From assembly GCF_013466605.1 (NCBI RefSeq), contig NZ_CP059162.1, positions 3,844,001-3,908,000 on the forward strand: 64,000 nt of DNA, in the 5' to 3' direction. Below the pieces are notes generated by a model. The model was not told where the DNA came from. It did no database searches and saw only the letters and a program-made list of their open reading frames with translations. Each line of letters opens with the position of its first letter. Position 1 is the first letter of the stretch. A program made the translations under genes and the position numbers. The stretch comes from Pseudomonas chlororaphis subsp. aurantiaca (GTDB lineage Bacteria; Pseudomonadota; Gammaproteobacteria; Pseudomonadales; Pseudomonadaceae). Of this stretch, positions 1 to 64,000 are shown piece by piece.

Positions 1-1021
1 CCTTGTCGCCGTCGAATTGCAGGCGGATCAGTTCCTGGGAAGCCAGGGCGCCGATAAACAGGTTGTGTTGCCAGGCCTTGAAGCGGTCGCCATCGTAGAA
101 GGCCATGCCGCTGATAGCGGGAGACTTCTCCCAGACATGCCGCGGCCCCACGGTGCCTGGAGCGGTCTTGCCCTGGGCTTCGGGAATCGGCGCACCGGAA
201 TAGTTGATGCCGTGGGTCGCCAGGGGCCAGCCGTAGTTCTTGCCCCGCTCGATCAGGTTGATTTCGTCGCCGCCCTTGGGCCCGTGCTCGTTATCCCACA
301 GGGTGCCGCTCCAGGGGTTGAGCGCCGCGCCCTGGGGGTTGCGGTGGCCGTAGGACCAGATTTCCGGGCGCACGCCCGGCTGGCCGACGAAGGGGTTGTC
401 CTGCGGGATCCGGCCGTCCGGATACAGGCGCACGATCTTGCCCTGCAGCTTGTCCAGGTCCTGGGCGGTCGGGCGCTCGTTGTTTTCCCCCAGGGTGATG
501 AACAGGTAGCCGTCGCGGTCGAACACCAGGCGCGAACCGAAATGGTTGCCGGTGGAGAGCTTGGGCGTCTGGCGGAAAATCACCTGGAAATCCTTGAGTG
601 TCTTCAGATCCTCGGACAGCCGCCCTCGCCCCACCGCCGTCCCCGCCGTGCCGCCCTCGCCGCCGCCTTCGGCATAGGACAGGTAGACCAGGCGGTCCTG
701 CTTGAAGTCCGGCGACAGCACCACATCCAGCAAGCCGCCCTGGCCCTTGGCCCAGACCTGCGGCACGCCGCCCAGGGGCGCCGAGAGCTTGCCGTCGGTG
801 CCGACCAGCCGCAGGTTGCCCGGCCGTTCGGTCACCAGGATGCCCTGGCGGTCCGGCAGGAACGCCAGGGCCCAGGGATGATCCAGGCCCTCGACCACCG
901 GGGTCACGCTCAGCGGGCCCTGCTCGCTCTGCAACTGTTGGCGGGTGGCGGCCGCGGCCGGTAGCGCGCTGCTCAGGACAAGGCTGGCGCAGACTGTCGC
1001 CAAGAGGGTTTTACGCAACAT
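1..1021 (-). CDS. PQQ-dependent sugar dehydrogenase, 3' end outside window
   Basis: Read on the minus strand from ATG at 1021-1019, the frame stays open to the window edge, so the C-terminus is missing. A signal peptide (MLRKTLLATVCASLVLSSALPAAAA) starts it. The mature part has the features of the soluble glucose/sorbosone dehydrogenase beta-propeller family: HPWALAFLPD near the start, GGLLDVVLSPDF, the YAEGG strand, TGNHFGSRLVFD, a 'GYLFITLGE' blade and WSYGHRNPQGAALNP, followed by 'NEHGPKGGDEIN'. Family members oxidise aldoses in the periplasm with PQQ as cofactor; the exact substrate cannot be told from sequence. The family assignment is firm. Confidence 0.9.
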   Translation of the reverse strand, partial: MLRKTLLATVCASLVLSSALPAAAATRQQLQSEQGPLSVTPVVEGLDHPWALAFLPDRQGILVTERPGNLRLVGTDGKLSAPLGGVPQVWAKGQGGLLDVVLSPDFKQDRLVYLSYAEGGGEGGTAGTAVGRGRLSEDLKTLKDFQVIFRQTPKLSTGNHFGSRLVFDRDGYLFITLGENNERPTAQDLDKLQGKIVRLYPDGRIPQDNPFVGQPGVRPEIWSYGHRNPQGAALNPWSGTLWDNEHGPKGGDEINLIERGKNYGWPLATHGINYSGAPIPEAQGKTAPGTVGPRHVWEKSPAISGMAFYDGDRFKAWQHNLFIGALASQELIRLQFDGDK

Positions 1022-1088
1022 GCACGATTCCTTCTGTCGATAAAAAGGTTTCCACCCGGAGCCGGCATCGGCCTCGGGCGGTCAGCGT

Positions 1089-1454
1089 TTATCGCTGCTG
1101 TTGGTTACGCGGTGGGGTCACGGGTGTCGGATCGATGATCCGTGGCTGGGTGATGGTGCGCGGGTAACCGTTGCCGATGCCGCCGTTCTCCAGGGTCGGA
1201 GGGCGTTGCACCGGTACCGGATTAACCCCACGGACAGCTGGGGCACTCGGCTGGGTGCCCTGCATGCTGTTGGGGTTGGCCCGGCGAATCGGGCTGTTGT
1301 AGGGATTGTTGTTACTGCTGCCGGGCAGGTTCTGCGCCAGCAGCATGGCGGGCGCCGGGCTGCTGTCCGCGTGCGCCTGGGGCGCGGCGAACGCCGCGGT
1401 GCTGGCCCAACTCATCAATGCGAAAGCGGCAAGACCGCGAAGCAGGCTGTTCAT
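1089..1454 (-). CDS. small exported proline/asparagine-rich protein, unknown function
   Basis: 121 aa, start ATG at 1454. Residues 1-23 form a typical signal peptide ending ...AAFAA, so the product is probably periplasmic or secreted. The rest is low in hydrophobic residues and rich in Pro, Asn, Gln, Arg and Thr, ending in an RNQQQR tail, which suggests a disordered polypeptide. It lies 68 bp upstream (in gene direction) of the sugar dehydrogenase and on the same strand, so the two could be cotranscribed. I do not recognise a domain. A longer ORF on the opposite strand over the same bases lacks a signal peptide or any family similarity and is taken as a shadow. Confidence 0.6.
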   Translation of the reverse strand: MNSLLRGLAAFALMSWASTAAFAAPQAHADSSPAPAMLLAQNLPGSSNNNPYNSPIRRANPNSMQGTQPSAPAVRGVNPVPVQRPPTLENGGIGNGYPRTITQPRIIDPTPVTPPRNQQQR

Positions 1455-1670
1455 GACGACCCTCTTGGATGGCGACGAGTTATCGCATTCGAGTCCAGGC
1501 TACGTCGCAGGTTCGGCCTTGTTAATTAAATAATCCGCCAGACATGTAACACGAGTTATCGGCTTGCCCCCTGCAGCCCGGCACCCCGGGGAAACTTTCG
1601 CGCCACGCCACGGGTCACCTGAAAACCAGTCGCTGCATAGCGATTCCACAGTCAATACGGGGACAGGCTC

Positions 1671-2534
1671 ATGGCACGGGCAATCTGGAAAGGCGCGATC
1701 AGTTTCGGCCTGGTTCACATTCCGGTGGCGCTGGTCTCGGCGACCTCTTCCCAGGGCGTCGACTTCGACTGGCTGGACCAGCGCACCATGGACCCGGTGG
1801 GTTACAAGCGGATCAACAAGGTCACCGGCAAGGAAGTCACCAAGGAACATATCGTCAAGGGCGTGGCCTACGAAAAAGGCCGCTATGTGCTGCTCAGCGA
1901 GGACGAGATCCGCTCGGCCCACCCGCTGTCGACCCAGACCATCGATATCTTCGCCTTCGTCGACAGCCAGCAGATCCCACTGCAGAACATCGACACCCCC
2001 TACTTCCTGGCCCCGGACAAGCGTGGCGGCAAGGTCTATGCGCTGCTGCGCGAAACCCTGCAGAGCACCTCGAAAGTCGCCCTGGCCCTGGTGGTGTTGC
2101 ACACCCGCCAGCATCTGGCGGCGCTGATGCCGCTGGAGTCGGCGCTGGTGCTGGTAATGCTGCGCTGGCCGGCCGAGGTGCGCAGCCTCGACGAACTGGC
2201 CCTGGGGCCGGAGGTGACCCAGCCGGACCTGACCAAGGGCGAACGGGACATGGCCAAGCGCCTGGTGGCGGACATGAGCACCGACTGGCAGCCGGAGGAA
2301 TACCGCGACAGTTTCACCGACAAAATCATGGCCCTGGTGGAGAAAAAGGCCCAGGCCGGCAAGATCGAGGACGTGGAAAGCAGCACCGGCGAAGAGCAAC
2401 GCAAGAGCGCCGATGTCATCGACCTGACCGAGATGCTCAAGCGCAGCCTGGGAAGCAGATCCAGGAGCAAGGCGCCCGCCAGCCCGGACAAACCCGGCAA
2501 GACCAGGAAAACCACGAAGAGCTCCCGCGCCTGA
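1671..2534 (+). CDS. ku: Ku protein of bacterial non-homologous end joining
   Basis: 287 aa, a normal length for bacterial Ku. The N-terminus MARAIWKGAISFGLVHIPV is the hallmark opening of the family, followed by the beta-barrel core (VDFDWLD, GYKRINKVTGKEV, KGVAYEKGRYVLLSEDEI) and the conserved IDTPYFLAP stretch. The C-terminal tail after about residue 250 is basic (KRSLGSRSRSKAPASPDKPGKTRKTTK split across short runs), typical of Ku tails that aid DNA binding and LigD recruitment. Ku homodimers thread onto broken DNA ends and bring in LigD. ligD begins 32 bp downstream on the same strand, so the two form an NHEJ operon. Confidence 0.95.
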   Translation: MARAIWKGAISFGLVHIPVALVSATSSQGVDFDWLDQRTMDPVGYKRINKVTGKEVTKEHIVKGVAYEKGRYVLLSEDEIRSAHPLSTQTIDIFAFVDSQQIPLQNIDTPYFLAPDKRGGKVYALLRETLQSTSKVALALVVLHTRQHLAALMPLESALVLVMLRWPAEVRSLDELALGPEVTQPDLTKGERDMAKRLVADMSTDWQPEEYRDSFTDKIMALVEKKAQAGKIEDVESSTGEEQRKSADVIDLTEMLKRSLGSRSRSKAPASPDKPGKTRKTTKSSRA

Positions 2535-2566
2535 ACCGCGCGGCTCGCCACACGAGGTAGTCGGTC

Positions 2567-5098
2567 ATGGCCAGATCCTTGAGTGAATACCAGCGCAAGC
2601 GCAACTTCGCGATCACTTCCGAGCCGGCGGCGGACCAGCCCTCCGGCCAGTCCGGCCAGTCCGCCAAGGCCGCCTCGGCCCTGCGCTTCGTGATCCAGAA
2701 GCACGATGCGCGCAACCTGCACTACGACTTTCGCCTGGAACTGGGCGGCAACCTGAAAAGCTGGGCGGTGCCCAAGGGCCCGAGCCTGGACCCCAGGCAA
2801 AAACGCCTGGCGGTGCATGTCGAAGACCACCCGCTGAGCTATGGCAATTTCGAAGGCAGCATCCCCGCCGGGCAATATGGCGCCGGCGACGTGATCGTCT
2901 GGGACCATGGCGTCTGGCAACCCCATGACGACCCCGACGCCAGCTACCGGGCGGGCAAGCTCAAGTTCACCCTGATCGGCGAGAAGCTCGGCGGCGACTG
3001 GACCCTGGTGCGCACCCATATGCGCGGCAGCGGCGACAAGGAACAGTGGCTGCTGATCAAGGAGCAGGATGCCCAGGCGCGGCCGAGCGACGAGTACGAC
3101 GTGGTCCAGGCCCTGCCCAGGAGCGTGCTCAGTGGTGCCACGGTGGGCGCCAAGCCCCAGGCCGCGAAAAAAACCGAGAAGAAGCCGCCAAGGAAAAAGA
3201 CCGTGGTCCTGCCGCGAAGCCTGGCGCCGCAACTGGCGACCCTGGTGGACAAGGCGCCCAGCGGCGACTGGCGCTATGAGATCAAGTTCGACGGCTATCG
3301 GGTCCTGGCGCGGATCCAGGGCGACGAAGTACACCTGCTGACCCGCAACGGTCACGACTGGACCAGCCGCCTACCCCAACAAGCCAAGGCCTTGGCCGCC
3401 CTGAAGCTCAAGGACAGCTGGCTGGACGGTGAAATGGTAGTGCTCAACGACGAAGGCCTGCCGGACTTCCAGGCATTGCAGAACGCCTTCGATATCGGCC
3501 GCAGCGTGGACATCATCTATTACCTGTTCGATGCGCCCTTTCTGCAGGGCGAGGACCTGCGCGAAACGCCGCTGGAAGAACGCCGTCAGGCGCTCAAGCA
3601 GGTGCTCGGGCGCAAATCGAGCAAGGTCCTGCGCTTTTCCGAAGCCTTTGCCGCCCATCACCAGGACATCCTCGAAAGCGCCTGTGCCCTGTCCCTCGAG
3701 GGGGTCATCGGCAAGCGGGCCGGCAGCCCCTATGTGTCGCGCCGCAGCGCCGACTGGATCAAGCTCAAATGCCGGCTGCGCCAGGAGTTCGTGGTGGTCG
3801 GCTACACCCGTCCGCAAGGTTCGCGCAGCGGTTTTGGCGCCCTGCTGCTGGGGGTCAACGACGCGAGCGGGCTGGTGTACGCCGGCCGGGTCGGCACCGG
3901 TTTCGACCAACAGACCTTGAAGCAGCTGTATGAGCGGATGCAGGAACTTGAGCGGGATTCATCGCCCCTGGCCAAGCCCCTGACCGCGGCCCAGGCCTGC
4001 GGCGTGCACTGGATCGAACCGCAACTGGTGGCCGAAGCCGAGTTCGCCGAGTGGACCCGCGAACAGGTGGTGCGCCAGGCTGCCTTCATCGCCCTGCGCA
4101 GCGATAAGCCGGCCAGCGAAATCGTTCGCGAGCGGCCACAGACCTCCAAGACCGTCGAGACCCGCAGCCGGAGCACGCCCGCCCGTTCGGATAAGTCGGC
4201 CGCCCACAGCGTCGCCGGGGTCAGGATCACCCATCCGGAACGAGTCATCGACCAGCAGTCCGGCACCACCAAATTGCAACTGGCGCAGTTCTACGCCAGC
4301 ATCGACGAGCAGATCCTGCCGCACCTGCGCGACCGGCCGGTGTCGTTGCTGCGGGCGCCTGAGGGAGTGGAAGGCGAGCAGTTTTTCCAGAAACATGCCG
4401 AGCGCCTGGCCATTCCCAATATCCGTCACCTCGACCCGGCGCTGGACCCCGGCCACGCGCGACTGATGGAAATCGACAGTACTTCGGCGCTGATCGGCGC
4501 GGTGCAGATGGGCACCATCGAGCTGCACACCTGGGGCGCGACTCACGATCAGATTGAAACCCCGGACCTGTTCGTGCTCGACCTCGACCCGGACCCGGCC
4601 CTGCCCTGGAAAAGCATGCTGGAAGCCACCCAACTGACCCTGTCGGTGCTCGATGAGCTGGGCTTGCAGGCCTTCCTGAAAACCAGCGGCGGCAAAGGCA
4701 TGCACCTGATCGTGCCGCTGGCGCGCAAGGCCGACTGGGAAACGGTCAAGGGCTTCGCCAAGGCCGTCGCGCAGTTCATGGCGCAGCAGTTGCCGGAACG
4801 CATCACCGCGACCATGGGCCCGAAAAACCGGGTCGGCAGGATCTTCGTCGATTACCTGCGCAACACCCGCGGCGCCAGCACCGTGGCCGCCTATTCGGTA
4901 CGGGCGCGCCCGGGACTGCCGGTCTCGGTGCCTATCGCCCGGGATGAACTGGGCGATGTCCGGCATGCCCAGCAGTGGAATGTGGCGAACCTGAGTCAGC
5001 GCCTGGAGGCCTTGACCGAGGATCCGTGGCACGGCTACGCCCATCGGCAGCGGATCACCGCGAAGATGTGGCAGCAATTGGGGGCGGACAAGCCTTGA
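2567..5098 (+). CDS. ligD: multifunctional DNA ligase D (phosphoesterase-ligase-polymerase)
   Basis: 843 aa with the three catalytic modules in the Pseudomonas order. The 3'-phosphoesterase domain (about residues 36-165) has the HDARNLHYDFRLEL motif with H46, H52 and D54. The ATP-dependent ligase domain (about 215-525) has the nucleotidyl-lysine motif EIKFDGYR with K240, plus the LEGVIGKRAGSPY and DWIKLKC motifs. The primase-polymerase domain (about 545-835) has LDLDPDP with D672 and D674 as the metal-binding pair and the KTSGGKGMHL motif. The enzyme trims, fills and seals double-strand breaks held by Ku, encoded just upstream. No interruption or missing catalytic residue was seen. Confidence 0.96.
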   Translation: MARSLSEYQRKRNFAITSEPAADQPSGQSGQSAKAASALRFVIQKHDARNLHYDFRLELGGNLKSWAVPKGPSLDPRQKRLAVHVEDHPLSYGNFEGSIPAGQYGAGDVIVWDHGVWQPHDDPDASYRAGKLKFTLIGEKLGGDWTLVRTHMRGSGDKEQWLLIKEQDAQARPSDEYDVVQALPRSVLSGATVGAKPQAAKKTEKKPPRKKTVVLPRSLAPQLATLVDKAPSGDWRYEIKFDGYRVLARIQGDEVHLLTRNGHDWTSRLPQQAKALAALKLKDSWLDGEMVVLNDEGLPDFQALQNAFDIGRSVDIIYYLFDAPFLQGEDLRETPLEERRQALKQVLGRKSSKVLRFSEAFAAHHQDILESACALSLEGVIGKRAGSPYVSRRSADWIKLKCRLRQEFVVVGYTRPQGSRSGFGALLLGVNDASGLVYAGRVGTGFDQQTLKQLYERMQELERDSSPLAKPLTAAQACGVHWIEPQLVAEAEFAEWTREQVVRQAAFIALRSDKPASEIVRERPQTSKTVETRSRSTPARSDKSAAHSVAGVRITHPERVIDQQSGTTKLQLAQFYASIDEQILPHLRDRPVSLLRAPEGVEGEQFFQKHAERLAIPNIRHLDPALDPGHARLMEIDSTSALIGAVQMGTIELHTWGATHDQIETPDLFVLDLDPDPALPWKSMLEATQLTLSVLDELGLQAFLKTSGGKGMHLIVPLARKADWETVKGFAKAVAQFMAQQLPERITATMGPKNRVGRIFVDYLRNTRGASTVAAYSVRARPGLPVSVPIARDELGDVRHAQQWNVANLSQRLEALTEDPWHGYAHRQRITAKMWQQLGADKP

Positions 5099-5108
5099 GA
5101 AAATGATG

Positions 5109-5159
5109 GCGGGCAAGCCTCGTTCCTGCAGAACCCCTGCAGGAGCGAGGCTTGCCCGC
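5109..5159. repeat. REP-type inverted repeat, possible terminator between ligD and lpxO
   Basis: A left arm starting GCGGGCAAGCCTCG (5109) pairs with a right arm ending CGAGGCTTGCCCGC (5159), about 22 bp per arm around a short loop. The core is the common Pseudomonas intergenic REP unit. It lies between two convergent genes, so it may also end transcription from both sides. A related unit occurs at 48861-48915. Confidence 0.8.
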
Positions 5160-5184
5160 GATCAGCGATTCGCCGGGCGGCGAA

Positions 5185-6096
5185 TCAGATGAAGATGAAC
5201 AGCAGCAACAGCGCAGCGAAGATCGCCCACTTTTCCAGGTAATAAAGCTTGCGGTTGCGCTTTTTCAGCTCTTTACCGCGCAGGCGGATCTTGTACAGCT
5301 TGGTGAAGGCGCGGTTCAGGCCCCCGGTGCGGTCGCCGGCATCGTTGGGCGCACCGGCGGCGGCCATCACGGTGCGGCTGAACCAGCGGTTGAAAGCGGC
5401 GGCCCAGCGGTACTTCATCGGCCGCTCGACGTCACAGAACAGGATGATGCGGTTCTGCTCGGTGGTGTTTTCCGCGTAGTGGATGTAGGTCTCGTCGAAC
5501 ATCACCGCTTCGCCGTCGCGCCAGTGATACTTCTCACCATCGACATTGATGTAGCAACCGGCGCTGTTGGGCGTTTCCAGGCCCAGGTGGTAACGGTAGG
5601 AACCGGCATAAGGGTCGCGGTGGCGCACCAGCTTCGAGCCCGGCGGCAGTTCGGCGAACATCGCCGCCTTGATCGAGCCGATGCTCTGCACCAGCTCGGT
5701 GGTCCGCGGGCACAGCTTCATCGCCGAAGGATGGCTGTCGCCGTACCACTTGAGGTAGAAGCGCTTCCAGCCGGTCTTGAAGAACGAGTTGAAGCCGACG
5801 TCGTCGTACTGCTCCGAACGCTTGATCTCCCCGGCCCTGAGCAGGCTCTGGCCCTCGGCGCGGATTTCTTCCCAGTGGGCCTGCAACGGGCTCAGGTCGG
5901 GAAAGTCGGCCGGATCGAGGTACGGGCGGTTGGGGATCTTCGAGAACAGATAAAGGAAGCAGTTGATCGGGGCCAGGAACGTCGAGTGATCACTCAGCTG
6001 ACGGCCCAGTTTATGGCGCACGCGACCACGCAGGTGCACATACGCAATGGATAAAACGTAAACAGCGGCAATGATGAGTTTCACGGAAATCGTCAC
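5185..6096 (-). CDS. lpxO: LpxO-type Fe(II)/2-oxoglutarate-dependent lipid A hydroxylase
   Basis: 303 aa, start ATG at 6096. A membrane anchor occupies residues 1-22 and a second hydrophobic stretch (WAIFAALLLLFIFI) ends the protein. The middle is an aspartyl/asparaginyl beta-hydroxylase fold: LPPGSKLVRHRDPYAGSYRYHLGL carries the H-x-D iron ligands, and DETYIHYAENTT carries the distal His, followed by the arginine for 2-oxoglutarate in QNRIILF. LpxO adds a 2-hydroxyl group to a secondary acyl chain of lipid A at the inner membrane. It stands alone, convergent with ligD, and is the last core-like gene before the island. Confidence 0.88.
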   Translation of the reverse strand: MTISVKLIIAAVYVLSIAYVHLRGRVRHKLGRQLSDHSTFLAPINCFLYLFSKIPNRPYLDPADFPDLSPLQAHWEEIRAEGQSLLRAGEIKRSEQYDDVGFNSFFKTGWKRFYLKWYGDSHPSAMKLCPRTTELVQSIGSIKAAMFAELPPGSKLVRHRDPYAGSYRYHLGLETPNSAGCYINVDGEKYHWRDGEAVMFDETYIHYAENTTEQNRIILFCDVERPMKYRWAAAFNRWFSRTVMAAAGAPNDAGDRTGGLNRAFTKLYKIRLRGKELKKRNRKLYYLEKWAIFAALLLLFIFI

Positions 6097-6402
6097 ATGT
6101 CAGAAGAGAACATACTGCGCCCCCATGTGGGCCACCTGGGCCGAGGGGTCATGTGCAGCGTCCGAAAGCGATAAGAGGTCCTGAAGGCACGTCCCTGAGC
6201 CCATGCCAATGATGGCATGTGGCAACTGGTCGGCATTTTAGCCACAGTTTGTAACCAAAGGTTAACTCCGATTTGTGAAAATGTGTCCGCCCACGGTGCC
6301 ACGACCTAAGTCGCATTGCCCGGGACAAATCCGCAGCGGCGACTTTTACAACGGCTGGCGCTGAGCCGCCTGGATGAAAAATCCGTGGCTCGCCGTCATA
6401 CA
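6097..6402. other. intergenic region upstream of lpxO, no gene seen
   Basis: No ORF with family similarity. It should contain the lpxO promoter (read leftward). The original chromosomal junction of the oldest integration event probably lies here or just after it, because a decayed integrase end begins at about 6403. Confidence 0.5.
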
Positions 6403-6616
6403 ACTGCCGGCGCACATATGCGACAATGCGCGCCAAATTCCAACATGACCTCCCACCTTTATTGCCCAGCAACTTGGCCATAGCGTCCAGATGTTGCTGT
6501 CTACTTATGCTCGCTGGCTCGACTCTGGCGATGACCGGGGCGAAATGGAAACGCTCCAAACTGCCCCGGGAATGGCCCAAGAGCCAACACGATGCTCGCA
6601 ACCCCTTGATAGGTAA
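6403..6616 (+). pseudogene. decayed 3' end of a tyrosine integrase
   Basis: From 6458 one frame reads FIAQQLGHSVQMLLSTYARWLDS before ending at TAA 6614-6616. This matches the end of the intact island integrase (45989-47182), which reads FIAQQLGHSVQMLLTTYARWLNS. Upstream, nucleotide similarity to the intact gene continues back to about 6403 ('TATGCGACAAT' is shared), but two one-base length differences break the frame. Only about 70 codons remain. It sits against the left att repeat exactly as the intact gene sits against the right one, so it is the leftover right end of an older, related element. Confidence 0.8.
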
Positions 6617-6649
6617 AGTAATTGATCTCCACAGCTAACATCACGATGC
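6606..6649. repeat. left attachment repeat (attL-like)
   Basis: 44 bp matching 47187-47230 at 42 positions; the last 22 bp, from TCCACAGC to CACGATGC, are identical. It overlaps the stop codon of the decayed integrase end. To the right the sequence diverges at once (ATCTTGG instead of the ABC-F coding AGTTCGG). Confidence 0.85.
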
Positions 6650-6783
6650 GATCTTGGATGCATTGTGATGCGGTCACAAGCGTAGGAAAATCAATGGGTT
6701 AGCTCACACAGGATCGCACGAGAATGCATCTTTAAGCGGTCCCTGGTATCAAAATCGGTATCAGATCTTGCCCCGCTCTTCTT

Positions 6784-6820
6784 CGACTTACCAAGGGAGC
6801 AACACCTCCTTGGCAAGTCG
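6784..6820. terminator. hairpin, possible terminator
   Basis: CGACTTACCAAGGGAG (6784-6799) pairs with CTCCTTGGCAAGTCG (6805-6820) with one bulge and one mismatch around a six-base loop, followed by TTTG. No intact gene ends here; it lies just after a short copy (6748-6768) of the integrase-end motif GGTATCAAAATCGGTATCAG, so it may be old island-end debris. Confidence 0.4.
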
Positions 6821-6912
6821 TTTGTACGCGGCGAATATGGCATCCGCCCTCGCAAACAAGTCATATAAATCCTTTTAAACACATGGGATTTTAAGTCCGA
6901 CATTAATTTGAT

Positions 6913-7745
6913 ATGAACTGGTCAAGTAATTCTGGACACCAGTTAAGGTTTTCACGCCTCCAGTTTCTCCGTAGCTACCGGCGATCGGTAATCGTTGTAG
7001 CTATCGAGCCTGACATTGTTGTAGCACATCACGTAGCGCTGCACATCCACCTGGGCCTTATGCTCCGAGCTGTAGCCCGTTTCAGGCACTCACTCTGACT
7101 TCAGGCTTTCGAAGAAACGTTCCATCGGAGCGTTAACCCCATACGCAGGACAGGACACTCAAGATGCAGTACAAGGCTCCTATCAGGTCGCAGACGCAGG
7201 ACCCGGCAATGCCAGGGAACATCAGCGTCCAACCGACAGGTCAACGCAAAGGCACTCTATTGGCCAATCCCAGCACGGGTCAGATTGGGCTGTCGCTCCT
7301 TAAGCATAGTGAACTGAGTATCCCAGCACTCGCCTTTACGACTCATGCTTTGCCGATGGCCATGCCTGAGCAGTTCATTCCTGAACTTATGGCTGGTGTA
7401 CTGACAGCCTTGATCCGAGTGAAAAAGAACATCTTTGGGTCGACCTCGCAGTTCGACGTCCATTCACAGGGCCTCGCAGGTCAGCGAGGCATCGGAGATC
7501 ATCGAAAACGACCAACCCACGATCGGCGGGCGAACAGATCCTGAACCGCGGCGAAATACATACACCGTGTACCGACCTTGATGTACGTCACGTCGCCACA
7601 CCTCGTTGATCGCAGTGACATCAATCTGGCTCTTGAGTACATGTGTGCCACCAGCGTTTCCACGCCGGATGATTTGTACTTGTGACGCCTGCGCTCACGG
7701 CTGGAGATGCCGGCTTCGCGCATCAAACTTCGCGCTATGTACCTT
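6913..7745 (-). pseudogene. decayed IS3-family transposase (OrfB) remnant
   Basis: Read leftward, three out-of-phase pieces of an IS3-type integrase-fold transposase follow each other: MMREAGISSRERRRHKYKSS plus DVTYIKVGTRCMYFAAVQDLFARR (7726-7499), then HSDQGCQYTSHKFRNELLRHG with SRKGECWDTQF (7463-7257), then VMCYNNVRLDSYNDYRSP and KLEA with stop at 6952. The segments carry DDE-region motifs (GDVTYI, SDQG) but several frameshifts, so it cannot make active transposase. 6913 is an approximate element end. Confidence 0.8.
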
Positions 7746-7759
7746 CCGACACGATGTCC

Positions 7760-8122
7760 TTAAGAAACACCTTCAGCCGGCTGAAGCGTAAAGCCAAATT
7801 CGGCAGCGCGTCGGTGTAGACCTTTCACTACTCGCTCCCGATATTTTTGCTCATAGTGATCGGCCTCCGGGTCTTGATATTTCATGCCGAAACGCATGGC
7901 GTTATAGAACAGGATCGCGATCTTTCGAGCAGTCGCAGTGGTCGCCTTTGCTTTGCTGGTTAAAATCGCGAGACGCCGATAGAACGCTCCCAATGCCGTG
8001 CTCGTTCTAGCGCCGGGGAGGCGTTTTTTTAGGATTTCGATATCCCGATCCTTTTGCCTGAACAAAGCCTTGAGCTCCTGGATTTCCAGCTGGAGCATCT
8101 GCAACACCAATTGCGCCTCCAA
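7760..8122 (-). pseudogene. transposase C-terminal fragment, IS110-like
   Basis: 120 codons open on the minus strand. The second half (GAFYRRLAILTSKAKATTATARKIAILFYNAMRFGMKY, then EQKYRERVVKGLHRRAAEFGF; short motifs quoted separately) resembles the C-terminus of IS110-type transposases. The first 33 residues form a Leu/Glu/Lys-rich heptad-like helix (LEIQELKALFRQKDRDIEIL) of uncertain origin, possibly from a different IS. The catalytic N-terminus is absent. The family name is my best reading, not certain. Confidence 0.5.
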
Positions 8123-8125
8123 CAG

Positions 8126-9444
8126 TTGGCCGCGCTTTTCAAGAATCAGTGAATGCAGCGCAGTCCCTCGTTACTCTGGATGAGTAAATCACTTAGTTGG
8201 ATAAAGAGATGGCTGGCCAACTGGCTGACGATGATCCGGCAGTCGTTTGTTGAGTATGCTCGGAGTCAGCCCGCCCCCCCAGCCTGCTAGTTGTCGAAAT
8301 GGGTGATGATAAACAGTTCGGAGGTCGAAATTTCGGCCTCCATCGGCTTGGTACTCAAGCAGTACAGCATCGACGGCGGCCCCAACTTGAAGAGGATCAG
8401 CATGCGAGATTTCGGTGCACCAGGGTTTACATTCAGGAGCTGGAGACTCAAAACGGGGGCTGGCCAATTGGGTACGCTTATTGCTCCAGCGACGACACTC
8501 GAATGTAGAGACATGCGCTTTGGCCAATAAACTGGAGCGAATTGCCTGGGCAATGTCCGCTCACCATTCACAGTATGACGCGAGGTCAGGCGCCTTGAAC
8601 ATCTGACCTCGTGATTGAGAATAACAGTGATGGGACAATGCCCAGAGTATTTTTCGTTCCAGTTTTAAGGCAGGCTTCTAAATCATTCTCTCCCGTGCTT
8701 TTTGGGGGGGAGTTATTACCGTCTCTGGAAAGTAGATCATGGCAAACGATTCAATTTTTTGAACTCTGGGTGAGTCTATTGCTCTGACCCAAAAAATATA
8801 TTTCAGCTGTCTCAAACACTTGAGAAAATTGCCCCTTCGGCTTGGCTAAAACCCTTCAACAAAAACTGCTCAGGCTGTATGCCACAACTGTTACAAACAG
8901 CAATATACCAGCCTACATGAACAATTACACCCCCCCCTTCTTCCGCTTGCTCTTGTGGGGAAAAATGAGCTTTGCTCGAAAACTAAAATCCAATGACTTA
9001 TAGTGCTTATTACTGGACACAGTGGAACGGCACTGCCGTCTTTTTTACGAAAACGTCAGCACTCATTAGTAATTAAATCACCTTAGGTACTTATGATTCC
9101 CGCCATCTTGGATATCCGAAGATGCTCATTTGGAGCGGGCAATTACTATCTGATTCGCCACTGTGTAAGGAGTCGTTGTTTGTACTCTCCTCTATAAATT
9201 CACTTCCTGCATTTTCAACACTCATCTCAACAGTGGCACGGGAACGAATACCACTCCTGTGATAAGTTATAAAAAGTGCACACTGAGTGTTCAAAAAAAC
9301 CAGTTTTTGGCGATGACTTGCTATCTGACGCCATTACCGAATCTGGTATAAAATATGACGATACCTTGTCGGCGGTATTACTTTGTGAAGGATGAGCAAT
9401 CACTTTCGCAAAAGCCATCCCGCGGCAAAGCAGCGTCGAAATTT
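8126..9444. other. gene-poor stretch, unrecognised decayed DNA
   Basis: Several short overlapping ORFs occur on both strands at 8189-8606 and 9091-9418, none with a convincing start, codon pattern or family similarity. From about 8640 the DNA becomes AT-rich. The only recognisable item is a copy of the leader of the 354-aa gene at 9117-9176. I see no intact gene. Confidence 0.5.
9117..9176 (+). repeat. orphan copy of the leader/RBS of the 354-aa gene
   Basis: The 60 bases from GAAGATGCTCATTTGGAG to CACTGTGTAAGGAGTC match 34363-34418 (GAAGATACTCATCTGGAG ... CTACTGTGTAAGGAGTC), which carries the Shine-Dalgarno of the gene at 34423. Here the following ATGATG and coding sequence are missing. It marks a deleted or recombined member of the same gene family. 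Confidence 0.6.
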
Positions 9445-10734
9445 TTATTGCCTGAGAGTGTCAATCCTTATCATATGCTCCTCATCGTTACTGTTAATAT
9501 CAAGCTTCACATCCAAAGTAATCCAATTCCCGCAACCATCGACTACATCAATTTTCGCGTCCCGGCGAGTTGTTCCTATCCCAGAGGCATTCCCTTTCGC
9601 GCGAATGGCAAATACCACTGTCATTTCATTGTTGCTCGGCTGACGAGCACCGTAAGTTCGCATCAAGTATAGCATACGCGCCGCTTCGGGATCATTCCCC
9701 TCATAATGGCAATTCACATAATTGCTAACCGGACCTCTAAAGCCAGTTGAAAGGTTCATCATCATACTTCCACTTTTTTTCCCCATATACCCCGTCGACA
9801 GTAACAAATTATTATTATGCATGTAAGCTTGATAGACGGGGACGGGTCTAAGCGTACCAGGGAGTTGCAAAGAAATATAATAATTTTTAACTTGCTCTAT
9901 CCGAAGGTCCCAAGTGTCTTGGTCACTGTGTACCAACACGTTGCGCTCTACTAACCCGTTCCCCTTAACATAGTTAGGCTGATTGACCGAGCGCAGCTGG
10001 ACACAGCTGTTAAAACGCCCGGCCTGTCCGGCGCCGCCGTAAGGCACCTCCGGGTAATTGGTCCGGAACTCCACCCCATTAAAACTCACCTTCACTGCAA
10101 AGCGGTCAACCCGCCCTCCGATATTGCCCTGATTGCATAGATAGACATTAAATTGCTGATAAAGCACCTCGCCGCCGTCCGGAGACAGTAAGCACGTCCA
10201 GACCGGTGATGAGGGTGGTTGAAAATATACCTCGGAAGCCTGGCCCGGGCTGACCTCCGGAGCTGGGCACTGGACACTCGCACAGTCTTCTCCCGTACCT
10301 GAAGTCATTTCTTCTTCCAGCGTCAGGCTTTCATCAAACCGCTGGTAACGGGTGATTTCCCACTCTTTCGTCACTGGCGGCCAGCGCCCGGCCAGAGCGG
10401 TGTAAGGAATAATTTCAACCTTTGCATTAGCAGGCAACTCAGTCACTTGCCCATCTGCATCATGCGCCCGCAGTGTCACAATAAAACGTGAGACCTGACC
10501 GGAATAATATATGCTCCCGTCATTCAGTTCCTTCGCGTTGTTGTACAATCGGGCGGTTGCATTCTGTTGCCCCTGGAACGCCTCCGTTTCCAACAGTAAA
10601 TAACTCAGCGTTGTGGCCGGGCCGCGCGTGGACTGTGGCCTAATGTTTTCCAGCCATTTTTTAGCTTCTTCTTCATTCGTCGGCAGGGGCTGGGGCCAGG
10701 GGGATAGTGCATTTGGTACGGTATTATCAGTCAT
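9445..10734 (-). CDS. RHS-island beta-rich protein A (429 aa), unknown function
   Basis: Start chosen at ATG 10734 because AAGGAG lies about 6 bases upstream; an in-frame ATG at 10824 has no such site. Paralogue of the proteins at 19425-20618 and 34423-35487. Shared blocks: GPATTLSYLLLETEAFQGQQ followed by NATARLYNN near the start, a VEIIPYT segment with a following Trp, the signature FRTNYPEVPYGGAGQAGRFNS plus LRSV in the middle, and a closing VVDGCGNW strand. No signal peptide, membrane span or catalytic motif. The alternating hydrophobic pattern suggests a beta-sandwich. I do not recognise a described family; linkage to RHS genes suggests an accessory role. Confidence 0.75.
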   Translation of the reverse strand: MTDNTVPNALSPWPQPLPTNEEEAKKWLENIRPQSTRGPATTLSYLLLETEAFQGQQNATARLYNNAKELNDGSIYYSGQVSRFIVTLRAHDADGQVTELPANAKVEIIPYTALAGRWPPVTKEWEITRYQRFDESLTLEEEMTSGTGEDCASVQCPAPEVSPGQASEVYFQPPSSPVWTCLLSPDGGEVLYQQFNVYLCNQGNIGGRVDRFAVKVSFNGVEFRTNYPEVPYGGAGQAGRFNSCVQLRSVNQPNYVKGNGLVERNVLVHSDQDTWDLRIEQVKNYYISLQLPGTLRPVPVYQAYMHNNNLLLSTGYMGKKSGSMMMNLSTGFRGPVSNYVNCHYEGNDPEAARMLYLMRTYGARQPSNNEMTVVFAIRAKGNASGIGTTRRDAKIDVVDGCGNWITLDVKLDINSNDEEHMIRIDTLRQ

Positions 10735-10969
10735 GGGGAACTCCTTTTCTTTACCGATGTTAGAGGTCTGATCGGCCAGCTCGGGTGTATGCCAACCGAG
10801 GTTACGAACATTAGTATCATCCACCAGCGACCGCCATTCCTTGTCGCTGTTTTTTTAAACAAGATCACTACCCTGCACGAAACACCACCGTCACCGAAAG
10901 CAATAAGTAGCATTAATATGTGCTGTATCAAACACATACGCATGCATGATCAATTGGGACAACTGCTCC

Positions 10970-11065
10970 ACCCTGCTTGTCCGAAACTGTTCTTTATGGA
11001 GTGCGCTCACATTTATCACTTAACCATCACACTTTTTTGTAACTTGTCATAGGAATGACTTGATA
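10970..11065 (+). repeat. ~95-bp imperfect direct repeat, copy 1
   Basis: CTGCTTGTCCGAAACTGTTC ... TTTGTAACTTGTCATAGGAA ... GACTTGATACGA aligns with 20772-20864 (CTGCTTGTCCGACACTGCTC ... ATTGTAACTTGTTGCAGAAG ... GACTTGATACCA). Copy 1 lies upstream of the 429-aa gene and copy 2 downstream of its 397-aa paralogue, so the block probably moved with a duplication of this family. Confidence 0.55.
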
Positions 11066-11119
11066 CGATGATTCGCGTTGTCAGCACGATTGAGCTCCTT
11101 AGCCTAGCCAGCCACTCCA

Positions 11120-11330
11120 GGCGAGTCGTTGTGGAGCCACCAAGGCCTTCACTCCAAGACGTTGAAGACCCAAGGTCGCACACCCCCTCCGACAGGCGTC
11201 ACGCTGGACGGCTACGCCGCCTCGCACCGAGCGGTGCGAGAACTGTCAGATAAAGGTATCTTGCTGGAGAAACACACGGGCGTGCTCGTCGAAATACCAC
11301 ATTAACCTGATAGAGCAAGACGCATTACCC
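11120..11330 (+). pseudogene. IS6-family transposase remnant, C-terminal half
   Basis: One frame reads GVTLDGYAASHRAVREL (from about 11191), the next frame continues with SSKYHINLIEQD (from about 11291). In IS6-type transposases these two pieces are joined (TLDGYAASHRAVRE ... VRSSKYLNNLIEQDHR). A frameshift separates them and the N-terminus is absent. An N-terminal IS6 piece lies far away at 36840-37030 in the same orientation. Confidence 0.7.
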
Positions 11331-11735
11331 CGGCGTCAGCACTCGGCTACACAAAAAAACCTGCACCAGCCCCCCTTTTTCAGACGCGATTGGCTTCGAA
11401 CAGCGATCTAAAGCAGTCTGCCATGCTCATCTGGCCTTTCCTTATTGAATTTACGAGCCCGCAAGTAACTCGTCGGAAGTTGCCGACGGCCAAACGTCAA
11501 TAGATGGAGATAAGGCGCGCACTTTACCTCTGCGCACCGCTCTACTTATATCTTTTGCTGCTAGAAACACTCGCCTCAAGAGTCAAATATTATGAGCCGG
11601 GCGCTTGCTATCACTTGTTATTCAACTAGGATCCAATTCGCACAGGTGAAGTCATAGTGGCTGAAATATACTCCGGCATGTTCAAGCTTATTATCAGGCC
11701 CACAACATTAGTGATTAGGTAGCATGTAAAAATTG

Positions 11736-11768
11736 AAAGCGCATACAAACTCTATGTGCCTGCGCTTT
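11736..11768. terminator. hairpin in the leader of the 335-aa gene
   Basis: AAAGCGCA (11736-11743) pairs with TGCGCTTT (11761-11768) around a 17-base loop, followed by TATG rather than a clean U-run. It could be a weak terminator isolating the RHS operon from upstream transcription. An identical copy exists in the right arm of the inverted repeat. Confidence 0.35.
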
Positions 11769-11897
11769 TATGTCCCGTACAAACACTCTAAGACAGTGAT
11801 CTTATAATTATCGATGCCATATCGATGCGGTCTCGTAGGCTATTTCCGCCTTAAGGCTACCTGTTTGTTCTTGGTAACATTTATAAAAGGAATTTAA

Positions 11898-12905
11898 ATG
11901 ACTATCGCCCATCAAAAGCCCCCTCTAACAGACTGGTTAAGCCGTTTTGAAATTGCCCTCACCTCGGCATCCCCGCAACTCTATCCCAACGCTCGCCAAC
12001 AAATTGCGGTAACCCTGACGATTCAAGCCAGGACGGGGAAAGTCATCAGCCGTCAGGAACAGGAGAGCCTCTGCCTGTCCGTCCGGAACAACACTGGCCA
12101 GTTTTCGCCGCTACCGGTAGAGGACAATGGCACGGCCCACTGGTTTGCCAGCGCTACCCGAAACAATTACTCCTACTATCCGTCGACTGCTGATCCCGCC
12201 CCGAACAAAAATGAGGAAGGCGGCACATCGGCTGGAGTGGCGGATGGCGATGTTACGTTTTTTGAGAAAACCTTCTATGTGATGAGTCGCGCCCCAGAGG
12301 GTAGTCAGGAAACGCTGTATGCGCGGGTGACGCGTCATATGGACAATGAGAGCTACGTCTACAATACCGTCGAAGACCCGAGTTTTAAGACATCCGTAGG
12401 TATCACGGCAGCGCCTATTCCACAATTCTTCGCTCCTGAGCATTACACCTTCGATCGTACCCTTGTCGGCGGTAACGGGAGCAGCGACCTGTTCATCTGG
12501 GAATACTCCCTGGCGGGTCGCAACATGCAGCTGCCGGTCGTGACCTTTCGGTCGGCCGAGATGCAACCGGCGGGGATGATCCAGTGGGCGGATCGCGACC
12601 CAAGCGAGACCCGAGCTTCGCATGTAGGCTATGCCGCACCCGGCCAATCGGAATTCCATTACAACCCCGCCATCCGATTGGGGAGCCAGTTCCAGCCGAC
12701 CCCGACAGCGGTGCGTCCGCGCAGTGGCCATATCACGATCGTGCTGCAGGGCAGCAACAACATTCCCTACGACCGTGACAGTGCCATTGGTCAGGGCGGC
12801 CCTTGCGTGATAACCGCGATCGACATGTATGGCAATGACCATCGCTTCCGGGTGCGGTTTCAAGACGGTACGCCGACAGGTCGTTTGGCACTGGAACTGT
12901 ATTAA
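11898..12905 (+). CDS. RHS partner protein (335 aa), copy 1, unknown function
   Basis: ATG at 11898 follows AAAAGGAATTTAA, a good ribosome binding site. 54 bp separate its stop from the RHS1 start, so the two are probably one operon. No signal peptide or membrane span. The protein looks all-beta: FEIALTSASPQLYPNARQQI is followed by VTLTIQA near the N-terminus, then VTFFEKTFYVMS and the C-terminal block CVITAIDMYGND with FRVRFQDG. That last block resembles the end of the 429/397/354-aa proteins (D-x-YGN then alternating hydrophobics), so all four may share an Ig-like C-terminal domain. Identical to the protein at 31790-32797. Function unknown; a chaperone, adaptor or delivery role for the RHS protein is only a guess from operon position. 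Confidence 0.85.
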   Translation: MTIAHQKPPLTDWLSRFEIALTSASPQLYPNARQQIAVTLTIQARTGKVISRQEQESLCLSVRNNTGQFSPLPVEDNGTAHWFASATRNNYSYYPSTADPAPNKNEEGGTSAGVADGDVTFFEKTFYVMSRAPEGSQETLYARVTRHMDNESYVYNTVEDPSFKTSVGITAAPIPQFFAPEHYTFDRTLVGGNGSSDLFIWEYSLAGRNMQLPVVTFRSAEMQPAGMIQWADRDPSETRASHVGYAAPGQSEFHYNPAIRLGSQFQPTPTAVRPRSGHITIVLQGSNNIPYDRDSAIGQGGPCVITAIDMYGNDHRFRVRFQDGTPTGRLALELY

Positions 12906-12959
12906 CAGTCAACTTGCCCCCCCTGATTGCCCTTCGCCATCCCCTATTGGGAGTCTGTA

Positions 12960-15900
12960 ATGAATGAGATTTCTCCTGCCTCGGCACGGCTGATCGCTGG
13001 CGGCCTGTATTCCCAAGCTGGCAACTTTCTCAGTCACGGCAATACCGGTGTGGACGCTCGCACCGGCCAGTTTACGCTGCACTTCACGCTGCCCGGCCTG
13101 CAGGCCAACAACCTCGCGGGGCCTGTCGTGACGCCGGCGCTGTCGTTCAGCCCGCTGGCGTCTCACACTGACTATGGCTTCGGCCGTGGCTGGAGCATGG
13201 AGCTTTCCCGGTTGGACCTGGCGGCGGGTAGCTTACGGCTGACAACGGGCGAGAGCTTCAGCCTCGATCGTGATAAGTCGGAGTTCTCTGACGGTGGTGA
13301 GTTGGTATTCCGTGACCAAAAGCTCAAGACCTTCCGTGTGATTCAGGAAGGCGTGGCGGGACAGCGCTTTCGTATCGAGTCCAAGGACGGCGACACCCAG
13401 TGGCTGGTGAGGCAGGATGGCGGTAGCCTGGCCCTGCCGGAGGAGGTGCGCTCACCAGAGGGGCGTCAGGCTTTCCTGTCCTGGCGGCCCCACGGCAGTG
13501 GTCAGTATGCCCTGACCGAGGTCCGGGATGAGCGGCGTGTGCTGCTGCGTCGGGACCAGTCAGAGAACGGCGATGAAGTTTACCTGCATCTCTTTCCTGA
13601 CAGCGCCCAAGCCTGCACCTTTACTCTGCAACTGAGCGGCGATCAACTGACCGCACTCATCTTGCCGGATAGGGATAGCCGCTGGACCTTTCGTTACGAC
13701 CCGCATGAAGGGCTGTTGTTTCCAATAGGTGCGACGGGGCCGCTTGGCAGTGAGGACGAAGTTCTCTATGCCACGGGGCCGGAGGGGCATCGGTTGCCAC
13801 CTGGCGCGCCGCTGGCATATTTGCCCCGGGTTACGTCTCACCGCCACAGCCCTGGTGCGGGTCAGCCGGCCATTTACCGGACTTACACCAAGCTGGGTGA
13901 CGCCAACTTCCTGGGATATGGCGCAGAGTTGCCCGGCGGCTGGCGGGATGGTGAAGAGAATCTGTATCGCACTGATGATTATCAATACAAGAGCATCGAG
14001 ACCCTGAAAGATGCGCTTGGCGCCACGCTGGCAGAGGTTGAGCGCACCTGGAATCGTTTCCACCTGCAGACCGAAGAAGTGAAGAGGCGTCAGGGTAAAA
14101 CCGTGCGGACGCTCACCACGTATGGCGACGACCCCGCGCTGAGCTGGGAACGTCAACCGGCCTGGTGTCAACTGCCGGTCAAGGGGGTCACCCGTTACGA
14201 GGGCGATCCGTCTCGAGAAGACATCACGCAGACGAGCTATGACGACTACGGCAACACGCTGACGCAGTGCCATCCCGATGGACGAACCGAGCGTTGGATC
14301 TATTACCCGGTGGGCGGCGCGGAGGGCTGTCCGGATGATGACGGCCTCTTTGTTCGCTGGCTGCAAGCACATACCCGGATGCCCGTCACACTTCCTGACG
14401 GTGAGAGCGGAGGCGCTCTGCCGACCCGGACCGACTACCGGTATGAGCGTCTGCCGCTGAGGCAGAGTGATGACCGCCCATTCCTGGTGGCTGTTTCAGA
14501 AGCCGCGGTGGTGGTGACGCCGGAGGGGGACCGCCCGCTCGGCGTCACCACTCAGCGCTATCAGACCGATGTGAACAACCCGCACTATGCTCAGATCGTG
14601 CAGGCGGTCACCACACTGAACCAGCTGGCCACCACCACCGACTATACCCACACCCTCGCCGGTACCACCTTGACGGTCGAGAGCACCGTGACCGGCCATG
14701 ACGGTACCGCCACCACCGAGAGCACGACCCGTGACAGCCTGACCGGCCTGACGATGCGCGAACGTAATGTCAATGGGGTGGAAACCGCCTATGACTACGA
14801 CAAGCTCGGACGGGTAATCCGTCGCATGGAGGCACCCGGCACCCCCTATGAAGCCAGCGCCACGTGCCGTTATGTCACGGCGGGGCGTGAACGTCTGCGA
14901 GCGGTGATGGCGGAAGAAACCGATATCACGGGCCAGCAGCGGCGGATCTACCTCGATGGTGCCGGACGGCGGGTGCGCGAGGAGCGTCGGGATGAGGACA
15001 TCACCGGAGAGGCATTCCGGGAAATCTGGCGAGGCACCTACAATCACGAAGGGCAGCTGGAGAGTGAAACCGCCCAGGACTGGCGAGCGGACCGGGACAC
15101 TCCGATCAGCCTGACCACCGAATACCGCTTTGATGCCTGGGGTCAGGTCAGCGAACTGATACGGCCGGACCGGATGATCGAACACACGCAATCTGATCCG
15201 CTGACGCTGGTCACGCAGCGTTGGCACACAAGTGCCGACGGAGAGCGCAGCGCGCAGACCGAGATCCTTCATAACAAAGCCGGCGACGTACTCAAAGTGA
15301 CCTTGCGTTCTCCCACGGGAGACACACAGCGTATTGAAGAATGGACACATGACGGTTGGCATCGGCCGATCACCCATCGGGTGACCGTGCCAGGCGAGGC
15401 ATCGGTGACGACCCAAACCCGCTACGATGCCCATGGCCGGATTCTGAGCCGGACCCTGGCGGACGGGAGCGAAGTCAACTGGGAGTATGCGGCGCACAGC
15501 GACGGCGATCACCCGATCAGCGTGACCCTCACCCCGCCGGGCGGCGACCCAGTATTACTGGGAGAGCAGACCTTCGATGGGCTGGGGCGGCAGCTGACTT
15601 GCAGTGCGGGTGGACAGCTGGACCAGTTGCACTATATCAAAGGGCAGGTGCCACCCGTCTCTCGGGAGAGTACCAGTGGCCGGATGCAGACTTACCGCTA
15701 TGAGCCGTTGCTGAACAATCGGCTGATCGGATTGACCCAGAATGATGGGAGTCCGGAAAGCACCTATCGCTACCATCCTCGCCTAACTCAACTGGTGGAA
15801 GCGCAGGGAGGACTGGGGCAATTAGCGTGGACCTACTCTGCCAGTGGTCGCCTGACCGCAGAGCACTGGACCGTAGACGGTAAACGCAACACCACCACTT

Positions 15901-17951
15901 GGCAGAATTCGTTGAACGGCTTGCTGCTGACGTTTACTGACGTCAACGGCGTTGAACATCGGACCGAGTACGATGCGCTGGGACGGCCAGACCAGCAGCA
16001 GGCTGACACGGTCACGATGCGCATGACCTACGATGCCTTCAGCCGGGTCAGCCAGATGGTGACGGAGGACACCGGCAGTGGCCAATCGCTGCAGCAGACC
16101 GTGGGGTATGACGCCTTCGGCCGCGAAGTGTCGCGCCAGTGGCTCAGCATCAGTCCGGCAGGTCGGCGTCAGCTGACCCAGACGTTGGGTTGGACGAACC
16201 TGGATCAGGTCGCCCGTCGCCGCTGGGAGGCCGACGGCCAACTGCTCAGTGAGGAATCCTATCAGTATGATTGCCGGGGACGTCTAACGGAAACCACGGC
16301 GTCCGGCCCCGAGGGGCCGGTGGACGCGCGAACCGGCAAGCGGATACGGCAACAACGCTTTACGTTGAATGCGCTGGATGGGTATGAACGGGTGGTCACG
16401 GTGTACACCGATGGAACTCAGAACGAGATGACGTTCACGTACGCGGCCGTGGCGCCAGATCGGCCGGTCAAGATCAGTCACTCCTACCCGACCCCGCGGG
16501 ACTTCACGCTGGAATACGATGCGGATGGCCGGTTGATACGCGATGGGCAAGGACGTCTGTTGCACTGGAACGCCGATGGGCAGTTAAGCCGCGCCAGTCG
16601 AGAAGATCAGGAATGTGGCTACCAATACGACCCCTTGGGGCGACTGAGTGAAGTAAAACCGAATGGCGTTGTGAAGCGCCGCTACTACCAAGGTGAACAT
16701 GTCGTCAACGAACAGGGCGCGGATGAGACGGTAACGCTGTTGCGCACCGGTTCGTCGGTGTTCGCGCAAACCCGCATCAGTCAGGCCGTCCGCGAGGTGC
16801 TGTTGACCGGAAGCGACGGCCAGGGAACGGTTCGACTGGAGGCTGGGACAGATGATACCCGCCTCGTCAGTTATACCGCGCACGGTGCCGATGCTGGCGA
16901 GGCGAATAGCCTGATAGGTTATGCCGGCGAGTCTCGTGATGCGATATCGGGGTGTTATTTGCTGGGGAGTTACCGGCTGTACGATCCGGTGTTGATGATG
17001 CTCCTGGAGCCGGACAGCGAGAGTCCATTCGGAGCGGGGGGATTGAACCGCTATGCCTATTGTGCGGGTGATCCAGTGAACCGGATTGACCCGGACGGTC
17101 ATAGTTTCTGGAAGTGGCTGATTGCCGGTGTGGGGATCGCCTTGGGCGTTATCGGGACGATAGCGTCATTCGGGGCGGCAGCCCCCGTGCTGGCGGGCGG
17201 TATCGCGGCGCTGACAGTGAGTAGCGCGCTGGCGGTGACCTCGACGGCGCTAGGGGTGCTCAGCCTTACGACGGGGGTGGCGTCAATGATTTTGGAGGCC
17301 ACGGGTGACGAGTCGGCGGCGGGTGTTCTGGGGTGGATCTCGCTAGGAACCGGCATCGCCTCCGCGGTGACCGGCTTGGCGCCGGCGGCGACCAAAGCAG
17401 CGTCCAAGCTAGGAAGAGTTGTGGGAAGGTGGAAAAATACAACTTCAGGGAAAGGCACCAGACTTAACCTTGTTGATATGAGTGTTGAAGGTGACGGATT
17501 TTTAAAATTTCGGCGTGGTTATACAGATAACTTTAGGGGGACTGGTGAAGAGGCTGTTTATCTTCATGGCAGTAAACAAGGTAGGCTACTCGTTGGGGAG
17601 GAAGCTGTAAGGCAGGGGAGATTGAGGTGGGTTACTAATTACGATAACTCTATGTTAGTAACTGGAGATGAACTCCCCGTATACATGCTTAATGAACACC
17701 GTATCGATTTATATTCAGGACGTGGGCCTGTACATTTGCTAAGTTGTTATGCCAAACGAGGGGCGGCCCAGGCTTTGGCTACGGAAATTCAAAGGCCCGT
17801 CATTGCTTACTCAAAGCACCCGATCTGGGCTAATAGCTTAGACACCATTGAAAACGTGAACTTTTCAGTTGGCGCTGATTTCAGGAAGTATGATCCACGC
17901 CGCCTTTTCTTTTCTGAGCATAAAGCCAAGCCAAGGACCTTCAACCCTTAA
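12960..17951 (+). CDS. RHS/YD-repeat polymorphic toxin 1 (1663 aa)
   Basis: Start at ATG 12960, preceded by GGGAG; an upstream TTG would add 11 residues without a ribosome binding site. No signal peptide, PAAR, VgrG or SpvB domain is visible. Residues 1-~1370 form the RHS shell, with YD-type repeats such as YDYDKLGRVIRRMEAPG, YDALGRPDQQ and YQYDPLGRLSEVKPNG. The RHS-associated core ends RLYDPVLMMLLEPDS ... GGLNRYAYCAGDPVNRIDPDGH; D-P-D-G lies at about residue 1377. Then comes a long Gly/Ala/Leu-rich membrane-like segment (about 1383-1475). The variable tip is residues ~1493-1663 and is more AT-rich than the core. It carries H1536 (YLHGS) and C1596 (VHLLSCYAKRG), a spacing and context like clan CD peptidases. 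No immunity ORF follows in the next 438 bp. Confidence 0.9.
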   Translation: MNEISPASARLIAGGLYSQAGNFLSHGNTGVDARTGQFTLHFTLPGLQANNLAGPVVTPALSFSPLASHTDYGFGRGWSMELSRLDLAAGSLRLTTGESFSLDRDKSEFSDGGELVFRDQKLKTFRVIQEGVAGQRFRIESKDGDTQWLVRQDGGSLALPEEVRSPEGRQAFLSWRPHGSGQYALTEVRDERRVLLRRDQSENGDEVYLHLFPDSAQACTFTLQLSGDQLTALILPDRDSRWTFRYDPHEGLLFPIGATGPLGSEDEVLYATGPEGHRLPPGAPLAYLPRVTSHRHSPGAGQPAIYRTYTKLGDANFLGYGAELPGGWRDGEENLYRTDDYQYKSIETLKDALGATLAEVERTWNRFHLQTEEVKRRQGKTVRTLTTYGDDPALSWERQPAWCQLPVKGVTRYEGDPSREDITQTSYDDYGNTLTQCHPDGRTERWIYYPVGGAEGCPDDDGLFVRWLQAHTRMPVTLPDGESGGALPTRTDYRYERLPLRQSDDRPFLVAVSEAAVVVTPEGDRPLGVTTQRYQTDVNNPHYAQIVQAVTTLNQLATTTDYTHTLAGTTLTVESTVTGHDGTATTESTTRDSLTGLTMRERNVNGVETAYDYDKLGRVIRRMEAPGTPYEASATCRYVTAGRERLRAVMAEETDITGQQRRIYLDGAGRRVREERRDEDITGEAFREIWRGTYNHEGQLESETAQDWRADRDTPISLTTEYRFDAWGQVSELIRPDRMIEHTQSDPLTLVTQRWHTSADGERSAQTEILHNKAGDVLKVTLRSPTGDTQRIEEWTHDGWHRPITHRVTVPGEASVTTQTRYDAHGRILSRTLADGSEVNWEYAAHSDGDHPISVTLTPPGGDPVLLGEQTFDGLGRQLTCSAGGQLDQLHYIKGQVPPVSRESTSGRMQTYRYEPLLNNRLIGLTQNDGSPESTYRYHPRLTQLVEAQGGLGQLAWTYSASGRLTAEHWTVDGKRNTTTWQNSLNGLLLTFTDVNGVEHRTEYDALGRPDQQQADTVTMRMTYDAFSRVSQMVTEDTGSGQSLQQTVGYDAFGREVSRQWLSISPAGRRQLTQTLGWTNLDQVARRRWEADGQLLSEESYQYDCRGRLTETTASGPEGPVDARTGKRIRQQRFTLNALDGYERVVTVYTDGTQNEMTFTYAAVAPDRPVKISHSYPTPRDFTLEYDADGRLIRDGQGRLLHWNADGQLSRASREDQECGYQYDPLGRLSEVKPNGVVKRRYYQGEHVVNEQGADETVTLLRTGSSVFAQTRISQAVREVLLTGSDGQGTVRLEAGTDDTRLVSYTAHGADAGEANSLIGYAGESRDAISGCYLLGSYRLYDPVLMMLLEPDSESPFGAGGLNRYAYCAGDPVNRIDPDGHSFWKWLIAGVGIALGVIGTIASFGAAAPVLAGGIAALTVSSALAVTSTALGVLSLTTGVASMILEATGDESAAGVLGWISLGTGIASAVTGLAPAATKAASKLGRVVGRWKNTTSGKGTRLNLVDMSVEGDGFLKFRRGYTDNFRGTGEEAVYLHGSKQGRLLVGEEAVRQGRLRWVTNYDNSMLVTGDELPVYMLNEHRIDLYSGRGPVHLLSCYAKRGAAQALATEIQRPVIAYSKHPIWANSLDTIENVNFSVGADFRKYDPRRLFFSEHKAKPRTFNP

Positions 17952-18005
17952 TTTTACGACGCACTTAACGAGGTAACATTTTTATTCTGCACCGGAGTAA
18001 AAAAC

Positions 18006-18043
18006 CGGGTGAATTCATCTGAATGCGAATTCACCCGATTTTA
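18006..18043 (+). terminator. intrinsic terminator after RHS1
   Basis: CGGGTGAATTC (18006-18016) pairs perfectly with GAATTCACCCG (18027-18037) around a 10-base loop and is followed by ATTTTAT. It lies 55 bp after the RHS1 stop. Confidence 0.8.
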
Positions 18044-18226
18044 TCTTCACTTTTAGATCCGGGTATTCTGTTGGTCGTGTAGTGGTCAATAAGTTATAGA
18101 TGGTTTTTGAGTCTCACTTTTCGTGCAACTGGGGCTGGCTGTAAGTCCTTTGTTGTAATTGTGGAGGTGTCTCTACTAACTGTAAGAGCAAGGTTGGACT
18201 CCCTCGCGGGGAGACACCACCTTTAT

Positions 18227-18322
18227 GCAACAAAGCAACAAAGCAACAAAGCAACAAAGCAACAAAGCAACAAAGCAACAAGGCAACAAGGCAACAAGGC
18301 AACAAGGCAACAAGGCAACAAA
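18227..18322 (+). repeat. 8-bp tandem repeat, 12 units
   Basis: Twelve uninterrupted octamers: six GCAACAAA, five GCAACAAG, one GCAACAAA. It lies 67 bp before the start of the 190-aa exported protein and after the RHS1 terminator, so it is in that gene's upstream region rather than in a coding sequence. An ORF that crosses it is a by-product of a repeat without stop codons in that frame. Confidence 0.95.
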
Positions 18323-18388
18323 ACGATAATGGACGGGAGTGTTAGCGCATAACCTCCAAACTAATGATGATAAGGAACCCTTTAAGTC

Positions 18389-18961
18389 ATGAGAAAACTA
18401 TTGACTTGCACTATGGTCGCCTCCATTGTTTTCGGCCCCAATGCTGTCGGAGCTGCGGAAGAAAAAACTGAAATTAAGACGACTCCTATAATTGAATTTT
18501 ACGGTAAGCACGGGGACAACGATTACAAATGTGAGTTCACCTTGACTTCCGGAAATCATAATTTCAAAAAAAACTCCTGCCCCAATGACGACGTTTACTC
18601 TTTCAAGATCAAAAACCCTAAAGAAGGCTATGTCATAAGGATAGAGGATAGTCCGGATTGCGACCACAGCGAACCTTGGGCGAGCTATGGCATCAGAGAT
18701 CCACACCCCCCCATGGACCCAACGCAGCGTATGAATGTCGATGCAGGATACGGCCTATCTTTCGGAAAGGAAATCGTACCTGGAATTTATGCAAGGTACC
18801 ATAAAAACAGAAACCAACTGACCGGCAAGGTTTCCTGTGTAAATGTCGTAATAAACAGCCGAGCAGAGATCGAAAAAGAGAATGAGAAAATTACAAAAAC
18901 ACAACCTGAGCAAGAGAGAGAAAGGGTGAAAGAAGCAAAGGAATATCAAAAGTCTTTATGA
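18389..18961 (+). CDS. exported four-cysteine protein 1 (190 aa), unknown function
   Basis: ATG 18389 follows GATAAGGAACCCTTTAAGTC. Residues 1-22 are a signal peptide ending VGAA. The mature part has a block shared with the proteins at 35617 and 36217: IIEFYGKHGD, Cys, 15 residues, Cys (KCEFTLTSG ... NSCPND), then YSFKIKNPKEGY, then two more Cys (SPDCDHSE and VSCVN). The four cysteines would suit two disulfides in the periplasm. The last ~45 residues are a Glu/Lys-rich helical tail not present in the paralogues. Not recognised as a described family. It could be a periplasmic protector or a secreted factor; neither is shown. Confidence 0.75.
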   Translation: MRKLLTCTMVASIVFGPNAVGAAEEKTEIKTTPIIEFYGKHGDNDYKCEFTLTSGNHNFKKNSCPNDDVYSFKIKNPKEGYVIRIEDSPDCDHSEPWASYGIRDPHPPMDPTQRMNVDAGYGLSFGKEIVPGIYARYHKNRNQLTGKVSCVNVVINSRAEIEKENEKITKTQPEQERERVKEAKEYQKSL

Positions 18962-18965
18962 ACTG

Positions 18966-19220
18966 ATGAAGAACACCGCTCAGCAGGCCACGCTGTTCGC
19001 TCTATCAAACTTATGGATGGCTCGAAAACAGCTGATGGGTATGGTGAGTTACGCATGTAACGCGGAGAAATGGGCTGACAAGGCGATGCGTACGGGTTTC
19101 GCGAGAAATAGCGCCGAACGCCACGAGATTTTCAATCTTGCCGCGTGGTTGCAGCATGTTGATCGGAGCTTCCCTAGCCCCTTTATGCTTTATCATAATT
19201 GCAGAGCGTTTATTTATTAA
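18966..19220 (+). pseudogene. IS5-family transposase C-terminal remnant
   Basis: The start reads KNTAQQATLFALSNLWMARK, the conserved C-terminal helix region of IS5-type transposases (RGLAKNTAQ-x2-TLFALSNLW). Everything upstream of it, including the DDE domain, is missing; the preceding gene ends 4 bp before. Transcription from the 190-aa gene would read into it. From 19221 to 19424 only the leader of the 397-aa gene is expected. Confidence 0.7.
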
Positions 19221-19424
19221 AAACAAATCACACCATGGCTATTCACGTACTTGCGAAATCAAAAGGTGCATCTATCATCAGTAAGCGGCATGACTCGATC
19301 TAACTTAAACTTCAAGGAGGACATTTTTTGAGATTCAATCAAAGAGAGCATCAAAAAAAACGCAGGCTACCTCAGTATCAATACAATATAAAAAGCGCAA
19401 AAGCCACATTGCAGGAGTTCCCAG

Positions 19425-20618
19425 ATGAGTGAACATACCCTTCAAGAATCGAGCATTGATGACGAGGCAGTTAAAAGACATCTAGAGCACTTCAACCCAC
19501 GAAAGATAACTGCTGGACCGGCTGTTACGTTGAGCTATTTACTTCTTAAGGCAGAAAATTTTCAATCACAAGAAAATGCCACTGCCAGAGTCTATGGTAA
19601 CGGTAATCAGGCATCTGAATTGCTTGTGGAAGTGGAGGCTCGCGACGCAAATGGCCAGGTAACAAACTTGCCCGTAGGTACTGTAGTTGAACTTATACCC
19701 TATACTACTAACCGCGGTAACTGGACTCCAAAGCCGGGACTGAATGGCTATAAACGATTTAACGAAAGTTTTCCAAATAGTGAGATAGCGGAGGGTACTA
19801 CCCCGCCAGACGATGGGGCGGCAACATTATCTCCAGCCACCAATGACGGTCTCTCGAGTGTGGAGATTACTACTACGTCAAAATCAGAGTGGCGTCCGAC
19901 TGAAATGTCTGACGGAGATACAGTCTGGCGCCAATCCATCTCTTTGTTTCTCGCAAGTGGAAATACTATCGAAATCACAGATCGTTTTGCAGTAAGAGTC
20001 AGATTTCCCAATGAGGTATCTTTTAGCAGTAATCACCCGGACGTACCTTATGGTGGGGCTGGACAAAATGGTCGCTTCAACAGCAGTGTGTACTTACGCT
20101 CCGTGGTTCCTCCAAGATACACCATAGCAAACGGAGGGTTAGCTTTAGATATTGTTGAATTTGATGATCCAATATATATTGCCGTTATCAAAAACCACTA
20201 CATCACACTAAAACACCCAACAACCAAAACACCGATTGAATTCAATAAGGTAGACTATTCTCCCGGTCCGATTTCTGCATACCATGCTCTTGTTTATGGG
20301 GACGAAGTTTTAGTCGTAGTGGTTAGCGGCATGCAAATTCCTTCTAGGCCAAATGAACTATCGGAGGATCTTCCGAACTCATTCCCAGTCAATAAAAAAT
20401 ATTTCAGAGAACGAGGCCTAGTAGGGCAGCGCCCTAATACTATAGTTTATTCTGTTCTTGGTGGCTTAGAGCTTTTACCGTTGATGACGCCAAGCAAAAG
20501 AAATAGCTTGTGCAGTGTGGTGGATGAGTACGGCAACAGCTTTAAACTAACCGTGAGCCTTACGTTGGATCCTGCACTTACAGGGTACTACTCTGTACTA
20601 ATTGATTCAGCTTCTTAA
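19425..20618 (+). CDS. RHS-island beta-rich protein B (397 aa), unknown function
   Basis: ATG 19425 follows CAGGAGTTCCCAG. Paralogue of the 429-aa and 354-aa proteins. It shares AVTLSYLLLKAENFQSQ then NATARVYGNG, the VELIPYT segment, the signature FSSNHPDVPYGGAGQNGRFN followed by YLRSV, and the closing VVDEYGNSFKLTVSL strand. No signal peptide, membrane span or catalytic motif. A Thr/Ser-rich insert (about residues 120-150) differs between the paralogues. Base composition is more AT-rich than the RHS genes, consistent with a separate origin. It follows the 190-aa exported protein on the same strand, with an IS5 remnant between them. Confidence 0.8.
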   Translation: MSEHTLQESSIDDEAVKRHLEHFNPRKITAGPAVTLSYLLLKAENFQSQENATARVYGNGNQASELLVEVEARDANGQVTNLPVGTVVELIPYTTNRGNWTPKPGLNGYKRFNESFPNSEIAEGTTPPDDGAATLSPATNDGLSSVEITTTSKSEWRPTEMSDGDTVWRQSISLFLASGNTIEITDRFAVRVRFPNEVSFSSNHPDVPYGGAGQNGRFNSSVYLRSVVPPRYTIANGGLALDIVEFDDPIYIAVIKNHYITLKHPTTKTPIEFNKVDYSPGPISAYHALVYGDEVLVVVVSGMQIPSRPNELSEDLPNSFPVNKKYFRERGLVGQRPNTIVYSVLGGLELLPLMTPSKRNSLCSVVDEYGNSFKLTVSLTLDPALTGYYSVLIDSAS

Positions 20619-20771
20619 AAAATACAATTAGGACTCGCGAGACAATCTGGCGAGACGCGCCTGTGAAGCAGAAAGCCGAGCTGAAAAGTTCGGCCCTCTG
20701 TAATAGACACTACGAATACCGAAAGCAAAGAACAACATGGGTTGTATTTCATATCGATGGCATACGCTTGC

Positions 20772-20864
20772 CTGCTTGTCCGACACTGCTCTTCTATGGG
20801 AGTGTTCACATTGCTCACTTCACGACCTTACATTGTAACTTGTTGCAGAAGTGACTTGATACCA
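20772..20864 (+). repeat. ~95-bp imperfect direct repeat, copy 2
   Basis: Pairs with 10970-11065. Shared landmarks are CTGCTTGTCCGA, a TGTAACTTGT block and GACTTGATAC at the end. Confidence 0.55.
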
Positions 20865-20889
20865 CAGATCTCCGCACCACCGCGGTTAG

Positions 20890-21200
20890 CCTCGCAGCAG
20901 CCTCCCCCGCATTACAGGTGCATCTCCCCTGAATTCGCCAGTAAATGTCGGCGAGCCTTCCAGAGGTCCGACAGGGCGAATAACGTGACCATCTGCGCCG
21001 TATTCTTTGCCCAGGCCGCGGAAACGCACCATCATCACATAACCGAACTGGCGCTTGGTCACTCGAAATGGATGCTCGATCTTCGCTCGCACCTGGGCCT
21101 TAGCTTGCCCTAACATTTTGCTGAGACGCCACAAGCGACCAATAGCCTGTGGCCGGCATCCTCAGGGGGCAACACCTGTTTCTCGCATAAGTGGTATCCG
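20890..21200 (-). pseudogene. IS5-family transposase remnant, C-terminal part
   Basis: Read leftward: GRLWRLSKMLGQAKAQVRAK then IEHPFRVTKRQFGYVMMVRF in one frame, continuing as AKNTAQMVTLFALSDLW and ARRHLLANSGEMHL in another. This is the conserved end of IS5-type transposases (KAQVRAKIEHPFRV ... RGLAKNTAQ), broken by a frameshift. The start of the gene is not recognisable above 21200. Confidence 0.7.
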
Positions 21201-21550
21201 TACGATGCAAGGCCGATCGCCTCCCCTGACCGCTGGGCAATCGGTAGAGGAGAACGTTGGCCGGGGGGAACGCCGGCGGAGACATGGCTGAGTAGTTGTC
21301 GGTGTTGTTTGCCAATTGCGCGGTGATCGGCGTACCGTCTGCGGGATCTCGGTGTAGGGACTCCTTCTTGTTGCAGGACTGAAGAGAAGCGTTTGAAGCC
21401 CGGCAGGGCGACGCCTGTCGGACACCAGCACTAATAAACGCAAGGTCAGTCTCAGATATCAGTGGTGCCTCCTGAACACTAGGGACGGTGCTTCAGGAGG
21501 AACAAATCACCAGGTTCTGTATATAAATTCTGCTATGACCTTCTTGTCCG

Positions 21551-24500
21551 TCAGTTGAAGGTTGGCCTTTGTATGTCTCCTGGAATATAACTGGTAAAAA
21601 CTTTACTGTTTGAATAAAATCTTAGCGCCTCGTCATTTATACCATAACAATAACCCAAAATAACATGAGCCTTCTTGTTAGAGAGATATTCACTAAATCG
21701 GATGTCGGTCATTCCATCAGCATCCACAACTTTAACTCGCCCTCCGATCTGCCCGTGATGAAACGTCCTGTCCTGCCGATAGAAACCTCCATCAATTAGG
21801 CTTGGGTCACGCATGCCAGAAGTAGTCCAATTGTTTCCAGATGGCCTACCATGGGTACCTGAAATGACGATAATATCTCGTTGCGTAATGCTAGGTCGTT
21901 TATTAAAAAACTCGAGTGGCGTACCTATACCGAATGAATCTACTATCGTGTCCGAGCCAAAAATAAATTGATCTGCTCCGGCGTCGTGAACGGCTTTCCA
22001 ATGACTGGAAGATGTCGAGGGTTTAAGTGCCGCAGTAGGGGGGGGCGCGAGATCAGAGAAATATGCGGGCCCTCTGGGAGTGAGGTCGCCACTGTTAACA
22101 ACCAATTTTCTTTTCCATCCTCCCACAACTCTTCCTAGCTTGGACGCTGCTTTGGTCGCCGCCGGCGCCAAGCCGGTCACCGCGGAGGCGATGCCGGTTC
22201 CTAGCGAGATCCACCCCAGAACACCCGCCGCCGACTCGTCACCCGTGGCCTCCAAAATCATTGACGCCACCCCCGTCGTAAGGCTGAGCACCCCTAGCGC
22301 CGTCGAGGTCACCGCCAGCGCGCTACTCACTGTCAGCGCCGCGATACCGCCCGCCAGCACGGGGGCTGCCGCCCCGAATGACGCTATCGTCCCGATAACG
22401 CCCAAGGCGATCCCCACACCGGCAATCAGCCACTTCCAGAAACTATGACCGTCCGGGTCAATCCGGTTCACTGGATCACCCGCACAATAGGCATAGCGGT
22501 TCAATCCCCCCGCTCCGAATGGACTCTCGCTGTCCGGCTCCAGGAGCATCATCAACACCGGATCGTACAGCCGGTAACTCCCCAGCAAATAACACCCCGA
22601 TATCGCATCACGAGACTCGCCGGCATAACCTATCAGGCTATTCGCCTCGCCAGCATCGGCACCGTGCGCGGTATAACTGACGAGGCGGGTATCATCTGTC
22701 CCAGCCTCCAGTCGAACCGTTCCCTGGCCGTCGCTTCCGGTCAACAGCACCTCGCGGACGGCCTGACTGATGCGGGTTTGCGCGAACACCGACGAACCGG
22801 TGCGCAACAGCGTTACCGTCTCATCCGCGCCCTGTTCGTTGACGACATGTTCACCTTGGTAGTAGCGGCGCTTCACAACGCCATTCGGTTTTACTTCACT
22901 CAGTCGCCCCAAGGGGTCGTATTGGTAGCCACATTCCTGATCTTCTCGACTGGCGCGGCTTAACTGCCCATCGGCGTTCCAGTGCAACAGACGTCCTTGC
23001 CCATCGCGTATCAACCGGCCATCCGCATCGTATTCCAGCGTGAAGTCCCGCGGGGTCGGGTAGGAGTGACTGATCTTGACCGGCCGATCTGGCGCCACGG
23101 CCGCGTACGTGAACGTCATCTCGTTCTGAGTTCCATCGGTGTACACCGTGACCACCCGTTCATACCCATCCAGCGCATTCAACGTAAAGCGTTGTTGCCG
23201 TATCCGCTTGCCGGTTCGCGCGTCCACCGGCCCCTCGGGGCCGGACGCCGTGGTTTCCGTTAGACGTCCCCGGCAATCATACTGATAGGATTCCTCACTG
23301 AGCAGTTGGCCGTCGGCCTCCCAGCGGCGACGGGCGACCTGATCCAGGTTCGTCCAACCCAACGTCTGGGTCAGCTGACGCCGACCTGCCGGACTGATGC
23401 TGAGCCACTGGCGCGACACTTCGCGGCCGAAGGCGTCATACCCCACGGTCTGCTGCAGCGATTGGCCACTGCCGGTGTCCTCCGTCACCATCTGGCTGAC
23501 CCGGCTGAAGGCATCGTAGGTCATGCGCATCGTGACCGTGTCAGCCTGCTGCTGGTCTGGCCGTCCCAGCGCATCGTACTCGGTCCGATGTTCAACGCCG
23601 TTGACGTCAGTAAACGTCAGCAGCAAGCCGTTCAACGAATTCTGCCAAGTGGTGGTGTTGCGTTTACCGTCTACGGTCCAGTGCTCTGCGGTCAGGCGAC
23701 CACTGGCAGAGTAGGTCCACGCTAATTGCCCCAGTCCTCCCTGCGCTTCCACCAGTTGAGTTAGGCGAGGATGGTAGCGATAGGTGCTTTCCGGACTCCC
23801 ATCATTCTGGGTCAATCCGATCAGCCGATTGTTCAGCAACGGCTCATAGCGGTAAGTCTGCATCCGGCCACTGGTACTCTCCCGAGAGACGGGTGGCACC
23901 TGCCCTTTGATATAGTGCAACTGGTCCAGCTGTCCACCCGCACTGCAAGTCAGCTGCCGCCCCAGCCCATCGAAGGTCTGCTCTCCCAGTAATACTGGGT
24001 CGCCGCCCGGCGGGGTGAGGGTCACGCTGATCGGGTGATCGCCGTCGCTGTGCGCCGCATACTCCCAGTTGACTTCGCTCCCGTCCGCCAGGGTCCGGCT
24101 CAGAATCCGGCCATGGGCATCGTAGCGGGTTTGGGTCGTCACCGATGCCTCGCCTGGCACGGTCACCCGATGGGTGATCGGCCGATGCCAACCGTCATGT
24201 GTCCATTCTTCAATACGCTGTGTGTCTCCCGTGGGAGAACGCAAGGTCACTTTGAGTACGTCGCCGGCTTTGTTATGAAGGATCTCGGTCTGCGCGCTGC
24301 GCTCTCCGTCGGCACTTGTGTGCCAACGCTGCGTGACCAGCGTCAGCGGATCAGATTGCGTGTGTTCGATCATCCGGTCCGGCCGTATCAGTTCGCTGAC
24401 CTGACCCCAGGCATCAAAGCGGTATTCGGTGGTCAGGCTGATCGGAGTGTCCCGGTCCGCTCGCCAGTCCTGGGCGGTTTCACTCTCCAGCTGCCCTTCG

Positions 24501-26587
24501 TGATTGTAGGTGCCTCGCCAGATTTCCCGGAATGCCTCTCCGGTGATGTCCTCATCCCGACGCTCCTCGCGCACCCGCCGTCCGGCACCATCGAGGTAGA
24601 TCCGCCGCTGCTGGCCCGTGATATCGGTTTCTTCCGCCATCACCGCTCGCAGACGTTCACGCCCCGCCGTGACATAACGGCACGTGGCGCTGGCTTCATA
24701 GGGGGTGCCGGGTGCCTCCATGCGACGGATTACCCGTCCGAGCTTGTCGTAGTCATAGGCGGTTTCCACCCCATTGACATTACGTTCGCGCATCGTCAGG
24801 CCGGTCAGGCTGTCACGGGTCGTGCTCTCGGTGGTGGCGGTACCGTCATGGCCGGTCACGGTGCTCTCGACCGTCAAGGTGGTACCGGCGAGGGTGTGGG
24901 TATAGTCGGTGGTGGTGGCCAGCTGGTTCAGTGTGGTGACCGCCTGCACGATCTGAGCATAGTGCGGGTTGTTCACATCGGTCTGATAGCGCTGAGTGGT
25001 GACGCCGAGCGGGCGGTCCCCCTCCGGCGTCACCACCACCGCGGCTTCTGAAACAGCCACCAGGAATGGGCGGTCATCACTCTGCCTCAGCGGCAGACGC
25101 TCATACCGGTAGTCGGTCCGGGTCGGCAGAGCGCCTCCGCTCTCACCGTCAGGAAGTGTGACGGGCATCCGGGTATGTGCTTGCAGCCAGCGAACAAAGA
25201 GGCCGTCATCATCCGGACAGCCCTCCGCGCCGCCCACCGGGTAATAGATCCAACGCTCGGTTCGTCCATCGGGATGGCACTGCGTCAGCGTGTTGCCGTA
25301 GTCGTCATAGCTCGTCTGCGTGATGTCTTCTCGAGACGGATCGCCCTCGTAACGGGTGACCCCCTTGACCGGCAGTTGACACCAGGCCGGTTGACGTTCC
25401 CAGCTCAGCGCGGGGTCGTCGCCATACGTGGTGAGCGTCCGCACGGTTTTACCCTGACGCCTCTTCACTTCTTCGGTCTGCAGGTGGAAACGATTCCAGG
25501 TGCGCTCAACCTCTGCCAGCGTGGCGCCAAGCGCATCTTTCAGGGTCTCGATGCTCTTGTATTGATAATCATCAGTGCGATACAGATTCTCTTCACCATC
25601 CCGCCAGCCGCCGGGCAACTCTGCGCCATATCCCAGGAAGTTGGCGTCACCCAGCTTGGTGTAAGTCCGGTAAATGGCCGGCTGACCCGCACCAGGGCTG
25701 TGGCGGTGAGACGTAACCCGGGGCAAATATGCCAGCGGCGCGCCAGGTGGCAACCGATGCCCCTCCGGCCCCGTGGCATAGAGAACTTCGTCCTCACTGC
25801 CAAGCGGCCCCGTCGCACCTATTGGAAACAACAGCCCTTCATGCGGGTCGTAACGAAAGGTCCAGCGGCTATCCCTATCCGGCAAGATGAGTGCGGTCAG
25901 TTGATCGCCGCTCAGTTGCAGAGTAAAGGTGCAGGCTTGGGCGCTGTCAGGAAAGAGATGCAGGTAAACTTCATCGCCGTTCTCTGACTGGTCCCGACGC
26001 AGCAGCACACGCCGCTCATCCCGGACCTCGGTCAGGGCATACTGACCACTGCCGTGGGGCCGCCAGGACAGGAAAGCCTGACGCCCCTCTGGTGAGCGCA
26101 CCTCCTCCGGCAGGGCCAGGCTACCGCCATCCTGCCTCACCAGCCACTGGGTGTCGCCGTCCTTGGACTCGATACGAAAGCGCTGTCCCGCCACGCCTTC
26201 CTGAATCACACGGAAGGTCTTGAGCTTTTGGTCACGGAATACCAACTCACCACCGTCAGAGAACTCCGACTTATCACGATCGAGGCTGAAGCTCTCGCCC
26301 GTTGTCAGCCGTAAGCTACCCGCCGCCAGGTCCAACCGGGAAAGCTCCATGCTCCAGCCACGGCCGAAGCCATAGTCAGTGTGAGACGCCAGCGGGCTGA
26401 ACGACAGCGCCGGCGTCACGACAGGCCCCGCGAGGTCGTTGGCCTGCAGCCCGGGCAGTGTGAAGTGAAGCGTAAACTGACCGGTGCGGGCATCCACACC
26501 GGTGTTGCCGTGACTGAGGAAGTTGCCAGCTTGGGAATACAGGCCGCCGGCGATCAGCCGCGCCAGGGCAGGAGAAATCTCGTTCAT
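21551..26587 (-). CDS. RHS/YD-repeat polymorphic toxin 2 (1678 aa)
   Basis: ATG at 26587-26585, preceded by GGGAG on the minus strand. Residues ~45-1490 are identical or nearly so to RHS1, including the core end and the hydrophobic segment. The first ~45 residues differ slightly from RHS1 and RHS3 (ALARL for ASARL, LQANDLAG for LQANNLAG), so it belongs to a separate 5' lineage. The tip, about residues 1493-1678, is unique. It has a strand then a His-Gly (DIIVISGTHGRPSG, H1579) and a second strand then Cys (AHVILGYCYGIND, C1647), consistent with a clan CD-like protease fold. It lacks a full 335-aa partner: only 34 bp of that gene remain upstream. No immunity gene follows. Confidence 0.9.
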   Translation of the reverse strand: MNEISPALARLIAGGLYSQAGNFLSHGNTGVDARTGQFTLHFTLPGLQANDLAGPVVTPALSFSPLASHTDYGFGRGWSMELSRLDLAAGSLRLTTGESFSLDRDKSEFSDGGELVFRDQKLKTFRVIQEGVAGQRFRIESKDGDTQWLVRQDGGSLALPEEVRSPEGRQAFLSWRPHGSGQYALTEVRDERRVLLRRDQSENGDEVYLHLFPDSAQACTFTLQLSGDQLTALILPDRDSRWTFRYDPHEGLLFPIGATGPLGSEDEVLYATGPEGHRLPPGAPLAYLPRVTSHRHSPGAGQPAIYRTYTKLGDANFLGYGAELPGGWRDGEENLYRTDDYQYKSIETLKDALGATLAEVERTWNRFHLQTEEVKRRQGKTVRTLTTYGDDPALSWERQPAWCQLPVKGVTRYEGDPSREDITQTSYDDYGNTLTQCHPDGRTERWIYYPVGGAEGCPDDDGLFVRWLQAHTRMPVTLPDGESGGALPTRTDYRYERLPLRQSDDRPFLVAVSEAAVVVTPEGDRPLGVTTQRYQTDVNNPHYAQIVQAVTTLNQLATTTDYTHTLAGTTLTVESTVTGHDGTATTESTTRDSLTGLTMRERNVNGVETAYDYDKLGRVIRRMEAPGTPYEASATCRYVTAGRERLRAVMAEETDITGQQRRIYLDGAGRRVREERRDEDITGEAFREIWRGTYNHEGQLESETAQDWRADRDTPISLTTEYRFDAWGQVSELIRPDRMIEHTQSDPLTLVTQRWHTSADGERSAQTEILHNKAGDVLKVTLRSPTGDTQRIEEWTHDGWHRPITHRVTVPGEASVTTQTRYDAHGRILSRTLADGSEVNWEYAAHSDGDHPISVTLTPPGGDPVLLGEQTFDGLGRQLTCSAGGQLDQLHYIKGQVPPVSRESTSGRMQTYRYEPLLNNRLIGLTQNDGSPESTYRYHPRLTQLVEAQGGLGQLAWTYSASGRLTAEHWTVDGKRNTTTWQNSLNGLLLTFTDVNGVEHRTEYDALGRPDQQQADTVTMRMTYDAFSRVSQMVTEDTGSGQSLQQTVGYDAFGREVSRQWLSISPAGRRQLTQTLGWTNLDQVARRRWEADGQLLSEESYQYDCRGRLTETTASGPEGPVDARTGKRIRQQRFTLNALDGYERVVTVYTDGTQNEMTFTYAAVAPDRPVKISHSYPTPRDFTLEYDADGRLIRDGQGRLLHWNADGQLSRASREDQECGYQYDPLGRLSEVKPNGVVKRRYYQGEHVVNEQGADETVTLLRTGSSVFAQTRISQAVREVLLTGSDGQGTVRLEAGTDDTRLVSYTAHGADAGEANSLIGYAGESRDAISGCYLLGSYRLYDPVLMMLLEPDSESPFGAGGLNRYAYCAGDPVNRIDPDGHSFWKWLIAGVGIALGVIGTIASFGAAAPVLAGGIAALTVSSALAVTSTALGVLSLTTGVASMILEATGDESAAGVLGWISLGTGIASAVTGLAPAATKAASKLGRVVGGWKRKLVVNSGDLTPRGPAYFSDLAPPPTAALKPSTSSSHWKAVHDAGADQFIFGSDTIVDSFGIGTPLEFFNKRPSITQRDIIVISGTHGRPSGNNWTTSGMRDPSLIDGGFYRQDRTFHHGQIGGRVKVVDADGMTDIRFSEYLSNKKAHVILGYCYGINDEALRFYSNSKVFTSYIPGDIQRPTFN
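22112..26587 (-). repeat. third copy of the RHS core repeat
   Basis: Tandem (same orientation) to the RHS3 core and inverted relative to RHS1. Up to the tip junction it matches RHS1 better than RHS3: both read SALAVTSTALGVLSL where RHS3 has GALTVTSTVLGVVSL. At the 5' end RHS1 and RHS3 match each other instead. This mosaic points to past exchange between the copies. Confidence 0.85.
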
Positions 26588-26647
26588 TACGGACTCCCAA
26601 TAGGGGGTGGGTAGCGAAGGGCCATCATTGGCTGGCCAAGTGGACTG

Positions 26648-26681
26648 TTAATACAGTTCCAGTGCCAAGCGACCTGTCGGC
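26648..26681 (-). pseudogene. last codons of a third 335-aa partner gene
   Basis: Read leftward it encodes PTGRLALELY and a stop, the same end as the two intact 335-aa genes, then a leader like that of RHS1. The upstream part is gone and replaced by the sequence after the RHS3 stop (26735). It marks the junction of a tandem duplication or deletion. Confidence 0.85.
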
Positions 26682-26734
26682 ATGCTGTCTCTAATTCCAA
26701 TTCAAATTGAAACGATGACTGCGAACTACGCAAG

Positions 26735-29700
26735 TTATATGACTGGCCTAGGGAAGTAATAACTCATTCCAGCCACTTCGAATCCACCAGTTGGATTTCC
26801 AATCCACGAAACTTTATCCTGTTTAACTAGGTTTCCGAAAATATCGAAGGCGTCTAATTGCCAGACTTCGCCCAACAAATCCGGTGATTTTGCATAAATG
26901 CTATTAGCCTGTGAATACGATACAACAGGGCGTCTAAGGACGTTTGCCACATCCTGTGCGGCGCCAGAGCGCCCAGCATAGCAAGCCATCAATACCATCG
27001 GTTGATCATCGGGAATCTGTAATTGGCTGACCCTAGGCAATATATCGTTATGTGCAACTTCAGTAGCGGTTCGCCAATTTCCGGTTGAATCCATGAGTTG
27101 GCCACTTGGATTTCCATGAGTTCGATAAGCCACGATTTTTTGTCCATAAAGGTCATCAAAAAAAGCAACATCGGGTTGCCCAGGAGGGCGATATATCGTC
27201 TCCGGACCACCTAAAGCTCCCGACGATTGGCTTGCCTTCCTTGACACATTCCCATGTTGTTTCCACCGTCCGACGAAGCGGCTGGCTTTTTGTGCGGCTT
27301 TGGTCGCCGCCGGTGCCAAGCCGGTCACTGCGGAGGCGATGCCGGTTCCCAACGAGATCCACCCCAGAATACCCGCCGCCGACTCGTCACCCGTGGCCTC
27401 CAGAATCAGCGACGCCACCCCCGTCGTAAGACTGACCACCCCCAGCACCGTCGAGGTCACCGTCAGCGCGCCGCTCACGGTCAGCGCCGCGATACCGCCC
27501 GCCAGCACGGGGGCTGCCGCACCAAATGACGCGATCGTCCCGATAACGCCCAAGGCGATCCCCACACCGGCAATCAGCCACTTCCAGAAACTATGACCGT
27601 CCGGGTCAATCCGGTTCACTGGATCACCCGCACAATAGGCATAGCGGTTCAATCCCCCCGCTCCGAATGGACTCTCGCTGTCCGGCTCCAGGAGCATCAT
27701 CAACACCGGATCGTACAGCCGGTAACTCCCCAGCAAATAACACCCCGATATCGCATCACGAGACTCGCCGGCATAACCTATCAGGCTATTCGCCTCGCCA
27801 GCATCGGCACCGTGCGCGGTATAACTGACGAGGCGGGTATCATCTGTCCCAGCCTCCAGTCGAACCGTTCCCTGGCCGTCGCTTCCGGTCAACAGCACCT
27901 CGCGGACGGCCTGACTGATGCGGGTTTGCGCGAACACCGACGAACCGGTGCGCAACAGCGTTACCGTCTCATCCGCGCCCTGTTCGTTGACGACATGTTC
28001 ACCTTGGTAGTAGCGGCGCTTCACAACGCCATTCGGTTTTACTTCACTCAGTCGCCCCAAGGGGTCGTATTGGTAGCCACATTCCTGATCTTCTCGACTG
28101 GCGCGGCTTAACTGCCCATCGGCGTTCCAGTGCAACAGACGTCCTTGCCCATCGCGTATCAACCGGCCATCCGCATCGTATTCCAGCGTGAAGTCCCGCG
28201 GGGTCGGGTAGGAGTGACTGATCTTGACCGGCCGATCTGGCGCCACGGCCGCGTACGTGAACGTCATCTCGTTCTGAGTTCCATCGGTGTACACCGTGAC
28301 CACCCGTTCATACCCATCCAGCGCATTCAACGTAAAGCGTTGTTGCCGTATCCGCTTGCCGGTTCGCGCGTCCACCGGCCCCTCGGGGCCGGACGCCGTG
28401 GTTTCCGTTAGACGTCCCCGGCAATCATACTGATAGGATTCCTCACTGAGCAGTTGGCCGTCGGCCTCCCAGCGGCGACGGGCGACCTGATCCAGGTTCG
28501 TCCAACCCAACGTCTGGGTCAGCTGACGCCGACCTGCCGGACTGATGCTGAGCCACTGGCGCGACACTTCGCGGCCGAAGGCGTCATACCCCACGGTCTG
28601 CTGCAGCGATTGGCCACTGCCGGTGTCCTCCGTCACCATCTGGCTGACCCGGCTGAAGGCATCGTAGGTCATGCGCATCGTGACCGTGTCAGCCTGCTGC
28701 TGGTCTGGCCGTCCCAGCGCATCGTACTCGGTCCGATGTTCAACGCCGTTGACGTCAGTAAACGTCAGCAGCAAGCCGTTCAACGAATTCTGCCAAGTGG
28801 TGGTGTTGCGTTTACCGTCTACGGTCCAGTGCTCTGCGGTCAGGCGACCACTGGCAGAGTAGGTCCACGCTAATTGCCCCAGTCCTCCCTGCGCTTCCAC
28901 CAGTTGAGTTAGGCGAGGATGGTAGCGATAGGTGCTTTCCGGACTCCCATCATTCTGGGTCAATCCGATCAGCCGATTGTTCAGCAACGGCTCATAGCGG
29001 TAAGTCTGCATCCGGCCACTGGTACTCTCCCGAGAGACGGGTGGCACCTGCCCTTTGATATAGTGCAACTGGTCCAGCTGTCCACCCGCACTGCAAGTCA
29101 GCTGCCGCCCCAGCCCATCGAAGGTCTGCTCTCCCAGTAATACTGGGTCGCCGCCCGGCGGGGTGAGGGTCACGCTGATCGGGTGATCGCCGTCGCTGTG
29201 CGCCGCATACTCCCAGTTGACTTCGCTCCCGTCCGCCAGGGTCCGGCTCAGAATCCGGCCATGGGCATCGTAGCGGGTTTGGGTCGTCACCGATGCCTCG
29301 CCTGGCACGGTCACCCGATGGGTGATCGGCCGATGCCAACCGTCATGTGTCCATTCTTCAATACGCTGTGTGTCTCCCGTGGGAGAACGCAAGGTCACTT
29401 TGAGTACGTCGCCGGCTTTGTTATGAAGGATCTCGGTCTGCGCGCTGCGCTCTCCGTCGGCACTTGTGTGCCAACGCTGCGTGACCAGCGTCAGCGGATC
29501 AGATTGCGTGTGTTCGATCATCCGGTCCGGCCGTATCAGTTCGCTGACCTGACCCCAGGCATCAAAGCGGTATTCGGTGGTCAGGCTGATCGGAGTGTCC
29601 CGGTCCGCTCGCCAGTCCTGGGCGGTTTCACTCTCCAGCTGCCCTTCGTGATTGTAGGTGCCTCGCCAGATTTCCCGGAATGCCTCTCCGGTGATGTCCT

Positions 29701-31735
29701 CATCCCGACGCTCCTCGCGCACCCGCCGTCCGGCACCATCGAGGTAGATCCGCCGCTGCTGGCCCGTGATATCGGTTTCTTCCGCCATCACCGCTCGCAG
29801 ACGTTCACGCCCCGCCGTGACATAACGGCACGTGGCGCTGGCTTCATAGGGGGTGCCGGGTGCCTCCATGCGACGGATTACCCGTCCGAGCTTGTCGTAG
29901 TCATAGGCGGTTTCCACCCCATTGACATTACGTTCGCGCATCGTCAGGCCGGTCAGGCTGTCACGGGTCGTGCTCTCGGTGGTGGCGGTACCGTCATGGC
30001 CGGTCACGGTGCTCTCGACCGTCAAGGTGGTACCGGCGAGGGTGTGGGTATAGTCGGTGGTGGTGGCCAGCTGGTTCAGTGTGGTGACCGCCTGCACGAT
30101 CTGAGCATAGTGCGGGTTGTTCACATCGGTCTGATAGCGCTGAGTGGTGACGCCGAGCGGGCGGTCCCCCTCCGGCGTCACCACCACCGCGGCTTCTGAA
30201 ACAGCCACCAGGAATGGGCGGTCATCACTCTGCCTCAGCGGCAGACGCTCATACCGGTAGTCGGTCCGGGTCGGCAGAGCGCCTCCGCTCTCACCGTCAG
30301 GAAGTGTGACGGGCATCCGGGTATGTGCTTGCAGCCAGCGAACAAAGAGGCCGTCATCATCCGGACAGCCCTCCGCGCCGCCCACCGGGTAATAGATCCA
30401 ACGCTCGGTTCGTCCATCGGGATGGCACTGCGTCAGCGTGTTGCCGTAGTCGTCATAGCTCGTCTGCGTGATGTCTTCTCGAGACGGATCGCCCTCGTAA
30501 CGGGTGACCCCCTTGACCGGCAGTTGACACCAGGCCGGTTGACGTTCCCAGCTCAGCGCGGGGTCGTCGCCATACGTGGTGAGCGTCCGCACGGTTTTAC
30601 CCTGACGCCTCTTCACTTCTTCGGTCTGCAGGTGGAAACGATTCCAGGTGCGCTCAACCTCTGCCAGCGTGGCGCCAAGCGCATCTTTCAGGGTCTCGAT
30701 GCTCTTGTATTGATAATCATCAGTGCGATACAGATTCTCTTCACCATCCCGCCAGCCGCCGGGCAACTCTGCGCCATATCCCAGGAAGTTGGCGTCACCC
30801 AGCTTGGTGTAAGTCCGGTAAATGGCCGGCTGACCCGCACCAGGGCTGTGGCGGTGAGACGTAACCCGGGGCAAATATGCCAGCGGCGCGCCAGGTGGCA
30901 ACCGATGCCCCTCCGGCCCCGTGGCATAGAGAACTTCGTCCTCACTGCCAAGCGGCCCCGTCGCACCTATTGGAAACAACAGCCCTTCATGCGGGTCGTA
31001 ACGAAAGGTCCAGCGGCTATCCCTATCCGGCAAGATGAGTGCGGTCAGTTGATCGCCGCTCAGTTGCAGAGTAAAGGTGCAGGCTTGGGCGCTGTCAGGA
31101 AAGAGATGCAGGTAAACTTCATCGCCGTTCTCTGACTGGTCCCGACGCAGCAGCACACGCCGCTCATCCCGGACCTCGGTCAGGGCATACTGACCACTGC
31201 CGTGGGGCCGCCAGGACAGGAAAGCCTGACGCCCCTCTGGTGAGCGCACCTCCTCCGGCAGGGCCAGGCTACCGCCATCCTGCCTCACCAGCCACTGGGT
31301 GTCGCCGTCCTTGGACTCGATACGAAAGCGCTGTCCCGCCACGCCTTCCTGAATCACACGGAAGGTCTTGAGCTTTTGGTCACGGAATACCAACTCACCA
31401 CCGTCAGAGAACTCCGACTTATCACGATCGAGGCTGAAGCTCTCGCCCGTTGTCAGCCGTAAGCTACCCGCCGCCAGGTCCAACCGGGAAAGCTCCATGC
31501 TCCAGCCACGGCCGAAGCCATAGTCAGTGTGAGACGCCAGCGGGCTGAACGACAGCGCCGGCGTCACGACAGGCCCCGCGAGGTTGTTGGCCTGCAGGCC
31601 GGGCAGCGTGAAGTGCAGCGTAAACTGGCCGGTGCGAGCGTCCACACCGGTATTGCCGTGACTGAGAAAGTTGCCAGCTTGGGAATACAGGCCGCCAGCG
31701 ATCAGCCGTGCCGAGGCAGGAGAAATCTCATTCAT
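26735..31735 (-). CDS. RHS/YD-repeat polymorphic toxin 3 (1666 aa)
   Basis: Start ATG 31735-31733 with GGGAG upstream; an earlier TTG at 31768 is not supported by a ribosome binding site. The N-terminus and shell match RHS1. The last ~80 residues before the tip have several substitutions (GALTVTSTVLGVVSL, KAAQKASRFVGRWK). The tip, about residues 1497-1666, has H1540 (IVAYRTHGNPSG) and C1585 (PMVLMACYAGRSGAAQDVAN), 45 residues apart. The stretch after the Cys parallels the RHS1 tip (CYA-K/G-R, GAAQ, RPV then a Ser), so tips 1 and 3 are diverged relatives. Preceded by an intact 335-aa partner 54 bp upstream. RHS2 begins 147 bp after its stop, leaving no room for an immunity gene. Confidence 0.9.
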   Translation of the reverse strand: MNEISPASARLIAGGLYSQAGNFLSHGNTGVDARTGQFTLHFTLPGLQANNLAGPVVTPALSFSPLASHTDYGFGRGWSMELSRLDLAAGSLRLTTGESFSLDRDKSEFSDGGELVFRDQKLKTFRVIQEGVAGQRFRIESKDGDTQWLVRQDGGSLALPEEVRSPEGRQAFLSWRPHGSGQYALTEVRDERRVLLRRDQSENGDEVYLHLFPDSAQACTFTLQLSGDQLTALILPDRDSRWTFRYDPHEGLLFPIGATGPLGSEDEVLYATGPEGHRLPPGAPLAYLPRVTSHRHSPGAGQPAIYRTYTKLGDANFLGYGAELPGGWRDGEENLYRTDDYQYKSIETLKDALGATLAEVERTWNRFHLQTEEVKRRQGKTVRTLTTYGDDPALSWERQPAWCQLPVKGVTRYEGDPSREDITQTSYDDYGNTLTQCHPDGRTERWIYYPVGGAEGCPDDDGLFVRWLQAHTRMPVTLPDGESGGALPTRTDYRYERLPLRQSDDRPFLVAVSEAAVVVTPEGDRPLGVTTQRYQTDVNNPHYAQIVQAVTTLNQLATTTDYTHTLAGTTLTVESTVTGHDGTATTESTTRDSLTGLTMRERNVNGVETAYDYDKLGRVIRRMEAPGTPYEASATCRYVTAGRERLRAVMAEETDITGQQRRIYLDGAGRRVREERRDEDITGEAFREIWRGTYNHEGQLESETAQDWRADRDTPISLTTEYRFDAWGQVSELIRPDRMIEHTQSDPLTLVTQRWHTSADGERSAQTEILHNKAGDVLKVTLRSPTGDTQRIEEWTHDGWHRPITHRVTVPGEASVTTQTRYDAHGRILSRTLADGSEVNWEYAAHSDGDHPISVTLTPPGGDPVLLGEQTFDGLGRQLTCSAGGQLDQLHYIKGQVPPVSRESTSGRMQTYRYEPLLNNRLIGLTQNDGSPESTYRYHPRLTQLVEAQGGLGQLAWTYSASGRLTAEHWTVDGKRNTTTWQNSLNGLLLTFTDVNGVEHRTEYDALGRPDQQQADTVTMRMTYDAFSRVSQMVTEDTGSGQSLQQTVGYDAFGREVSRQWLSISPAGRRQLTQTLGWTNLDQVARRRWEADGQLLSEESYQYDCRGRLTETTASGPEGPVDARTGKRIRQQRFTLNALDGYERVVTVYTDGTQNEMTFTYAAVAPDRPVKISHSYPTPRDFTLEYDADGRLIRDGQGRLLHWNADGQLSRASREDQECGYQYDPLGRLSEVKPNGVVKRRYYQGEHVVNEQGADETVTLLRTGSSVFAQTRISQAVREVLLTGSDGQGTVRLEAGTDDTRLVSYTAHGADAGEANSLIGYAGESRDAISGCYLLGSYRLYDPVLMMLLEPDSESPFGAGGLNRYAYCAGDPVNRIDPDGHSFWKWLIAGVGIALGVIGTIASFGAAAPVLAGGIAALTVSGALTVTSTVLGVVSLTTGVASLILEATGDESAAGILGWISLGTGIASAVTGLAPAATKAAQKASRFVGRWKQHGNVSRKASQSSGALGGPETIYRPPGQPDVAFFDDLYGQKIVAYRTHGNPSGQLMDSTGNWRTATEVAHNDILPRVSQLQIPDDQPMVLMACYAGRSGAAQDVANVLRRPVVSYSQANSIYAKSPDLLGEVWQLDAFDIFGNLVKQDKVSWIGNPTGGFEVAGMSYYFPRPVI

Positions 31736-33160
31736 TACAGACTCCCAATAGGGGATGGCGAAGGGCAATCAGGGGGGGCAAGTTGACTGTTAATACAGTT
31801 CCAGTGCCAAACGACCTGTCGGCGTACCGTCTTGAAACCGCACCCGGAAGCGATGGTCATTGCCATACATGTCGATCGCGGTTATCACGCAAGGGCCGCC
31901 CTGACCAATGGCACTGTCACGGTCGTAGGGAATGTTGTTGCTGCCCTGCAGCACGATCGTGATATGGCCACTGCGCGGACGCACCGCTGTCGGGGTCGGC
32001 TGGAACTGGCTCCCCAATCGGATGGCGGGGTTGTAATGGAATTCCGATTGGCCGGGTGCGGCATAGCCTACATGCGAAGCTCGGGTCTCGCTTGGGTCGC
32101 GATCCGCCCACTGGATCATCCCCGCCGGTTGCATCTCGGCCGACCGAAAGGTCACGACCGGCAGCTGCATGTTGCGACCCGCCAGGGAGTATTCCCAGAT
32201 GAACAGGTCGCTGCTCCCGTTACCGCCGACAAGGGTACGATCGAAGGTGTAATGCTCAGGAGCGAAGAATTGTGGAATAGGCGCTGCCGTGATACCTACG
32301 GATGTCTTAAAACTCGGGTCTTCGACGGTATTGTAGACGTAGCTCTCATTGTCCATATGACGCGTCACCCGCGCATACAGCGTTTCCTGACTACCCTCTG
32401 GGGCGCGACTCATCACATAGAAGGTTTTCTCAAAAAACGTAACATCGCCATCCGCCACTCCAGCCGATGTGCCGCCTTCCTCATTTTTGTTCGGGGCGGG
32501 ATCAGCAGTCGACGGATAGTAGGAGTAATTGTTTCGGGTAGCGCTGGCAAACCAGTGGGCCGTGCCATTGTCCTCTACCGGTAGCGGCGAAAACTGGCCA
32601 GTGTTGTTCCGGACGGACAGGCAGAGGCTCTCCTGTTCCTGACGGCTGATGACTTTCCCCGTCCTGGCTTGAATCGTCAGGGTTACCGCAATTTGTTGGC
32701 GAGCGTTGGGATAGAGTTGCGGGGATGCCGAGGTGAGGGCAATTTCAAAACGGCTTAACCAGTCTGTTAGAGGGGGCTTTTGATGGGCGATAGTCATTTA
32801 AATTCCTTTTATAAATGTTACCAAGAACAAACAGGTAGCCTTAAGGCGGAAATAGCCTACGAGACCGCATCGATATGGCATCGATAATTATAAGATCACT
32901 GTCTTAGAGTGTTTGTACGGGACATAAAAGCGCAGGCACATAGAGTTTGTATGCGCTTTCAATTTTTACATGCTACCTAATCACTAATGTTGTGGGCCTG
33001 ATAATAAGCTTGAACATGCCGGAGTATATTTCAGCCACTATGACTTCACCTGTGCGAATTGGATCCTAGTTGAATAACAAGTGATAGCAAGCGCCCGGCT
33101 CATAATATTTAACTCTTGGGACGAGCCTTTCTAGCAGTAAACGATATAAGAAAATATTGA
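27262..33160 (-). repeat. right arm of the ~5.9-kb inverted repeat
   Basis: Reverse complement of 11545-17432: leader, 335-aa gene and RHS core. At the outer edge both arms still read CTTATATC-x-TTT-x-CTGCTAGAAA with scattered mismatches before similarity is lost. Confidence 0.9.
31790..32797 (-). CDS. RHS partner protein (335 aa), copy 2
   Basis: Encodes the same 335 residues as 11898-12905 and has the same upstream AAAAGGAATTTAA site and 54-bp gap to its RHS gene (RHS3). The protein is probably all-beta with no export signal; see copy 1 for the visible blocks. Complete identity over the gene while the outer edges of the repeat have drifted suggests recent duplication or gene conversion. 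It is the only full-length partner for the tandem RHS3-RHS2 pair, so it might serve both. Confidence 0.85.
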   Translation of the reverse strand: MTIAHQKPPLTDWLSRFEIALTSASPQLYPNARQQIAVTLTIQARTGKVISRQEQESLCLSVRNNTGQFSPLPVEDNGTAHWFASATRNNYSYYPSTADPAPNKNEEGGTSAGVADGDVTFFEKTFYVMSRAPEGSQETLYARVTRHMDNESYVYNTVEDPSFKTSVGITAAPIPQFFAPEHYTFDRTLVGGNGSSDLFIWEYSLAGRNMQLPVVTFRSAEMQPAGMIQWADRDPSETRASHVGYAAPGQSEFHYNPAIRLGSQFQPTPTAVRPRSGHITIVLQGSNNIPYDRDSAIGQGGPCVITAIDMYGNDHRFRVRFQDGTPTGRLALELY

Positions 33161-34422
33161 TCTTGTCTCGAATGCCGGGCATAAATTGACGATCGATCAA
33201 CATCAGATCCGCAGTCCAAAAGTCCTTCCCAGGCTTCTCATACGCTCACTGCGCTTACATTAAGATGAGCACATCATGGCAATGTTGAGGAACACGCTTT
33301 TTGAGATCTCCAGCCTTCCCTGATAGTTTGGAAATAGCTCATTCGAAATCCGTGGATACACCAGCCAACCTTCTCCATCGATCTCCTGCCACGATGCCTC
33401 CTTTTACCTTCAAGACACTGGCGAGTCGCTCACGAACCTGATTGAGCTGCGGGTTTGTGAAACTGTCGACAAACGCCCTCGCAACGAATGCAGTGGTTTG
33501 ACATTACGCTCGGCCCGGTGAATTGCGACAGTCGGCCCGTGCCTGGTACATTCATCGCAGGTTGGAGCCTTGTGAATCGACAAACCCTCCAGCGCCTGAG
33601 AGTGGGTGATGGTTTGCTGTTGCAGGATTTATTCATTATCGCCCACTCGGCACCCTATCGGTCCACGCCGCCCCTATCGTTACTATCAAGGCCGTTTCTG
33701 GCGCATCAGATTTGCCAGTGTGCCCCGACGCGGGTCCAGGAACGACGACATGCCAAATCAGCATAAGCCCTATCATTTTAATCACGAATTAGTATTTGCT
33801 GTTCGAAAAGTTTAGCTACGATCTTTTTATGTTTTCGATCTTGAAAGAGCTTCTATTGATAAAGATAAACAATCGTCTAGTTTAGCCTCTGGTCAGCAAT
33901 GGATGCATTTCCCAAGGCAGGTCAAAATCATGGATGAAATTTACACCTTCGCTAGGCATTTTGTCAGTCCCGCTAGCTTTCTTTTTTTGCCTTTCTCAAA
34001 TCACCCGATTTGTACCAGGGTTCACTGGACAAATTTAATTCCCCTCTCGCCAAAGACACAAAATTACCTTTCCTGGTCTTAGGCTGGGCAGGGTGATTTC
34101 TGTGCGTTTATGGATGCCGAATTTTGGCGTGGCCGCTCAATAATGGGCGGGGAAATATTGCCCGTCCGAATTGAGCAAGTATTAGTCGCTGATTCCTATT
34201 TGTTATTTGCAGTATTTTTATTTTGTTCCGAGCGGCGCTATTTACCGGGCCTGCTGTGGTTTCCGATGGTTGCAAGACGGTACAGCAATTAATTTTTACT
34301 GAGCTCCAGGGCGACCCAAGATGCAGGCTCTTGGGCTGCCTGGAAGAACAGTGAAGTTGGACGAAGATACTCATCTGGAGAGGTGCTTACTACCTGCTCC
34401 GCTACTGTGTAAGGAGTCTATG
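33161..34422. other. long gene-free stretch before the 354-aa gene
   Basis: Short ORFs on both strands at 33430-33815 have no convincing starts. On the minus strand one fragment reads FVARAFVDSFTNPQLNQVRE and onward without a start or a known match, then is frameshifted; it may be a decayed gene. The last ~60 bases (34363-34418) are the leader duplicated at 9117-9176. No intact gene seen. Confidence 0.5.
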
Positions 34423-35487
34423 ATGTCTGAGCATTCAGTTTCGAAACCGGCCGATGAAAGAAATACGGCCGTAACATTGTCGTATTTACTAGTGGAAGCC
34501 GAGCACTTTCAGGGGCAACAAAATGCAACGGCCAGGCTGTACGCCAACGGTACGCAAAAATCCACAGCACTTATCACACTGGTTGCACGTAATGCTTTTA
34601 ACGAAGTGGTAACGCTACCGCCCAATACGTCTATTGAGATTATCCCGTACGGAAGCTTTGTGGGGCTGTGGCCAAGTGATGGGACGCCGCCTGCCGCGGG
34701 CTTCTTACCATTCGATGAGTCGCTTCCAGGTCTCATTCACGAACCTGTATCGACTGTCCATGAAGCGGCAACCAAGGATGAAGAGGGGGGAGACGTTCTC
34801 AGTCAAACGTTTCGTCGCTACATTCGAAATGTAAACAACCCTGCTTTTTTGACTGAAAAATTTGCGGTACAGGTCACGTTGGGTACTACCGTATTTCGGA
34901 CCAATCACTTAGATGTTGAGTACGGTGGTAACGGTGAGAACGGCCGATTCAACAGCAGTTTCCAACTGCGCTCGGTAGAGCCCACGCGCTATACACTGGG
35001 AATGGGCGGATTGCACATCAGCGATTCTACAGAAGTATATAGCCAGTCAGTCGACGGATATACCGCGAAGGTACTAAATTATAAGGTAGCCCTGCGACAT
35101 CCAGCGACTGGAAGAGCGGTCGCGTTTCATGCCTCAAGTAATATCACTGCAGATTCGTCGCACAATGGCAACAAAGCAACGGCCTTTGGCGCACCGGGTA
35201 GTGCTGTTTCCAAGAAAAACATCCCCGCGACCCCCAGCCGATTGGCATCAGCGTTGAATAACCACGCCCTCAGTACGATCATGTCTCCGAGCGCCGATCG
35301 GATAACGGTGGCCGTCGGAATGTGGTCCCGTGTGAGCGAGCGCTTTGCAACTCGGCAAACCAGCTATTGCAGAGGCGCCGTGGATGTCTATGGGAATCCG
35401 GTCAATTTGCGGGTCGAGCTGATTTCGACACCGGTGGATGAGGGGCGGGATCCGTGGAAGTACAGCATCAGCATTGATGGGGAATAG
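34423..35487 (+). CDS. RHS-island beta-rich protein C (354 aa), unknown function
   Basis: Start at the second ATG of ATGATG (34423), 6 bases after AAGGAG and matching the MSEH start of the 397-aa paralogue; the open frame back to 34321 has no ribosome binding site. Shared blocks: AVTLSYLLVEAEHFQGQQ then NATARLYANGTQ, SIEIIPYG with a following Trp, the signature FRTNHLDVEYGGNGENGRFN then LRSVEPTRY, and GAVDVYGNPVNLRVEL at the end. No export signal, membrane span or catalytic motif. Two exported four-cysteine proteins follow on the same strand, making a small gene cluster that mirrors the 190-aa/397-aa pair. Function unknown. Confidence 0.8.
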   Translation: MSEHSVSKPADERNTAVTLSYLLVEAEHFQGQQNATARLYANGTQKSTALITLVARNAFNEVVTLPPNTSIEIIPYGSFVGLWPSDGTPPAAGFLPFDESLPGLIHEPVSTVHEAATKDEEGGDVLSQTFRRYIRNVNNPAFLTEKFAVQVTLGTTVFRTNHLDVEYGGNGENGRFNSSFQLRSVEPTRYTLGMGGLHISDSTEVYSQSVDGYTAKVLNYKVALRHPATGRAVAFHASSNITADSSHNGNKATAFGAPGSAVSKKNIPATPSRLASALNNHALSTIMSPSADRITVAVGMWSRVSERFATRQTSYCRGAVDVYGNPVNLRVELISTPVDEGRDPWKYSISIDGE

Positions 35488-35616
35488 TGCGGTTGGGAAA
35501 GTGTGCCACGAACCGCGCTTTTAAAACCGCCAGTTGATACCCGATGCTGGCTCCTGATTGCGTTCAGGAGCCAGCAACCATGAACGCGAACAAATTGACT
35601 ATTGGGAAGCATTGCA

Positions 35617-36096
35617 ATGAACAACATCAAAACATTTATTGCAACACTGTTATTAATGCTCGGCCTCTCGGCGTGTACTAGCGGAGTATCGTCTACTACG
35701 ACCTATCCAACATTAAAGTTGTATGGTCCGGCTGCAAATCTGCTGTGTGAGGTTGCTATGTCATCAGGAGAGACATTGCTCCCTCAACGGTGCGGAACAA
35801 AAAACTACCTCTACTATTTCACCATTGAAAATCCGAAAGAAGGCGTGTCATTCTCTTTCCATACTCCCACTCCAAATAATTGTCTCTTTTGCCGAGCCAG
35901 CGTTAATTACAAAGTCCGTGACCCTATCTATGGCTCGTCGACCAAACTTATGGCTATCAATGCCGGCGCCACCCTGCCATTATCAGGAAATGTGGAAATA
36001 TTTAGGGGGGTTTGGACCGACGTACGAGTCGCTCCGGATACCCCAGCCGCTGCGTTGGGGCCGTTCATGTATGTTAAAATCTCGAATAACAACTAA
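35617..36096 (+). CDS. four-cysteine lipoprotein (159 aa), unknown function
   Basis: Start at ATG 35617, 8 bases after GGGAAG; a TTG at 35602 is less likely. Residues 1-23 are a lipoprotein signal with lipobox LSAC (Cys20), so the mature protein is probably membrane-tethered. The rest matches the family of 18389 and 36217: LKLYGPA, then LCEVAMSSG ... QRCGT with 15 residues between the cysteines, YFTIENPKEGVSF, and two further Cys in NNCLFCRAS. No catalytic motif. The family is unknown to me. Different anchoring of the paralogues (lipoprotein here, free in the periplasm for the others) is notable. Confidence 0.75.
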   Translation: MNNIKTFIATLLLMLGLSACTSGVSSTTTYPTLKLYGPAANLLCEVAMSSGETLLPQRCGTKNYLYYFTIENPKEGVSFSFHTPTPNNCLFCRASVNYKVRDPIYGSSTKLMAINAGATLPLSGNVEIFRGVWTDVRVAPDTPAAALGPFMYVKISNNN

Positions 36097-36216
36097 GTTG
36101 TCAATTTTTTGAAAACGGACATTTAAGCAGCTGGACACCAGCGTACAGCGTAGACGCAAGTCCATAAGCCAGCCAACTCTAAGTACCATTATACCCATCG
36201 CAAAGGGCCGAAACTC

Positions 36217-36744
36217 ATGAAAGACATATCGAAGGCAATACTTGTTTTTTTGGCATTGTTCGCTCCGTTCATTCACGCATCCGAACCTGTAAATCGGGGA
36301 TTGTATCCAGTTCTCGTACTGTATACCCAGGGAGGAAGTTTAACATGCATGATCACAATGACCCCTGGCATACATCTTTTCAACCAAACCTGTCCGTATA
36401 AATTCGCGTCATATTTCAGCGTTGCGAATCCAAGAGAGGGCCTCTCATTCAAGTTTGGGGAATATAACGTCATGTATGATCCGCAATACCCTGAGCGTGC
36501 TTGCGCCGGTTTTAACTCACCCACCCCTGAGTACTATGTAGCCGCTCCTCTTGCTGATGGAGAGCCGACTAGGCAGGTAATATTGAACTACGCTCTTGAC
36601 GTGCCAGCCAATACCGAGATAGTTCCCGGAATAAAAAACACTTACCGGGCAACTAAACAGATTGGCTTGTCGGGCTGCGTATACATTACTAACACCGGAA
36701 AACTAACCGAGCTCTCTCCAATCGAAAAGCCGAAAGTGTATTGA
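36217..36744 (+). CDS. exported four-cysteine protein 3 (175 aa), unknown function
   Basis: Signal peptide at residues 1-22 (ILVFLALFAPFIHA), then the family block: LVLYTQGGSLTCMITMTPG, 15 residues between the first two Cys, YFSVANPREGLSFKF, further Cys in ERACAGF and SGCVYITN. It follows the 159-aa lipoprotein by 120 bp and is probably in the same cluster as the 354-aa gene. The closest relatives I can see are the two paralogues in this window. No function is assigned. Confidence 0.75.
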   Translation: MKDISKAILVFLALFAPFIHASEPVNRGLYPVLVLYTQGGSLTCMITMTPGIHLFNQTCPYKFASYFSVANPREGLSFKFGEYNVMYDPQYPERACAGFNSPTPEYYVAAPLADGEPTRQVILNYALDVPANTEIVPGIKNTYRATKQIGLSGCVYITNTGKLTELSPIEKPKVY

Positions 36745-36839
36745 ACAATGCCGGCAGGCGAACGGAGCAGTTCTGGTGGATGTCAGATGAGCACGGGCAC
36801 GTGGTGAAGACATTGCAGAACAGGAACCAGCTGTTCAAG

Positions 36840-37030
36840 GAGCAGCGGTATCTCAAACGCGAGGTCACTGTGCTTTGCGTCCGCGAGTACCTTCCTATCT
36901 GCGGAGCGCGCAGGGCTCAACGCTTCGTGCCGGAGTTCGAGAAGCGCTGGGGAGCCGGCTTGATCGCAAGGTCGGCCTGCCCTGGCACGTCGATGAGACC
37001 TACGTGTGCCGACGTGCCCTCAATAGATTC
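36840..37030 (+). pseudogene. IS6-family transposase remnant, N-terminal part
   Basis: Plus-strand pieces in different frames read KEQRYLKREVTVLCVREYL and then RKVGLPWHVDETYV, which follow the order of IS6-type transposases (catalytic W-x-VDETY motif). Frameshifts separate them and the rest of the gene is absent. Confidence 0.6.
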
Positions 37031-37379
37031 GACAGAGCAGACAAGGTAATCCGTTGCGCGGTGTTTTTAGCCAAGCCACGCAAGTGTACTTTCACGTAGC
37101 CAAACTGGCGTTTGATCGCCCGGCGAGGTGATCTCGTACAGCGCTTCCTCCATCGCCGAGTCGCTGAGAGCAAACCAGTTTTACAGCAGGTGGATGCGCA
37201 GCATGGTTTCCAGCGAATACGGTGGACGTCCATTGCCCGCGTTGGGGTAGAACGGCTCGATCATCGCCAACAGCCCCGGCCCATGGCGCCACTTGCTCCA
37301 TCTCCGCCAGACAGCGCTCGTGCCGGGTCTGTTTGTGTTTACCGGCGTACTCGGCATCGGAAACGCTCATCTGGATCAT
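37000..37379 (-). pseudogene. internally deleted IS5-family transposase
   Basis: Read leftward from ATG 37379: [20 protein letters not shown], then [11 protein letters not shown], then in shifted frames an [24 protein letters not shown] piece and EALYEITSPG, which is the N-terminal region of IS5-type transposases. It then jumps directly to IKRQFGYVKVHLRGLAKNTA and ALSNLLRARR, the C-terminal end. The DDE centre is deleted, leaving a short MITE-like derivative that cannot transpose alone. Confidence 0.75.
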
Positions 37380-37394
37380 GCGATAGGGCTCAGA

Positions 37395-37740
37395 TTTAGC
37401 GGGGATGCCATTTCAGCAGATTGTCCAGGACTTTCCGGAGTGTCCCTAGGTGCCCGCCTGCACAGCCGTTTGCTTACGAACTCGCTGTTCAGCAAGGCCA
37501 CCACGATGTCATTGTGATCAACGACATCGCCCGGCCACTGTCACCAGATCATCGTCAAATACTCCCGCCCTCTGCATGCTGCCACTGGCAATGGACACCA
37601 GGTACACATGGGGGGTGCGCATGTTGAGTACCTCATTCCGTGAGATGTGCTGTTCGATATGGTCAACTGCCGGCGAAGGAAAATCCGCATGCGGCGCTGG
37701 CAGTTTCTGGCTCACTATCGTTAAAGGTGTACGTTCCCTA
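37395..37740 (-). pseudogene. umuD/rulA-like SOS mutagenesis gene fragment
   Basis: One frame reads FPSPAVDHIEQHISRNEVLN followed by RTPHVYLVSIASGSMQRAGV and FDDDLVTV; the next frame continues HNDIVVALLNSEFVSKRLCR. UmuD-type proteins have this same order: cleavage-site region, G-D-S-M active serine (here S-G-S-M), GAGI-x-DGDL and DIVVA-x-LN-GEF-x-KRL. A frameshift after the VTV segment inactivates it, and no umuC/rulB partner follows; the IS5 derivative lies there instead. Confidence 0.7.
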
Positions 37741-38569
37741 CAGTCGATAGCAAAACAAATGGTTAAGTTGCAGAGCCTGCACGAACTTCAAGATCTTTAG
37801 CGGCCCCCCGTAGATGCCTTCAAAAACCGGCCGAATCGAGTAGTCCTGCCGGTCATCCGGTATGCCCAGCATCGCTGCCTCATTCCCCTTCGGTAACGAG
37901 ATGTACCCCGAACTCCTCGCGCGATATCTGCAAGGCCTCGCGAAGCCGTTGTCGCAGGGGCGGCCATCAGGTGCCGTTCGACTTGCCACGGATCCGACGT
38001 GGCCACCAGTTCCGGTGCTAATGGTGGCGACATGCCTAGCAGAGTTTCGTGGAGCATGCGTCCGACCTGGAAAACACCCCTCTGTACCACACCGACTTCC
38101 ACCAGGGCTCCCTGCGCTTTGCGGAACTCATCTCAGCCAACTGCGCCAAGTAGTGTTCGCGAGTAGCCAGGACGTCGACCTGCTTGCCGTTCGGCGGAAG
38201 CACCATCCACTGCGGTCCTTCAGCCAGTTGATGGTGCGGTCGAGAGCCCTCCTTTTCAGCGGCTTTTCAATGAGTCCTTTCAAGATTTCAGTGATTGAAA
38301 TTTCAGTAAGCTGGCGGGCCTGCCACTAACACGATCCCGCGGGTTTCCGACCCCGTGTCCTTTGGAAGTCCCCAGGGTCCCCGGCGGTTTTCTGCACGGT
38401 CCGGTCGGTCGACTGCCATGCCCTGCCCCCATTCCTTTGGAAAGACGGACATCCGTGCGAAGGTTTCAGCTAGAGAGATTCCGCGAGTTCGATCACCCGT
38501 GTAGGGGGCGGCCCTCGGGGAGGACCCGGAAAAATCGGCGCCCCGCCCGGCCTGCCCGGCCTGCCCGGC
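37741..38569. other. mosaic DNA at the truncated end of the prophage
   Basis: No intact gene recognised. A 38-codon minus-strand ORF (38419-38303) starts MAVDRPDRAENRRGPWGLPK and could be the first codons of the phage gene that once followed the holin, cut off here. The GC-rich stretch 38505-38565 between it and the holin might be an old packaging-site region; this is a guess. Confidence 0.35.
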
Positions 38570-38902
38570 TCATGCCTCCGGTTCGGCTTCGCTCAGGTCC
38601 AGGCGCTTGGCCACCCAGCGTTCGTACAAGCCGATGGCGACATCCGCACCGGCCATCGCGGTCAAGCAACCCAGAGCGCCTGCTGTCCAGATCGACAGGC
38701 CCGCACCGAACAGCAACATCATCGCTGACACGCCGCAGACGATGCAGGCGCCGGACCGAAGTGCGAGGCGGCGCAGTAACGCCCAGCCTCGTGCCCCGTC
38801 CTTGTCAGCGCGCCACATCTCGCCGGACACGCCGCCCACCAGGGACAGGGCAATCACCAACCAGATCGGCATCTCTGCCAGTGCCTGTTGCTCATTCGTC
38901 AT
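38570..38902 (-). CDS. phage holin
   Basis: 110 aa, ATG 38902. Three hydrophobic segments are visible: MPIWLVIALSLVGGVSGEMW (about 11-30), a middle one with SGACIVCGVSAMMLLFGAGL (about 51-70) and IWTAGALGCLTAMAGADVAI (about 72-91), followed by a charged tail rich in Glu. Size and layout suit the phage holins that form the lysis pore. It is the first gene after the terminator at 38921-38946 and the only lysis gene left; no endolysin was found. Confidence 0.7.
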   Translation of the reverse strand: MTNEQQALAEMPIWLVIALSLVGGVSGEMWRADKDGARGWALLRRLALRSGACIVCGVSAMMLLFGAGLSIWTAGALGCLTAMAGADVAIGLYERWVAKRLDLSEAEPEA

Positions 38903-38920
38903 TGCCCTGCCCCTTAAACA

Positions 38921-38946
38921 AAAAGACCCGGCGCATTGGCCGGGTC
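38921..38946 (-). terminator. intrinsic terminator before the holin
   Basis: On the minus strand GACCCGGC, a 6-base loop, GCCGGGTC and then TTTTTG. It would stop leftward transcription from the Q-like gene region before the holin, as tR' does in lambdoid phages. Confidence 0.75.
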
Positions 38947-39431
38947 ATGTGGTGGGTTGCCTGCCGCATTCTGCGGTCGCACCCATCGAAGATGGCTCCT
39001 TTTTACAGATCGATTCTGCTGGCAGCAAGACCGTTTTAATGCCATCCGGTGAATGCGTGGGTGACGCCCGGTGAACGGCTGGCGAATGTCGGTGAATATC
39101 TCTCTCGGCTATCTTTTGCTTTGGCGGCGTCCCATGCGTCCCACCTCTTTAAAACTAGGTGGGACGTCTGAAAGCCCCGCAGATTGGGGCTTTGCCCCAC
39201 CGTCCTACTTTTATCTCTTCTTTCTCGTGTAAAGAGAGAAATTTAAAAAGCACGCGTGCGCGTAAACGCGCGTATCTGTACCCGCTACGCACACACGGGC
39301 GGGAGGCATGAAAAAGGTGGGACGGTGGGACAGCCCAACAACGACGCGGCCTGCGCCCGTCCCACCACCGCAAAAAGCGGTGGGACGGAGGCAGGCCGGT
39401 GGGACGGCGTAAGCAAGAGGGACGCCCACGA
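38947..39431. promoter_or_regulatory. late control region with repeated GGTGGGACG motifs
   Basis: No gene. Between 39137 and 39406 the 9-mer GGTGGGACG (or its complement CGTCCCACC) occurs at 39137-39145 (-), 39158-39166, 39316-39324, 39358-39366 (-), 39379-39387 and 39398-39406, with a one-base variant at 39324-39332. The copies form hairpins, e.g. 39138-39165. It lies between the Q-like gene and the late terminator. Confidence 0.7.
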
Positions 39432-39791
39432 TCAAGCCGCTTCCCCCAGGAGGAAGTGCTCGACCACGATGTGAGCGTCATGCAGGCGCTGGTAGTAGAT
39501 GTTGCGCGTACAGCCACTTCGCGCCAGACGCGCAGCCAAGGGCGCATCGGGCTGGCAGTAATGCACCTGCACCACCGCCATCAGCTCAGGATCGAGGCGT
39601 TTCTTGACGATGCGCTCAATGTCCAGCGACGCTTCTAGCGGCACCCTGCTCCCGCGCCTTCCGCGCACGAGCTGACCACCGCTTTCCATCATCATGGCGA
39701 CCATGTTGCCGCCCGAGTAACCGGCCGCCACCTCGTCGCCGTGCAGCTCCTGCGCCCATTGTTTGAGGGCCATATCGATTGCCTTAATCAT
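39432..39791 (-). CDS. phage late regulator, Q-antiterminator-like
   Basis: 119 aa, overlapping the end of the VapE-like gene by 8 bp. Sequence: an N-terminal helix (KAIDMALKQWAQELHG), then GYSGGNMVAMMMESGGQLVR, then a C-terminal helix-turn-helix-like part (LMAVVQVHYCQPDA, ARLARSGCTRNIYYQRLHDA). Proteins of this type sit at the end of the early operon in Pseudomonas prophages, where lambda-type Q proteins allow late transcription. The terminator and repeat cluster just downstream fit this. I cannot see a zinc motif, so the assignment rests on length, HTH and position. Confidence 0.6.
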   Translation of the reverse strand: MIKAIDMALKQWAQELHGDEVAAGYSGGNMVAMMMESGGQLVRGRRGSRVPLEASLDIERIVKKRLDPELMAVVQVHYCQPDAPLAARLARSGCTRNIYYQRLHDAHIVVEHFLLGEAA

Positions 39792-42003
39792 CGAAGCACG
39801 GCTCCTCGAATTCGTCCTTTTGCAGCGCAGGCGCCCTGCCCCAATGCTCCGGTTTCTTGTACGCCCAAGGTCGCTGACCGCTCTTGCTCAAAGCGCCCAA
39901 ACGGAACCGTCGCCAGCCCAGCCGATGCATGATCGCGCCGACGCGCATCTGCTCCGGTTTGCCCCAGTGCCCCGGATCGAGCTTGAGTGCCTGACTCATC
40001 ACTTCACTGCCGGTGGCGGTCTCGCCGATCTGCGATTCCTCCAGCCAGGTCAGGATCGGACCTTCCCATTCATCGACGACAAAACGCTGGTCCTGGGCTT
40101 CGGCGAACATCGGCGCTTCGTCCGGGGTCACCCACCACAAGTCCCCCGCCTCGTAACAGAACACGGCTTCGGCCCAGAGTTGATCACGGATCTCGCGTAG
40201 CAACGCCACGTCGACCTTGGTACAGGCCACCGGCCAATAACGCCGGTTGCCGGTGGCGTCCTTGAGGTACTCGTCCTGGTTGGTGGTGCCGACGAACACA
40301 CACTGGCGTGGCACGTCCATGGTTCTGCGGCCATAGCTTTCGCGGTAGGTGTCGGTGGATGCGGAGAAGAACTGCTTGGCCTTGGTGCTCTCGGCCTTGT
40401 TGAAGCTGTCCAGCTCGCCCAATTCGACGATCCATTTACCGCGGATCGCCTGAAAGCCATCCTTGTCGCCGAGGGCAAACGGCGTGTCCATGAACCACTC
40501 ACCGCCGAGCACGCTCATGGCGGTCGACTTACCAGCGCCCTGCGCACCTTCGAGAATCATCACCGAGTCGGCCTTGCAGCCGGGTTTCATCACCCGCGCC
40601 ACGGCCGAGATCATCCAGCGCTTACCGACCTTGGCGGTGTAGTCGCAAGCCGGTACACCCATCACGTCGGTGAGCCAGGCTTCCAGGCGTGGCACGCGGT
40701 CCCACTCCAGTTTTTTCAGGTACTCGCGTACTGGGTGAAACGCGTGGTCATGGGCGACGACACTCACTGCCTCGATCACATGCGAGGACTTCACGCGCAG
40801 GTTGTACTGCTGTGCGAGCCACTTCATCACGCGCACGTCATCGATGTCGGCCCACTCGCCGGTGCCGCCGCCATACGGCGCGGCCCGCAGCTTGACGATC
40901 TTCGAGCTGAACGCGCTGTAGCTGATCACTCCGGCCCAGCGCTCATCGTGGGCCAGAATCAATTCGACATTCTGCATGTGCGCAATCAGGGCGCCGCTCT
41001 CGCTACGGGCGAGCTGATCCTTCCAACCACCGGCAGCCGGTGGACGGACCACGGCCAGCACCTGTCGGCGCACAGCTTCGAGCCCTTCGGCGACGTGCAG
41101 GTCATTGAAGTCAGTCCACTTCTCGTGACGCTCGACCGAAAAGATCGGCGCAACGACTTGGGCACCAACGATCAGGGCGGCGTTGCTGGCCTTCTCCTCG
41201 CCGGGATTCCAGGCGTCGCCGTTGGGCTTGGTGGTCTTCCAGTCGTCATCGCGGCAGATGATCAGCGGGCAGCCGGCAAAGCGTTCGCGCATGGCCTTGC
41301 ACACAGCCAGCAAGTTACCGGCATCGAAGGCCACGGCCACAGCGAGCGACGTCGCCATGTGCAGGCTGGCGCCAGTGGCGTAACCCTCACAGACCAGCAC
41401 CGGTTCACCTGGCTCCGGATGTGGACCAAGCAGGTGAAAAGTGCCCTCCTTCGCCATCCCGTAAGGCCAGTAGGATTTATCGCGGCCGGTGTCTTCCTGT
41501 TTGTTCGGGAAGATCACCTGCAGGCCCATGATCTGATCACGGGCATTGTTCATCGGAACCAGCACGGCGCCAGTGCGCGGCGCGTAACGGACCTTGATGC
41601 CGACAATCTGCTTGCGGTCCAGGTAATCGCTGCGCCCGGTGGTCGGCATGCGCTCGAACAGACCCTGCGCTTTTTTCGCGGCCCGCCGCGCAGCGTTATT
41701 CGCGATTTCCGCGGCGCGGCGCTTGGCTTCTTCCTGGCGGGCGCGCATCACTTCACGCTCTTCCGGCGACATCCGCCCGGCCTTGACCTTGATCTTCTGC
41801 GTCTCGCCCGAACGCCAGTCACCGAAGGCGCCGAAGATCAGCGTGTCGCCCTTCTCCGTACGCTGCTCGTGGACGACGTACCAGCCGTTCTTTTCCTTGC
41901 CCTTATCCTGCGATGTCTTGCAGCGGGTCAGCTTGCCGAACACCAGCGGTTGCGCCGGTTCCAGACCGTAATCGGCGAATTGCCCCAATACCTCATCGAG
42001 CAT
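39784..42003 (-). CDS. phage primase-helicase fusion, Toprim plus VapE-family ATPase
   Basis: 739 aa from ATG 42003 (GGGGGATTCAGC upstream); the frame open to 42198 belongs to the overlapping TraR gene region. The N-terminal half has a Toprim-like domain: VLVCEGYATGASLHMATSLA with the catalytic Glu, and LIICRDDDWKTT with Asp residues. The C-terminal half is the VapE / virulence-associated E helicase-like domain: Walker A LEGAQGAGKSTAMSVL, Walker B-like KWIVELGELD, the DTYRESYGRRTMDVPRQCVF block and GNRRYWPV. It would start and unwind phage DNA during replication. The gene overlaps traR upstream and the Q-like gene downstream, so it is part of a tight early operon. Confidence 0.85.
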   Translation of the reverse strand: MLDEVLGQFADYGLEPAQPLVFGKLTRCKTSQDKGKEKNGWYVVHEQRTEKGDTLIFGAFGDWRSGETQKIKVKAGRMSPEEREVMRARQEEAKRRAAEIANNAARRAAKKAQGLFERMPTTGRSDYLDRKQIVGIKVRYAPRTGAVLVPMNNARDQIMGLQVIFPNKQEDTGRDKSYWPYGMAKEGTFHLLGPHPEPGEPVLVCEGYATGASLHMATSLAVAVAFDAGNLLAVCKAMRERFAGCPLIICRDDDWKTTKPNGDAWNPGEEKASNAALIVGAQVVAPIFSVERHEKWTDFNDLHVAEGLEAVRRQVLAVVRPPAAGGWKDQLARSESGALIAHMQNVELILAHDERWAGVISYSAFSSKIVKLRAAPYGGGTGEWADIDDVRVMKWLAQQYNLRVKSSHVIEAVSVVAHDHAFHPVREYLKKLEWDRVPRLEAWLTDVMGVPACDYTAKVGKRWMISAVARVMKPGCKADSVMILEGAQGAGKSTAMSVLGGEWFMDTPFALGDKDGFQAIRGKWIVELGELDSFNKAESTKAKQFFSASTDTYRESYGRRTMDVPRQCVFVGTTNQDEYLKDATGNRRYWPVACTKVDVALLREIRDQLWAEAVFCYEAGDLWWVTPDEAPMFAEAQDQRFVVDEWEGPILTWLEESQIGETATGSEVMSQALKLDPGHWGKPEQMRVGAIMHRLGWRRFRLGALSKSGQRPWAYKKPEHWGRAPALQKDEFEEPCFDD

Positions 42004-42217
42004 GCTGAATCCCCCGCTCAGAGAGGGATTGGCAACTGATGCACTGCGAGCAACCCGGCGAGGCCAAGCGACGTGCTTCCGGAATCGGATCATCACAGGC
42101 TTCACAGAACAGCAAGGAATGAGCAGCGCTCTCTGCCTTGGCAGCGCTGCGCGCGGCCATGGCCTGATCGATGCGTTCCTGCACCAGATCGTTGGCAAAA
42201 TCAGCGATGTCAGCCAC
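41993..42217 (-). CDS. TraR/DksA-type C4 zinc-finger protein
   Basis: 74 aa from GTG 42217 (MADIADFANDLVQERIDQAM), chosen because CGGGG lies 8 bases upstream and relatives start this way. Four cysteines form the DksA-type finger: FCEACDDPIPEARR ... GCSQCISC. Phage and plasmid TraR proteins bind RNA polymerase through its secondary channel and mimic ppGpp/DksA effects. It overlaps vapE by 11 bp and the CII-like gene by 8 bp. Confidence 0.85.
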   Translation of the reverse strand: MADIADFANDLVQERIDQAMAARSAAKAESAAHSLLFCEACDDPIPEARRLASPGCSQCISCQSLSERGIQHAR

Positions 42218-42728
42218 GGTCGGCACCCCGCGTCGTCTGATTGACGTAGGTGGCGCGGTTGAACAACCCCAGCAGCCCTTGAATGCCACGGAATACCTGC
42301 AGGCGAATCGCGGCGAGTTCCTGATCAGTCACCACACCGTCGCCGATGCTCTTGGCCCAGGTCTCGGCCAGATCCGCGACCTGACGGAAGTATTCGGCGA
42401 TGCCGGTGGTGAGGGTTTCGGGCATGTCGTTGGTGTAGGTGTCGGCCAGCTCCTGCCAGATCGTGTCGCCGACCAGCGCATGCACCGCATCGAGAATGCG
42501 GCGGTCCTTGGTCAGTTCGAGGATCTCGCCGAATTCCTGAATGTTGATGGAGTGGCTCGGATGGGTCGGCGACAGTTTGTGCTGCAGGGTGGTCGGATTG
42601 CGACCAGTGGTAGCGGCGATGGCCGCGGCACCGCCCGGGTAATCGCGAGCGGCGTGGTACAGCGCTAAATCGAGCGGCAGGATTTCCCGCTGCGCCCGTT
42701 CCAGAGAACTAAGAGCGATTCGGCTCAT
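42210..42728 (-). CDS. phage regulatory CII-like protein
   Basis: 172 aa from ATG 42728; the frame open further upstream lacks sense. The N-terminal half resembles the phage regulatory CII family (CP76-type): LERAQREILPLDLALYHAAR, GGAAAIAATTGRNPTTLQHK as HTH, then SHSINIQEFGEILELTKDRR. The C-terminal half is helical. It is the first gene of the leftward early operon after the Cro-like gene, where CII-type activators or replication regulators normally sit. Confidence 0.75.
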   Translation of the reverse strand: MSRIALSSLERAQREILPLDLALYHAARDYPGGAAAIAATTGRNPTTLQHKLSPTHPSHSINIQEFGEILELTKDRRILDAVHALVGDTIWQELADTYTNDMPETLTTGIAEYFRQVADLAETWAKSIGDGVVTDQELAAIRLQVFRGIQGLLGLFNRATYVNQTTRGADRG

Positions 42729-43047
42729 GGCATTAATCCTAAAAGTTGCCAGTGCCGCGTGACAGAAGTTGGTGATACATTTGTCACGTGGCACGAGAGG
42801 CCCAAACGCCGGCGAGGTTCTCAAGACCAACACCGGCACCGTGCCGGGGCGAACAATCCGTTGTTCACCCCTGGCGCAACAGCTGCCAGCTCTGTGGTAA
42901 GAACGGCAGCAACACCAAGGCTTCCGAGCCTTGGAAACGCGATGAAATTCGGCGGCATGTGGTGTGCGCACCTACTGACATCGCGCCCCGACAGCATTGT
43001 GGTGATGCTATCGGGAGAAACTGGGCGACCCTTGGGTCGCCTTTTTT

Positions 43048-43305
43048 CTATGCCGCCTTCTGGGGAGCGGATTTTCCAAGCAACCAGCAGGCGTCGAATG
43101 GATTGCCTTTTTCCTGCGCAGCTGCAGCAAGCAACTTCGCGTACTCAGTTTCACCTGTGTAATCGGTGCGCGGTAACGATGCTGCTAGCCTCCACTTATT
43201 GAGAGCTTGGTAACTCCGTCCACACACACGTGCTGCGGCGCCGATACCGCCAACCGCCTCAAAAGCGAAGGCAATAGCATTAGGGAAACTTTGTGGGTCT
43301 AGCAT
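43048..43305 (-). CDS. Cro-like HTH repressor
   Basis: 85 aa, divergent from the CI gene with a 76-bp gap. It has a helix-turn-helix like YdaS/Cro proteins: AVGGIGAAARVCGRSYQALN followed by KWRLAASLPRTDYTGETEYA. By position it is the lytic-side repressor that competes with CI at the operators in the gap. Between it and the CII-like gene (42729-43047) a 319-bp space holds the probable transcript start for the early operon and no gene; a hairpin GGGCGACCC / GGGTCGCC with TTTTTT at about 43023-43048 could be a terminator read rightward. Confidence 0.7.
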   Translation of the reverse strand: MLDPQSFPNAIAFAFEAVGGIGAAARVCGRSYQALNKWRLAASLPRTDYTGETEYAKLLAAAAQEKGNPFDACWLLGKSAPQKAA

Positions 43306-43315
43306 GACCGCCTCC

Positions 43316-43391
43316 TTTCAACTGTCGGTTGATAATAATGTTCAACTGACAGATTAGCAATGATTATGTGACTATCAACCTATGATTGATA
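43316..43391. promoter_or_regulatory. CI/Cro operator region
   Basis: Two near-palindromes share the pattern TATCAACC-N3-GGTTGATA. One is TTTCAACTGTCGGTTGATA at 43316-43334, close to the Cro start. The other is TATCAACCTATGATTGATA at 43373-43391 and covers the CI start codon (43382). A weaker half-site (TTCAACT) lies at 43341. The CI-start site would give autorepression. Confidence 0.7.
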
Positions 43392-44104
43392 AAGAATCCG
43401 AAAGATACATGTTCGCCGAGCGGCTTCATGCCGCACTCGACGCCAATGGCATTCGCCAGCGTGGCCGAGGGGCTGACATCATTAAACAGCTCAGCTCCAA
43501 GGGAGTCGTTAAGACCCCCCAAGCCGTTAGTAAATGGCTCAATGGTGCGGCTATTCCTGAAATTGATAGTTTGACCGCCCTATCCGCCTGGCTAGGTGTG
43601 CGGAGAGAATGGCTGGAGCATGGAGTCATGCCTGTCTTTCCCCATGAAGCAGGCCATCAGCAAGCAGTGCATGACGAGAACGTAATTGCCGTAACCTCAA
43701 GCATGAACAAAGTCCCGCTGATTTCATGGGTTCAAGCCGGCGCCTGGTGCGAAATAGCTCCTACCGTCGAGCTTCTTCATGCAGAACAGTGGGTGCCCTG
43801 CCCCGTAAATATCAGCAGATCAGGATATGCGCTTCGAGTGGTAGGAGACTCAATGACAAATACTGGCCCGGGCCGTAGCTACCCCGAGGGCTGCATAATC
43901 TTTGTCGATCCGGATCTCGCTGTGAACAATGGTGATCGAGTGATTGCGTCGCTACCGAGTAGCAATGAAGCTACGTTCAAGGTGTTTGTGAAGGATGCTG
44001 GAAAGCATTACTTGAAGCCTATCAATCCCCAATATCCCATCATTGAAATGACAGACGAAATGCAAATTTGCGGAAAAATTGTGGGGGCATTCACTCCAGA
44101 GTGA
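43382..44104 (+). CDS. CI-type prophage repressor with S24 autoprotease
   Basis: 240 aa. N-terminal HTH (MFAERLHAALDANGI, then TPQAVSKWLNGAAIPEIDSL) binds operators; the C-terminal half is a LexA/S24 self-cleaving domain: cleavage dipeptide A119-G120 in WVQAGAW, catalytic S157 in VVGDSMT and K200 in ATFKVFV. RecA-stimulated cleavage would therefore induce the early genes. Start taken at 43382, which has no Shine-Dalgarno and may be leaderless as in lambda PRM; ATG 43409 (MFAERLH) is an alternative. Confidence 0.9.
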   Translation: MIDKESERYMFAERLHAALDANGIRQRGRGADIIKQLSSKGVVKTPQAVSKWLNGAAIPEIDSLTALSAWLGVRREWLEHGVMPVFPHEAGHQQAVHDENVIAVTSSMNKVPLISWVQAGAWCEIAPTVELLHAEQWVPCPVNISRSGYALRVVGDSMTNTGPGRSYPEGCIIFVDPDLAVNNGDRVIASLPSSNEATFKVFVKDAGKHYLKPINPQYPIIEMTDEMQICGKIVGAFTPE

Positions 44105-44144
44105 ATGCGACACACCACTTTTTCACCCATCAGTTGTTGACTTA

Positions 44145-44163
44145 ATTTAACCACTGGTTGATA
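44145..44163. promoter_or_regulatory. third CI operator with promoter, before the PrtN/integrase operon
   Basis: ATTTAACCACTGGTTGATA matches the operator pattern well in its right half (GGTTGATA). It overlaps a possible promoter: TTGACT at 44137-44142 and GATATT at 44160-44165, 17 bp apart. CI bound here would silence the rightward operon. Confidence 0.55.
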
Positions 44164-44200
44164 TTTGCCCCACTCTTTACCACAGAGCGAGGCAGTACCT

Positions 44201-44380
44201 ATGCGCACCATCGCAACCCTGCATGTCCATCCGGCATGCGTCAGCAATCGCAAACTGATCGAACAGCTGCAGCTCGCTACGGGCTGCCTGGTCGTCATCC
44301 ATAACAGCAAGCCCAGGCTAGTTGCCAAAACTTGCCAGCCCTCTCCTCTCGATCCGAACGGTGGAGGGCATGCGGCATGA
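44201..44380 (+). CDS. small phage protein (59 aa), unknown function
   Basis: ATG 44201 follows GAGGCAGTACCT. Short protein starting MRTIATLHVHPACVSNRKLI and ending in a Pro/Gly/His tail; residues 13-40 may form one helix and a strand (QLATGCLVVIHNSKPRLV). Its stop overlaps the next start as ATGA, so translation is coupled. First gene of the rightward operon. No family recognised. Confidence 0.6.
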   Translation: MRTIATLHVHPACVSNRKLIEQLQLATGCLVVIHNSKPRLVAKTCQPSPLDPNGGGHAA

Positions 44381-44967
44381 TCAAGTACAAAATCGACAAC
44401 CGCACCCTGCAGTTGCTCAACGCTCAGGTCAACCTGACCGAGACCTTCAACCACGTCCTTCGGACAGCGCCCAAGCGTGAGTGCCTGGCATTCCGTCTCA
44501 AGGCTGAGCGCGGCGTGACTCAGAGCACTTTTGTCATCGAACTGGGCAGCGAACGCCACACGCTAACCCTGCAGAACGACAAAAAGATGCACCTCAAGCT
44601 GGCCGACTTCATCGAAGAGATTGCCAACGGTCCGCTCGACCCGAGCAACACCAGCGACGTGGTGTCCCACCCGCACGCAGATCGCCAATACGGCCGCTTT
44701 GAAGTCCAGGACAAGCAGCGCGTATTCGAGCTGATCCGCACCGGCGGCGTGCTGAGCCTCGACATGGGCTTTGACGTGCCTCTGCATGTCGCTGTGCATC
44801 GCCCGCACACGCTCACCTGCGTCACCGCCATCCTCAGCATTGGCAAAAAGAGCCCACGCACACGGTGCTTCACTGCGTGTGGAACCGATGTCGAGATCTA
44901 CGGCAAGGTCAGCGAGTCCATCAACCACCTCGCTGCAGCGGCCACCCCTGCCGCGCACGCGGCATGA
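44377..44967 (+). CDS. phage protein (196 aa), unknown function
   Basis: Start at ATG 44377, in an ATGA overlap with the preceding stop. A soluble protein with a mixed helix-strand pattern (MIKYKIDNRTLQLLNAQVNL at the start, FVIELGSERHTLTLQN in the middle), no membrane span, ending in an Ala-rich tail (AAAATPAAHAA). I do not recognise a domain. It lies between the small first gene and the KilAC-like gene and is presumably part of the CI-controlled operon. Confidence 0.65.
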   Translation: MIKYKIDNRTLQLLNAQVNLTETFNHVLRTAPKRECLAFRLKAERGVTQSTFVIELGSERHTLTLQNDKKMHLKLADFIEEIANGPLDPSNTSDVVSHPHADRQYGRFEVQDKQRVFELIRTGGVLSLDMGFDVPLHVAVHRPHTLTCVTAILSIGKKSPRTRCFTACGTDVEIYGKVSESINHLAAAATPAAHAA

Positions 44968-44977
44968 GGAGGACGTC

Positions 44978-45259
44978 ATGGAACGCACCCTCGCTCAAGC
45001 AGCCGCTCAACTCGGCCTCACCCGACCCAAACTGATCGCTCTCATGCGGGAGAAAGGTCTGCTCAAGGGGAATTTGCCTGCCGACCTCAAGCGCGACAAA
45101 GAGTATCTGCGGGTCAAGGACAGTCCTTGGTATGACGAGAAGTACGGCCTGCAGTACAGCCAGTCGACCCGGGTAAAACAACCAGGCATCCGCTGGCTGG
45201 CCGACGAGTTGGGCATCGATCTTCCTGCCATCCCGGCAGACCGCCGTGACGTGGCCTAG
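44978..45259 (+). CDS. KilAC-like phage antirepressor domain protein
   Basis: 93 aa from ATG 44978, 7 bases after GAGGAGG. MERTLAQAAAQLGLTRPKLI then ALMREKGLL resembles the C-terminal KilA (KilAC) domain of phage antirepressors, including the later strand YLRVKDSPWYDEKYG. The usual N-terminal antirepressor domain is absent, so this is a stand-alone KilAC. It may bind DNA or modulate the repressor; direct evidence is lacking. It overlaps the next small gene by 14 bp. Confidence 0.7.
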   Translation: MERTLAQAAAQLGLTRPKLIALMREKGLLKGNLPADLKRDKEYLRVKDSPWYDEKYGLQYSQSTRVKQPGIRWLADELGIDLPAIPADRRDVA

Positions 45260-45413
45260 GGAATACGCCCGCCAGATCATCGCCATGCGCACACGCGAGG
45301 AGCGCAACGCCGCGCTCCTCGAAGTGCCCGAACATCTGCGCGAGCTGACCAGACGCCACTGCCTGAACGCGTGGAACCACCCGGCACGAAAACATCGCAA
45401 GGAGGCTCAATAA
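45246..45413 (+). CDS. small phage protein (55 aa)
   Basis: GTG 45246 to TAA 45413, in a frame different from the preceding gene. It reads MTWPREYARQIIAMRTREER then ALLEVPEHLRELTRRHCLNA, ending in a basic tail. A short helical protein; the Pro-Glu-His-Leu-Arg pattern recurs in small prophage proteins. The coding call is based on tight spacing (overlap before, PrtN start 5 bp after) and helical content. Confidence 0.55.
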   Translation: MTWPREYARQIIAMRTREERNAALLEVPEHLRELTRRHCLNAWNHPARKHRKEAQ

Positions 45414-45417
45414 GGCC

Positions 45418-45798
45418 ATGAGTAACGCAGCACAGAACCCGCTTCGCCTGCACCCGGCGCCCGAATCGGCCACCGTCGAACTGCTCTACCGTATTTTCGG
45501 TGACGTCCTGATCCCGCTGGAAAAGGTACGCGAGCAGTACTTTCGCAACCTCAACGAGCAGTCATTCGTGACGGAGATCAACAGCGGCCGCATCCAGCTT
45601 CCTATCACCACGCTGGACACCAGCCGCAAGGCACTCAAGTACGCGCACATCCGACACATCGCCTCTCTGATCGACATCCGCGCCTACAAGGCGGATGAAA
45701 TCATGCAGCGACAGCAGGACGGCCAGCACCAGGTAGCAGCCACACCGTTGATGGCTGTCACCACCAGCCAACGACAACCACAGGAGCACTCCACATGA
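45418..45798 (+). CDS. prtN: PrtN-type pyocin activator
   Basis: 126 aa, ATG 45418. Residues 22-92 carry the pyocin-activator domain: LLYRIFGDVLIPLEKVREQY, FRNLNEQSFVTEINSGRIQL and KYAHIRHIASLIDIRAYKAD. In P. aeruginosa PrtN turns on pyocin genes after the SOS response. Here it lies in an integrase operon behind a CI operator, so it may control excision or neighbouring cargo. Its stop overlaps the next start (ATGA). Confidence 0.85.
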   Translation: MSNAAQNPLRLHPAPESATVELLYRIFGDVLIPLEKVREQYFRNLNEQSFVTEINSGRIQLPITTLDTSRKALKYAHIRHIASLIDIRAYKADEIMQRQQDGQHQVAATPLMAVTTSQRQPQEHST

Positions 45799-46148
45799 TG
45801 CCCCCAATACAAACCGATGCACTCATGCCTCATCCCGACGTTGACAAGGTCTCGGAAGAAGTCATGGCCCACATTTTGGGGATCTCGTTTAGAGCTCTCG
45901 CAACGCGGCGCGCACGGAAACAGATACCCGAGGGGGTCTGGAACAGACAAGGGCATCGCATTATGTACAGCAAAAGAAGGTATGAAGAATGGCAAGAAGC
46001 ACAGTGGATTTGCCCAGAGGAGTGGAAATCTTCCGCAAATCCCTCCGGATTCGTTTTACTTGGAACGGGGTCCGACGATGCGAAACACTCCCCTACCCCG
46101 CGACGCCGAAAGGCATTAAAGCTGCATCCCAACTACGCGATCAAGTAA
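45795..46148 (+). CDS. excisionase-like winged-helix protein
   Basis: 117 aa, starting in the ATGA overlap with prtN (ATG 45798 is equally possible). A MerR/Xis-like DNA-binding segment is visible: EEVMAHILGISFRALATRRA then KQIPEGVWNRQGHRIMYSK and RRYEEWQEAQW. The tail is low-complexity. It overlaps the integrase start by 160 bp, the usual layout for a recombination directionality factor. The call rests on HTH type and position. Confidence 0.7.
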   Translation: MMPPIQTDALMPHPDVDKVSEEVMAHILGISFRALATRRARKQIPEGVWNRQGHRIMYSKRRYEEWQEAQWICPEEWKSSANPSGFVLLGTGSDDAKHSPTPRRRKALKLHPNYAIK

Positions 46149-47182
46149 CCAGCCTGATCAAGCTCGAGCTCTTGGATGATACCAAGTACGCTGAGCTGTT
46201 CCCGCGCTCGACTGTTTTACTGGACGGCATTCCAACGTTTCACGAGTACGCTCAGTTATGGCTTGATGGTCGAGTCATCACCTCCGGCACGCGCAACAAT
46301 TACAAGGGCGCGCTGAACCTGTATTGGATTCCGCCGCTGGCCCTGATCCGCCTCGACCAGATCACCACCACGCTCCTGCGCCGCGTCATTGCGGCGACGG
46401 AGTGGACGTCGCCAGGTGTTCGCCGCAACGCCTTGGTCAAACTCTCGACCATCCTGGAATCGGCCGTCACTGAAGAGCTGATCAAGAAGAACCCTGCCAA
46501 AATGATCGACCGCCCCAAACGGGCGCGTAAGGAAATTAACCCTTTCTCTCTAGACGAGGCGAACAGGATCATAGCCCACATGTACCAGACCACTCACTGG
46601 CCCAGCGGGATCTACGCCGCGTTCTTTGAGTTTGCGTTCTTCACCGGGCTCCGGCTGTCAGAGGTCGCGGCACTGCGCTGGGATGCTGTGGACCTGGTGA
46701 AGCGCCAGGTTCATGTCCGCCGCACTGTGGCACTGGCCGTAGTCGAAGAACGCACTAAGACCGGCAAAGATCGCTATGTGCTGCTCAATGAGCGGGCGCT
46801 GCACGCGCTGGAGTACGCCCGCCAGTACGCGGAACGTCGCAAAAAAGGCGTCGGCAGGATCAAGGAAACGCCCTATGTGTTCCCGCCATCGAAGAACAGC
46901 GAGTACATCAAACAGACGTCCGACCTGCATAAGCAGTGGGGACCAGCCCTGAAGGCACTGGCGATGTCTTATCGGCCACCGTACAACTGCCGTCATACTT
47001 ATGCGACAATATGCTTAATGTCCAACATGAACCCCGCCTTCATCGCTCAGCAACTTGGCCACAGCGTCCAAATGTTGCTGACGACGTATGCGCGTTGGCT
47101 CAACTCAAGCTCAGACTGGGCGGAGCTGGAAAAGCTCCAGATTGGTATCAAATCGGTATCAGGCAAAAACGACCAGCTCTAA
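45989..47182 (+). CDS. int: tyrosine-recombinase integrase of the island
   Basis: 397 aa, ATG 45989 after AGAAGG. N-terminal arm/core-binding part (FRKSLRIRFTWNGVRRCETL, then YAQLWLDGRVITSGTRNNYK) and C-terminal catalytic domain: R222 in FFTGLRLSEVAALRW, Lys in ERTKTGKDRYV, R335 in YNCRHTYATI, His in QLGHSVQ, nucleophile Y367 in TTYARWL. The residue normally His in H-x-x-R is Tyr here, which some functional members tolerate. The stop lies 5 bp before the right att repeat, so the gene abuts its own recombination site. Confidence 0.92.
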   Translation: MARSTVDLPRGVEIFRKSLRIRFTWNGVRRCETLPYPATPKGIKAASQLRDQVTSLIKLELLDDTKYAELFPRSTVLLDGIPTFHEYAQLWLDGRVITSGTRNNYKGALNLYWIPPLALIRLDQITTTLLRRVIAATEWTSPGVRRNALVKLSTILESAVTEELIKKNPAKMIDRPKRARKEINPFSLDEANRIIAHMYQTTHWPSGIYAAFFEFAFFTGLRLSEVAALRWDAVDLVKRQVHVRRTVALAVVEERTKTGKDRYVLLNERALHALEYARQYAERRKKGVGRIKETPYVFPPSKNSEYIKQTSDLHKQWGPALKALAMSYRPPYNCRHTYATICLMSNMNPAFIAQQLGHSVQMLLTTYARWLNSSSDWAELEKLQIGIKSVSGKNDQL

Positions 47183-47186
47183 CCCA

Positions 47187-47230
47187 TTGATAGGTAAGGT
47201 AATTGATTTCCACAGCTAACATCACGATGC
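47187..47230. repeat. right attachment repeat (attR-like) over the ABC-F start
   Basis: Direct repeat of 6606-6649 with two mismatches. It includes AGGTAAGGT as ribosome binding site, TTG start at 47203 and codons 2-9 of the ABC-F gene; identity with the left copy ends within codon 10. Confidence 0.88.
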
Positions 47231-48789
47231 AGTTCGGCGCCAAGCCGCTATTCGAGAACGTTTCGGTCAAGTTCAACGGCGGCAACCGCTATGGCCTGAT
47301 CGGCGCCAACGGTTGCGGCAAATCGACTTTCATGAAGATCCTCGGCGGCGACCTCGAGCCGTCCGGCGGCCAGGTCATGCTGGAGCCGAACGTTCGCCTG
47401 GGTAAACTGCGCCAGGACCAGTTCGCCTACGAAGAATTCACCGTGATCGACACCGTGATCATGGGTCACGAAGAGCTGTGGAAGGTCAAGGCCGAGCGCG
47501 ATCGCATCTACTCGCTGCCGGAAATGAGCGAAGAAGACGGCATGGCCGTGGCCGAGCTGGAAACCGACTTCGCCGAGATGGACGGCTACACCGCCGAATC
47601 CCGCGCCGGTGAACTGCTGCTGGGCCTGGGCATTCCCCTGGAACAGCATTTCGGCCCGATGACCGAAGTCGCTCCGGGCTGGAAACTACGGGTCCTGCTG
47701 GCCCAGGCGCTGTTCTCCGATCCGGAAGTGCTGCTGCTCGACGAACCGACCAACCACTTGGACATCAACACCATCCGCTGGCTGGAAACGATTCTGACGG
47801 CGCGTAACAGCACCATGATCATCATTTCCCACGACCGTCACTTCCTCAACAGCGTCTGCACCCACATGGCCGACCTGGACTACGGTGAGCTGCGCCTGTT
47901 CCCGGGCAACTACGACGAGTACATGACCGCGGCGACCCAGTCCCGCGAGCAGCTGCTGTCGGACAACGCCAAGAAGAAAGCGCAGATCGCCGAGCTGCAG
48001 ACCTTCGTCAGCCGCTTCTCGGCCAACGCCTCGAAAGCCAAGCAGGCCACCTCCCGCGCCAAGCAGATCGACAAGATCCAGCTGGCCGAGGTCAAGCCAT
48101 CGAGCCGCGTCAGCCCGTTCATCCGTTTCGAACAGACCAAGAAGCTGCACCGCCAGGCCGTGACCATCGAGCAGATGTCCAAGGGCTTCGACGGCAAGAC
48201 CCTGTTCAAGAACTTCAGCTTCACCGTCGAAGCCGGCGAGCGCGTGGCGATCATCGGCCCGAACGGCATCGGCAAGACCACCCTGCTGCGCACCCTGATG
48301 GGCGAGCTGACCCCGGACGCCGGTTCGGTGAAATGGACCGAAAGCGCGGAGCTGGGCTACTACGCCCAGGACCACGCCCATGACTTCGAAGACGACGTCA
48401 GCCTGTTCGACTGGATGGGCCAATGGACCCAGGGCGAGCAGATCATTCGTGGCACCCTGGGCCGCATGCTGTTCTCCAACGACGAGATCCTCAAGTCGGT
48501 CAAGGTCATCTCCGGTGGTGAGCAGGGCCGCATGCTGTTCGGCAAGCTGATCCTGCAAAAGCCCAACGTACTGGTGATGGACGAGCCGACCAACCACCTG
48601 GACATGGAATCCATCGAGGCGCTGAACCTGGCGCTGGAAAACTACCCGGGCACCCTGATCTTCGTCAGCCACGACCGTGAGTTCGTATCGTCCCTGGCCA
48701 CTCGCATCATCGAGCTGAGCCCGAACGGCGTGACCGACTTCAGCGGCACCTACGACGACTACCTGCGCAGCCAGGGCGTGGTGTTCTAA
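47203..48789 (+). CDS. ybiT: ABC-F ATPase, YbiT type
   Basis: 528 aa. Two ABC modules with Walker [10 protein letters not shown] and GPNGIGKTT, signature regions ([34 protein letters not shown]) and Walker [12 protein letters not shown] / [12 protein letters not shown], joined by a charged linker ([20 protein letters not shown]). No membrane domain: these proteins act on ribosomes. TTG at 47203 replaces the ATG expected from relatives that start [11 protein letters not shown]; both start and upstream region come from the integrated island. A second in-frame ATG (47227) would lose eight residues. Confidence 0.9.
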
Positions 48790-48815
48790 GGAACACCCGT
48801 TGCTTGCCCGTCTGA

Positions 48816-48845
48816 AAGCCCCGTCCTGGTGACGGGGCTTTTTTT
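48816..48845 (+). terminator. intrinsic terminator after the ABC-F gene
   Basis: AAGCCCCGTC (48816-48825) pairs with GACGGGGCTT (48831-48840), followed by TTTTT. Confidence 0.9.
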
Positions 48846-48860
48846 GTCCGGCTATAAAAG

Positions 48861-48915
48861 CATCGCGGGCAAGCGTGCGTACGCATTTCTGTAGGAGCGA
48901 GGCTCGCCCGCGATG
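48861..48915. repeat. REP-type inverted repeat
   Basis: CATCGCGGGC at the left end pairs with GCCCGCGATG at the right end; the inner part contains CTGTAGGAGCGAGGCT, as in the unit at 5109-5159. Confidence 0.75.
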
Positions 48916-49031
48916 GCGTCCTCCCTGCCCCCACAAATAGCCGGCCATAAGAAGTCGTTAGCCTGCTTCCTTTTATTTCCAGCCCGCGCCATGATGCAGT
49001 CCTCCAACCGCCCGCCCGCGAACGAGCCCTC

Positions 49032-50219
49032 ATGTCTGCGCAACAAAAGCCCGTGCCCAGTTCCATGGCGATCACTCAGCAGATTGTCTCCATCGTCTTC
49101 TATACCTTTATCGCGTTTCTCTGCATTGGCCTGCCAATCGCGGTATTGCCCGGTTACGTCCATGGCGAGCTGGGCTTCAGCGCGGTGGTGGCCGGGCTGA
49201 CTATCGGCGCGCAGTACCTGGCCACCCTCCTCAGCCGGCCCATGGCCGGGCGCCTGTCGGACAACCTCGGCACCAAACGGGCGATCGTCTACGGCCTGGC
49301 GGGGATTTTCCTCAGCGGGCTGCTGACCCTGGCGTCCACCCTGCTGCAGGCATTGCCGCTGCTCAGCCTGGGCATCCTGCTGCTCGGACGTTTGCTGCTG
49401 GGGATGGCCCAGGGCCTGATCGGCGTCGGCACCATCAGCTGGTGCATGGGCCAGGTCGGCGCCGAGCACACCGCGCGCTCGATTTCCTGGAACGGCATCG
49501 CCTCCTATGGCGCGATTGCCATCGGCGCGCCGCTGGGGGTGGTGATGGTCGCCGACTACGGCTTCGAAAGCCTGGGGCTGGCCCTGTCGCTGCTGGCGGC
49601 CCTGGCCCTGCTGCTGATCCGCAACAAGCCGTCGGTGCCGGTGATCCGTGGCGAGCGCCTGTCATTTCGCACGGTGTTCGGCCGTATCGCGCCGTACGGC
49701 GCCGGCCTGAGCCTGGCCTCCATCGGCTACGGCACCCTGACCACCTTTATTACCCTGTTCTACCTCAGCCGCGGCTGGACCGGCGCGGCCTATTGCCTGA
49801 CGGTATTCGGCGTCTGCTTCATCCTCTCGCGCCTGCTGTTCATCTCCAGCATCAGCCGTTTTGGCGGCTATCGCGCGGCCATCGCCTGCATGAGCATCGA
49901 GACCCTGGGCCTGATCCTGCTGTGGCTGGCGCCCTCGACCGCGTACGCCATGATCGGCGCCGGGCTCGCCGGCTTCGGCCTGTCGCTGGTATACCCGGCG
50001 CTGGGCGTGGAGGCGATCAAGCAGGTGCCCAGTACCAGCCGCGGCGCAGGCCTGAGCGCCTACGCGGTGTTTTTCGACCTGGCGTTGGCGATTGCCGGGC
50101 CGCTGATGGGCGCGGTGGCGTTGAACCTGGGTTATTCGTGGATTTTCTTCTGCGCGGCGCTGCTGTCGCTCAGCGCCCTGGGCCTGACCCTGCTGCTCAT
50201 GCGCCGGGCCGACGCCTGA
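49032..50219 (+). CDS. MFS transporter, YfcJ/YhhS type
   Basis: 395 aa with about 12 hydrophobic segments. The MFS loop motif between TM2 and TM3 reads LLSRPMAGRLSDNLGTKRAI. Overall layout and the FYTFIAFLCIGLPIAVLPGY first helix match the YfcJ/YhhS group of putative sugar or drug exporters in the inner membrane. Substrate unknown. It stands alone between the ABC-F gene and a convergent hydrolase. Confidence 0.85.
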   Translation: MSAQQKPVPSSMAITQQIVSIVFYTFIAFLCIGLPIAVLPGYVHGELGFSAVVAGLTIGAQYLATLLSRPMAGRLSDNLGTKRAIVYGLAGIFLSGLLTLASTLLQALPLLSLGILLLGRLLLGMAQGLIGVGTISWCMGQVGAEHTARSISWNGIASYGAIAIGAPLGVVMVADYGFESLGLALSLLAALALLLIRNKPSVPVIRGERLSFRTVFGRIAPYGAGLSLASIGYGTLTTFITLFYLSRGWTGAAYCLTVFGVCFILSRLLFISSISRFGGYRAAIACMSIETLGLILLWLAPSTAYAMIGAGLAGFGLSLVYPALGVEAIKQVPSTSRGAGLSAYAVFFDLALAIAGPLMGAVALNLGYSWIFFCAALLSLSALGLTLLLMRRADA

Positions 50220-50220
50220 A

Positions 50221-51258
50221 TCACTGATCCGCGGTCTGCATCCCGGCACGACTCGGCTTGCCCAGGGCCTGGGCAAAGAAGCGGCCAGCCTCGGCAATCA
50301 GATTGCGGTGGATGTCCGCGCGGTCGACGCCATCGGCGTCGGTGCACAAGGCCGGCATGCTCAGCAACTGCTCCTCGGTGCACGGCGCCATGAACACGAA
50401 GTGCCCGGCCCCGGCCAACAGCCTGAAGTCCGGCGCCACCGGCAGCTTGCGGGCCAGGGCCGCGGCGTTCTTGTCCAGGGCCACCAGCTTGTCGACATCG
50501 CCGCTGTACAGCAGTACCGGCACATGAACACCCGACAGGGTTTGCCGCCCGAACTTGAGGCTCAGCGGCGCCATCAGCAGCAAGGCCTGGACCCGCGGGT
50601 CGGCGACCGGTTGCAAGTCATCGCGATCGACGATCAGCTCGCCCTGGGTATTGCAGGCATCGTGATCGTCTGGGCGCTCCTGGCAATAGCGGCGCAAGCG
50701 GTCCAGTTCGGGGGTCGCCCCGGACAGGATCAGCGCGGTTTCGCCGCCGGCCGAATAACCGATAACCCCGACCTGCCCGGCATTGACGAAAGGCGACAGC
50801 ATCGGGTCGGCCAGGGTCGCGGTAATGGCTTCGGAAATCTGGATCGGCCGGCCATAGAGGTTGCTCAGGGTGCCCAGCCGGCTGTGATCCTTGTAGTTGT
50901 CACCCGGATGAATCACCGCCACTACCACGAAGCCCTTGCGCGCCAGCGAGGTGGCCAGGTCGTGCAGGGCCAGCGGCGTGCCGGTGTTGCCGTGGGACAG
51001 CATCAACAGCGGGAAACGGCCGATGGCGATCTTCGAATCCCGGGAGGCGGCAATCTGATAACCCTCGACCTGGCTGCTGTGCTCGATGCCGGTGGAGGGA
51101 TAGAAGGCAATGGCCCGCATCGGCTGCTGGTCCAGCGGGTCGAGAAAACTCATCTCGTGGAAACCGACGCTCCAGTGCGGATGGGGCGCAGGCGCGGCGT
51201 GCACGATAATCGGGCCGCCAAGCAGGCAGATCAGTGACATTGCCCAAAGACGCATCAT
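50221..51258 (-). CDS. exported alpha/beta hydrolase, dienelactone/lipase-like
   Basis: 345 aa from ATG 51258, 10 bases after GGAAGG; the frame upstream to 51354 lacks a site. Signal peptide at residues 1-22 (LICLLGGPIIVHA). Nucleophile elbow GVIGYSAGGETALI with catalytic Ser, oxyanion-region LLMLSHGNTGT, late His in LLAGAGHFVFMAP. Similar periplasmic hydrolases act on esters or platelet-activating-factor-like lipids; the substrate is not predictable. Convergent with the MFS gene, whose stop is 1 bp away. Confidence 0.8.
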   Translation of the reverse strand: MMRLWAMSLICLLGGPIIVHAAPAPHPHWSVGFHEMSFLDPLDQQPMRAIAFYPSTGIEHSSQVEGYQIAASRDSKIAIGRFPLLMLSHGNTGTPLALHDLATSLARKGFVVVAVIHPGDNYKDHSRLGTLSNLYGRPIQISEAITATLADPMLSPFVNAGQVGVIGYSAGGETALILSGATPELDRLRRYCQERPDDHDACNTQGELIVDRDDLQPVADPRVQALLLMAPLSLKFGRQTLSGVHVPVLLYSGDVDKLVALDKNAAALARKLPVAPDFRLLAGAGHFVFMAPCTEEQLLSMPALCTDADGVDRADIHRNLIAEAGRFFAQALGKPSRAGMQTADQ

Positions 51259-51501
51259 GGATGCACCACCTTCCCTACCTGATGAAAACGCCGGTTCATT
51301 GCTCCAGTGGCCAGGGTTTCGCTGGCCTGATGCCTGGGCTGTCGGCCGGATCACACCGTTGTATGCGCTGCAATTTGCATAACCCGGGCCAGAACGAAAA
51401 AAGCACGAACACGAAAAACTCCGTATCCCGCTGCCTGGAGGGCATCAGAATACAGAGTTTAAAGGGCGTTGCCTGGGGCGTAAGCGACTTTTACACAAGC
51501 C

Positions 51502-52113
51502 TTACGCGGCAGCGAACAGTTGCTCGCTGATTTGCGCCTGGGCGTCGTTCAAGGCCTTGGTGCGGACTTCGTCGCCATAAGCCAGGCCGTGGGCGCGGAC
51601 GAATTCGATGTCGGTGATGCCGAGGAAACCGAACAGCACTTTCAGGTAGTCCTCGTGAGCCACGCCAGTGGCTTGGCCGGCATGCAGGCCGCCGGAGGTG
51701 GAGACCACCACGACTTTCTTGCCACCGCACAGGCCTTCAGGGCCGGCTTCGGTGTAGCGGAAGGTCTGGCCGGCCACGGCGATGCGGTCGATCCAGGCCT
51801 TGAGCTGGGTCGGGATGGTGAAGTTGTACATAGGCGCGGCGATCACCACCGCGTCGGCGGCCTGGAATTCGGCGAGGGTCGAAGCGCTCAGCTCGGCTTC
51901 GTGCTGCTGGGCGGCGTTGCGCACTTCGGCCGGGGTACCGGCGGCCACCAGGGTGGCGGAGCTGAAGTGACTGATGGCATCGGCGGCCAGGTCGCGGTAG
52001 GTCACCTCAACGCTGGCGTCGGCGTTTTTCCAGGCCTTGACCACGCTTTCGCTCAACTGACGGGAAGCCGAGTTGTCACCAAGGATGCTCGAATCGATAT
52101 GCAGCAGTTTCAT
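51502..52113 (-). CDS. azoR: FMN-dependent NADH azoreductase
   Basis: 203 aa from ATG 52113 (GGAGAATCCCAG upstream). Flavodoxin-like fold: [20 protein letters not shown] contains the phosphate-binding Ser cluster, then [20 protein letters not shown] and [11 protein letters not shown], the FMN isoalloxazine-binding segments of the AzoR family. The enzyme reduces quinones and azo compounds as a two-electron donor. A LysR gene is divergently transcribed with a 129-bp gap and probably controls it. Confidence 0.92.
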
Positions 52114-52242
52114 CTGGGATTCTCCAAGTGAGGATCGCCACCGGGCGATCAATTGAGGACAATCCTACAGATGAAACCAATAGCTGATTAGCCGACATAA
52201 ATGCGATAGTTTGTCCCATCAGCAGGACAGTCGAGCCATTCT

Positions 52243-53151
52243 ATGCAAGACCTCAACGATCTTTATTATTTCGCCAAGGTGGTGGAAGCCGGTGGTTTCG
52301 CCGCCGCCGGGCGTTTACTGGGGGTGCCCAAATCCCGTTTGTCGCGGCGTATCGCCGAGCTGGAAGAGCGACTGCACACCCGGTTGCTGCAACGCACCAC
52401 CCGCCAATTGAAGCTGACCGCGGTCGGCGAACGTTACTTGCGCCACTGCCAGGCCATGCTGCTGGAAGCGGAAATGGCCGACGAGGCCGTGGCCAGCATG
52501 TCCAGCGAACCTCGCGGGCGCCTGCGGGTGTCCTGCCCGGTCGGCCTGGCCCACCATATGTTGCCGACCGTCATCAGCTCCTTCCTCGAGCAATATCCCC
52601 AGGTCCAGCTGGACATGCAATTGCTCAACCGCCGGGTCGACGTGGTCGCCGAAGGCATCGACGTGGCGCTGCGGGTTCGCGAGCATGGCGACGAAGACCC
52701 CTTGCTGGTGACCCGGCGCCTGCGCCAGGCACAGACCGTGATGGTCGCCAGCCCGGGGTTCGCCCGGGAATGGCCGATCCACAGTCCCGAAGACCTGCAC
52801 AAGGTGCCGGTGCTGGGTGCCCTGGAGGCCGACCGCATGGTGCATTTGCGCATGCTCGATGCCCGGGGCGAGAAATGCGACCTGGTCCTGGAGGCGCGCC
52901 TGGGCATCGACGATTTTCTGGTGCGCCGCTCCTGCGCCCTCGCCGGCCTTGGCTGTACCATCCTGCCGATGATGTATTGCGAGGAAGAACTGCAGACCGG
53001 GCAACTGGTGCAACTGCTGCCTGAATGGTCGCTGCCTGGCGGTTGGCTACAGGCGGTCTACCCTCACCGGCGCGGTGTATTGCCAGCGGTAAGGGCGTGG
53101 ATCGAGCATGTCAGCGAAGCGTTCAAAGGCTGCGGAGACCGAATGCTATGA
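52243..53151 (+). CDS. LysR-family transcriptional regulator
   Basis: 302 aa. N-terminal winged HTH (DLYYFAKVVEAGGFAAAGRL, LGVPKSRLSRRIAELEERL), typical linker helix, then a type-2 periplasmic-binding-like effector domain (RGRLRVSCPVGLAHHMLPTV onwards). Divergent to azoR, as is common for the quinone-responsive pairs in Pseudomonas. It also precedes the MmcQ/YjbR gene by 23 bp. Confidence 0.92.
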   Translation: MQDLNDLYYFAKVVEAGGFAAAGRLLGVPKSRLSRRIAELEERLHTRLLQRTTRQLKLTAVGERYLRHCQAMLLEAEMADEAVASMSSEPRGRLRVSCPVGLAHHMLPTVISSFLEQYPQVQLDMQLLNRRVDVVAEGIDVALRVREHGDEDPLLVTRRLRQAQTVMVASPGFAREWPIHSPEDLHKVPVLGALEADRMVHLRMLDARGEKCDLVLEARLGIDDFLVRRSCALAGLGCTILPMMYCEEELQTGQLVQLLPEWSLPGGWLQAVYPHRRGVLPAVRAWIEHVSEAFKGCGDRML

Positions 53152-53174
53152 CGGCCGCGATAAAAGGAAAAACC

Positions 53175-53519
53175 ATGACTGAAGCGGATGTGGCGCAATT
53201 CTGCCTGGACTTGCCGGGTGCGCGCGAAGACTACAAATGGGGCGGTGTACGAGTGTTTTCCGTGGCCGGCAACAAGATGTTCGCCCTGCAGAACCTGCGG
53301 GGCGAGTCACTGGCGTTCAAGGTGGACAAGGAACTGTTCCTCGGCCATGTCGACCGTCCCGGCATCGCGCCGGCGCCGTACCTGGCCCGGGCGCACTGGA
53401 TTATCATGCAGACGCCCTACCCACTGGGCGCCGGTGAGCTGCGGGACTTGCTGCAGCGTTCGCACCAGCTGGTGGTGAGCAAGCTGCCCAAGCGGGTACA
53501 GGTTGGCTTGTTGCTTTAG
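53175..53519 (+). CDS. MmcQ/YjbR-family DNA-binding protein
   Basis: 114 aa, ATG 53175 after AAAAGGAAAAACC; the open frame back to 53025 overlaps the LysR gene and is not used. Family landmarks: FCLDLPGAREDYKWGGVRVF, NKMFALQN, LAFKVDKELF and WIIMQTPYPLGAGELRDLLQ. Fold resembles double-wing DNA binding, role unknown. Probably cotranscribed with the LysR gene. Confidence 0.85.
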   Translation: MTEADVAQFCLDLPGAREDYKWGGVRVFSVAGNKMFALQNLRGESLAFKVDKELFLGHVDRPGIAPAPYLARAHWIIMQTPYPLGAGELRDLLQRSHQLVVSKLPKRVQVGLLL

Positions 53520-53941
53520 AACAGCGAGAACAGGCTGCCTTCGAGAAACAGCCGGTCGATCCAGAACACCTGGTGCAGCAGCACGATCAGCCAGAACACC
53601 AGTTGATAGGACAGCTTGCGGGTCTTGTGGCGAAAGGCCTGCTGCGCCAGCAAGGCGCCTGGCCAGCCACCGGCCAGCTCCACGGCGTGCAGGACGTTTT
53701 CCGGGGTCCGCCAGCTGTCGCTACGGGCCTTGCGCTTGTCGCTCCAGTAAAGGAAGAACGTCAGCACGCTGACCGCGCCGTAGGCCGCCAGCGGTACCCA
53801 GGAAATCCCCTTCACGCCCAATAGCAGCGAGCCGCACAGGGGCAAGGCGCAGAGCAGCAGGAAAACCACCGCCTTGAGCCGTGGCTGCTGGATCCGTGCC
53901 CCGGCGACTTCGCCGGGGCGGTTCTGGTTGCGTGCGTTCAT
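53516..53941 (-). CDS. DUF1294 membrane protein
   Basis: 141 aa with three or four hydrophobic segments (VVFLLLCALPLCGSLLL, WVPLAAYGAVSVLTFFLYW, LVFWLIVLLHQVFWI). Signature YWSDKRKARSDSWRTPENVL and GGWPGALLAQQAFRHKTRKL of DUF1294; in many bacteria this domain is fused to a cold-shock domain, which is absent here. Its start overlaps the uppP stop by one base and its end overlaps the YjbR gene by 4 bp. Confidence 0.85.
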   Translation of the reverse strand: MNARNQNRPGEVAGARIQQPRLKAVVFLLLCALPLCGSLLLGVKGISWVPLAAYGAVSVLTFFLYWSDKRKARSDSWRTPENVLHAVELAGGWPGALLAQQAFRHKTRKLSYQLVFWLIVLLHQVFWIDRLFLEGSLFSLF

Positions 53942-54771
53942 CAGGAATGTACCGCGGTCCAGTCGACCCAGCCGAACTGCCAGGTGGCGAGGATCACCAG
54001 GCCGAAGGCAATGCGATACCAGGCAAACGCCGCGTAGCTGTGGTTGGCGATGAACTTGAGCAGGCCCCTGACCGCGATCATCGCGAAGATGAACGAGGTG
54101 ATGAAGCCGACGGCGAACACCGGCAGGTCATCCGGCTGGAACAGGTTGCGGTACTTGTAGCCTGAGTAGACCGCGGCACCGACCATGGTCGGCATGGCCA
54201 GGAAGAACGAGAACTCGGTGGCGGTCTTGCGCGACAGGCCGAACAACAGGCCGCCGATAATCGTGGAGCCCGAGCGCGAGGTGCCTGGAATCATCGCCAG
54301 GCACTGGGCGAAACCGACCTTCAAGGCATCTTTCCAGCTGATTTCGTCCACGCTGTTGGCATGTATTTCATGCTGCCGGCGCTCGGCCCAGAGCATGACC
54401 AGGCCACCCACCACCAGCGCCGTGGCGACGGTGATCGGGTTGAACAGGTATTCATGGATCAGGTCGGCGAAGATCACCCCCAGCACCACGGCGGGCAGGA
54501 AGGCGATCAGCAGGTTGATGGTGAATCGCTGCGCGTTGCGCTGGGTCGGCAGGCCGGTGACCACGCCGAGGATCTTGCGGCGAAACTCCCAGACCACCGC
54601 GAGAATGGCCCCCAGCTGAATGATGATGTTGAACGCCATGGCGCGCTCGCCACCGAAGTTGAGCAAGTCCGCCACGATAATCTGGTGGCCGGTACTGCTG
54701 ATGGGCAGAAACTCTGTCAGCCCTTCCACAATCCCCAAAATCAATGCCTGTACGGCGGTCCAAAGCTCCAT
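53941..54771 (-). CDS. uppP: undecaprenyl-diphosphate phosphatase
   Basis: 276 aa from ATG 54771 (GGGGG 5 bases upstream), as in relatives that begin with a short MxLW; ATG 54789 is an alternative. Conserved active-site motifs: [20 protein letters not shown] with E16, E20, S25, S26 and H29, and [16 protein letters not shown]. Multi-pass inner-membrane enzyme that recycles the lipid carrier of peptidoglycan and O-antigen synthesis and confers bacitracin tolerance. Confidence 0.95.
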
Positions 54772-55055
54772 CAATCCCCCGAAGGTCATGCCGTGGCATG
54801 CCTTTTAGTTTTTCTTCAATGTTCACTGACACGTGCGTCGCGACTTCACAGCCGCAATAGGATCATCATCGCCCCTGAAAATTCCGTGAAAAATCAGCCG
54901 GATTCAGGTTTTTCGCGATGAGGCCGAAATCCTAGCAGACAGATGCGATAAAGACTGTCGCGTTGCGAGAATCCGATGGACCTGACTGCAAGGAGCGCAT
55001 GACGGATGTACAGGGTGTTTCCATTACAAGAACAACAATCGGGAGTGACAGATTC

Positions 55056-56690
55056 ATGAACAGCTTACGCAGAATGTCGATCAGCCGCCGGCTGTGGCTG
55101 ATCCTGATTGTGGCGGTACTGATGCTGCTGACCCTGGGCATGCTGATGCTCAAGCAGATCCGCGACGACCTGTACCAGGCCAAGGCCCAGAAGACCCAGC
55201 ATGTGGTGCAGACTGCCAACGGCGTGCTGGCCCATTTCCAGGGCCTGGAAAGTGCCGGCAGCCTCGATCGCGCGACGGCGCAGAAGCAGGCGCTGAGCGT
55301 CATCCGCGGGCTGCGCTACGACCAGAGCGACTACTTCTGGATCAACGACCTGACCCCGGTCATGGTCATGCACCCGACCAACCCCAAGCTCGACGGCCAG
55401 AACCTCGCGGCGATCCGCGACCCGGACGGCTTTGCCGTGTTCAACGAAATGGTGGCCATCGCCAAGGCCAAGGGCGCCGGCATGGTCAACTATCGCTGGC
55501 CGAAACCGGGCGCCAGCGAGCCGGTGCAAAAGACCTCCTATGTCCAGCTGTTCCAGCCCTGGGGCTGGATCATCGGTTCGGGGGTGTACATCGATGACGT
55601 GCAAGCCGAGTTCCGCAGCCAGGTGGTGAAAGCCTCGGTCGTCGGCATCGCCATTGCCCTGCTCATGGCCCTGCTGGTGTTGCTGATCGCTCGCAGCATC
55701 GTCCGCCCGTTGCAGGAAACCGTGCACGCCATGGCCAACATCGCCAGCGGCGAAAGCGACCTGACCCGCACCCTCGACACCCATGGCCAGGACGAGGTAA
55801 CCGAACTGGCCCGTCACTTCAACGGTTTCACCGCCAAGCTGCGTCTTGTCGTCAGCCAGCTGCAGGTGTCGGCCAGCGCCCTGGCGCAATCCTCCACCGA
55901 CCTGGGTGCCAATGCCAGCCAGGCCCAGGAACGCAGCCAGCAGCAGTCGCAGCAGATGGAACTGGTGGCCACCGCCATCAACCAGGTGACCTACGGCGTA
56001 CAGGACGTGGCGAAGAATGCCGAGCACGCCGCCAGCGAGATGCGCGCCGCCGAGGCCCAGGCCCAGCAGGGCCAGGTCAATATCGACGGCAGCCTGCAAC
56101 AGATCGACTGGCTCTCGGCCACCATCGACCAGGCGGTGGAGGTGATTCGCACCCTGGCCCAGGAAAGCACCCAGATCGGCAGCGTGCTGGAGGTGATCCA
56201 CTCGATCGCCGAGCAGACCAACCTGCTGGCGCTCAACGCAGCGATCGAAGCCGCGCGGGCCGGCGAACAGGGCCGTGGGTTCGCTGTGGTGGCCGATGAG
56301 GTGCGCCTGCTGGCCCAGCGGACGCAGAAATCCACCGCCGAGATCCAGTCGATGATCGAGCGCCTGCAAGGGCACTCGGAAGCCGCGGTGAGAGTCATCG
56401 GCGACAGCAGCCGGGCTTCGCAGCAGACCATCGAGCAGGCCGGGCTGGCCGGGGAAAGCCTGAACGCCATCGGTCAGGCTCTGCGCAACCTCAACGGGCT
56501 GAATGCCTCCATCGCCAGCGCCACCCTGCAACAGGCCCATGTGGTCGAAGACATCAACCAGAACGTGACCCAGGCCGCCGGCCTGTCCCACAGCACGGCC
56601 CTCGCGGCCGAGCAGTCCAGTGCCGCCAGCCTGCACCTCAAGGAATTGAGCGAGCAGCTCAACGGCCTGTTGCGCCAGTTCCGGGTCTGA
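55056..56690 (+). CDS. methyl-accepting chemotaxis protein with single-Cache sensor
   Basis: 544 aa from ATG 55056 (GGGAG upstream); the frame open to 54963 adds sense-free residues. TM1 about 13-33, periplasmic sCache-type domain ([36 protein letters not shown]), TM2 about 188-210 ([20 protein letters not shown]), HAMP, then the signalling hairpin with [20 protein letters not shown] and [18 protein letters not shown]. Members often sense small carboxylates or amines; ligand not predicted. Confidence 0.93.
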
Positions 56691-56797
56691 GACTGTCCGT
56701 TGGCGGGGTTCGCCTCGCCACGGTTGCCGGCCTTCACTAACATGCAAGGCCGCTTCTGGTTACAATCCGCACCCTCCTTTGCTTCCAGGTAGTTTTC

Positions 56798-57364
56798 ATG
56801 TCCGGGCTTGAACTGTTCGCCGCTGCACTCGGCGTGATCGCCGTCTGGCTGACAGTCAGACAGAACCCCTGGTGCTGGCCGATCGGCCTGGTCATGGTGC
56901 TGCTGTACAGCTGGATCTTCTTCGAGGTGAAGCTGTATTCGGACATGCTGCTGCAAGTGGTCTACGCCGCCCTGCAACTCTATGGCTGGTGGCAATGGAC
57001 CCGCGGCGGCGCCAGCCATCAGGGGCGTCCGGTCAGCCTGCTGGCGCCCCGCTCGATGCTGTTGGGCCTGAGCCTCGGGGCTGTCGGCAGCCTGCTGCTG
57101 GGGGCCGCCATGGCCCATTGGACCGATGCCGCGCAACCCTGGCTGGACGCCGCGCTGACCGGCTTCAGCCTGGTGGCGCAATGGTGGATGGCGCAGAAGC
57201 GCGTGCAATGCTGGCCGCTGTGGATTGCCGTCGACGTGATTTTTGTCGGCCTGTTCATCTACAAGGATCTGTACCTGACAGCGGCACTCTACGGGCTGTT
57301 CACCCTGCTCGCCGTGCAGGGCTGGCGCGCCTGGCGGGCCGACCCGGCGTTGCGCCCGGCATGA
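56798..57364 (+). CDS. pnuC: PnuC-type nicotinamide riboside/mononucleotide transporter
   Basis: 188 aa with seven hydrophobic segments. Family motifs: NPWCWPIGLVMVLLYSWIFF, KLYSDMLLQVVYAALQLYGW with W-x-W, and WPLWIAVDVIFVGLFIYKDL. PnuC lets vitamin B3 ribosides enter by facilitated diffusion, trapped by phosphorylation. The next gene, a NadR-like kinase, overlaps by 4 bp (ATGA), fitting this pathway. Confidence 0.92.
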   Translation: MSGLELFAAALGVIAVWLTVRQNPWCWPIGLVMVLLYSWIFFEVKLYSDMLLQVVYAALQLYGWWQWTRGGASHQGRPVSLLAPRSMLLGLSLGAVGSLLLGAAMAHWTDAAQPWLDAALTGFSLVAQWWMAQKRVQCWPLWIAVDVIFVGLFIYKDLYLTAALYGLFTLLAVQGWRAWRADPALRPA

Positions 57365-57885
57365 AGGTCCTGGTGCTGACCGGCCCCGAGTCCAGCGGCA
57401 AAAGCTGGCTCAGCGGCCACTTGCAGGCGCGCTTCGGCGGCATCCAGGTGGGCGAGTACGTCCGCCATTTCATCGAGCAGCACCGGCGCGACACCTGCCT
57501 GGCGGATATCCCGGAGATTGCCCGCGGCCAGTTGGCCTGGGAAGACCAGGCCCGGACGCAACACCCGCCGCTGCTGATTCTCGACACTCACCTGCTGAGC
57601 AATATGCTCTGGAGCCAGACCCTGTTCGGCGCCTGCCCGGACTGGCTGGAACCCGAGTTGCTGGCTCGCCGCTATGATCTGCACCTGCTCCTCTCGCCGG
57701 AAGATGTCGGCTGGAGCGACGACGGCCAGCGCTGCCAACCCCAACTGAGCGAGCGCCTGGCCTTCTTCAAGGCCACCGGTGATTGGCTGGTGCGACACCA
57801 GCAGCCCTTCGAAGTGATTCGCGGCGACTGGGAAGCCCGTCGGCAGCGGGCATTCGAACGGGTCGAGCGCCTGCTTCAGGGTTAG
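57361..57885 (+). CDS. NadR-like ribosylnicotinamide kinase domain protein
   Basis: 174 aa, ATG 57361 overlapping the pnuC stop. P-loop VLTGPESSGKSWLSGHLQAR, lid and substrate segments VGEYVRHFIEQHRR, then LILDTHLLSNMLWSQTLFG. This matches the C-terminal kinase domain of NadR without the HTH and NMN adenylyltransferase parts. It probably phosphorylates nicotinamide riboside brought in by PnuC. Confidence 0.85.
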   Translation: MKVLVLTGPESSGKSWLSGHLQARFGGIQVGEYVRHFIEQHRRDTCLADIPEIARGQLAWEDQARTQHPPLLILDTHLLSNMLWSQTLFGACPDWLEPELLARRYDLHLLLSPEDVGWSDDGQRCQPQLSERLAFFKATGDWLVRHQQPFEVIRGDWEARRQRAFERVERLLQG

Positions 57886-58240
57886 TCGAGCCCTCTGCTC
57901 AATTCGCCGTTTTCTCTCCACCGCTGGCGGAAAAACTGTCCACTCCTGAAACACTCGCCATTGTGTAAAAGCGCTGAATCAAAAGGCTTTTCACCGTCCG
58001 TCAGGCAACTGTTAACCCTGTGACACACCCCCTCGCAAGCCTTGGATCCAGAGCGCCGCCCCGACGATACCGGCCTGTTGGAGGCTGTCGCTGTCTCATC
58101 GCTGAAACGGCGGTGCTGCGGCCAATGCCTCGAATACTCATAACCTGTTGAATTGCTGAAACAATCGAAAAGCGGCACGGCTTCTGCTCTCTCCCTCGCA
58201 ACGCCGGCTAGGGCCAGCGACAAAAGAAGGGAATGCTGCC
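57886..58240. other. intergenic region upstream of fapA
   Basis: 355 bp without a gene. It contains the sigma-54-type promoter at 58173-58188 and should hold activator sites upstream. A short ORF on the minus strand is not supported. Confidence 0.6.
58173..58188 (+). promoter_or_regulatory. candidate sigma-54 promoter of the fap operon
   Basis: CGGCACGGCTTCTGCT has GG (58174-58175) and GC (58186-58187) separated by exactly 10 bases, the -24/-12 spacing, and matches GGCACG. It lies 53 bp before the fapA start. A sigma-54 activator gene lies at the other end of the operon. Confidence 0.6.
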
Positions 58241-58702
58241 GTGGAGAATCTCAATTCAGCTCTGACTCGCCTGCTGCTGATCGGCTGTGCCATCAGCTCG
58301 CTGCTCAGCCTCCCGGTCCAGGCTGCCGGCGACATCAGGGACGGCCGGATCGTTCTCGACCGCGACGTCCAACCTCATACCGTCGGCCGCCCTCCGCTGC
58401 GTCCTGATCCCTACCCGACCACCGTCAATGCCAACCCATCGGCCCGGGTCAAACAGATGACCAGCAACACCGAATTGAGCGACGGCGATTTTGCCGGGGT
58501 CAGCAGCGGTTCCACGATCAGCAGCAGCGTCATGCCCAACGGCGTCAACCTGCAGGGGCTGAACACCGTCACCAATCCCAACGGCATGGCCGGCATGAGC
58601 GCCGGCCACGGCGGCGGCAGCGGCGGCGCCATCTCCGGCACCATCAACCGCTCCCTGAATTCTGGCCTGGCTCCTTTGGGCAGACTGGCCGGAGGCCAAT
58701 GA
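58241..58702 (+). CDS. fapA: functional amyloid protein FapA
   Basis: 153 aa from GTG 58241, 9 bases after GAAGGG. Signal peptide to about residue 29 (LLLIGCAISSLLSLPVQAA). The mature part is short, Gly/Ser/Asn-rich, ending in SGTINRSLNSGLAPLGRLAG. FapA is thought to chaperone or limit FapB/FapC fibril formation in the periplasm. First gene of fapABCDEF; fapB starts 1 bp after its stop. Confidence 0.88.
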   Translation: MENLNSALTRLLLIGCAISSLLSLPVQAAGDIRDGRIVLDRDVQPHTVGRPPLRPDPYPTTVNANPSARVKQMTSNTELSDGDFAGVSSGSTISSSVMPNGVNLQGLNTVTNPNGMAGMSAGHGGGSGGAISGTINRSLNSGLAPLGRLAGGQ

Positions 58703-58703
58703 G

Positions 58704-59282
58704 ATGACCCGTACCCTCGTATGGCTTGCATTGTTCGGCTGCGCTTCGGTGATGGCCGATCCAGGCATCCAGGCGGTGGACACCGCCACCCTTCACAACT
58801 CCGGCGCCCGCTACAACGGCAACTTCAACGTCAACCAGGCCGCCGGCGACCAGCAGCAACAGACCAACACACGCGCCATCGCCATCGGCACCGACGCCCA
58901 GGCCACCACCGTGGTCCGGCAGAAGCTCGGCACCCCGGCCAACAGCGCGATCGACGCCACCAGCAGCATCGGCGGCAACGCTTTCAGCAACGGCAACGGG
59001 GTCCTGGGCGTGAACCAGGGGGCCGGGGCCAACAACCAGATGGTCAACGCAATGCGAGTGAGCATCAGTGCCCAGCCGCAAAGCATCGACGACAGCGTCC
59101 TGTCCCAGCAGAACGTGGCGCTGTTACCAGGCTCGGGAGCAACTGACGCTTCCAAAGGCAGCCGCCAGGTCCTTACCAGCGACCAGGCCTTCACCGGCAG
59201 CCGGGGAGTGATTCAGGTGAACCAGAGTGCCGGGGTGGGGAACCGAATGGCTAACACCCTGAGCATACGGGTCGCTGACTGA
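58704..59282 (+). CDS. fapB: functional amyloid minor subunit/nucleator FapB
   Basis: 192 aa with signal peptide (LVWLALFGCASVMA). Three imperfect amyloid repeats: GNFNVNQAAGDQQQQTN, GVLGVNQGAGANNQMVN, GVIQVNQSAGVGNRMAN. Same repeat type as FapC, with shorter linkers. Considered the fibril nucleator and a minor fibre component. Confidence 0.92.
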   Translation: MTRTLVWLALFGCASVMADPGIQAVDTATLHNSGARYNGNFNVNQAAGDQQQQTNTRAIAIGTDAQATTVVRQKLGTPANSAIDATSSIGGNAFSNGNGVLGVNQGAGANNQMVNAMRVSISAQPQSIDDSVLSQQNVALLPGSGATDASKGSRQVLTSDQAFTGSRGVIQVNQSAGVGNRMANTLSIRVAD

Positions 59283-59345
59283 CCCGCAGCAGTGCGATTG
59301 GAAGGTACCAACACTTAACCAACTAAATATGCACGGAGAAACACC

Positions 59346-60365
59346 ATGAAACCTACAATGGCTCTCAAGCCACTGGTTTTTGCCCTCGCCGCGGTCATGG
59401 CAATCGCCGCACAGGCAGGCGGTAATGACAACAACCACGGAGGTCACGGTGGTCACGGTGGCCATGGCGGTCACCACGGCGGTCACGGCGGCCAAGACCT
59501 CAACACCAAGCTGCAACTCACCGCCGGTGCGGTGGCCAGCGTAACCGACGAGCAGTTCAGCTCGGGCAACAGCGTCAGCAACCGCGGCACCAATAACAAC
59601 GCCGACGCCAGCAACTCGATGAACAACTCCAACGGCAACATGGGCGCCAACGTGGCTGCCGGCGACGGCAACCAACAAGACAACGCCGTCGCCCTGGCCA
59701 CCGCCGATGAAAGCTTCATCTTCGGCAGCGCGGTAGCCACTTCCAGCGCGACCCAGACCAACACCAACAACACGGTAAAAAACTGGTCCACGCAAAACAG
59801 CGCAACACTCGACAATGCAGGCAACAGCGGCTCCGGCAACATCGGCATCAACGTCACCGCCGGCAACTTCAACCAACAGAAAAACAACCTGGCAATCGCC
59901 GTATCCGGCGGACGCGTAGCGACCGCGTCGGCTTCGGCCGACCAGACTTCCACTGGCCTGGACGTGGACAACAAGGGTGTGCGTACCTACAAAAAAGACA
60001 CCCTCAGCGGCGAGTTCAATGCCTCTGGCACCTACAAAGGCACCGGCTACGGCAAGATCCAGGGCGACGACGATCACCATGGCGGCGGTCATCATGGCTA
60101 CGGTGATCGTAGTGGCGGTGGCGACCACGATAATGGCAATCAGAAGTTCACCTTCAAGGAACAAGGGACGATCGAACTTTCCGGCGTCTGGACGAAGCAA
60201 GTGCTGACCAAAGACGGCTGGAAAAACCCTGTGATCAACAACGCGTCGATGTCTGGCTCGATGAACGGCTTCTCCGGCAACGGCGGCGCCAACGTCTCGG
60301 CGGGTGTCGGCAACCAACAAAGCAACTCGCTGTCCATCGCTGCCGGCTGCAGAGCCTGCCTGTAA
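59346..60365 (+). CDS. fapC: functional amyloid major subunit FapC
   Basis: 339 aa, ATG 59346 after GGAGAAACACC. Signal peptide, then an unusual His-Gly linker (HGGHGGHGGHGGHHGGHGG), repeat 1 GNMGANVAAGDGNQQDN, repeat 2 GNIGINVTAGNFNQQKN, a second His/Asp/Gly linker (DDDHHGGGHHGYGDRSGGGD) and repeat 3 GGANVSAGVGNQQSN. It ends in C335-R-A-C338, the conserved C-x-x-C of FapC. Forms the extracellular fibrils of the biofilm matrix. A hairpin follows directly. Confidence 0.95.
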   Translation: MKPTMALKPLVFALAAVMAIAAQAGGNDNNHGGHGGHGGHGGHHGGHGGQDLNTKLQLTAGAVASVTDEQFSSGNSVSNRGTNNNADASNSMNNSNGNMGANVAAGDGNQQDNAVALATADESFIFGSAVATSSATQTNTNNTVKNWSTQNSATLDNAGNSGSGNIGINVTAGNFNQQKNNLAIAVSGGRVATASASADQTSTGLDVDNKGVRTYKKDTLSGEFNASGTYKGTGYGKIQGDDDHHGGGHHGYGDRSGGGDHDNGNQKFTFKEQGTIELSGVWTKQVLTKDGWKNPVINNASMSGSMNGFSGNGGANVSAGVGNQQSNSLSIAAGCRACL

Positions 60366-60380
60366 TCACGAGAGTGACGA

Positions 60381-60404
60381 AAGCCCCGGAAACGGGGCTT
60401 TTCC
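60381..60404 (+). terminator. hairpin between fapC and fapD, partial terminator
   Basis: AAGCCCCG, loop GAAA, CGGGGCTT, then TTCC. The short T-run suggests partial termination, which would give more fapABC than fapDEF mRNA. Confidence 0.75.
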
Positions 60405-60428
60405 ACAGTCCCACAAGGCGTAGCGATC

Positions 60429-61109
60429 ATGCGAATGGCGACCTTCTCTCTTTTGCTTTGTCTGACGGGCCTGGCTCAGGCCGCACAGATGCCGGTGGCC
60501 GTGCTGCCTGGCGGAAACCTGGTGTACAAGCAGGTGCAAAGCGTCCGGGAGCGCAAATTCGCCGACCTGGTCGAGCAGAAAACCGACTTCAGCTGCGGCG
60601 CCGCCGCGCTGGCGACGGTACTGCGCCAGGCCTACTGGCTCGATGTCGATGAGGAGCACGTCATCAAAGGCATGCTGGCCACCGCTGACCAGGACCTTGT
60701 GCGTACCCAGGGTTTCTCCATGCTGGACATGAAGCGCTACCTGGAAAGCATCGGCATGCGCGCCCGGGGCTACCGGATACCTCCCGACAAACTGCAGGCG
60801 GTTTCCATTCCGGTGGTGGTACTGATGGACATTCGTGGTTACAAGCACTTCGTGGTCATGCAGCGGGCGCAGAAAGACTGGGTCTATATCGGCGACCCCG
60901 TCCTCGGCCATAAACGCTACTCCCACGAAGACTTTGTCAAAGGCTGGAACGGTATCGTCTTCGCCATCGTCGGCCCCGGCTACGACAAGGCCAACGCCTT
61001 GCTCGACCCGCCCAACCCGCTGACCGCAAAGAACAAGCTGGATACCTTCAACCCGGTCAAAGACGCAGAACTGATGGAATTCGGTTTCATTCAGAGCGAC
61101 TTCTTCTAG
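60429..61109 (+). CDS. fapD: C39-like cysteine peptidase FapD
   Basis: 226 aa with signal peptide to about residue 19. Papain-like C39 triad visible: C56 in KTDFSCGAAALATVL, H140 in RGYKHFVVMQ and D156 in WVYIGDPVLG. Needed for export of Fap subunits in the periplasm; no ABC transporter domain is attached, unlike bacteriocin C39 peptidases. Confidence 0.92.
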   Translation: MRMATFSLLLCLTGLAQAAQMPVAVLPGGNLVYKQVQSVRERKFADLVEQKTDFSCGAAALATVLRQAYWLDVDEEHVIKGMLATADQDLVRTQGFSMLDMKRYLESIGMRARGYRIPPDKLQAVSIPVVVLMDIRGYKHFVVMQRAQKDWVYIGDPVLGHKRYSHEDFVKGWNGIVFAIVGPGYDKANALLDPPNPLTAKNKLDTFNPVKDAELMEFGFIQSDFF

Positions 61110-61153
61110 GGTCGCCCTAAGGATAAAGGGGCAGGATGCTCCGGGAGCTGCAG

Positions 61154-61900
61154 ATGAAAAGCGCTTACTGGCTGGCCGCTGCCTGCCTGGTCACAAGTCT
61201 TCCTGCATACGCCAACGCAGGGTTCAAGCCTATCGAAATCAAGGACCAGGAACTCTCCGAGCTCCGTGGTCGCTACGTCATGCCGGGGCGGATCATCAGC
61301 TTCGGCATTGTCATGAGCAGCACCTGGCGCAACGCCTCGGGCGATCTGATCGGCGCCACGACCTCGATGCAGATCCAGCAATCGACGATCAAGCCTGAAT
61401 TCTATGTCTCCACGATCACCGAAACCGGCAACGGCTCCACGCCGACCCAGGGCTCGGGCAACGTGATCGGCGGCGCGGGCCTGGCCACCACCCAAGGGGT
61501 GACCCAGAGCGTACGCGCGGCGGGCGACCGCAATAGCGCCTATAACAACGTTTCCATCGACGTCAAGGAAGCCAGCCATGCTCCGGCGCTGGTGCCGGCG
61601 CAAGGCCAGCTATTGATGAGCGGGCAAACCATCAGCGGCAGCAACGCCGCGGGTAGCGTGGCCGTATCCGCCACCGGTGGCGGCATCCAGATGGCCATCC
61701 AGGCCAACAACAACCAGGGCTCAGCCGTGCAACAAGTGGCCCAGGGCGGCTTGCTGCAGAACACCCGCCTGCTGGGCGACAACAACCTGGTCAGCAACCT
61801 GACGCAACTGAACGTGGTACTCAACAATAACGGAGCGAGCACTGGCGCGTTGGATTGCAACCTGACCCAGCTCAAGGGCCTTCGCAACCTGGGATATTGA
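61154..61900 (+). CDS. fapE: functional amyloid protein FapE
   Basis: 248 aa from ATG 61154 (GGGAG 6 bases upstream, clean signal peptide ending AYANA); ATG 61136 would add six residues and also has a site. The mature part has weak amyloid-like repeats near the end (NNNQGSAVQQVAQGG, NNLVSNLTQLNVVLNNNG). FapE is found as a minor component of fibrils and may act as a subunit regulator. Located between fapD and fapF. Confidence 0.88.
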   Translation: MKSAYWLAAACLVTSLPAYANAGFKPIEIKDQELSELRGRYVMPGRIISFGIVMSSTWRNASGDLIGATTSMQIQQSTIKPEFYVSTITETGNGSTPTQGSGNVIGGAGLATTQGVTQSVRAAGDRNSAYNNVSIDVKEASHAPALVPAQGQLLMSGQTISGSNAAGSVAVSATGGGIQMAIQANNNQGSAVQQVAQGGLLQNTRLLGDNNLVSNLTQLNVVLNNNGASTGALDCNLTQLKGLRNLGY

Positions 61901-61945
61901 ACTACGCTGATTCTCGATCATTAGGCTCAAAGGGACGGCTTATTC

Positions 61946-63238
61946 ATGTATCGATCAGTCTCGCTGCGCGCGGTTGTATGTTTGAGCACGCTCCTCCCGA
62001 CGGCACTGCTGCAAGCAGCGCCTGATGCCGACGTTGAGGCCCTGAAACGAGAATTACTGGAGCTTAAGCAACGTTACGAAGTGCAGCAGCAAGCACTGGC
62101 GGTATTGGAACAACGGGTACGCCAGGTCGAGGAGCAACCGGCGGCGCCACCCCCGAAACGCCTGGCCAAGTCGCCAGCGGACATGCGTGGCAACCAGCAG
62201 GTGGCCGGGACCACGAGCAAAGGCCCGACCCCGGCCGGCGGCAGCTCCTACGGGGAATCGCTCAGGGATGATTCGCAACCGGCGCAGAGTGTGTCCAACC
62301 TGTACGACGAAGCCAGCGGCTTCTTCGGCGGCGGCAAGTTCAGTGTCGAGACCGGCCTGACCTACTCCCGTTACGACACCCGGCAGCTGATTCTCAACGG
62401 CTTCCTGGCGTTGGACTCGATCTTCCTCGGCAACATCAACCTGGACCGGATCAAGGCCGACAACTGGACCCTTGACCTCACGGCCCGCTATAACCTGGAC
62501 AACCGCTGGCAATTCGACGTCAACGTGCCGGTGATCTACCGCGAGTCGACCTACCAGTCCGGCGGCGCCCAGAACGGCGCGGCGGGCGTCACCAGCGAAA
62601 AGACCGTGTCCAAGGATCCGAGCCTCGGCGACGTGAACTTCGGCATCGCCTACAAATTTCTCGACGAATCGGTCAATACCCCGGATGCGGTGTTGACCTT
62701 GCGCGTCAAGGCGCCAACCGGCGAAGAGCCCTTCGGCATCAAGCTGCGCCAGGTCCAGGACAACACCAACCTGTTCGTCCCGGATGACCTGCCGACCGGT
62801 AACGGCGTCTGGTCGATCACCCCGGGTATCTCGCTGGTCAAGACCTTCGACCCGGCGGTGCTGTTCGGTACCCTCTCCTACACCCACAACCTGGAAGAGT
62901 CGTTCGACGACATCAGCTCCACGGTCAACCAGAAGATCCCGGGCAAGGTCAAGCTCGGCGACAGCTTCCAGATCGGCATGGGCATCGCCTTCGCGCTGAA
63001 CGAGAAGATGAGCATGTCGTTCTCCTTCTCGGACCTGGTCCAGCGCAAGAGCAAGCTCAAGGAGGATGGCGGCGATTGGCAGTCCGTGGTGTCCAGCGAT
63101 GCCAACGCCGGTTACTTCAACGTCGGCATGACCGTGGCGGCCACCAACAACCTGACCATAGTGCCCAACCTGTCCATCGGCCTGACCGACGATGCGCCGG
63201 ACTTCACCTTCAGCCTGAAATTCCCCTACTACTTCTAA
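61946..63238 (+). CDS. fapF: outer-membrane secretion pore FapF
   Basis: 430 aa with signal peptide (residues 1-24). Coiled-coil start [20 protein letters not shown] and [15 protein letters not shown], known to trimerise FapF, then a Pro/Ser linker and a 12-strand beta-barrel with alternating hydrophobics ending KFPYYF (terminal Phe, outer-membrane signature). Secretes FapB/FapC through the outer membrane. Terminator 63251-63287 follows. Confidence 0.95.
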
Positions 63239-63250
63239 ACGCCAACCAAA

Positions 63251-63287
63251 AAAAGGCCCGCGGCGATCACCTCGCCGCGGGCCTTTT
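63251..63287. terminator. bidirectional terminator between fapF and the sigma-54 activator
   Basis: AAAAGGCCCGCGGCGA (63251-63266) pairs with TCGCCGCGGGCCTTTT (63272-63287); A-run before and T-run after let it serve both convergent genes. Confidence 0.92.
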
Positions 63288-63299
63288 CGTCGCACCGCC

Positions 63300-64000
63300 C
63301 TAGCGGATCTGATGCTTGTGCAGCAACCGGTAGAAAGTCGGGCGCGATACGCCCAGCACCCTGGCCGCGACACTCAGGTTGTCGCTGTGCCGATTCAACA
63401 CATCGCACAGGGCCTGGCGCTCGGCCCGGTGCTTGTAGTCCTCCAGCGTGCCCATGGGCGCGATGCTGGCCTGCGGGCTCAGCAGCCCCAGGTCCCGGGC
63501 CTCGATCTGCCGGCCCTCGGCCAGTACCAGGCCACGCCGCACCCGGTTGGCCAGCTCGCGGACATTGCCCGGCCAGTCGTGCTTGCCCATGGCCGCCAGC
63601 GCGTCTTCGCTGAAACTGCGCGGCCGGCGCCCGGTTTCCTGGCTATAGAAGTGGGAAAAATGGTTGGCCAGCATGCCGATATCACCATGCCGTTCGCGCA
63701 GTGGCGCGGTGACCACCTGCAACACGTTCAGGCGGTAATACAGGTCTTCGCGAAAGCGTCCTTTGTCGATCGCCGCCTCGAGGTCGACATGAGTCGCCGC
63801 CAGCACCCGTACATCCACCGGGATCGGTTGGCTGCCGCCCACCCGTTCAATGTGTTTTTCCTGCAAAAAGCGCAACAGATTGGCCTGCAGCTCCAGCGGC
63901 AGGTCGCCGATTTCGTCGAGAAACAGCGTGCCGCCATGGGCCGCCTCGATACGCCCGACCTTGCGTTGATGGGCGCCGGTGAACGCGCCCTTCTCATGGC
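63300..64000 (-). CDS. sigma-54-dependent activator (3' part, 5' end outside window)
   Basis: The frame is open to the window edge. It shows the sigma-54-contact loop GAFTGA, Walker [34 protein letters not shown], the sensor/arginine region ([29 protein letters not shown]) and a Fis-type HTH at the end ([19 protein letters not shown]). The N-terminal sensor domain is not in view. Convergent with fapF; together with the -24/-12 promoter before fapA it is a likely fap regulator. Confidence 0.9.

What the first reader, a model, noticed from the sequence alone, without database searches (positions are those of the whole stretch)
11545..33160. Inverted, almost identical RHS toxin genes could swap C-terminal tips by inversion
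RHS1 (+) faces RHS2 and RHS3 (both -). From about residue 45 to 1490 the three are almost identical, then each has its own tip. Recombination between RHS1 and RHS2 would invert about 17.4-22.1 kb and place the RHS2 tip behind the RHS1 promoter and 335-aa partner, and the reverse. Recombination between RHS1 and RHS3 would invert about 17.4-27.3 kb. The copies already look mosaic: RHS1 matches RHS3 at the 5' end but RHS2 just before the tip. This could act as a simple tip-switching system without a dedicated recombinase.
Basis: partly seen in the sequence, partly recalled or inferred. Interest (0 to 1): 0.8.

Follow-up and report, generated by a model that had tools for sequence, protein, structure and literature searches.

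The report
Inverted RHS toxin genes sharing core
A Pseudomonas genome carries three large toxin-like genes, one facing the other two, whose bodies have been kept identical by DNA recombination while each keeps its own tip; similar facing gene pairs in two related genomes have flipped in the past, but a working switch in this strain is not shown.

Summary
Observation confirmed. All three copies are identical over 4,051 nt; R1=R3 from 11585 to 17161, R1=R2 from 13111 to 17426. The ends are diverged, and 0 of 20,000 permutations give such an empty gap: the shared block was homogenised by recombination. Tips are modular: AT-rich, and the R1 tip is 57% identical to a Photorhabdus tip on a very different core.

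Inversion is partly supported. Among nine Pseudomonas genomes with another, divergent RHS pair, two related ones (G018, G313) have the interior flipped relative to C-halves: 14 of 14 comparisons with the other seven are discordant, 21 of 21 among the seven concordant. Both have N-halves 99% identical. So inversion through shared RHS cores has probably happened in the genus.

In the window no flip is shown. R1xR3 would exchange tips between identical partners and 313-nt upstream regions; only R1xR2 changes context. All three genes are full-length, so no tip is obviously silent. Rhs-Rhs recombination is already published. A new variant of a known kind, on a 41-kb island.

The parts
11585..11897 (+). 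upstream region of partner 1, identical to that of partner 3
   Evidence: no difference R1/R3 from 11585 on
11898..12905 (+). 335-aa partner gene 1; no Pfam family
   Evidence: relatives lie upstream of RHS genes on the same strand in 23 of 32 Pseudomonas genomes with a match
12960..17951 (+). RHS1, 1663 aa, cocoon-type RHS protein
   Evidence: PF05593 87.5 bits, TIGR03696 59.5 bits
13111..17161 (+). tract identical in all three copies (copy in R1)
17162..17436 (+). hydrophobic pre-tip segment: identical in R1 and R2 up to 17426, 20 of 240 nt different in R3
17437..17951 (+). R1 tip, 45% GC; H and C motifs like the R3 tip
21551..26587 (-). RHS2, 1678 aa
21551..22110 (-). R2 tip, Tox-HDC family
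   Evidence: PF15656 85.9 bits against cut-off 21
22121..26436 (-). R2 tract identical to R1 13111-17426
26588..26734 (-). 147-nt gap behind R3 with about 34 nt of a partner gene's 3' end ahead of R2
26735..31735 (-). RHS3, 1666 aa
26735..27260 (-). R3 tip, 47% GC, H52/C97 motif
27534..33110 (-). R3 tract, partner and upstream region identical to R1 11585-17161
31790..32797 (-). 335-aa partner gene 3, protein identical to partner 1

Best explanation
Three paralogous RHS genes on a 41-kb integrated island encode single-chain cocoon proteins that should cut off and carry a C-terminal tip. Shown: the ~4-kb core is kept identical in the three copies by recombination, while tips and short flanking stretches stay distinct. 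Inferred: the recombination is ordinary homologous recombination (RecA type), mostly gene conversion; because R1 faces R2 and R3, crossovers will now and then invert the piece between them (R1xR2 exchanges tips between a partner-linked and a second-in-line position; R1xR3 exchanges tips between equal contexts), and R2xR3 will delete or duplicate a tip. The result is a store of tips that is shuffled at random and sorted by selection rather than a dedicated switch.
For: Zero differences over 4051 nt in three copies between diverged ends. Inverted divergent RHS pairs in the genus: 3 of 16 measured are homogenised, with N-halves 99-100% and C-halves 53-54% identical. Flipped interior in G018 and G313 against seven genomes, 14 of 14 comparisons, with 21 of 21 concordant among the seven and gene-level matches. 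Where an outer flank matches strongly (over 3000 bits), it goes with the C-halves in 10 of 10 of these comparisons. Tips move between cores: R1 tip 57% to P0028, whose core is 20-40% identical in most windows. Recombination between rhs copies has been observed in C. rodentium and Salmonella (PMC3072379, PMC3967940).
Against: No alternative configuration of this locus was seen. The identity could stem from recent duplication with replaced ends, or be sharpened by assembly polishing. In the flip test only one outer flank matches strongly per comparison; four weak flank matches (416-502 bits, with G292 and G116) lie in the orientation not expected; interior orthologues are only 27-34% identical. 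The flipped state is one event in one clade at a different locus, in a different RHS subfamily and a divergent, not convergent, arrangement. G367 is homogenised but not flipped.
Confidence: 0.72

Rival explanations
1. Adaptive tip switch without a dedicated recombinase: inversion between R1 and R2 (and R3) is frequent enough that a clonal population holds several core-tip configurations, and this pays off.
For: Convergent inverted copies with 4.3-5.6 kb of perfect identity; the inferred flip in G018/G313; R2 lies in a different context from R1 and R3.
Against: R1 and R3 contexts are identical for 313 nt upstream; all three frames are complete; no measurement of frequency; similar inverted pairs are unhomogenised in 13 of 16 loci.
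Confidence: 0.15
2. Recent duplication: R1, R2 and R3 arose lately from one gene, and R2's 5' end and R3's tip region were then replaced from diverged donors, with no exchange between the copies.
For: Also gives zero differences in the middle; R3's tip comes with a pre-tip stretch of its own (20 of 240 nt different); R2 sits at an abrupt junction behind R3.
Against: Needs two or more separate replacements that each end inside an RHS frame, which is itself homologous recombination; concerted N-halves in three other loci, each alike within its genome but under 80% between loci, make repeated homogenisation the simpler general rule.
Confidence: 0.25
3. Assembly or polishing artefact: the orientation of the piece between R1 and R3, or the exact identity, was set by the assembler.
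For: Repeats of 4-6 kb in a single-contig assembly whose reads could not be seen.
Against: Tract-limited identity with ends kept distinct is hard to get from polishing; three other loci in other assemblies show the same pattern.
Confidence: 0.08

Closest known systems
Rhs C-terminal tip displacement (Jackson et al. 2009, PMC2935791; abstract, outline and passages seen)
   Same: core and tips evolve apart; tips are replaced by homologous recombination through the core
   Different: there tips are displaced into arrays of fragments; here all three tips are on full-length genes and two of the copies face the third
Main-orphan rhs rearrangement in Salmonella LT2 (Koskiniemi et al. 2014, PMC3967940; abstract and passages seen)
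   Same: recombination through a shared core stretch changes the tip in use in part of the population
   Different: there a 522-bp, 95% identical direct repeat, a fragment tip and immunity genes; here 4.3-5.6 kb perfect inverted repeats, no fragment tip, no certain immunity gene
rhs-rhs recombination in Citrobacter rodentium (PMC3072379; passages seen)
   Same: near-identical rhs elements recombined within a species and moved sequence between loci
   Different: reported as a double crossover giving a translocation, not an inversion
TcB-TcC (BC) cocoon of Tc toxins (PMC7861908, PMC8765631; passages seen)
   Same: RHS cocoon proteins with a self-cleavage motif and an exchangeable C-terminal tip; many relatives of R1 are split into two genes near residue 860, some with several C-half genes
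   Different: no SpvB domain in R1-R3, and no Tc chain appears among the 13 solved relatives of the profile

Membership tests
RHS/YD polymorphic toxin | RHS repeats and the RHS-associated core domain | tested here: met
   PF05593 87.5 bits (cut-off 22) and TIGR03696 59.5 bits (cut-off 32.5) for R1, and the like for R2 and R3; profile matches solved Rhs cocoons, best 8h8a E 4.5e-45
RHS/YD polymorphic toxin | PxxxxDPxG self-cleavage motif before a variable C-terminus | tested here: met
   PVNRIDPDG in R1; motif as given in PMC8765631 and PMC7861908. Cleavage itself not tested
RHS/YD polymorphic toxin | variable tip on a conserved core | tested here: met
   R1-R3 pre-tip and core 100% in most windows, tips 18-37%
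T6SS-type Rhs effector | N-terminal PAAR domain | tested here: not met
   no PAAR family found in R1, R2 or R3 at E 0.01; the conserved RHS part starts near residue 16
Tc toxin B subunit | SpvB domain | tested here: not met
   not found in R1-R3; present elsewhere in the genome at 2890106-2890969
Tc toxin | TcA gene close by | tested here: not met
   own-genome search for PF18276 finds two pieces of one 2222-aa frame near 2.891 Mb, about 0.96 Mb from R1
Antibacterial toxin-immunity pair | immunity gene directly behind each tip | tested here: inconclusive
   147 nt behind R3, then R2; a 190-aa ORF 437 nt behind R1 has no Pfam family; not tested for function
Tox-HDC (PF15656) | family match over cut-off with H, D/N, C motifs | tested here: met
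   R2 tip only, 85.9 bits; R1 and R3 tips do not match the family
Caspase-like (clan CD) fold | matching fold in R3 tip | tested here: inconclusive
Site-specific inversion system (shufflon, Hin type) | short crossover sites with an adjacent dedicated recombinase | tested here: inconclusive
   repeats are 4-6 kb of coding DNA; the one integrase found is at 45989-47182, about 13 kb outside; not all ORFs were scanned
Orphan tip array | tip fragments without core or start | tested here: not met
   all three tips are on complete frames; such fragments do occur in Stenotrophomonas relatives L123, L148, L149

The most novel reading that the evidence does not exclude
Facing, full-length RHS genes with a recombination-homogenised core form a recombinase-free inversion system: crossover between R1 and R2 or R3 keeps several core-tip configurations in one population, and the same device has been used repeatedly in Pseudomonas, leaving a fixed flip in the G018/G313 lineage.
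Probability: 0.25. Interest if true: 0.75.

Novelty: new variant of a known kind. Interest (0 to 1): 0.5.

Why it matters
Rhs tips are known to be swapped by recombination with direct repeats or fragments. If inverted full-length copies do it by inversion, a cell can exchange tips without losing any, reversibly and without a special enzyme. The natural flip in two Pseudomonas genomes gives a first comparative sign, and the window, with 4.3-5.6 kb of perfect inverted identity, is a locus where the rate can be measured directly with long reads.

Tried and rejected
Same-species comparison: not possible with what is held; the cluster of this core in the protein collection has 3 members on one contig of 6953033 bases, this genome, and the nearest DNA matches in 94 other genomes are short pieces of 66-94% identity. 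The first genome-contig scan found no relative; a second with an alignment gave 73 loci, of which I measured 38, L112-L149.

R2 tip fold: model of pLDDT 40 from a two-row alignment, not used. A common fold of all three tips is therefore not claimed. R1 and R3 tips are related (46% over 46 aa); R2 is not joined to them by sequence.

Promoter and terminator scan of 17900-34400: 10 promoter-like sites against 9.1 expected, 11 terminator-like against 14.6; one weak promoter-like match ahead of R2 (26651-26624) and no listed terminator in the R3-R2 gap. No conclusion drawn.

Partner paralogy: the 335-aa partner does not align with the 397-aa protein (best E 0.46); the 397- and 388-aa proteins do align with each other (33%). 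An IS5-type transposase remnant that I read by eye at 20886-21161 (-) has no Pfam match and is not claimed.

Plasmids: 41 of 72,556 records hold relatives, all under 60% identity; no near-identical mobile copy.

First frame error: one search used a wrong frame for R1 and R3; its profiles are discarded and replaced. In one search the left gene of L091 (G313) is frame-shifted, so L091 gave no usable row; one search repeated the test with tblastx.

Dropped rows: I left out 13 of 41 genomes; the recount gives 33 of 41 with both genes on one contig, of which 16 under 600 nt apart, 11 at 2-6 kb, this genome 41.1 kb, five at 44 kb to 2 Mb. Of the inverted pairs visible I fetched 16; five more (G009, G160, G181, G205, G319) were not fetched. 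One search scored only two candidates per genome and its list was cut. One search used hand-typed coordinates from the lists, so its counts are lower bounds.

Literature: nine searches listed no paper whose title or shown abstract describes inversion between facing rhs genes; I saw passages of eight papers and no paper in full.

Full report
What is there. The window is base 3844001-3908000 of a 6.95-Mb single-contig genome. The genus is Pseudomonas: two genomes marked 'same genus' (G328, G348) have contigs of the same lengths as named P. frederiksbergensis and P. graminis records. Three RHS genes lie in it: R1 (+), R2 and R3 (-). R1 and R3 each follow a 335-aa partner; R2 follows R3 after 147 nt that hold about 34 nt of the 3' end of another partner copy.

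Identity map. R1 and R3 are identical from 11585 to 17161, R1 and R2 from 13111 to 17426, all three over 4051 nt. At the 5' end R2 differs from R1 in 14 of 151 coding nt (11 synonymous, 3 not), and before the tip R3 differs in 20 of 240 nt. Such old, mostly silent differences on both sides of a block with none mean that the block was homogenised later than the ends parted. 0 of 20,000 permutations give the gap. This is shown for the assembly as held; the reads were not available.

Tips. The cores have 62% GC, the tips 45-47%. R2's tip is Tox-HDC, a family that Zhang et al. describe as typically without immunity genes and probably aimed at eukaryotes (PMC3482391, passages). R1 and R3 tips are related to each other over a short stretch and share an H and a C motif and GAAQ with their relatives (15 rows; 46% over 46 aa). 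The R3 tip model is confident over about 100 residues; the best structural rows are cysteine proteases of the caspase type, but scores are middling and the Foldseek search found nothing at E 0.001. Two relatives from P. carnis carry an F-box domain in the precomputed table (P0005, P0006). A eukaryote-directed role is thus likely, not shown. R1's tip is 57% identical over 160 aa to that of a Photorhabdus RHS protein whose core matches at 20-40% in most windows; a Burkholderia ubonensis protein matches R1 at 78-93% in most of the C-half of the core but 35-49% in the first 400 residues, with an unrelated tip. So tips, and core segments too, move between lineages.

What recombination would do. R1xR2 would invert the piece between about 17.4 and 22.1 kb and swap those two tips, moving tip 2 behind partner 1 and tip 1 behind R3. 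R1xR3 would invert about 17.2-27.5 kb; as partner and 313 nt upstream are the same, each tip keeps the same near context. R2xR3, direct repeats, would delete or duplicate 5148 nt. These outcomes follow from the sequence; none was observed.

Does it happen in nature? In 398 Pseudomonas genomes searched, 130 have an RHS match at E 1e-100. I fetched 16 loci with two RHS genes back to back and one direct pair. In 3 of the 16 (L080, L091, L096) the N-half is 99-100% identical between the two genes while the C-half is 53-54%; between the eight loci compared no N-half involving these three passed 80%. So homogenisation of inverted RHS copies recurs. I then asked whether the DNA between the two genes keeps its orientation relative to the C-halves. 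In one search, 62 of 120 locus pairs passed the thresholds: 53 of 53 without L080 were concordant and 9 of 9 with L080 discordant. With outer flanks and tblastx for nine genomes (36 pairs), all 14 pairs between G018 or G313 and the seven others were discordant, all 21 among the seven concordant, and G018 and G313 agreed with each other. In the 10 discordant pairs with a strong flank match the flank went with the C-halves. Gene by gene, the large interior gene that precedes the left RHS gene in G314 and G363 precedes the right one in G018, on the other strand, while RHS genes and right-flank genes keep their places. The simplest reading is one inversion in the G018/G313 lineage with ends in the RHS N-halves. 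Against it: only one flank matches strongly in each pair, four weak flank matches with G292 and G116 point the other way, the interior matches are 27-34% identical, one 24% match in G018-G363 crosses zones, and G367 is homogenised but not flipped.

Other layouts in the family. Many relatives are split into two genes near residue 860, some with two C-half genes behind one N-half gene; P. farsensis has two C-half genes 97.4% identical over 1554 nt in direct order, and two P. entomophila contigs contain a perfect 1269-nt direct repeat reaching both of their ends; Stenotrophomonas loci carry extra C-terminal fragments behind a full gene (38 loci measured). The window is the facing, full-length variant.

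Setting. The RHS genes lie in a 41-kb insertion between an Asp-hydroxylase gene and an ABC-F gene. In 33 of 41 genomes with the hydroxylase (this one included) both genes are on one contig; in 16 they are under 600 nt apart, in 11 at 2-6 kb, in this genome 41.1 kb, in five 44 kb or more. An integrase gene ends at 47182 and a decayed copy of its 3' end lies at 6399-6649.

What is known. C-terminal displacement (PMC2935791), main-orphan recombination in Salmonella (PMC3967940) and rhs-rhs exchange in C. rodentium (PMC3072379) establish the principle (abstracts or passages seen). The word inversion does not occur in the first two as held. New here are perfect facing full-length copies and the comparative sign of a flip in relatives. 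I file it as a new variant of a known kind.

Noticed in passing
window 6399-47182: 41-kb island between an Asp-hydroxylase and an ABC-F gene, with VapE-like primase, S24 repressor, integrase and an integrase remnant at the other end; GC drops from 64% to 50% at its left edge.
   Followed up: partly
L080 (G018) and L091 (G313): Interior between two inverted RHS genes flipped relative to C-halves and one outer flank, compared with seven other Pseudomonas genomes.
   Followed up: yes
genome C1:285923-291594: Repeat matches of a 753-aa and a 1559-aa RHS frame recur at a constant 3659-nt spacing with equal scores: a second, direct, near-identical RHS pair in the same genome.
   Followed up: no
genome C1:2869763-2906535: A Tc-type locus (TcA-binding and SpvB domains near 2.89 Mb) with several short frames matching the end of the R1 core at 46-48% nearby.
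   Followed up: no
window 19425-20618 and 34321-35487: 397- and 388-aa proteins, 33% identical to each other, on either side of R2-R3; no Pfam family.
   Followed up: partly
window 18227-18321: Short tandem array of CAACAAAG-like units between R1 and the 190-aa ORF.
   Followed up: no
P0031: A domain related to the R1 tip lies in the middle of a 2764-aa protein that also has Tox-PLDMTX and Stv domains.
   Followed up: no
L130, L131: P. entomophila contigs of 5.8 and 3.7 kb that begin and end with the same perfect 1269-nt repeat of RHS C-half genes, probably an array broken by assembly.
   Followed up: no
R1 residues about 1383-1490: A glycine- and alanine-rich hydrophobic stretch between the cleavage motif and the tip, kept across relatives with unlike tips; it would be released together with the tip.
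   Followed up: no
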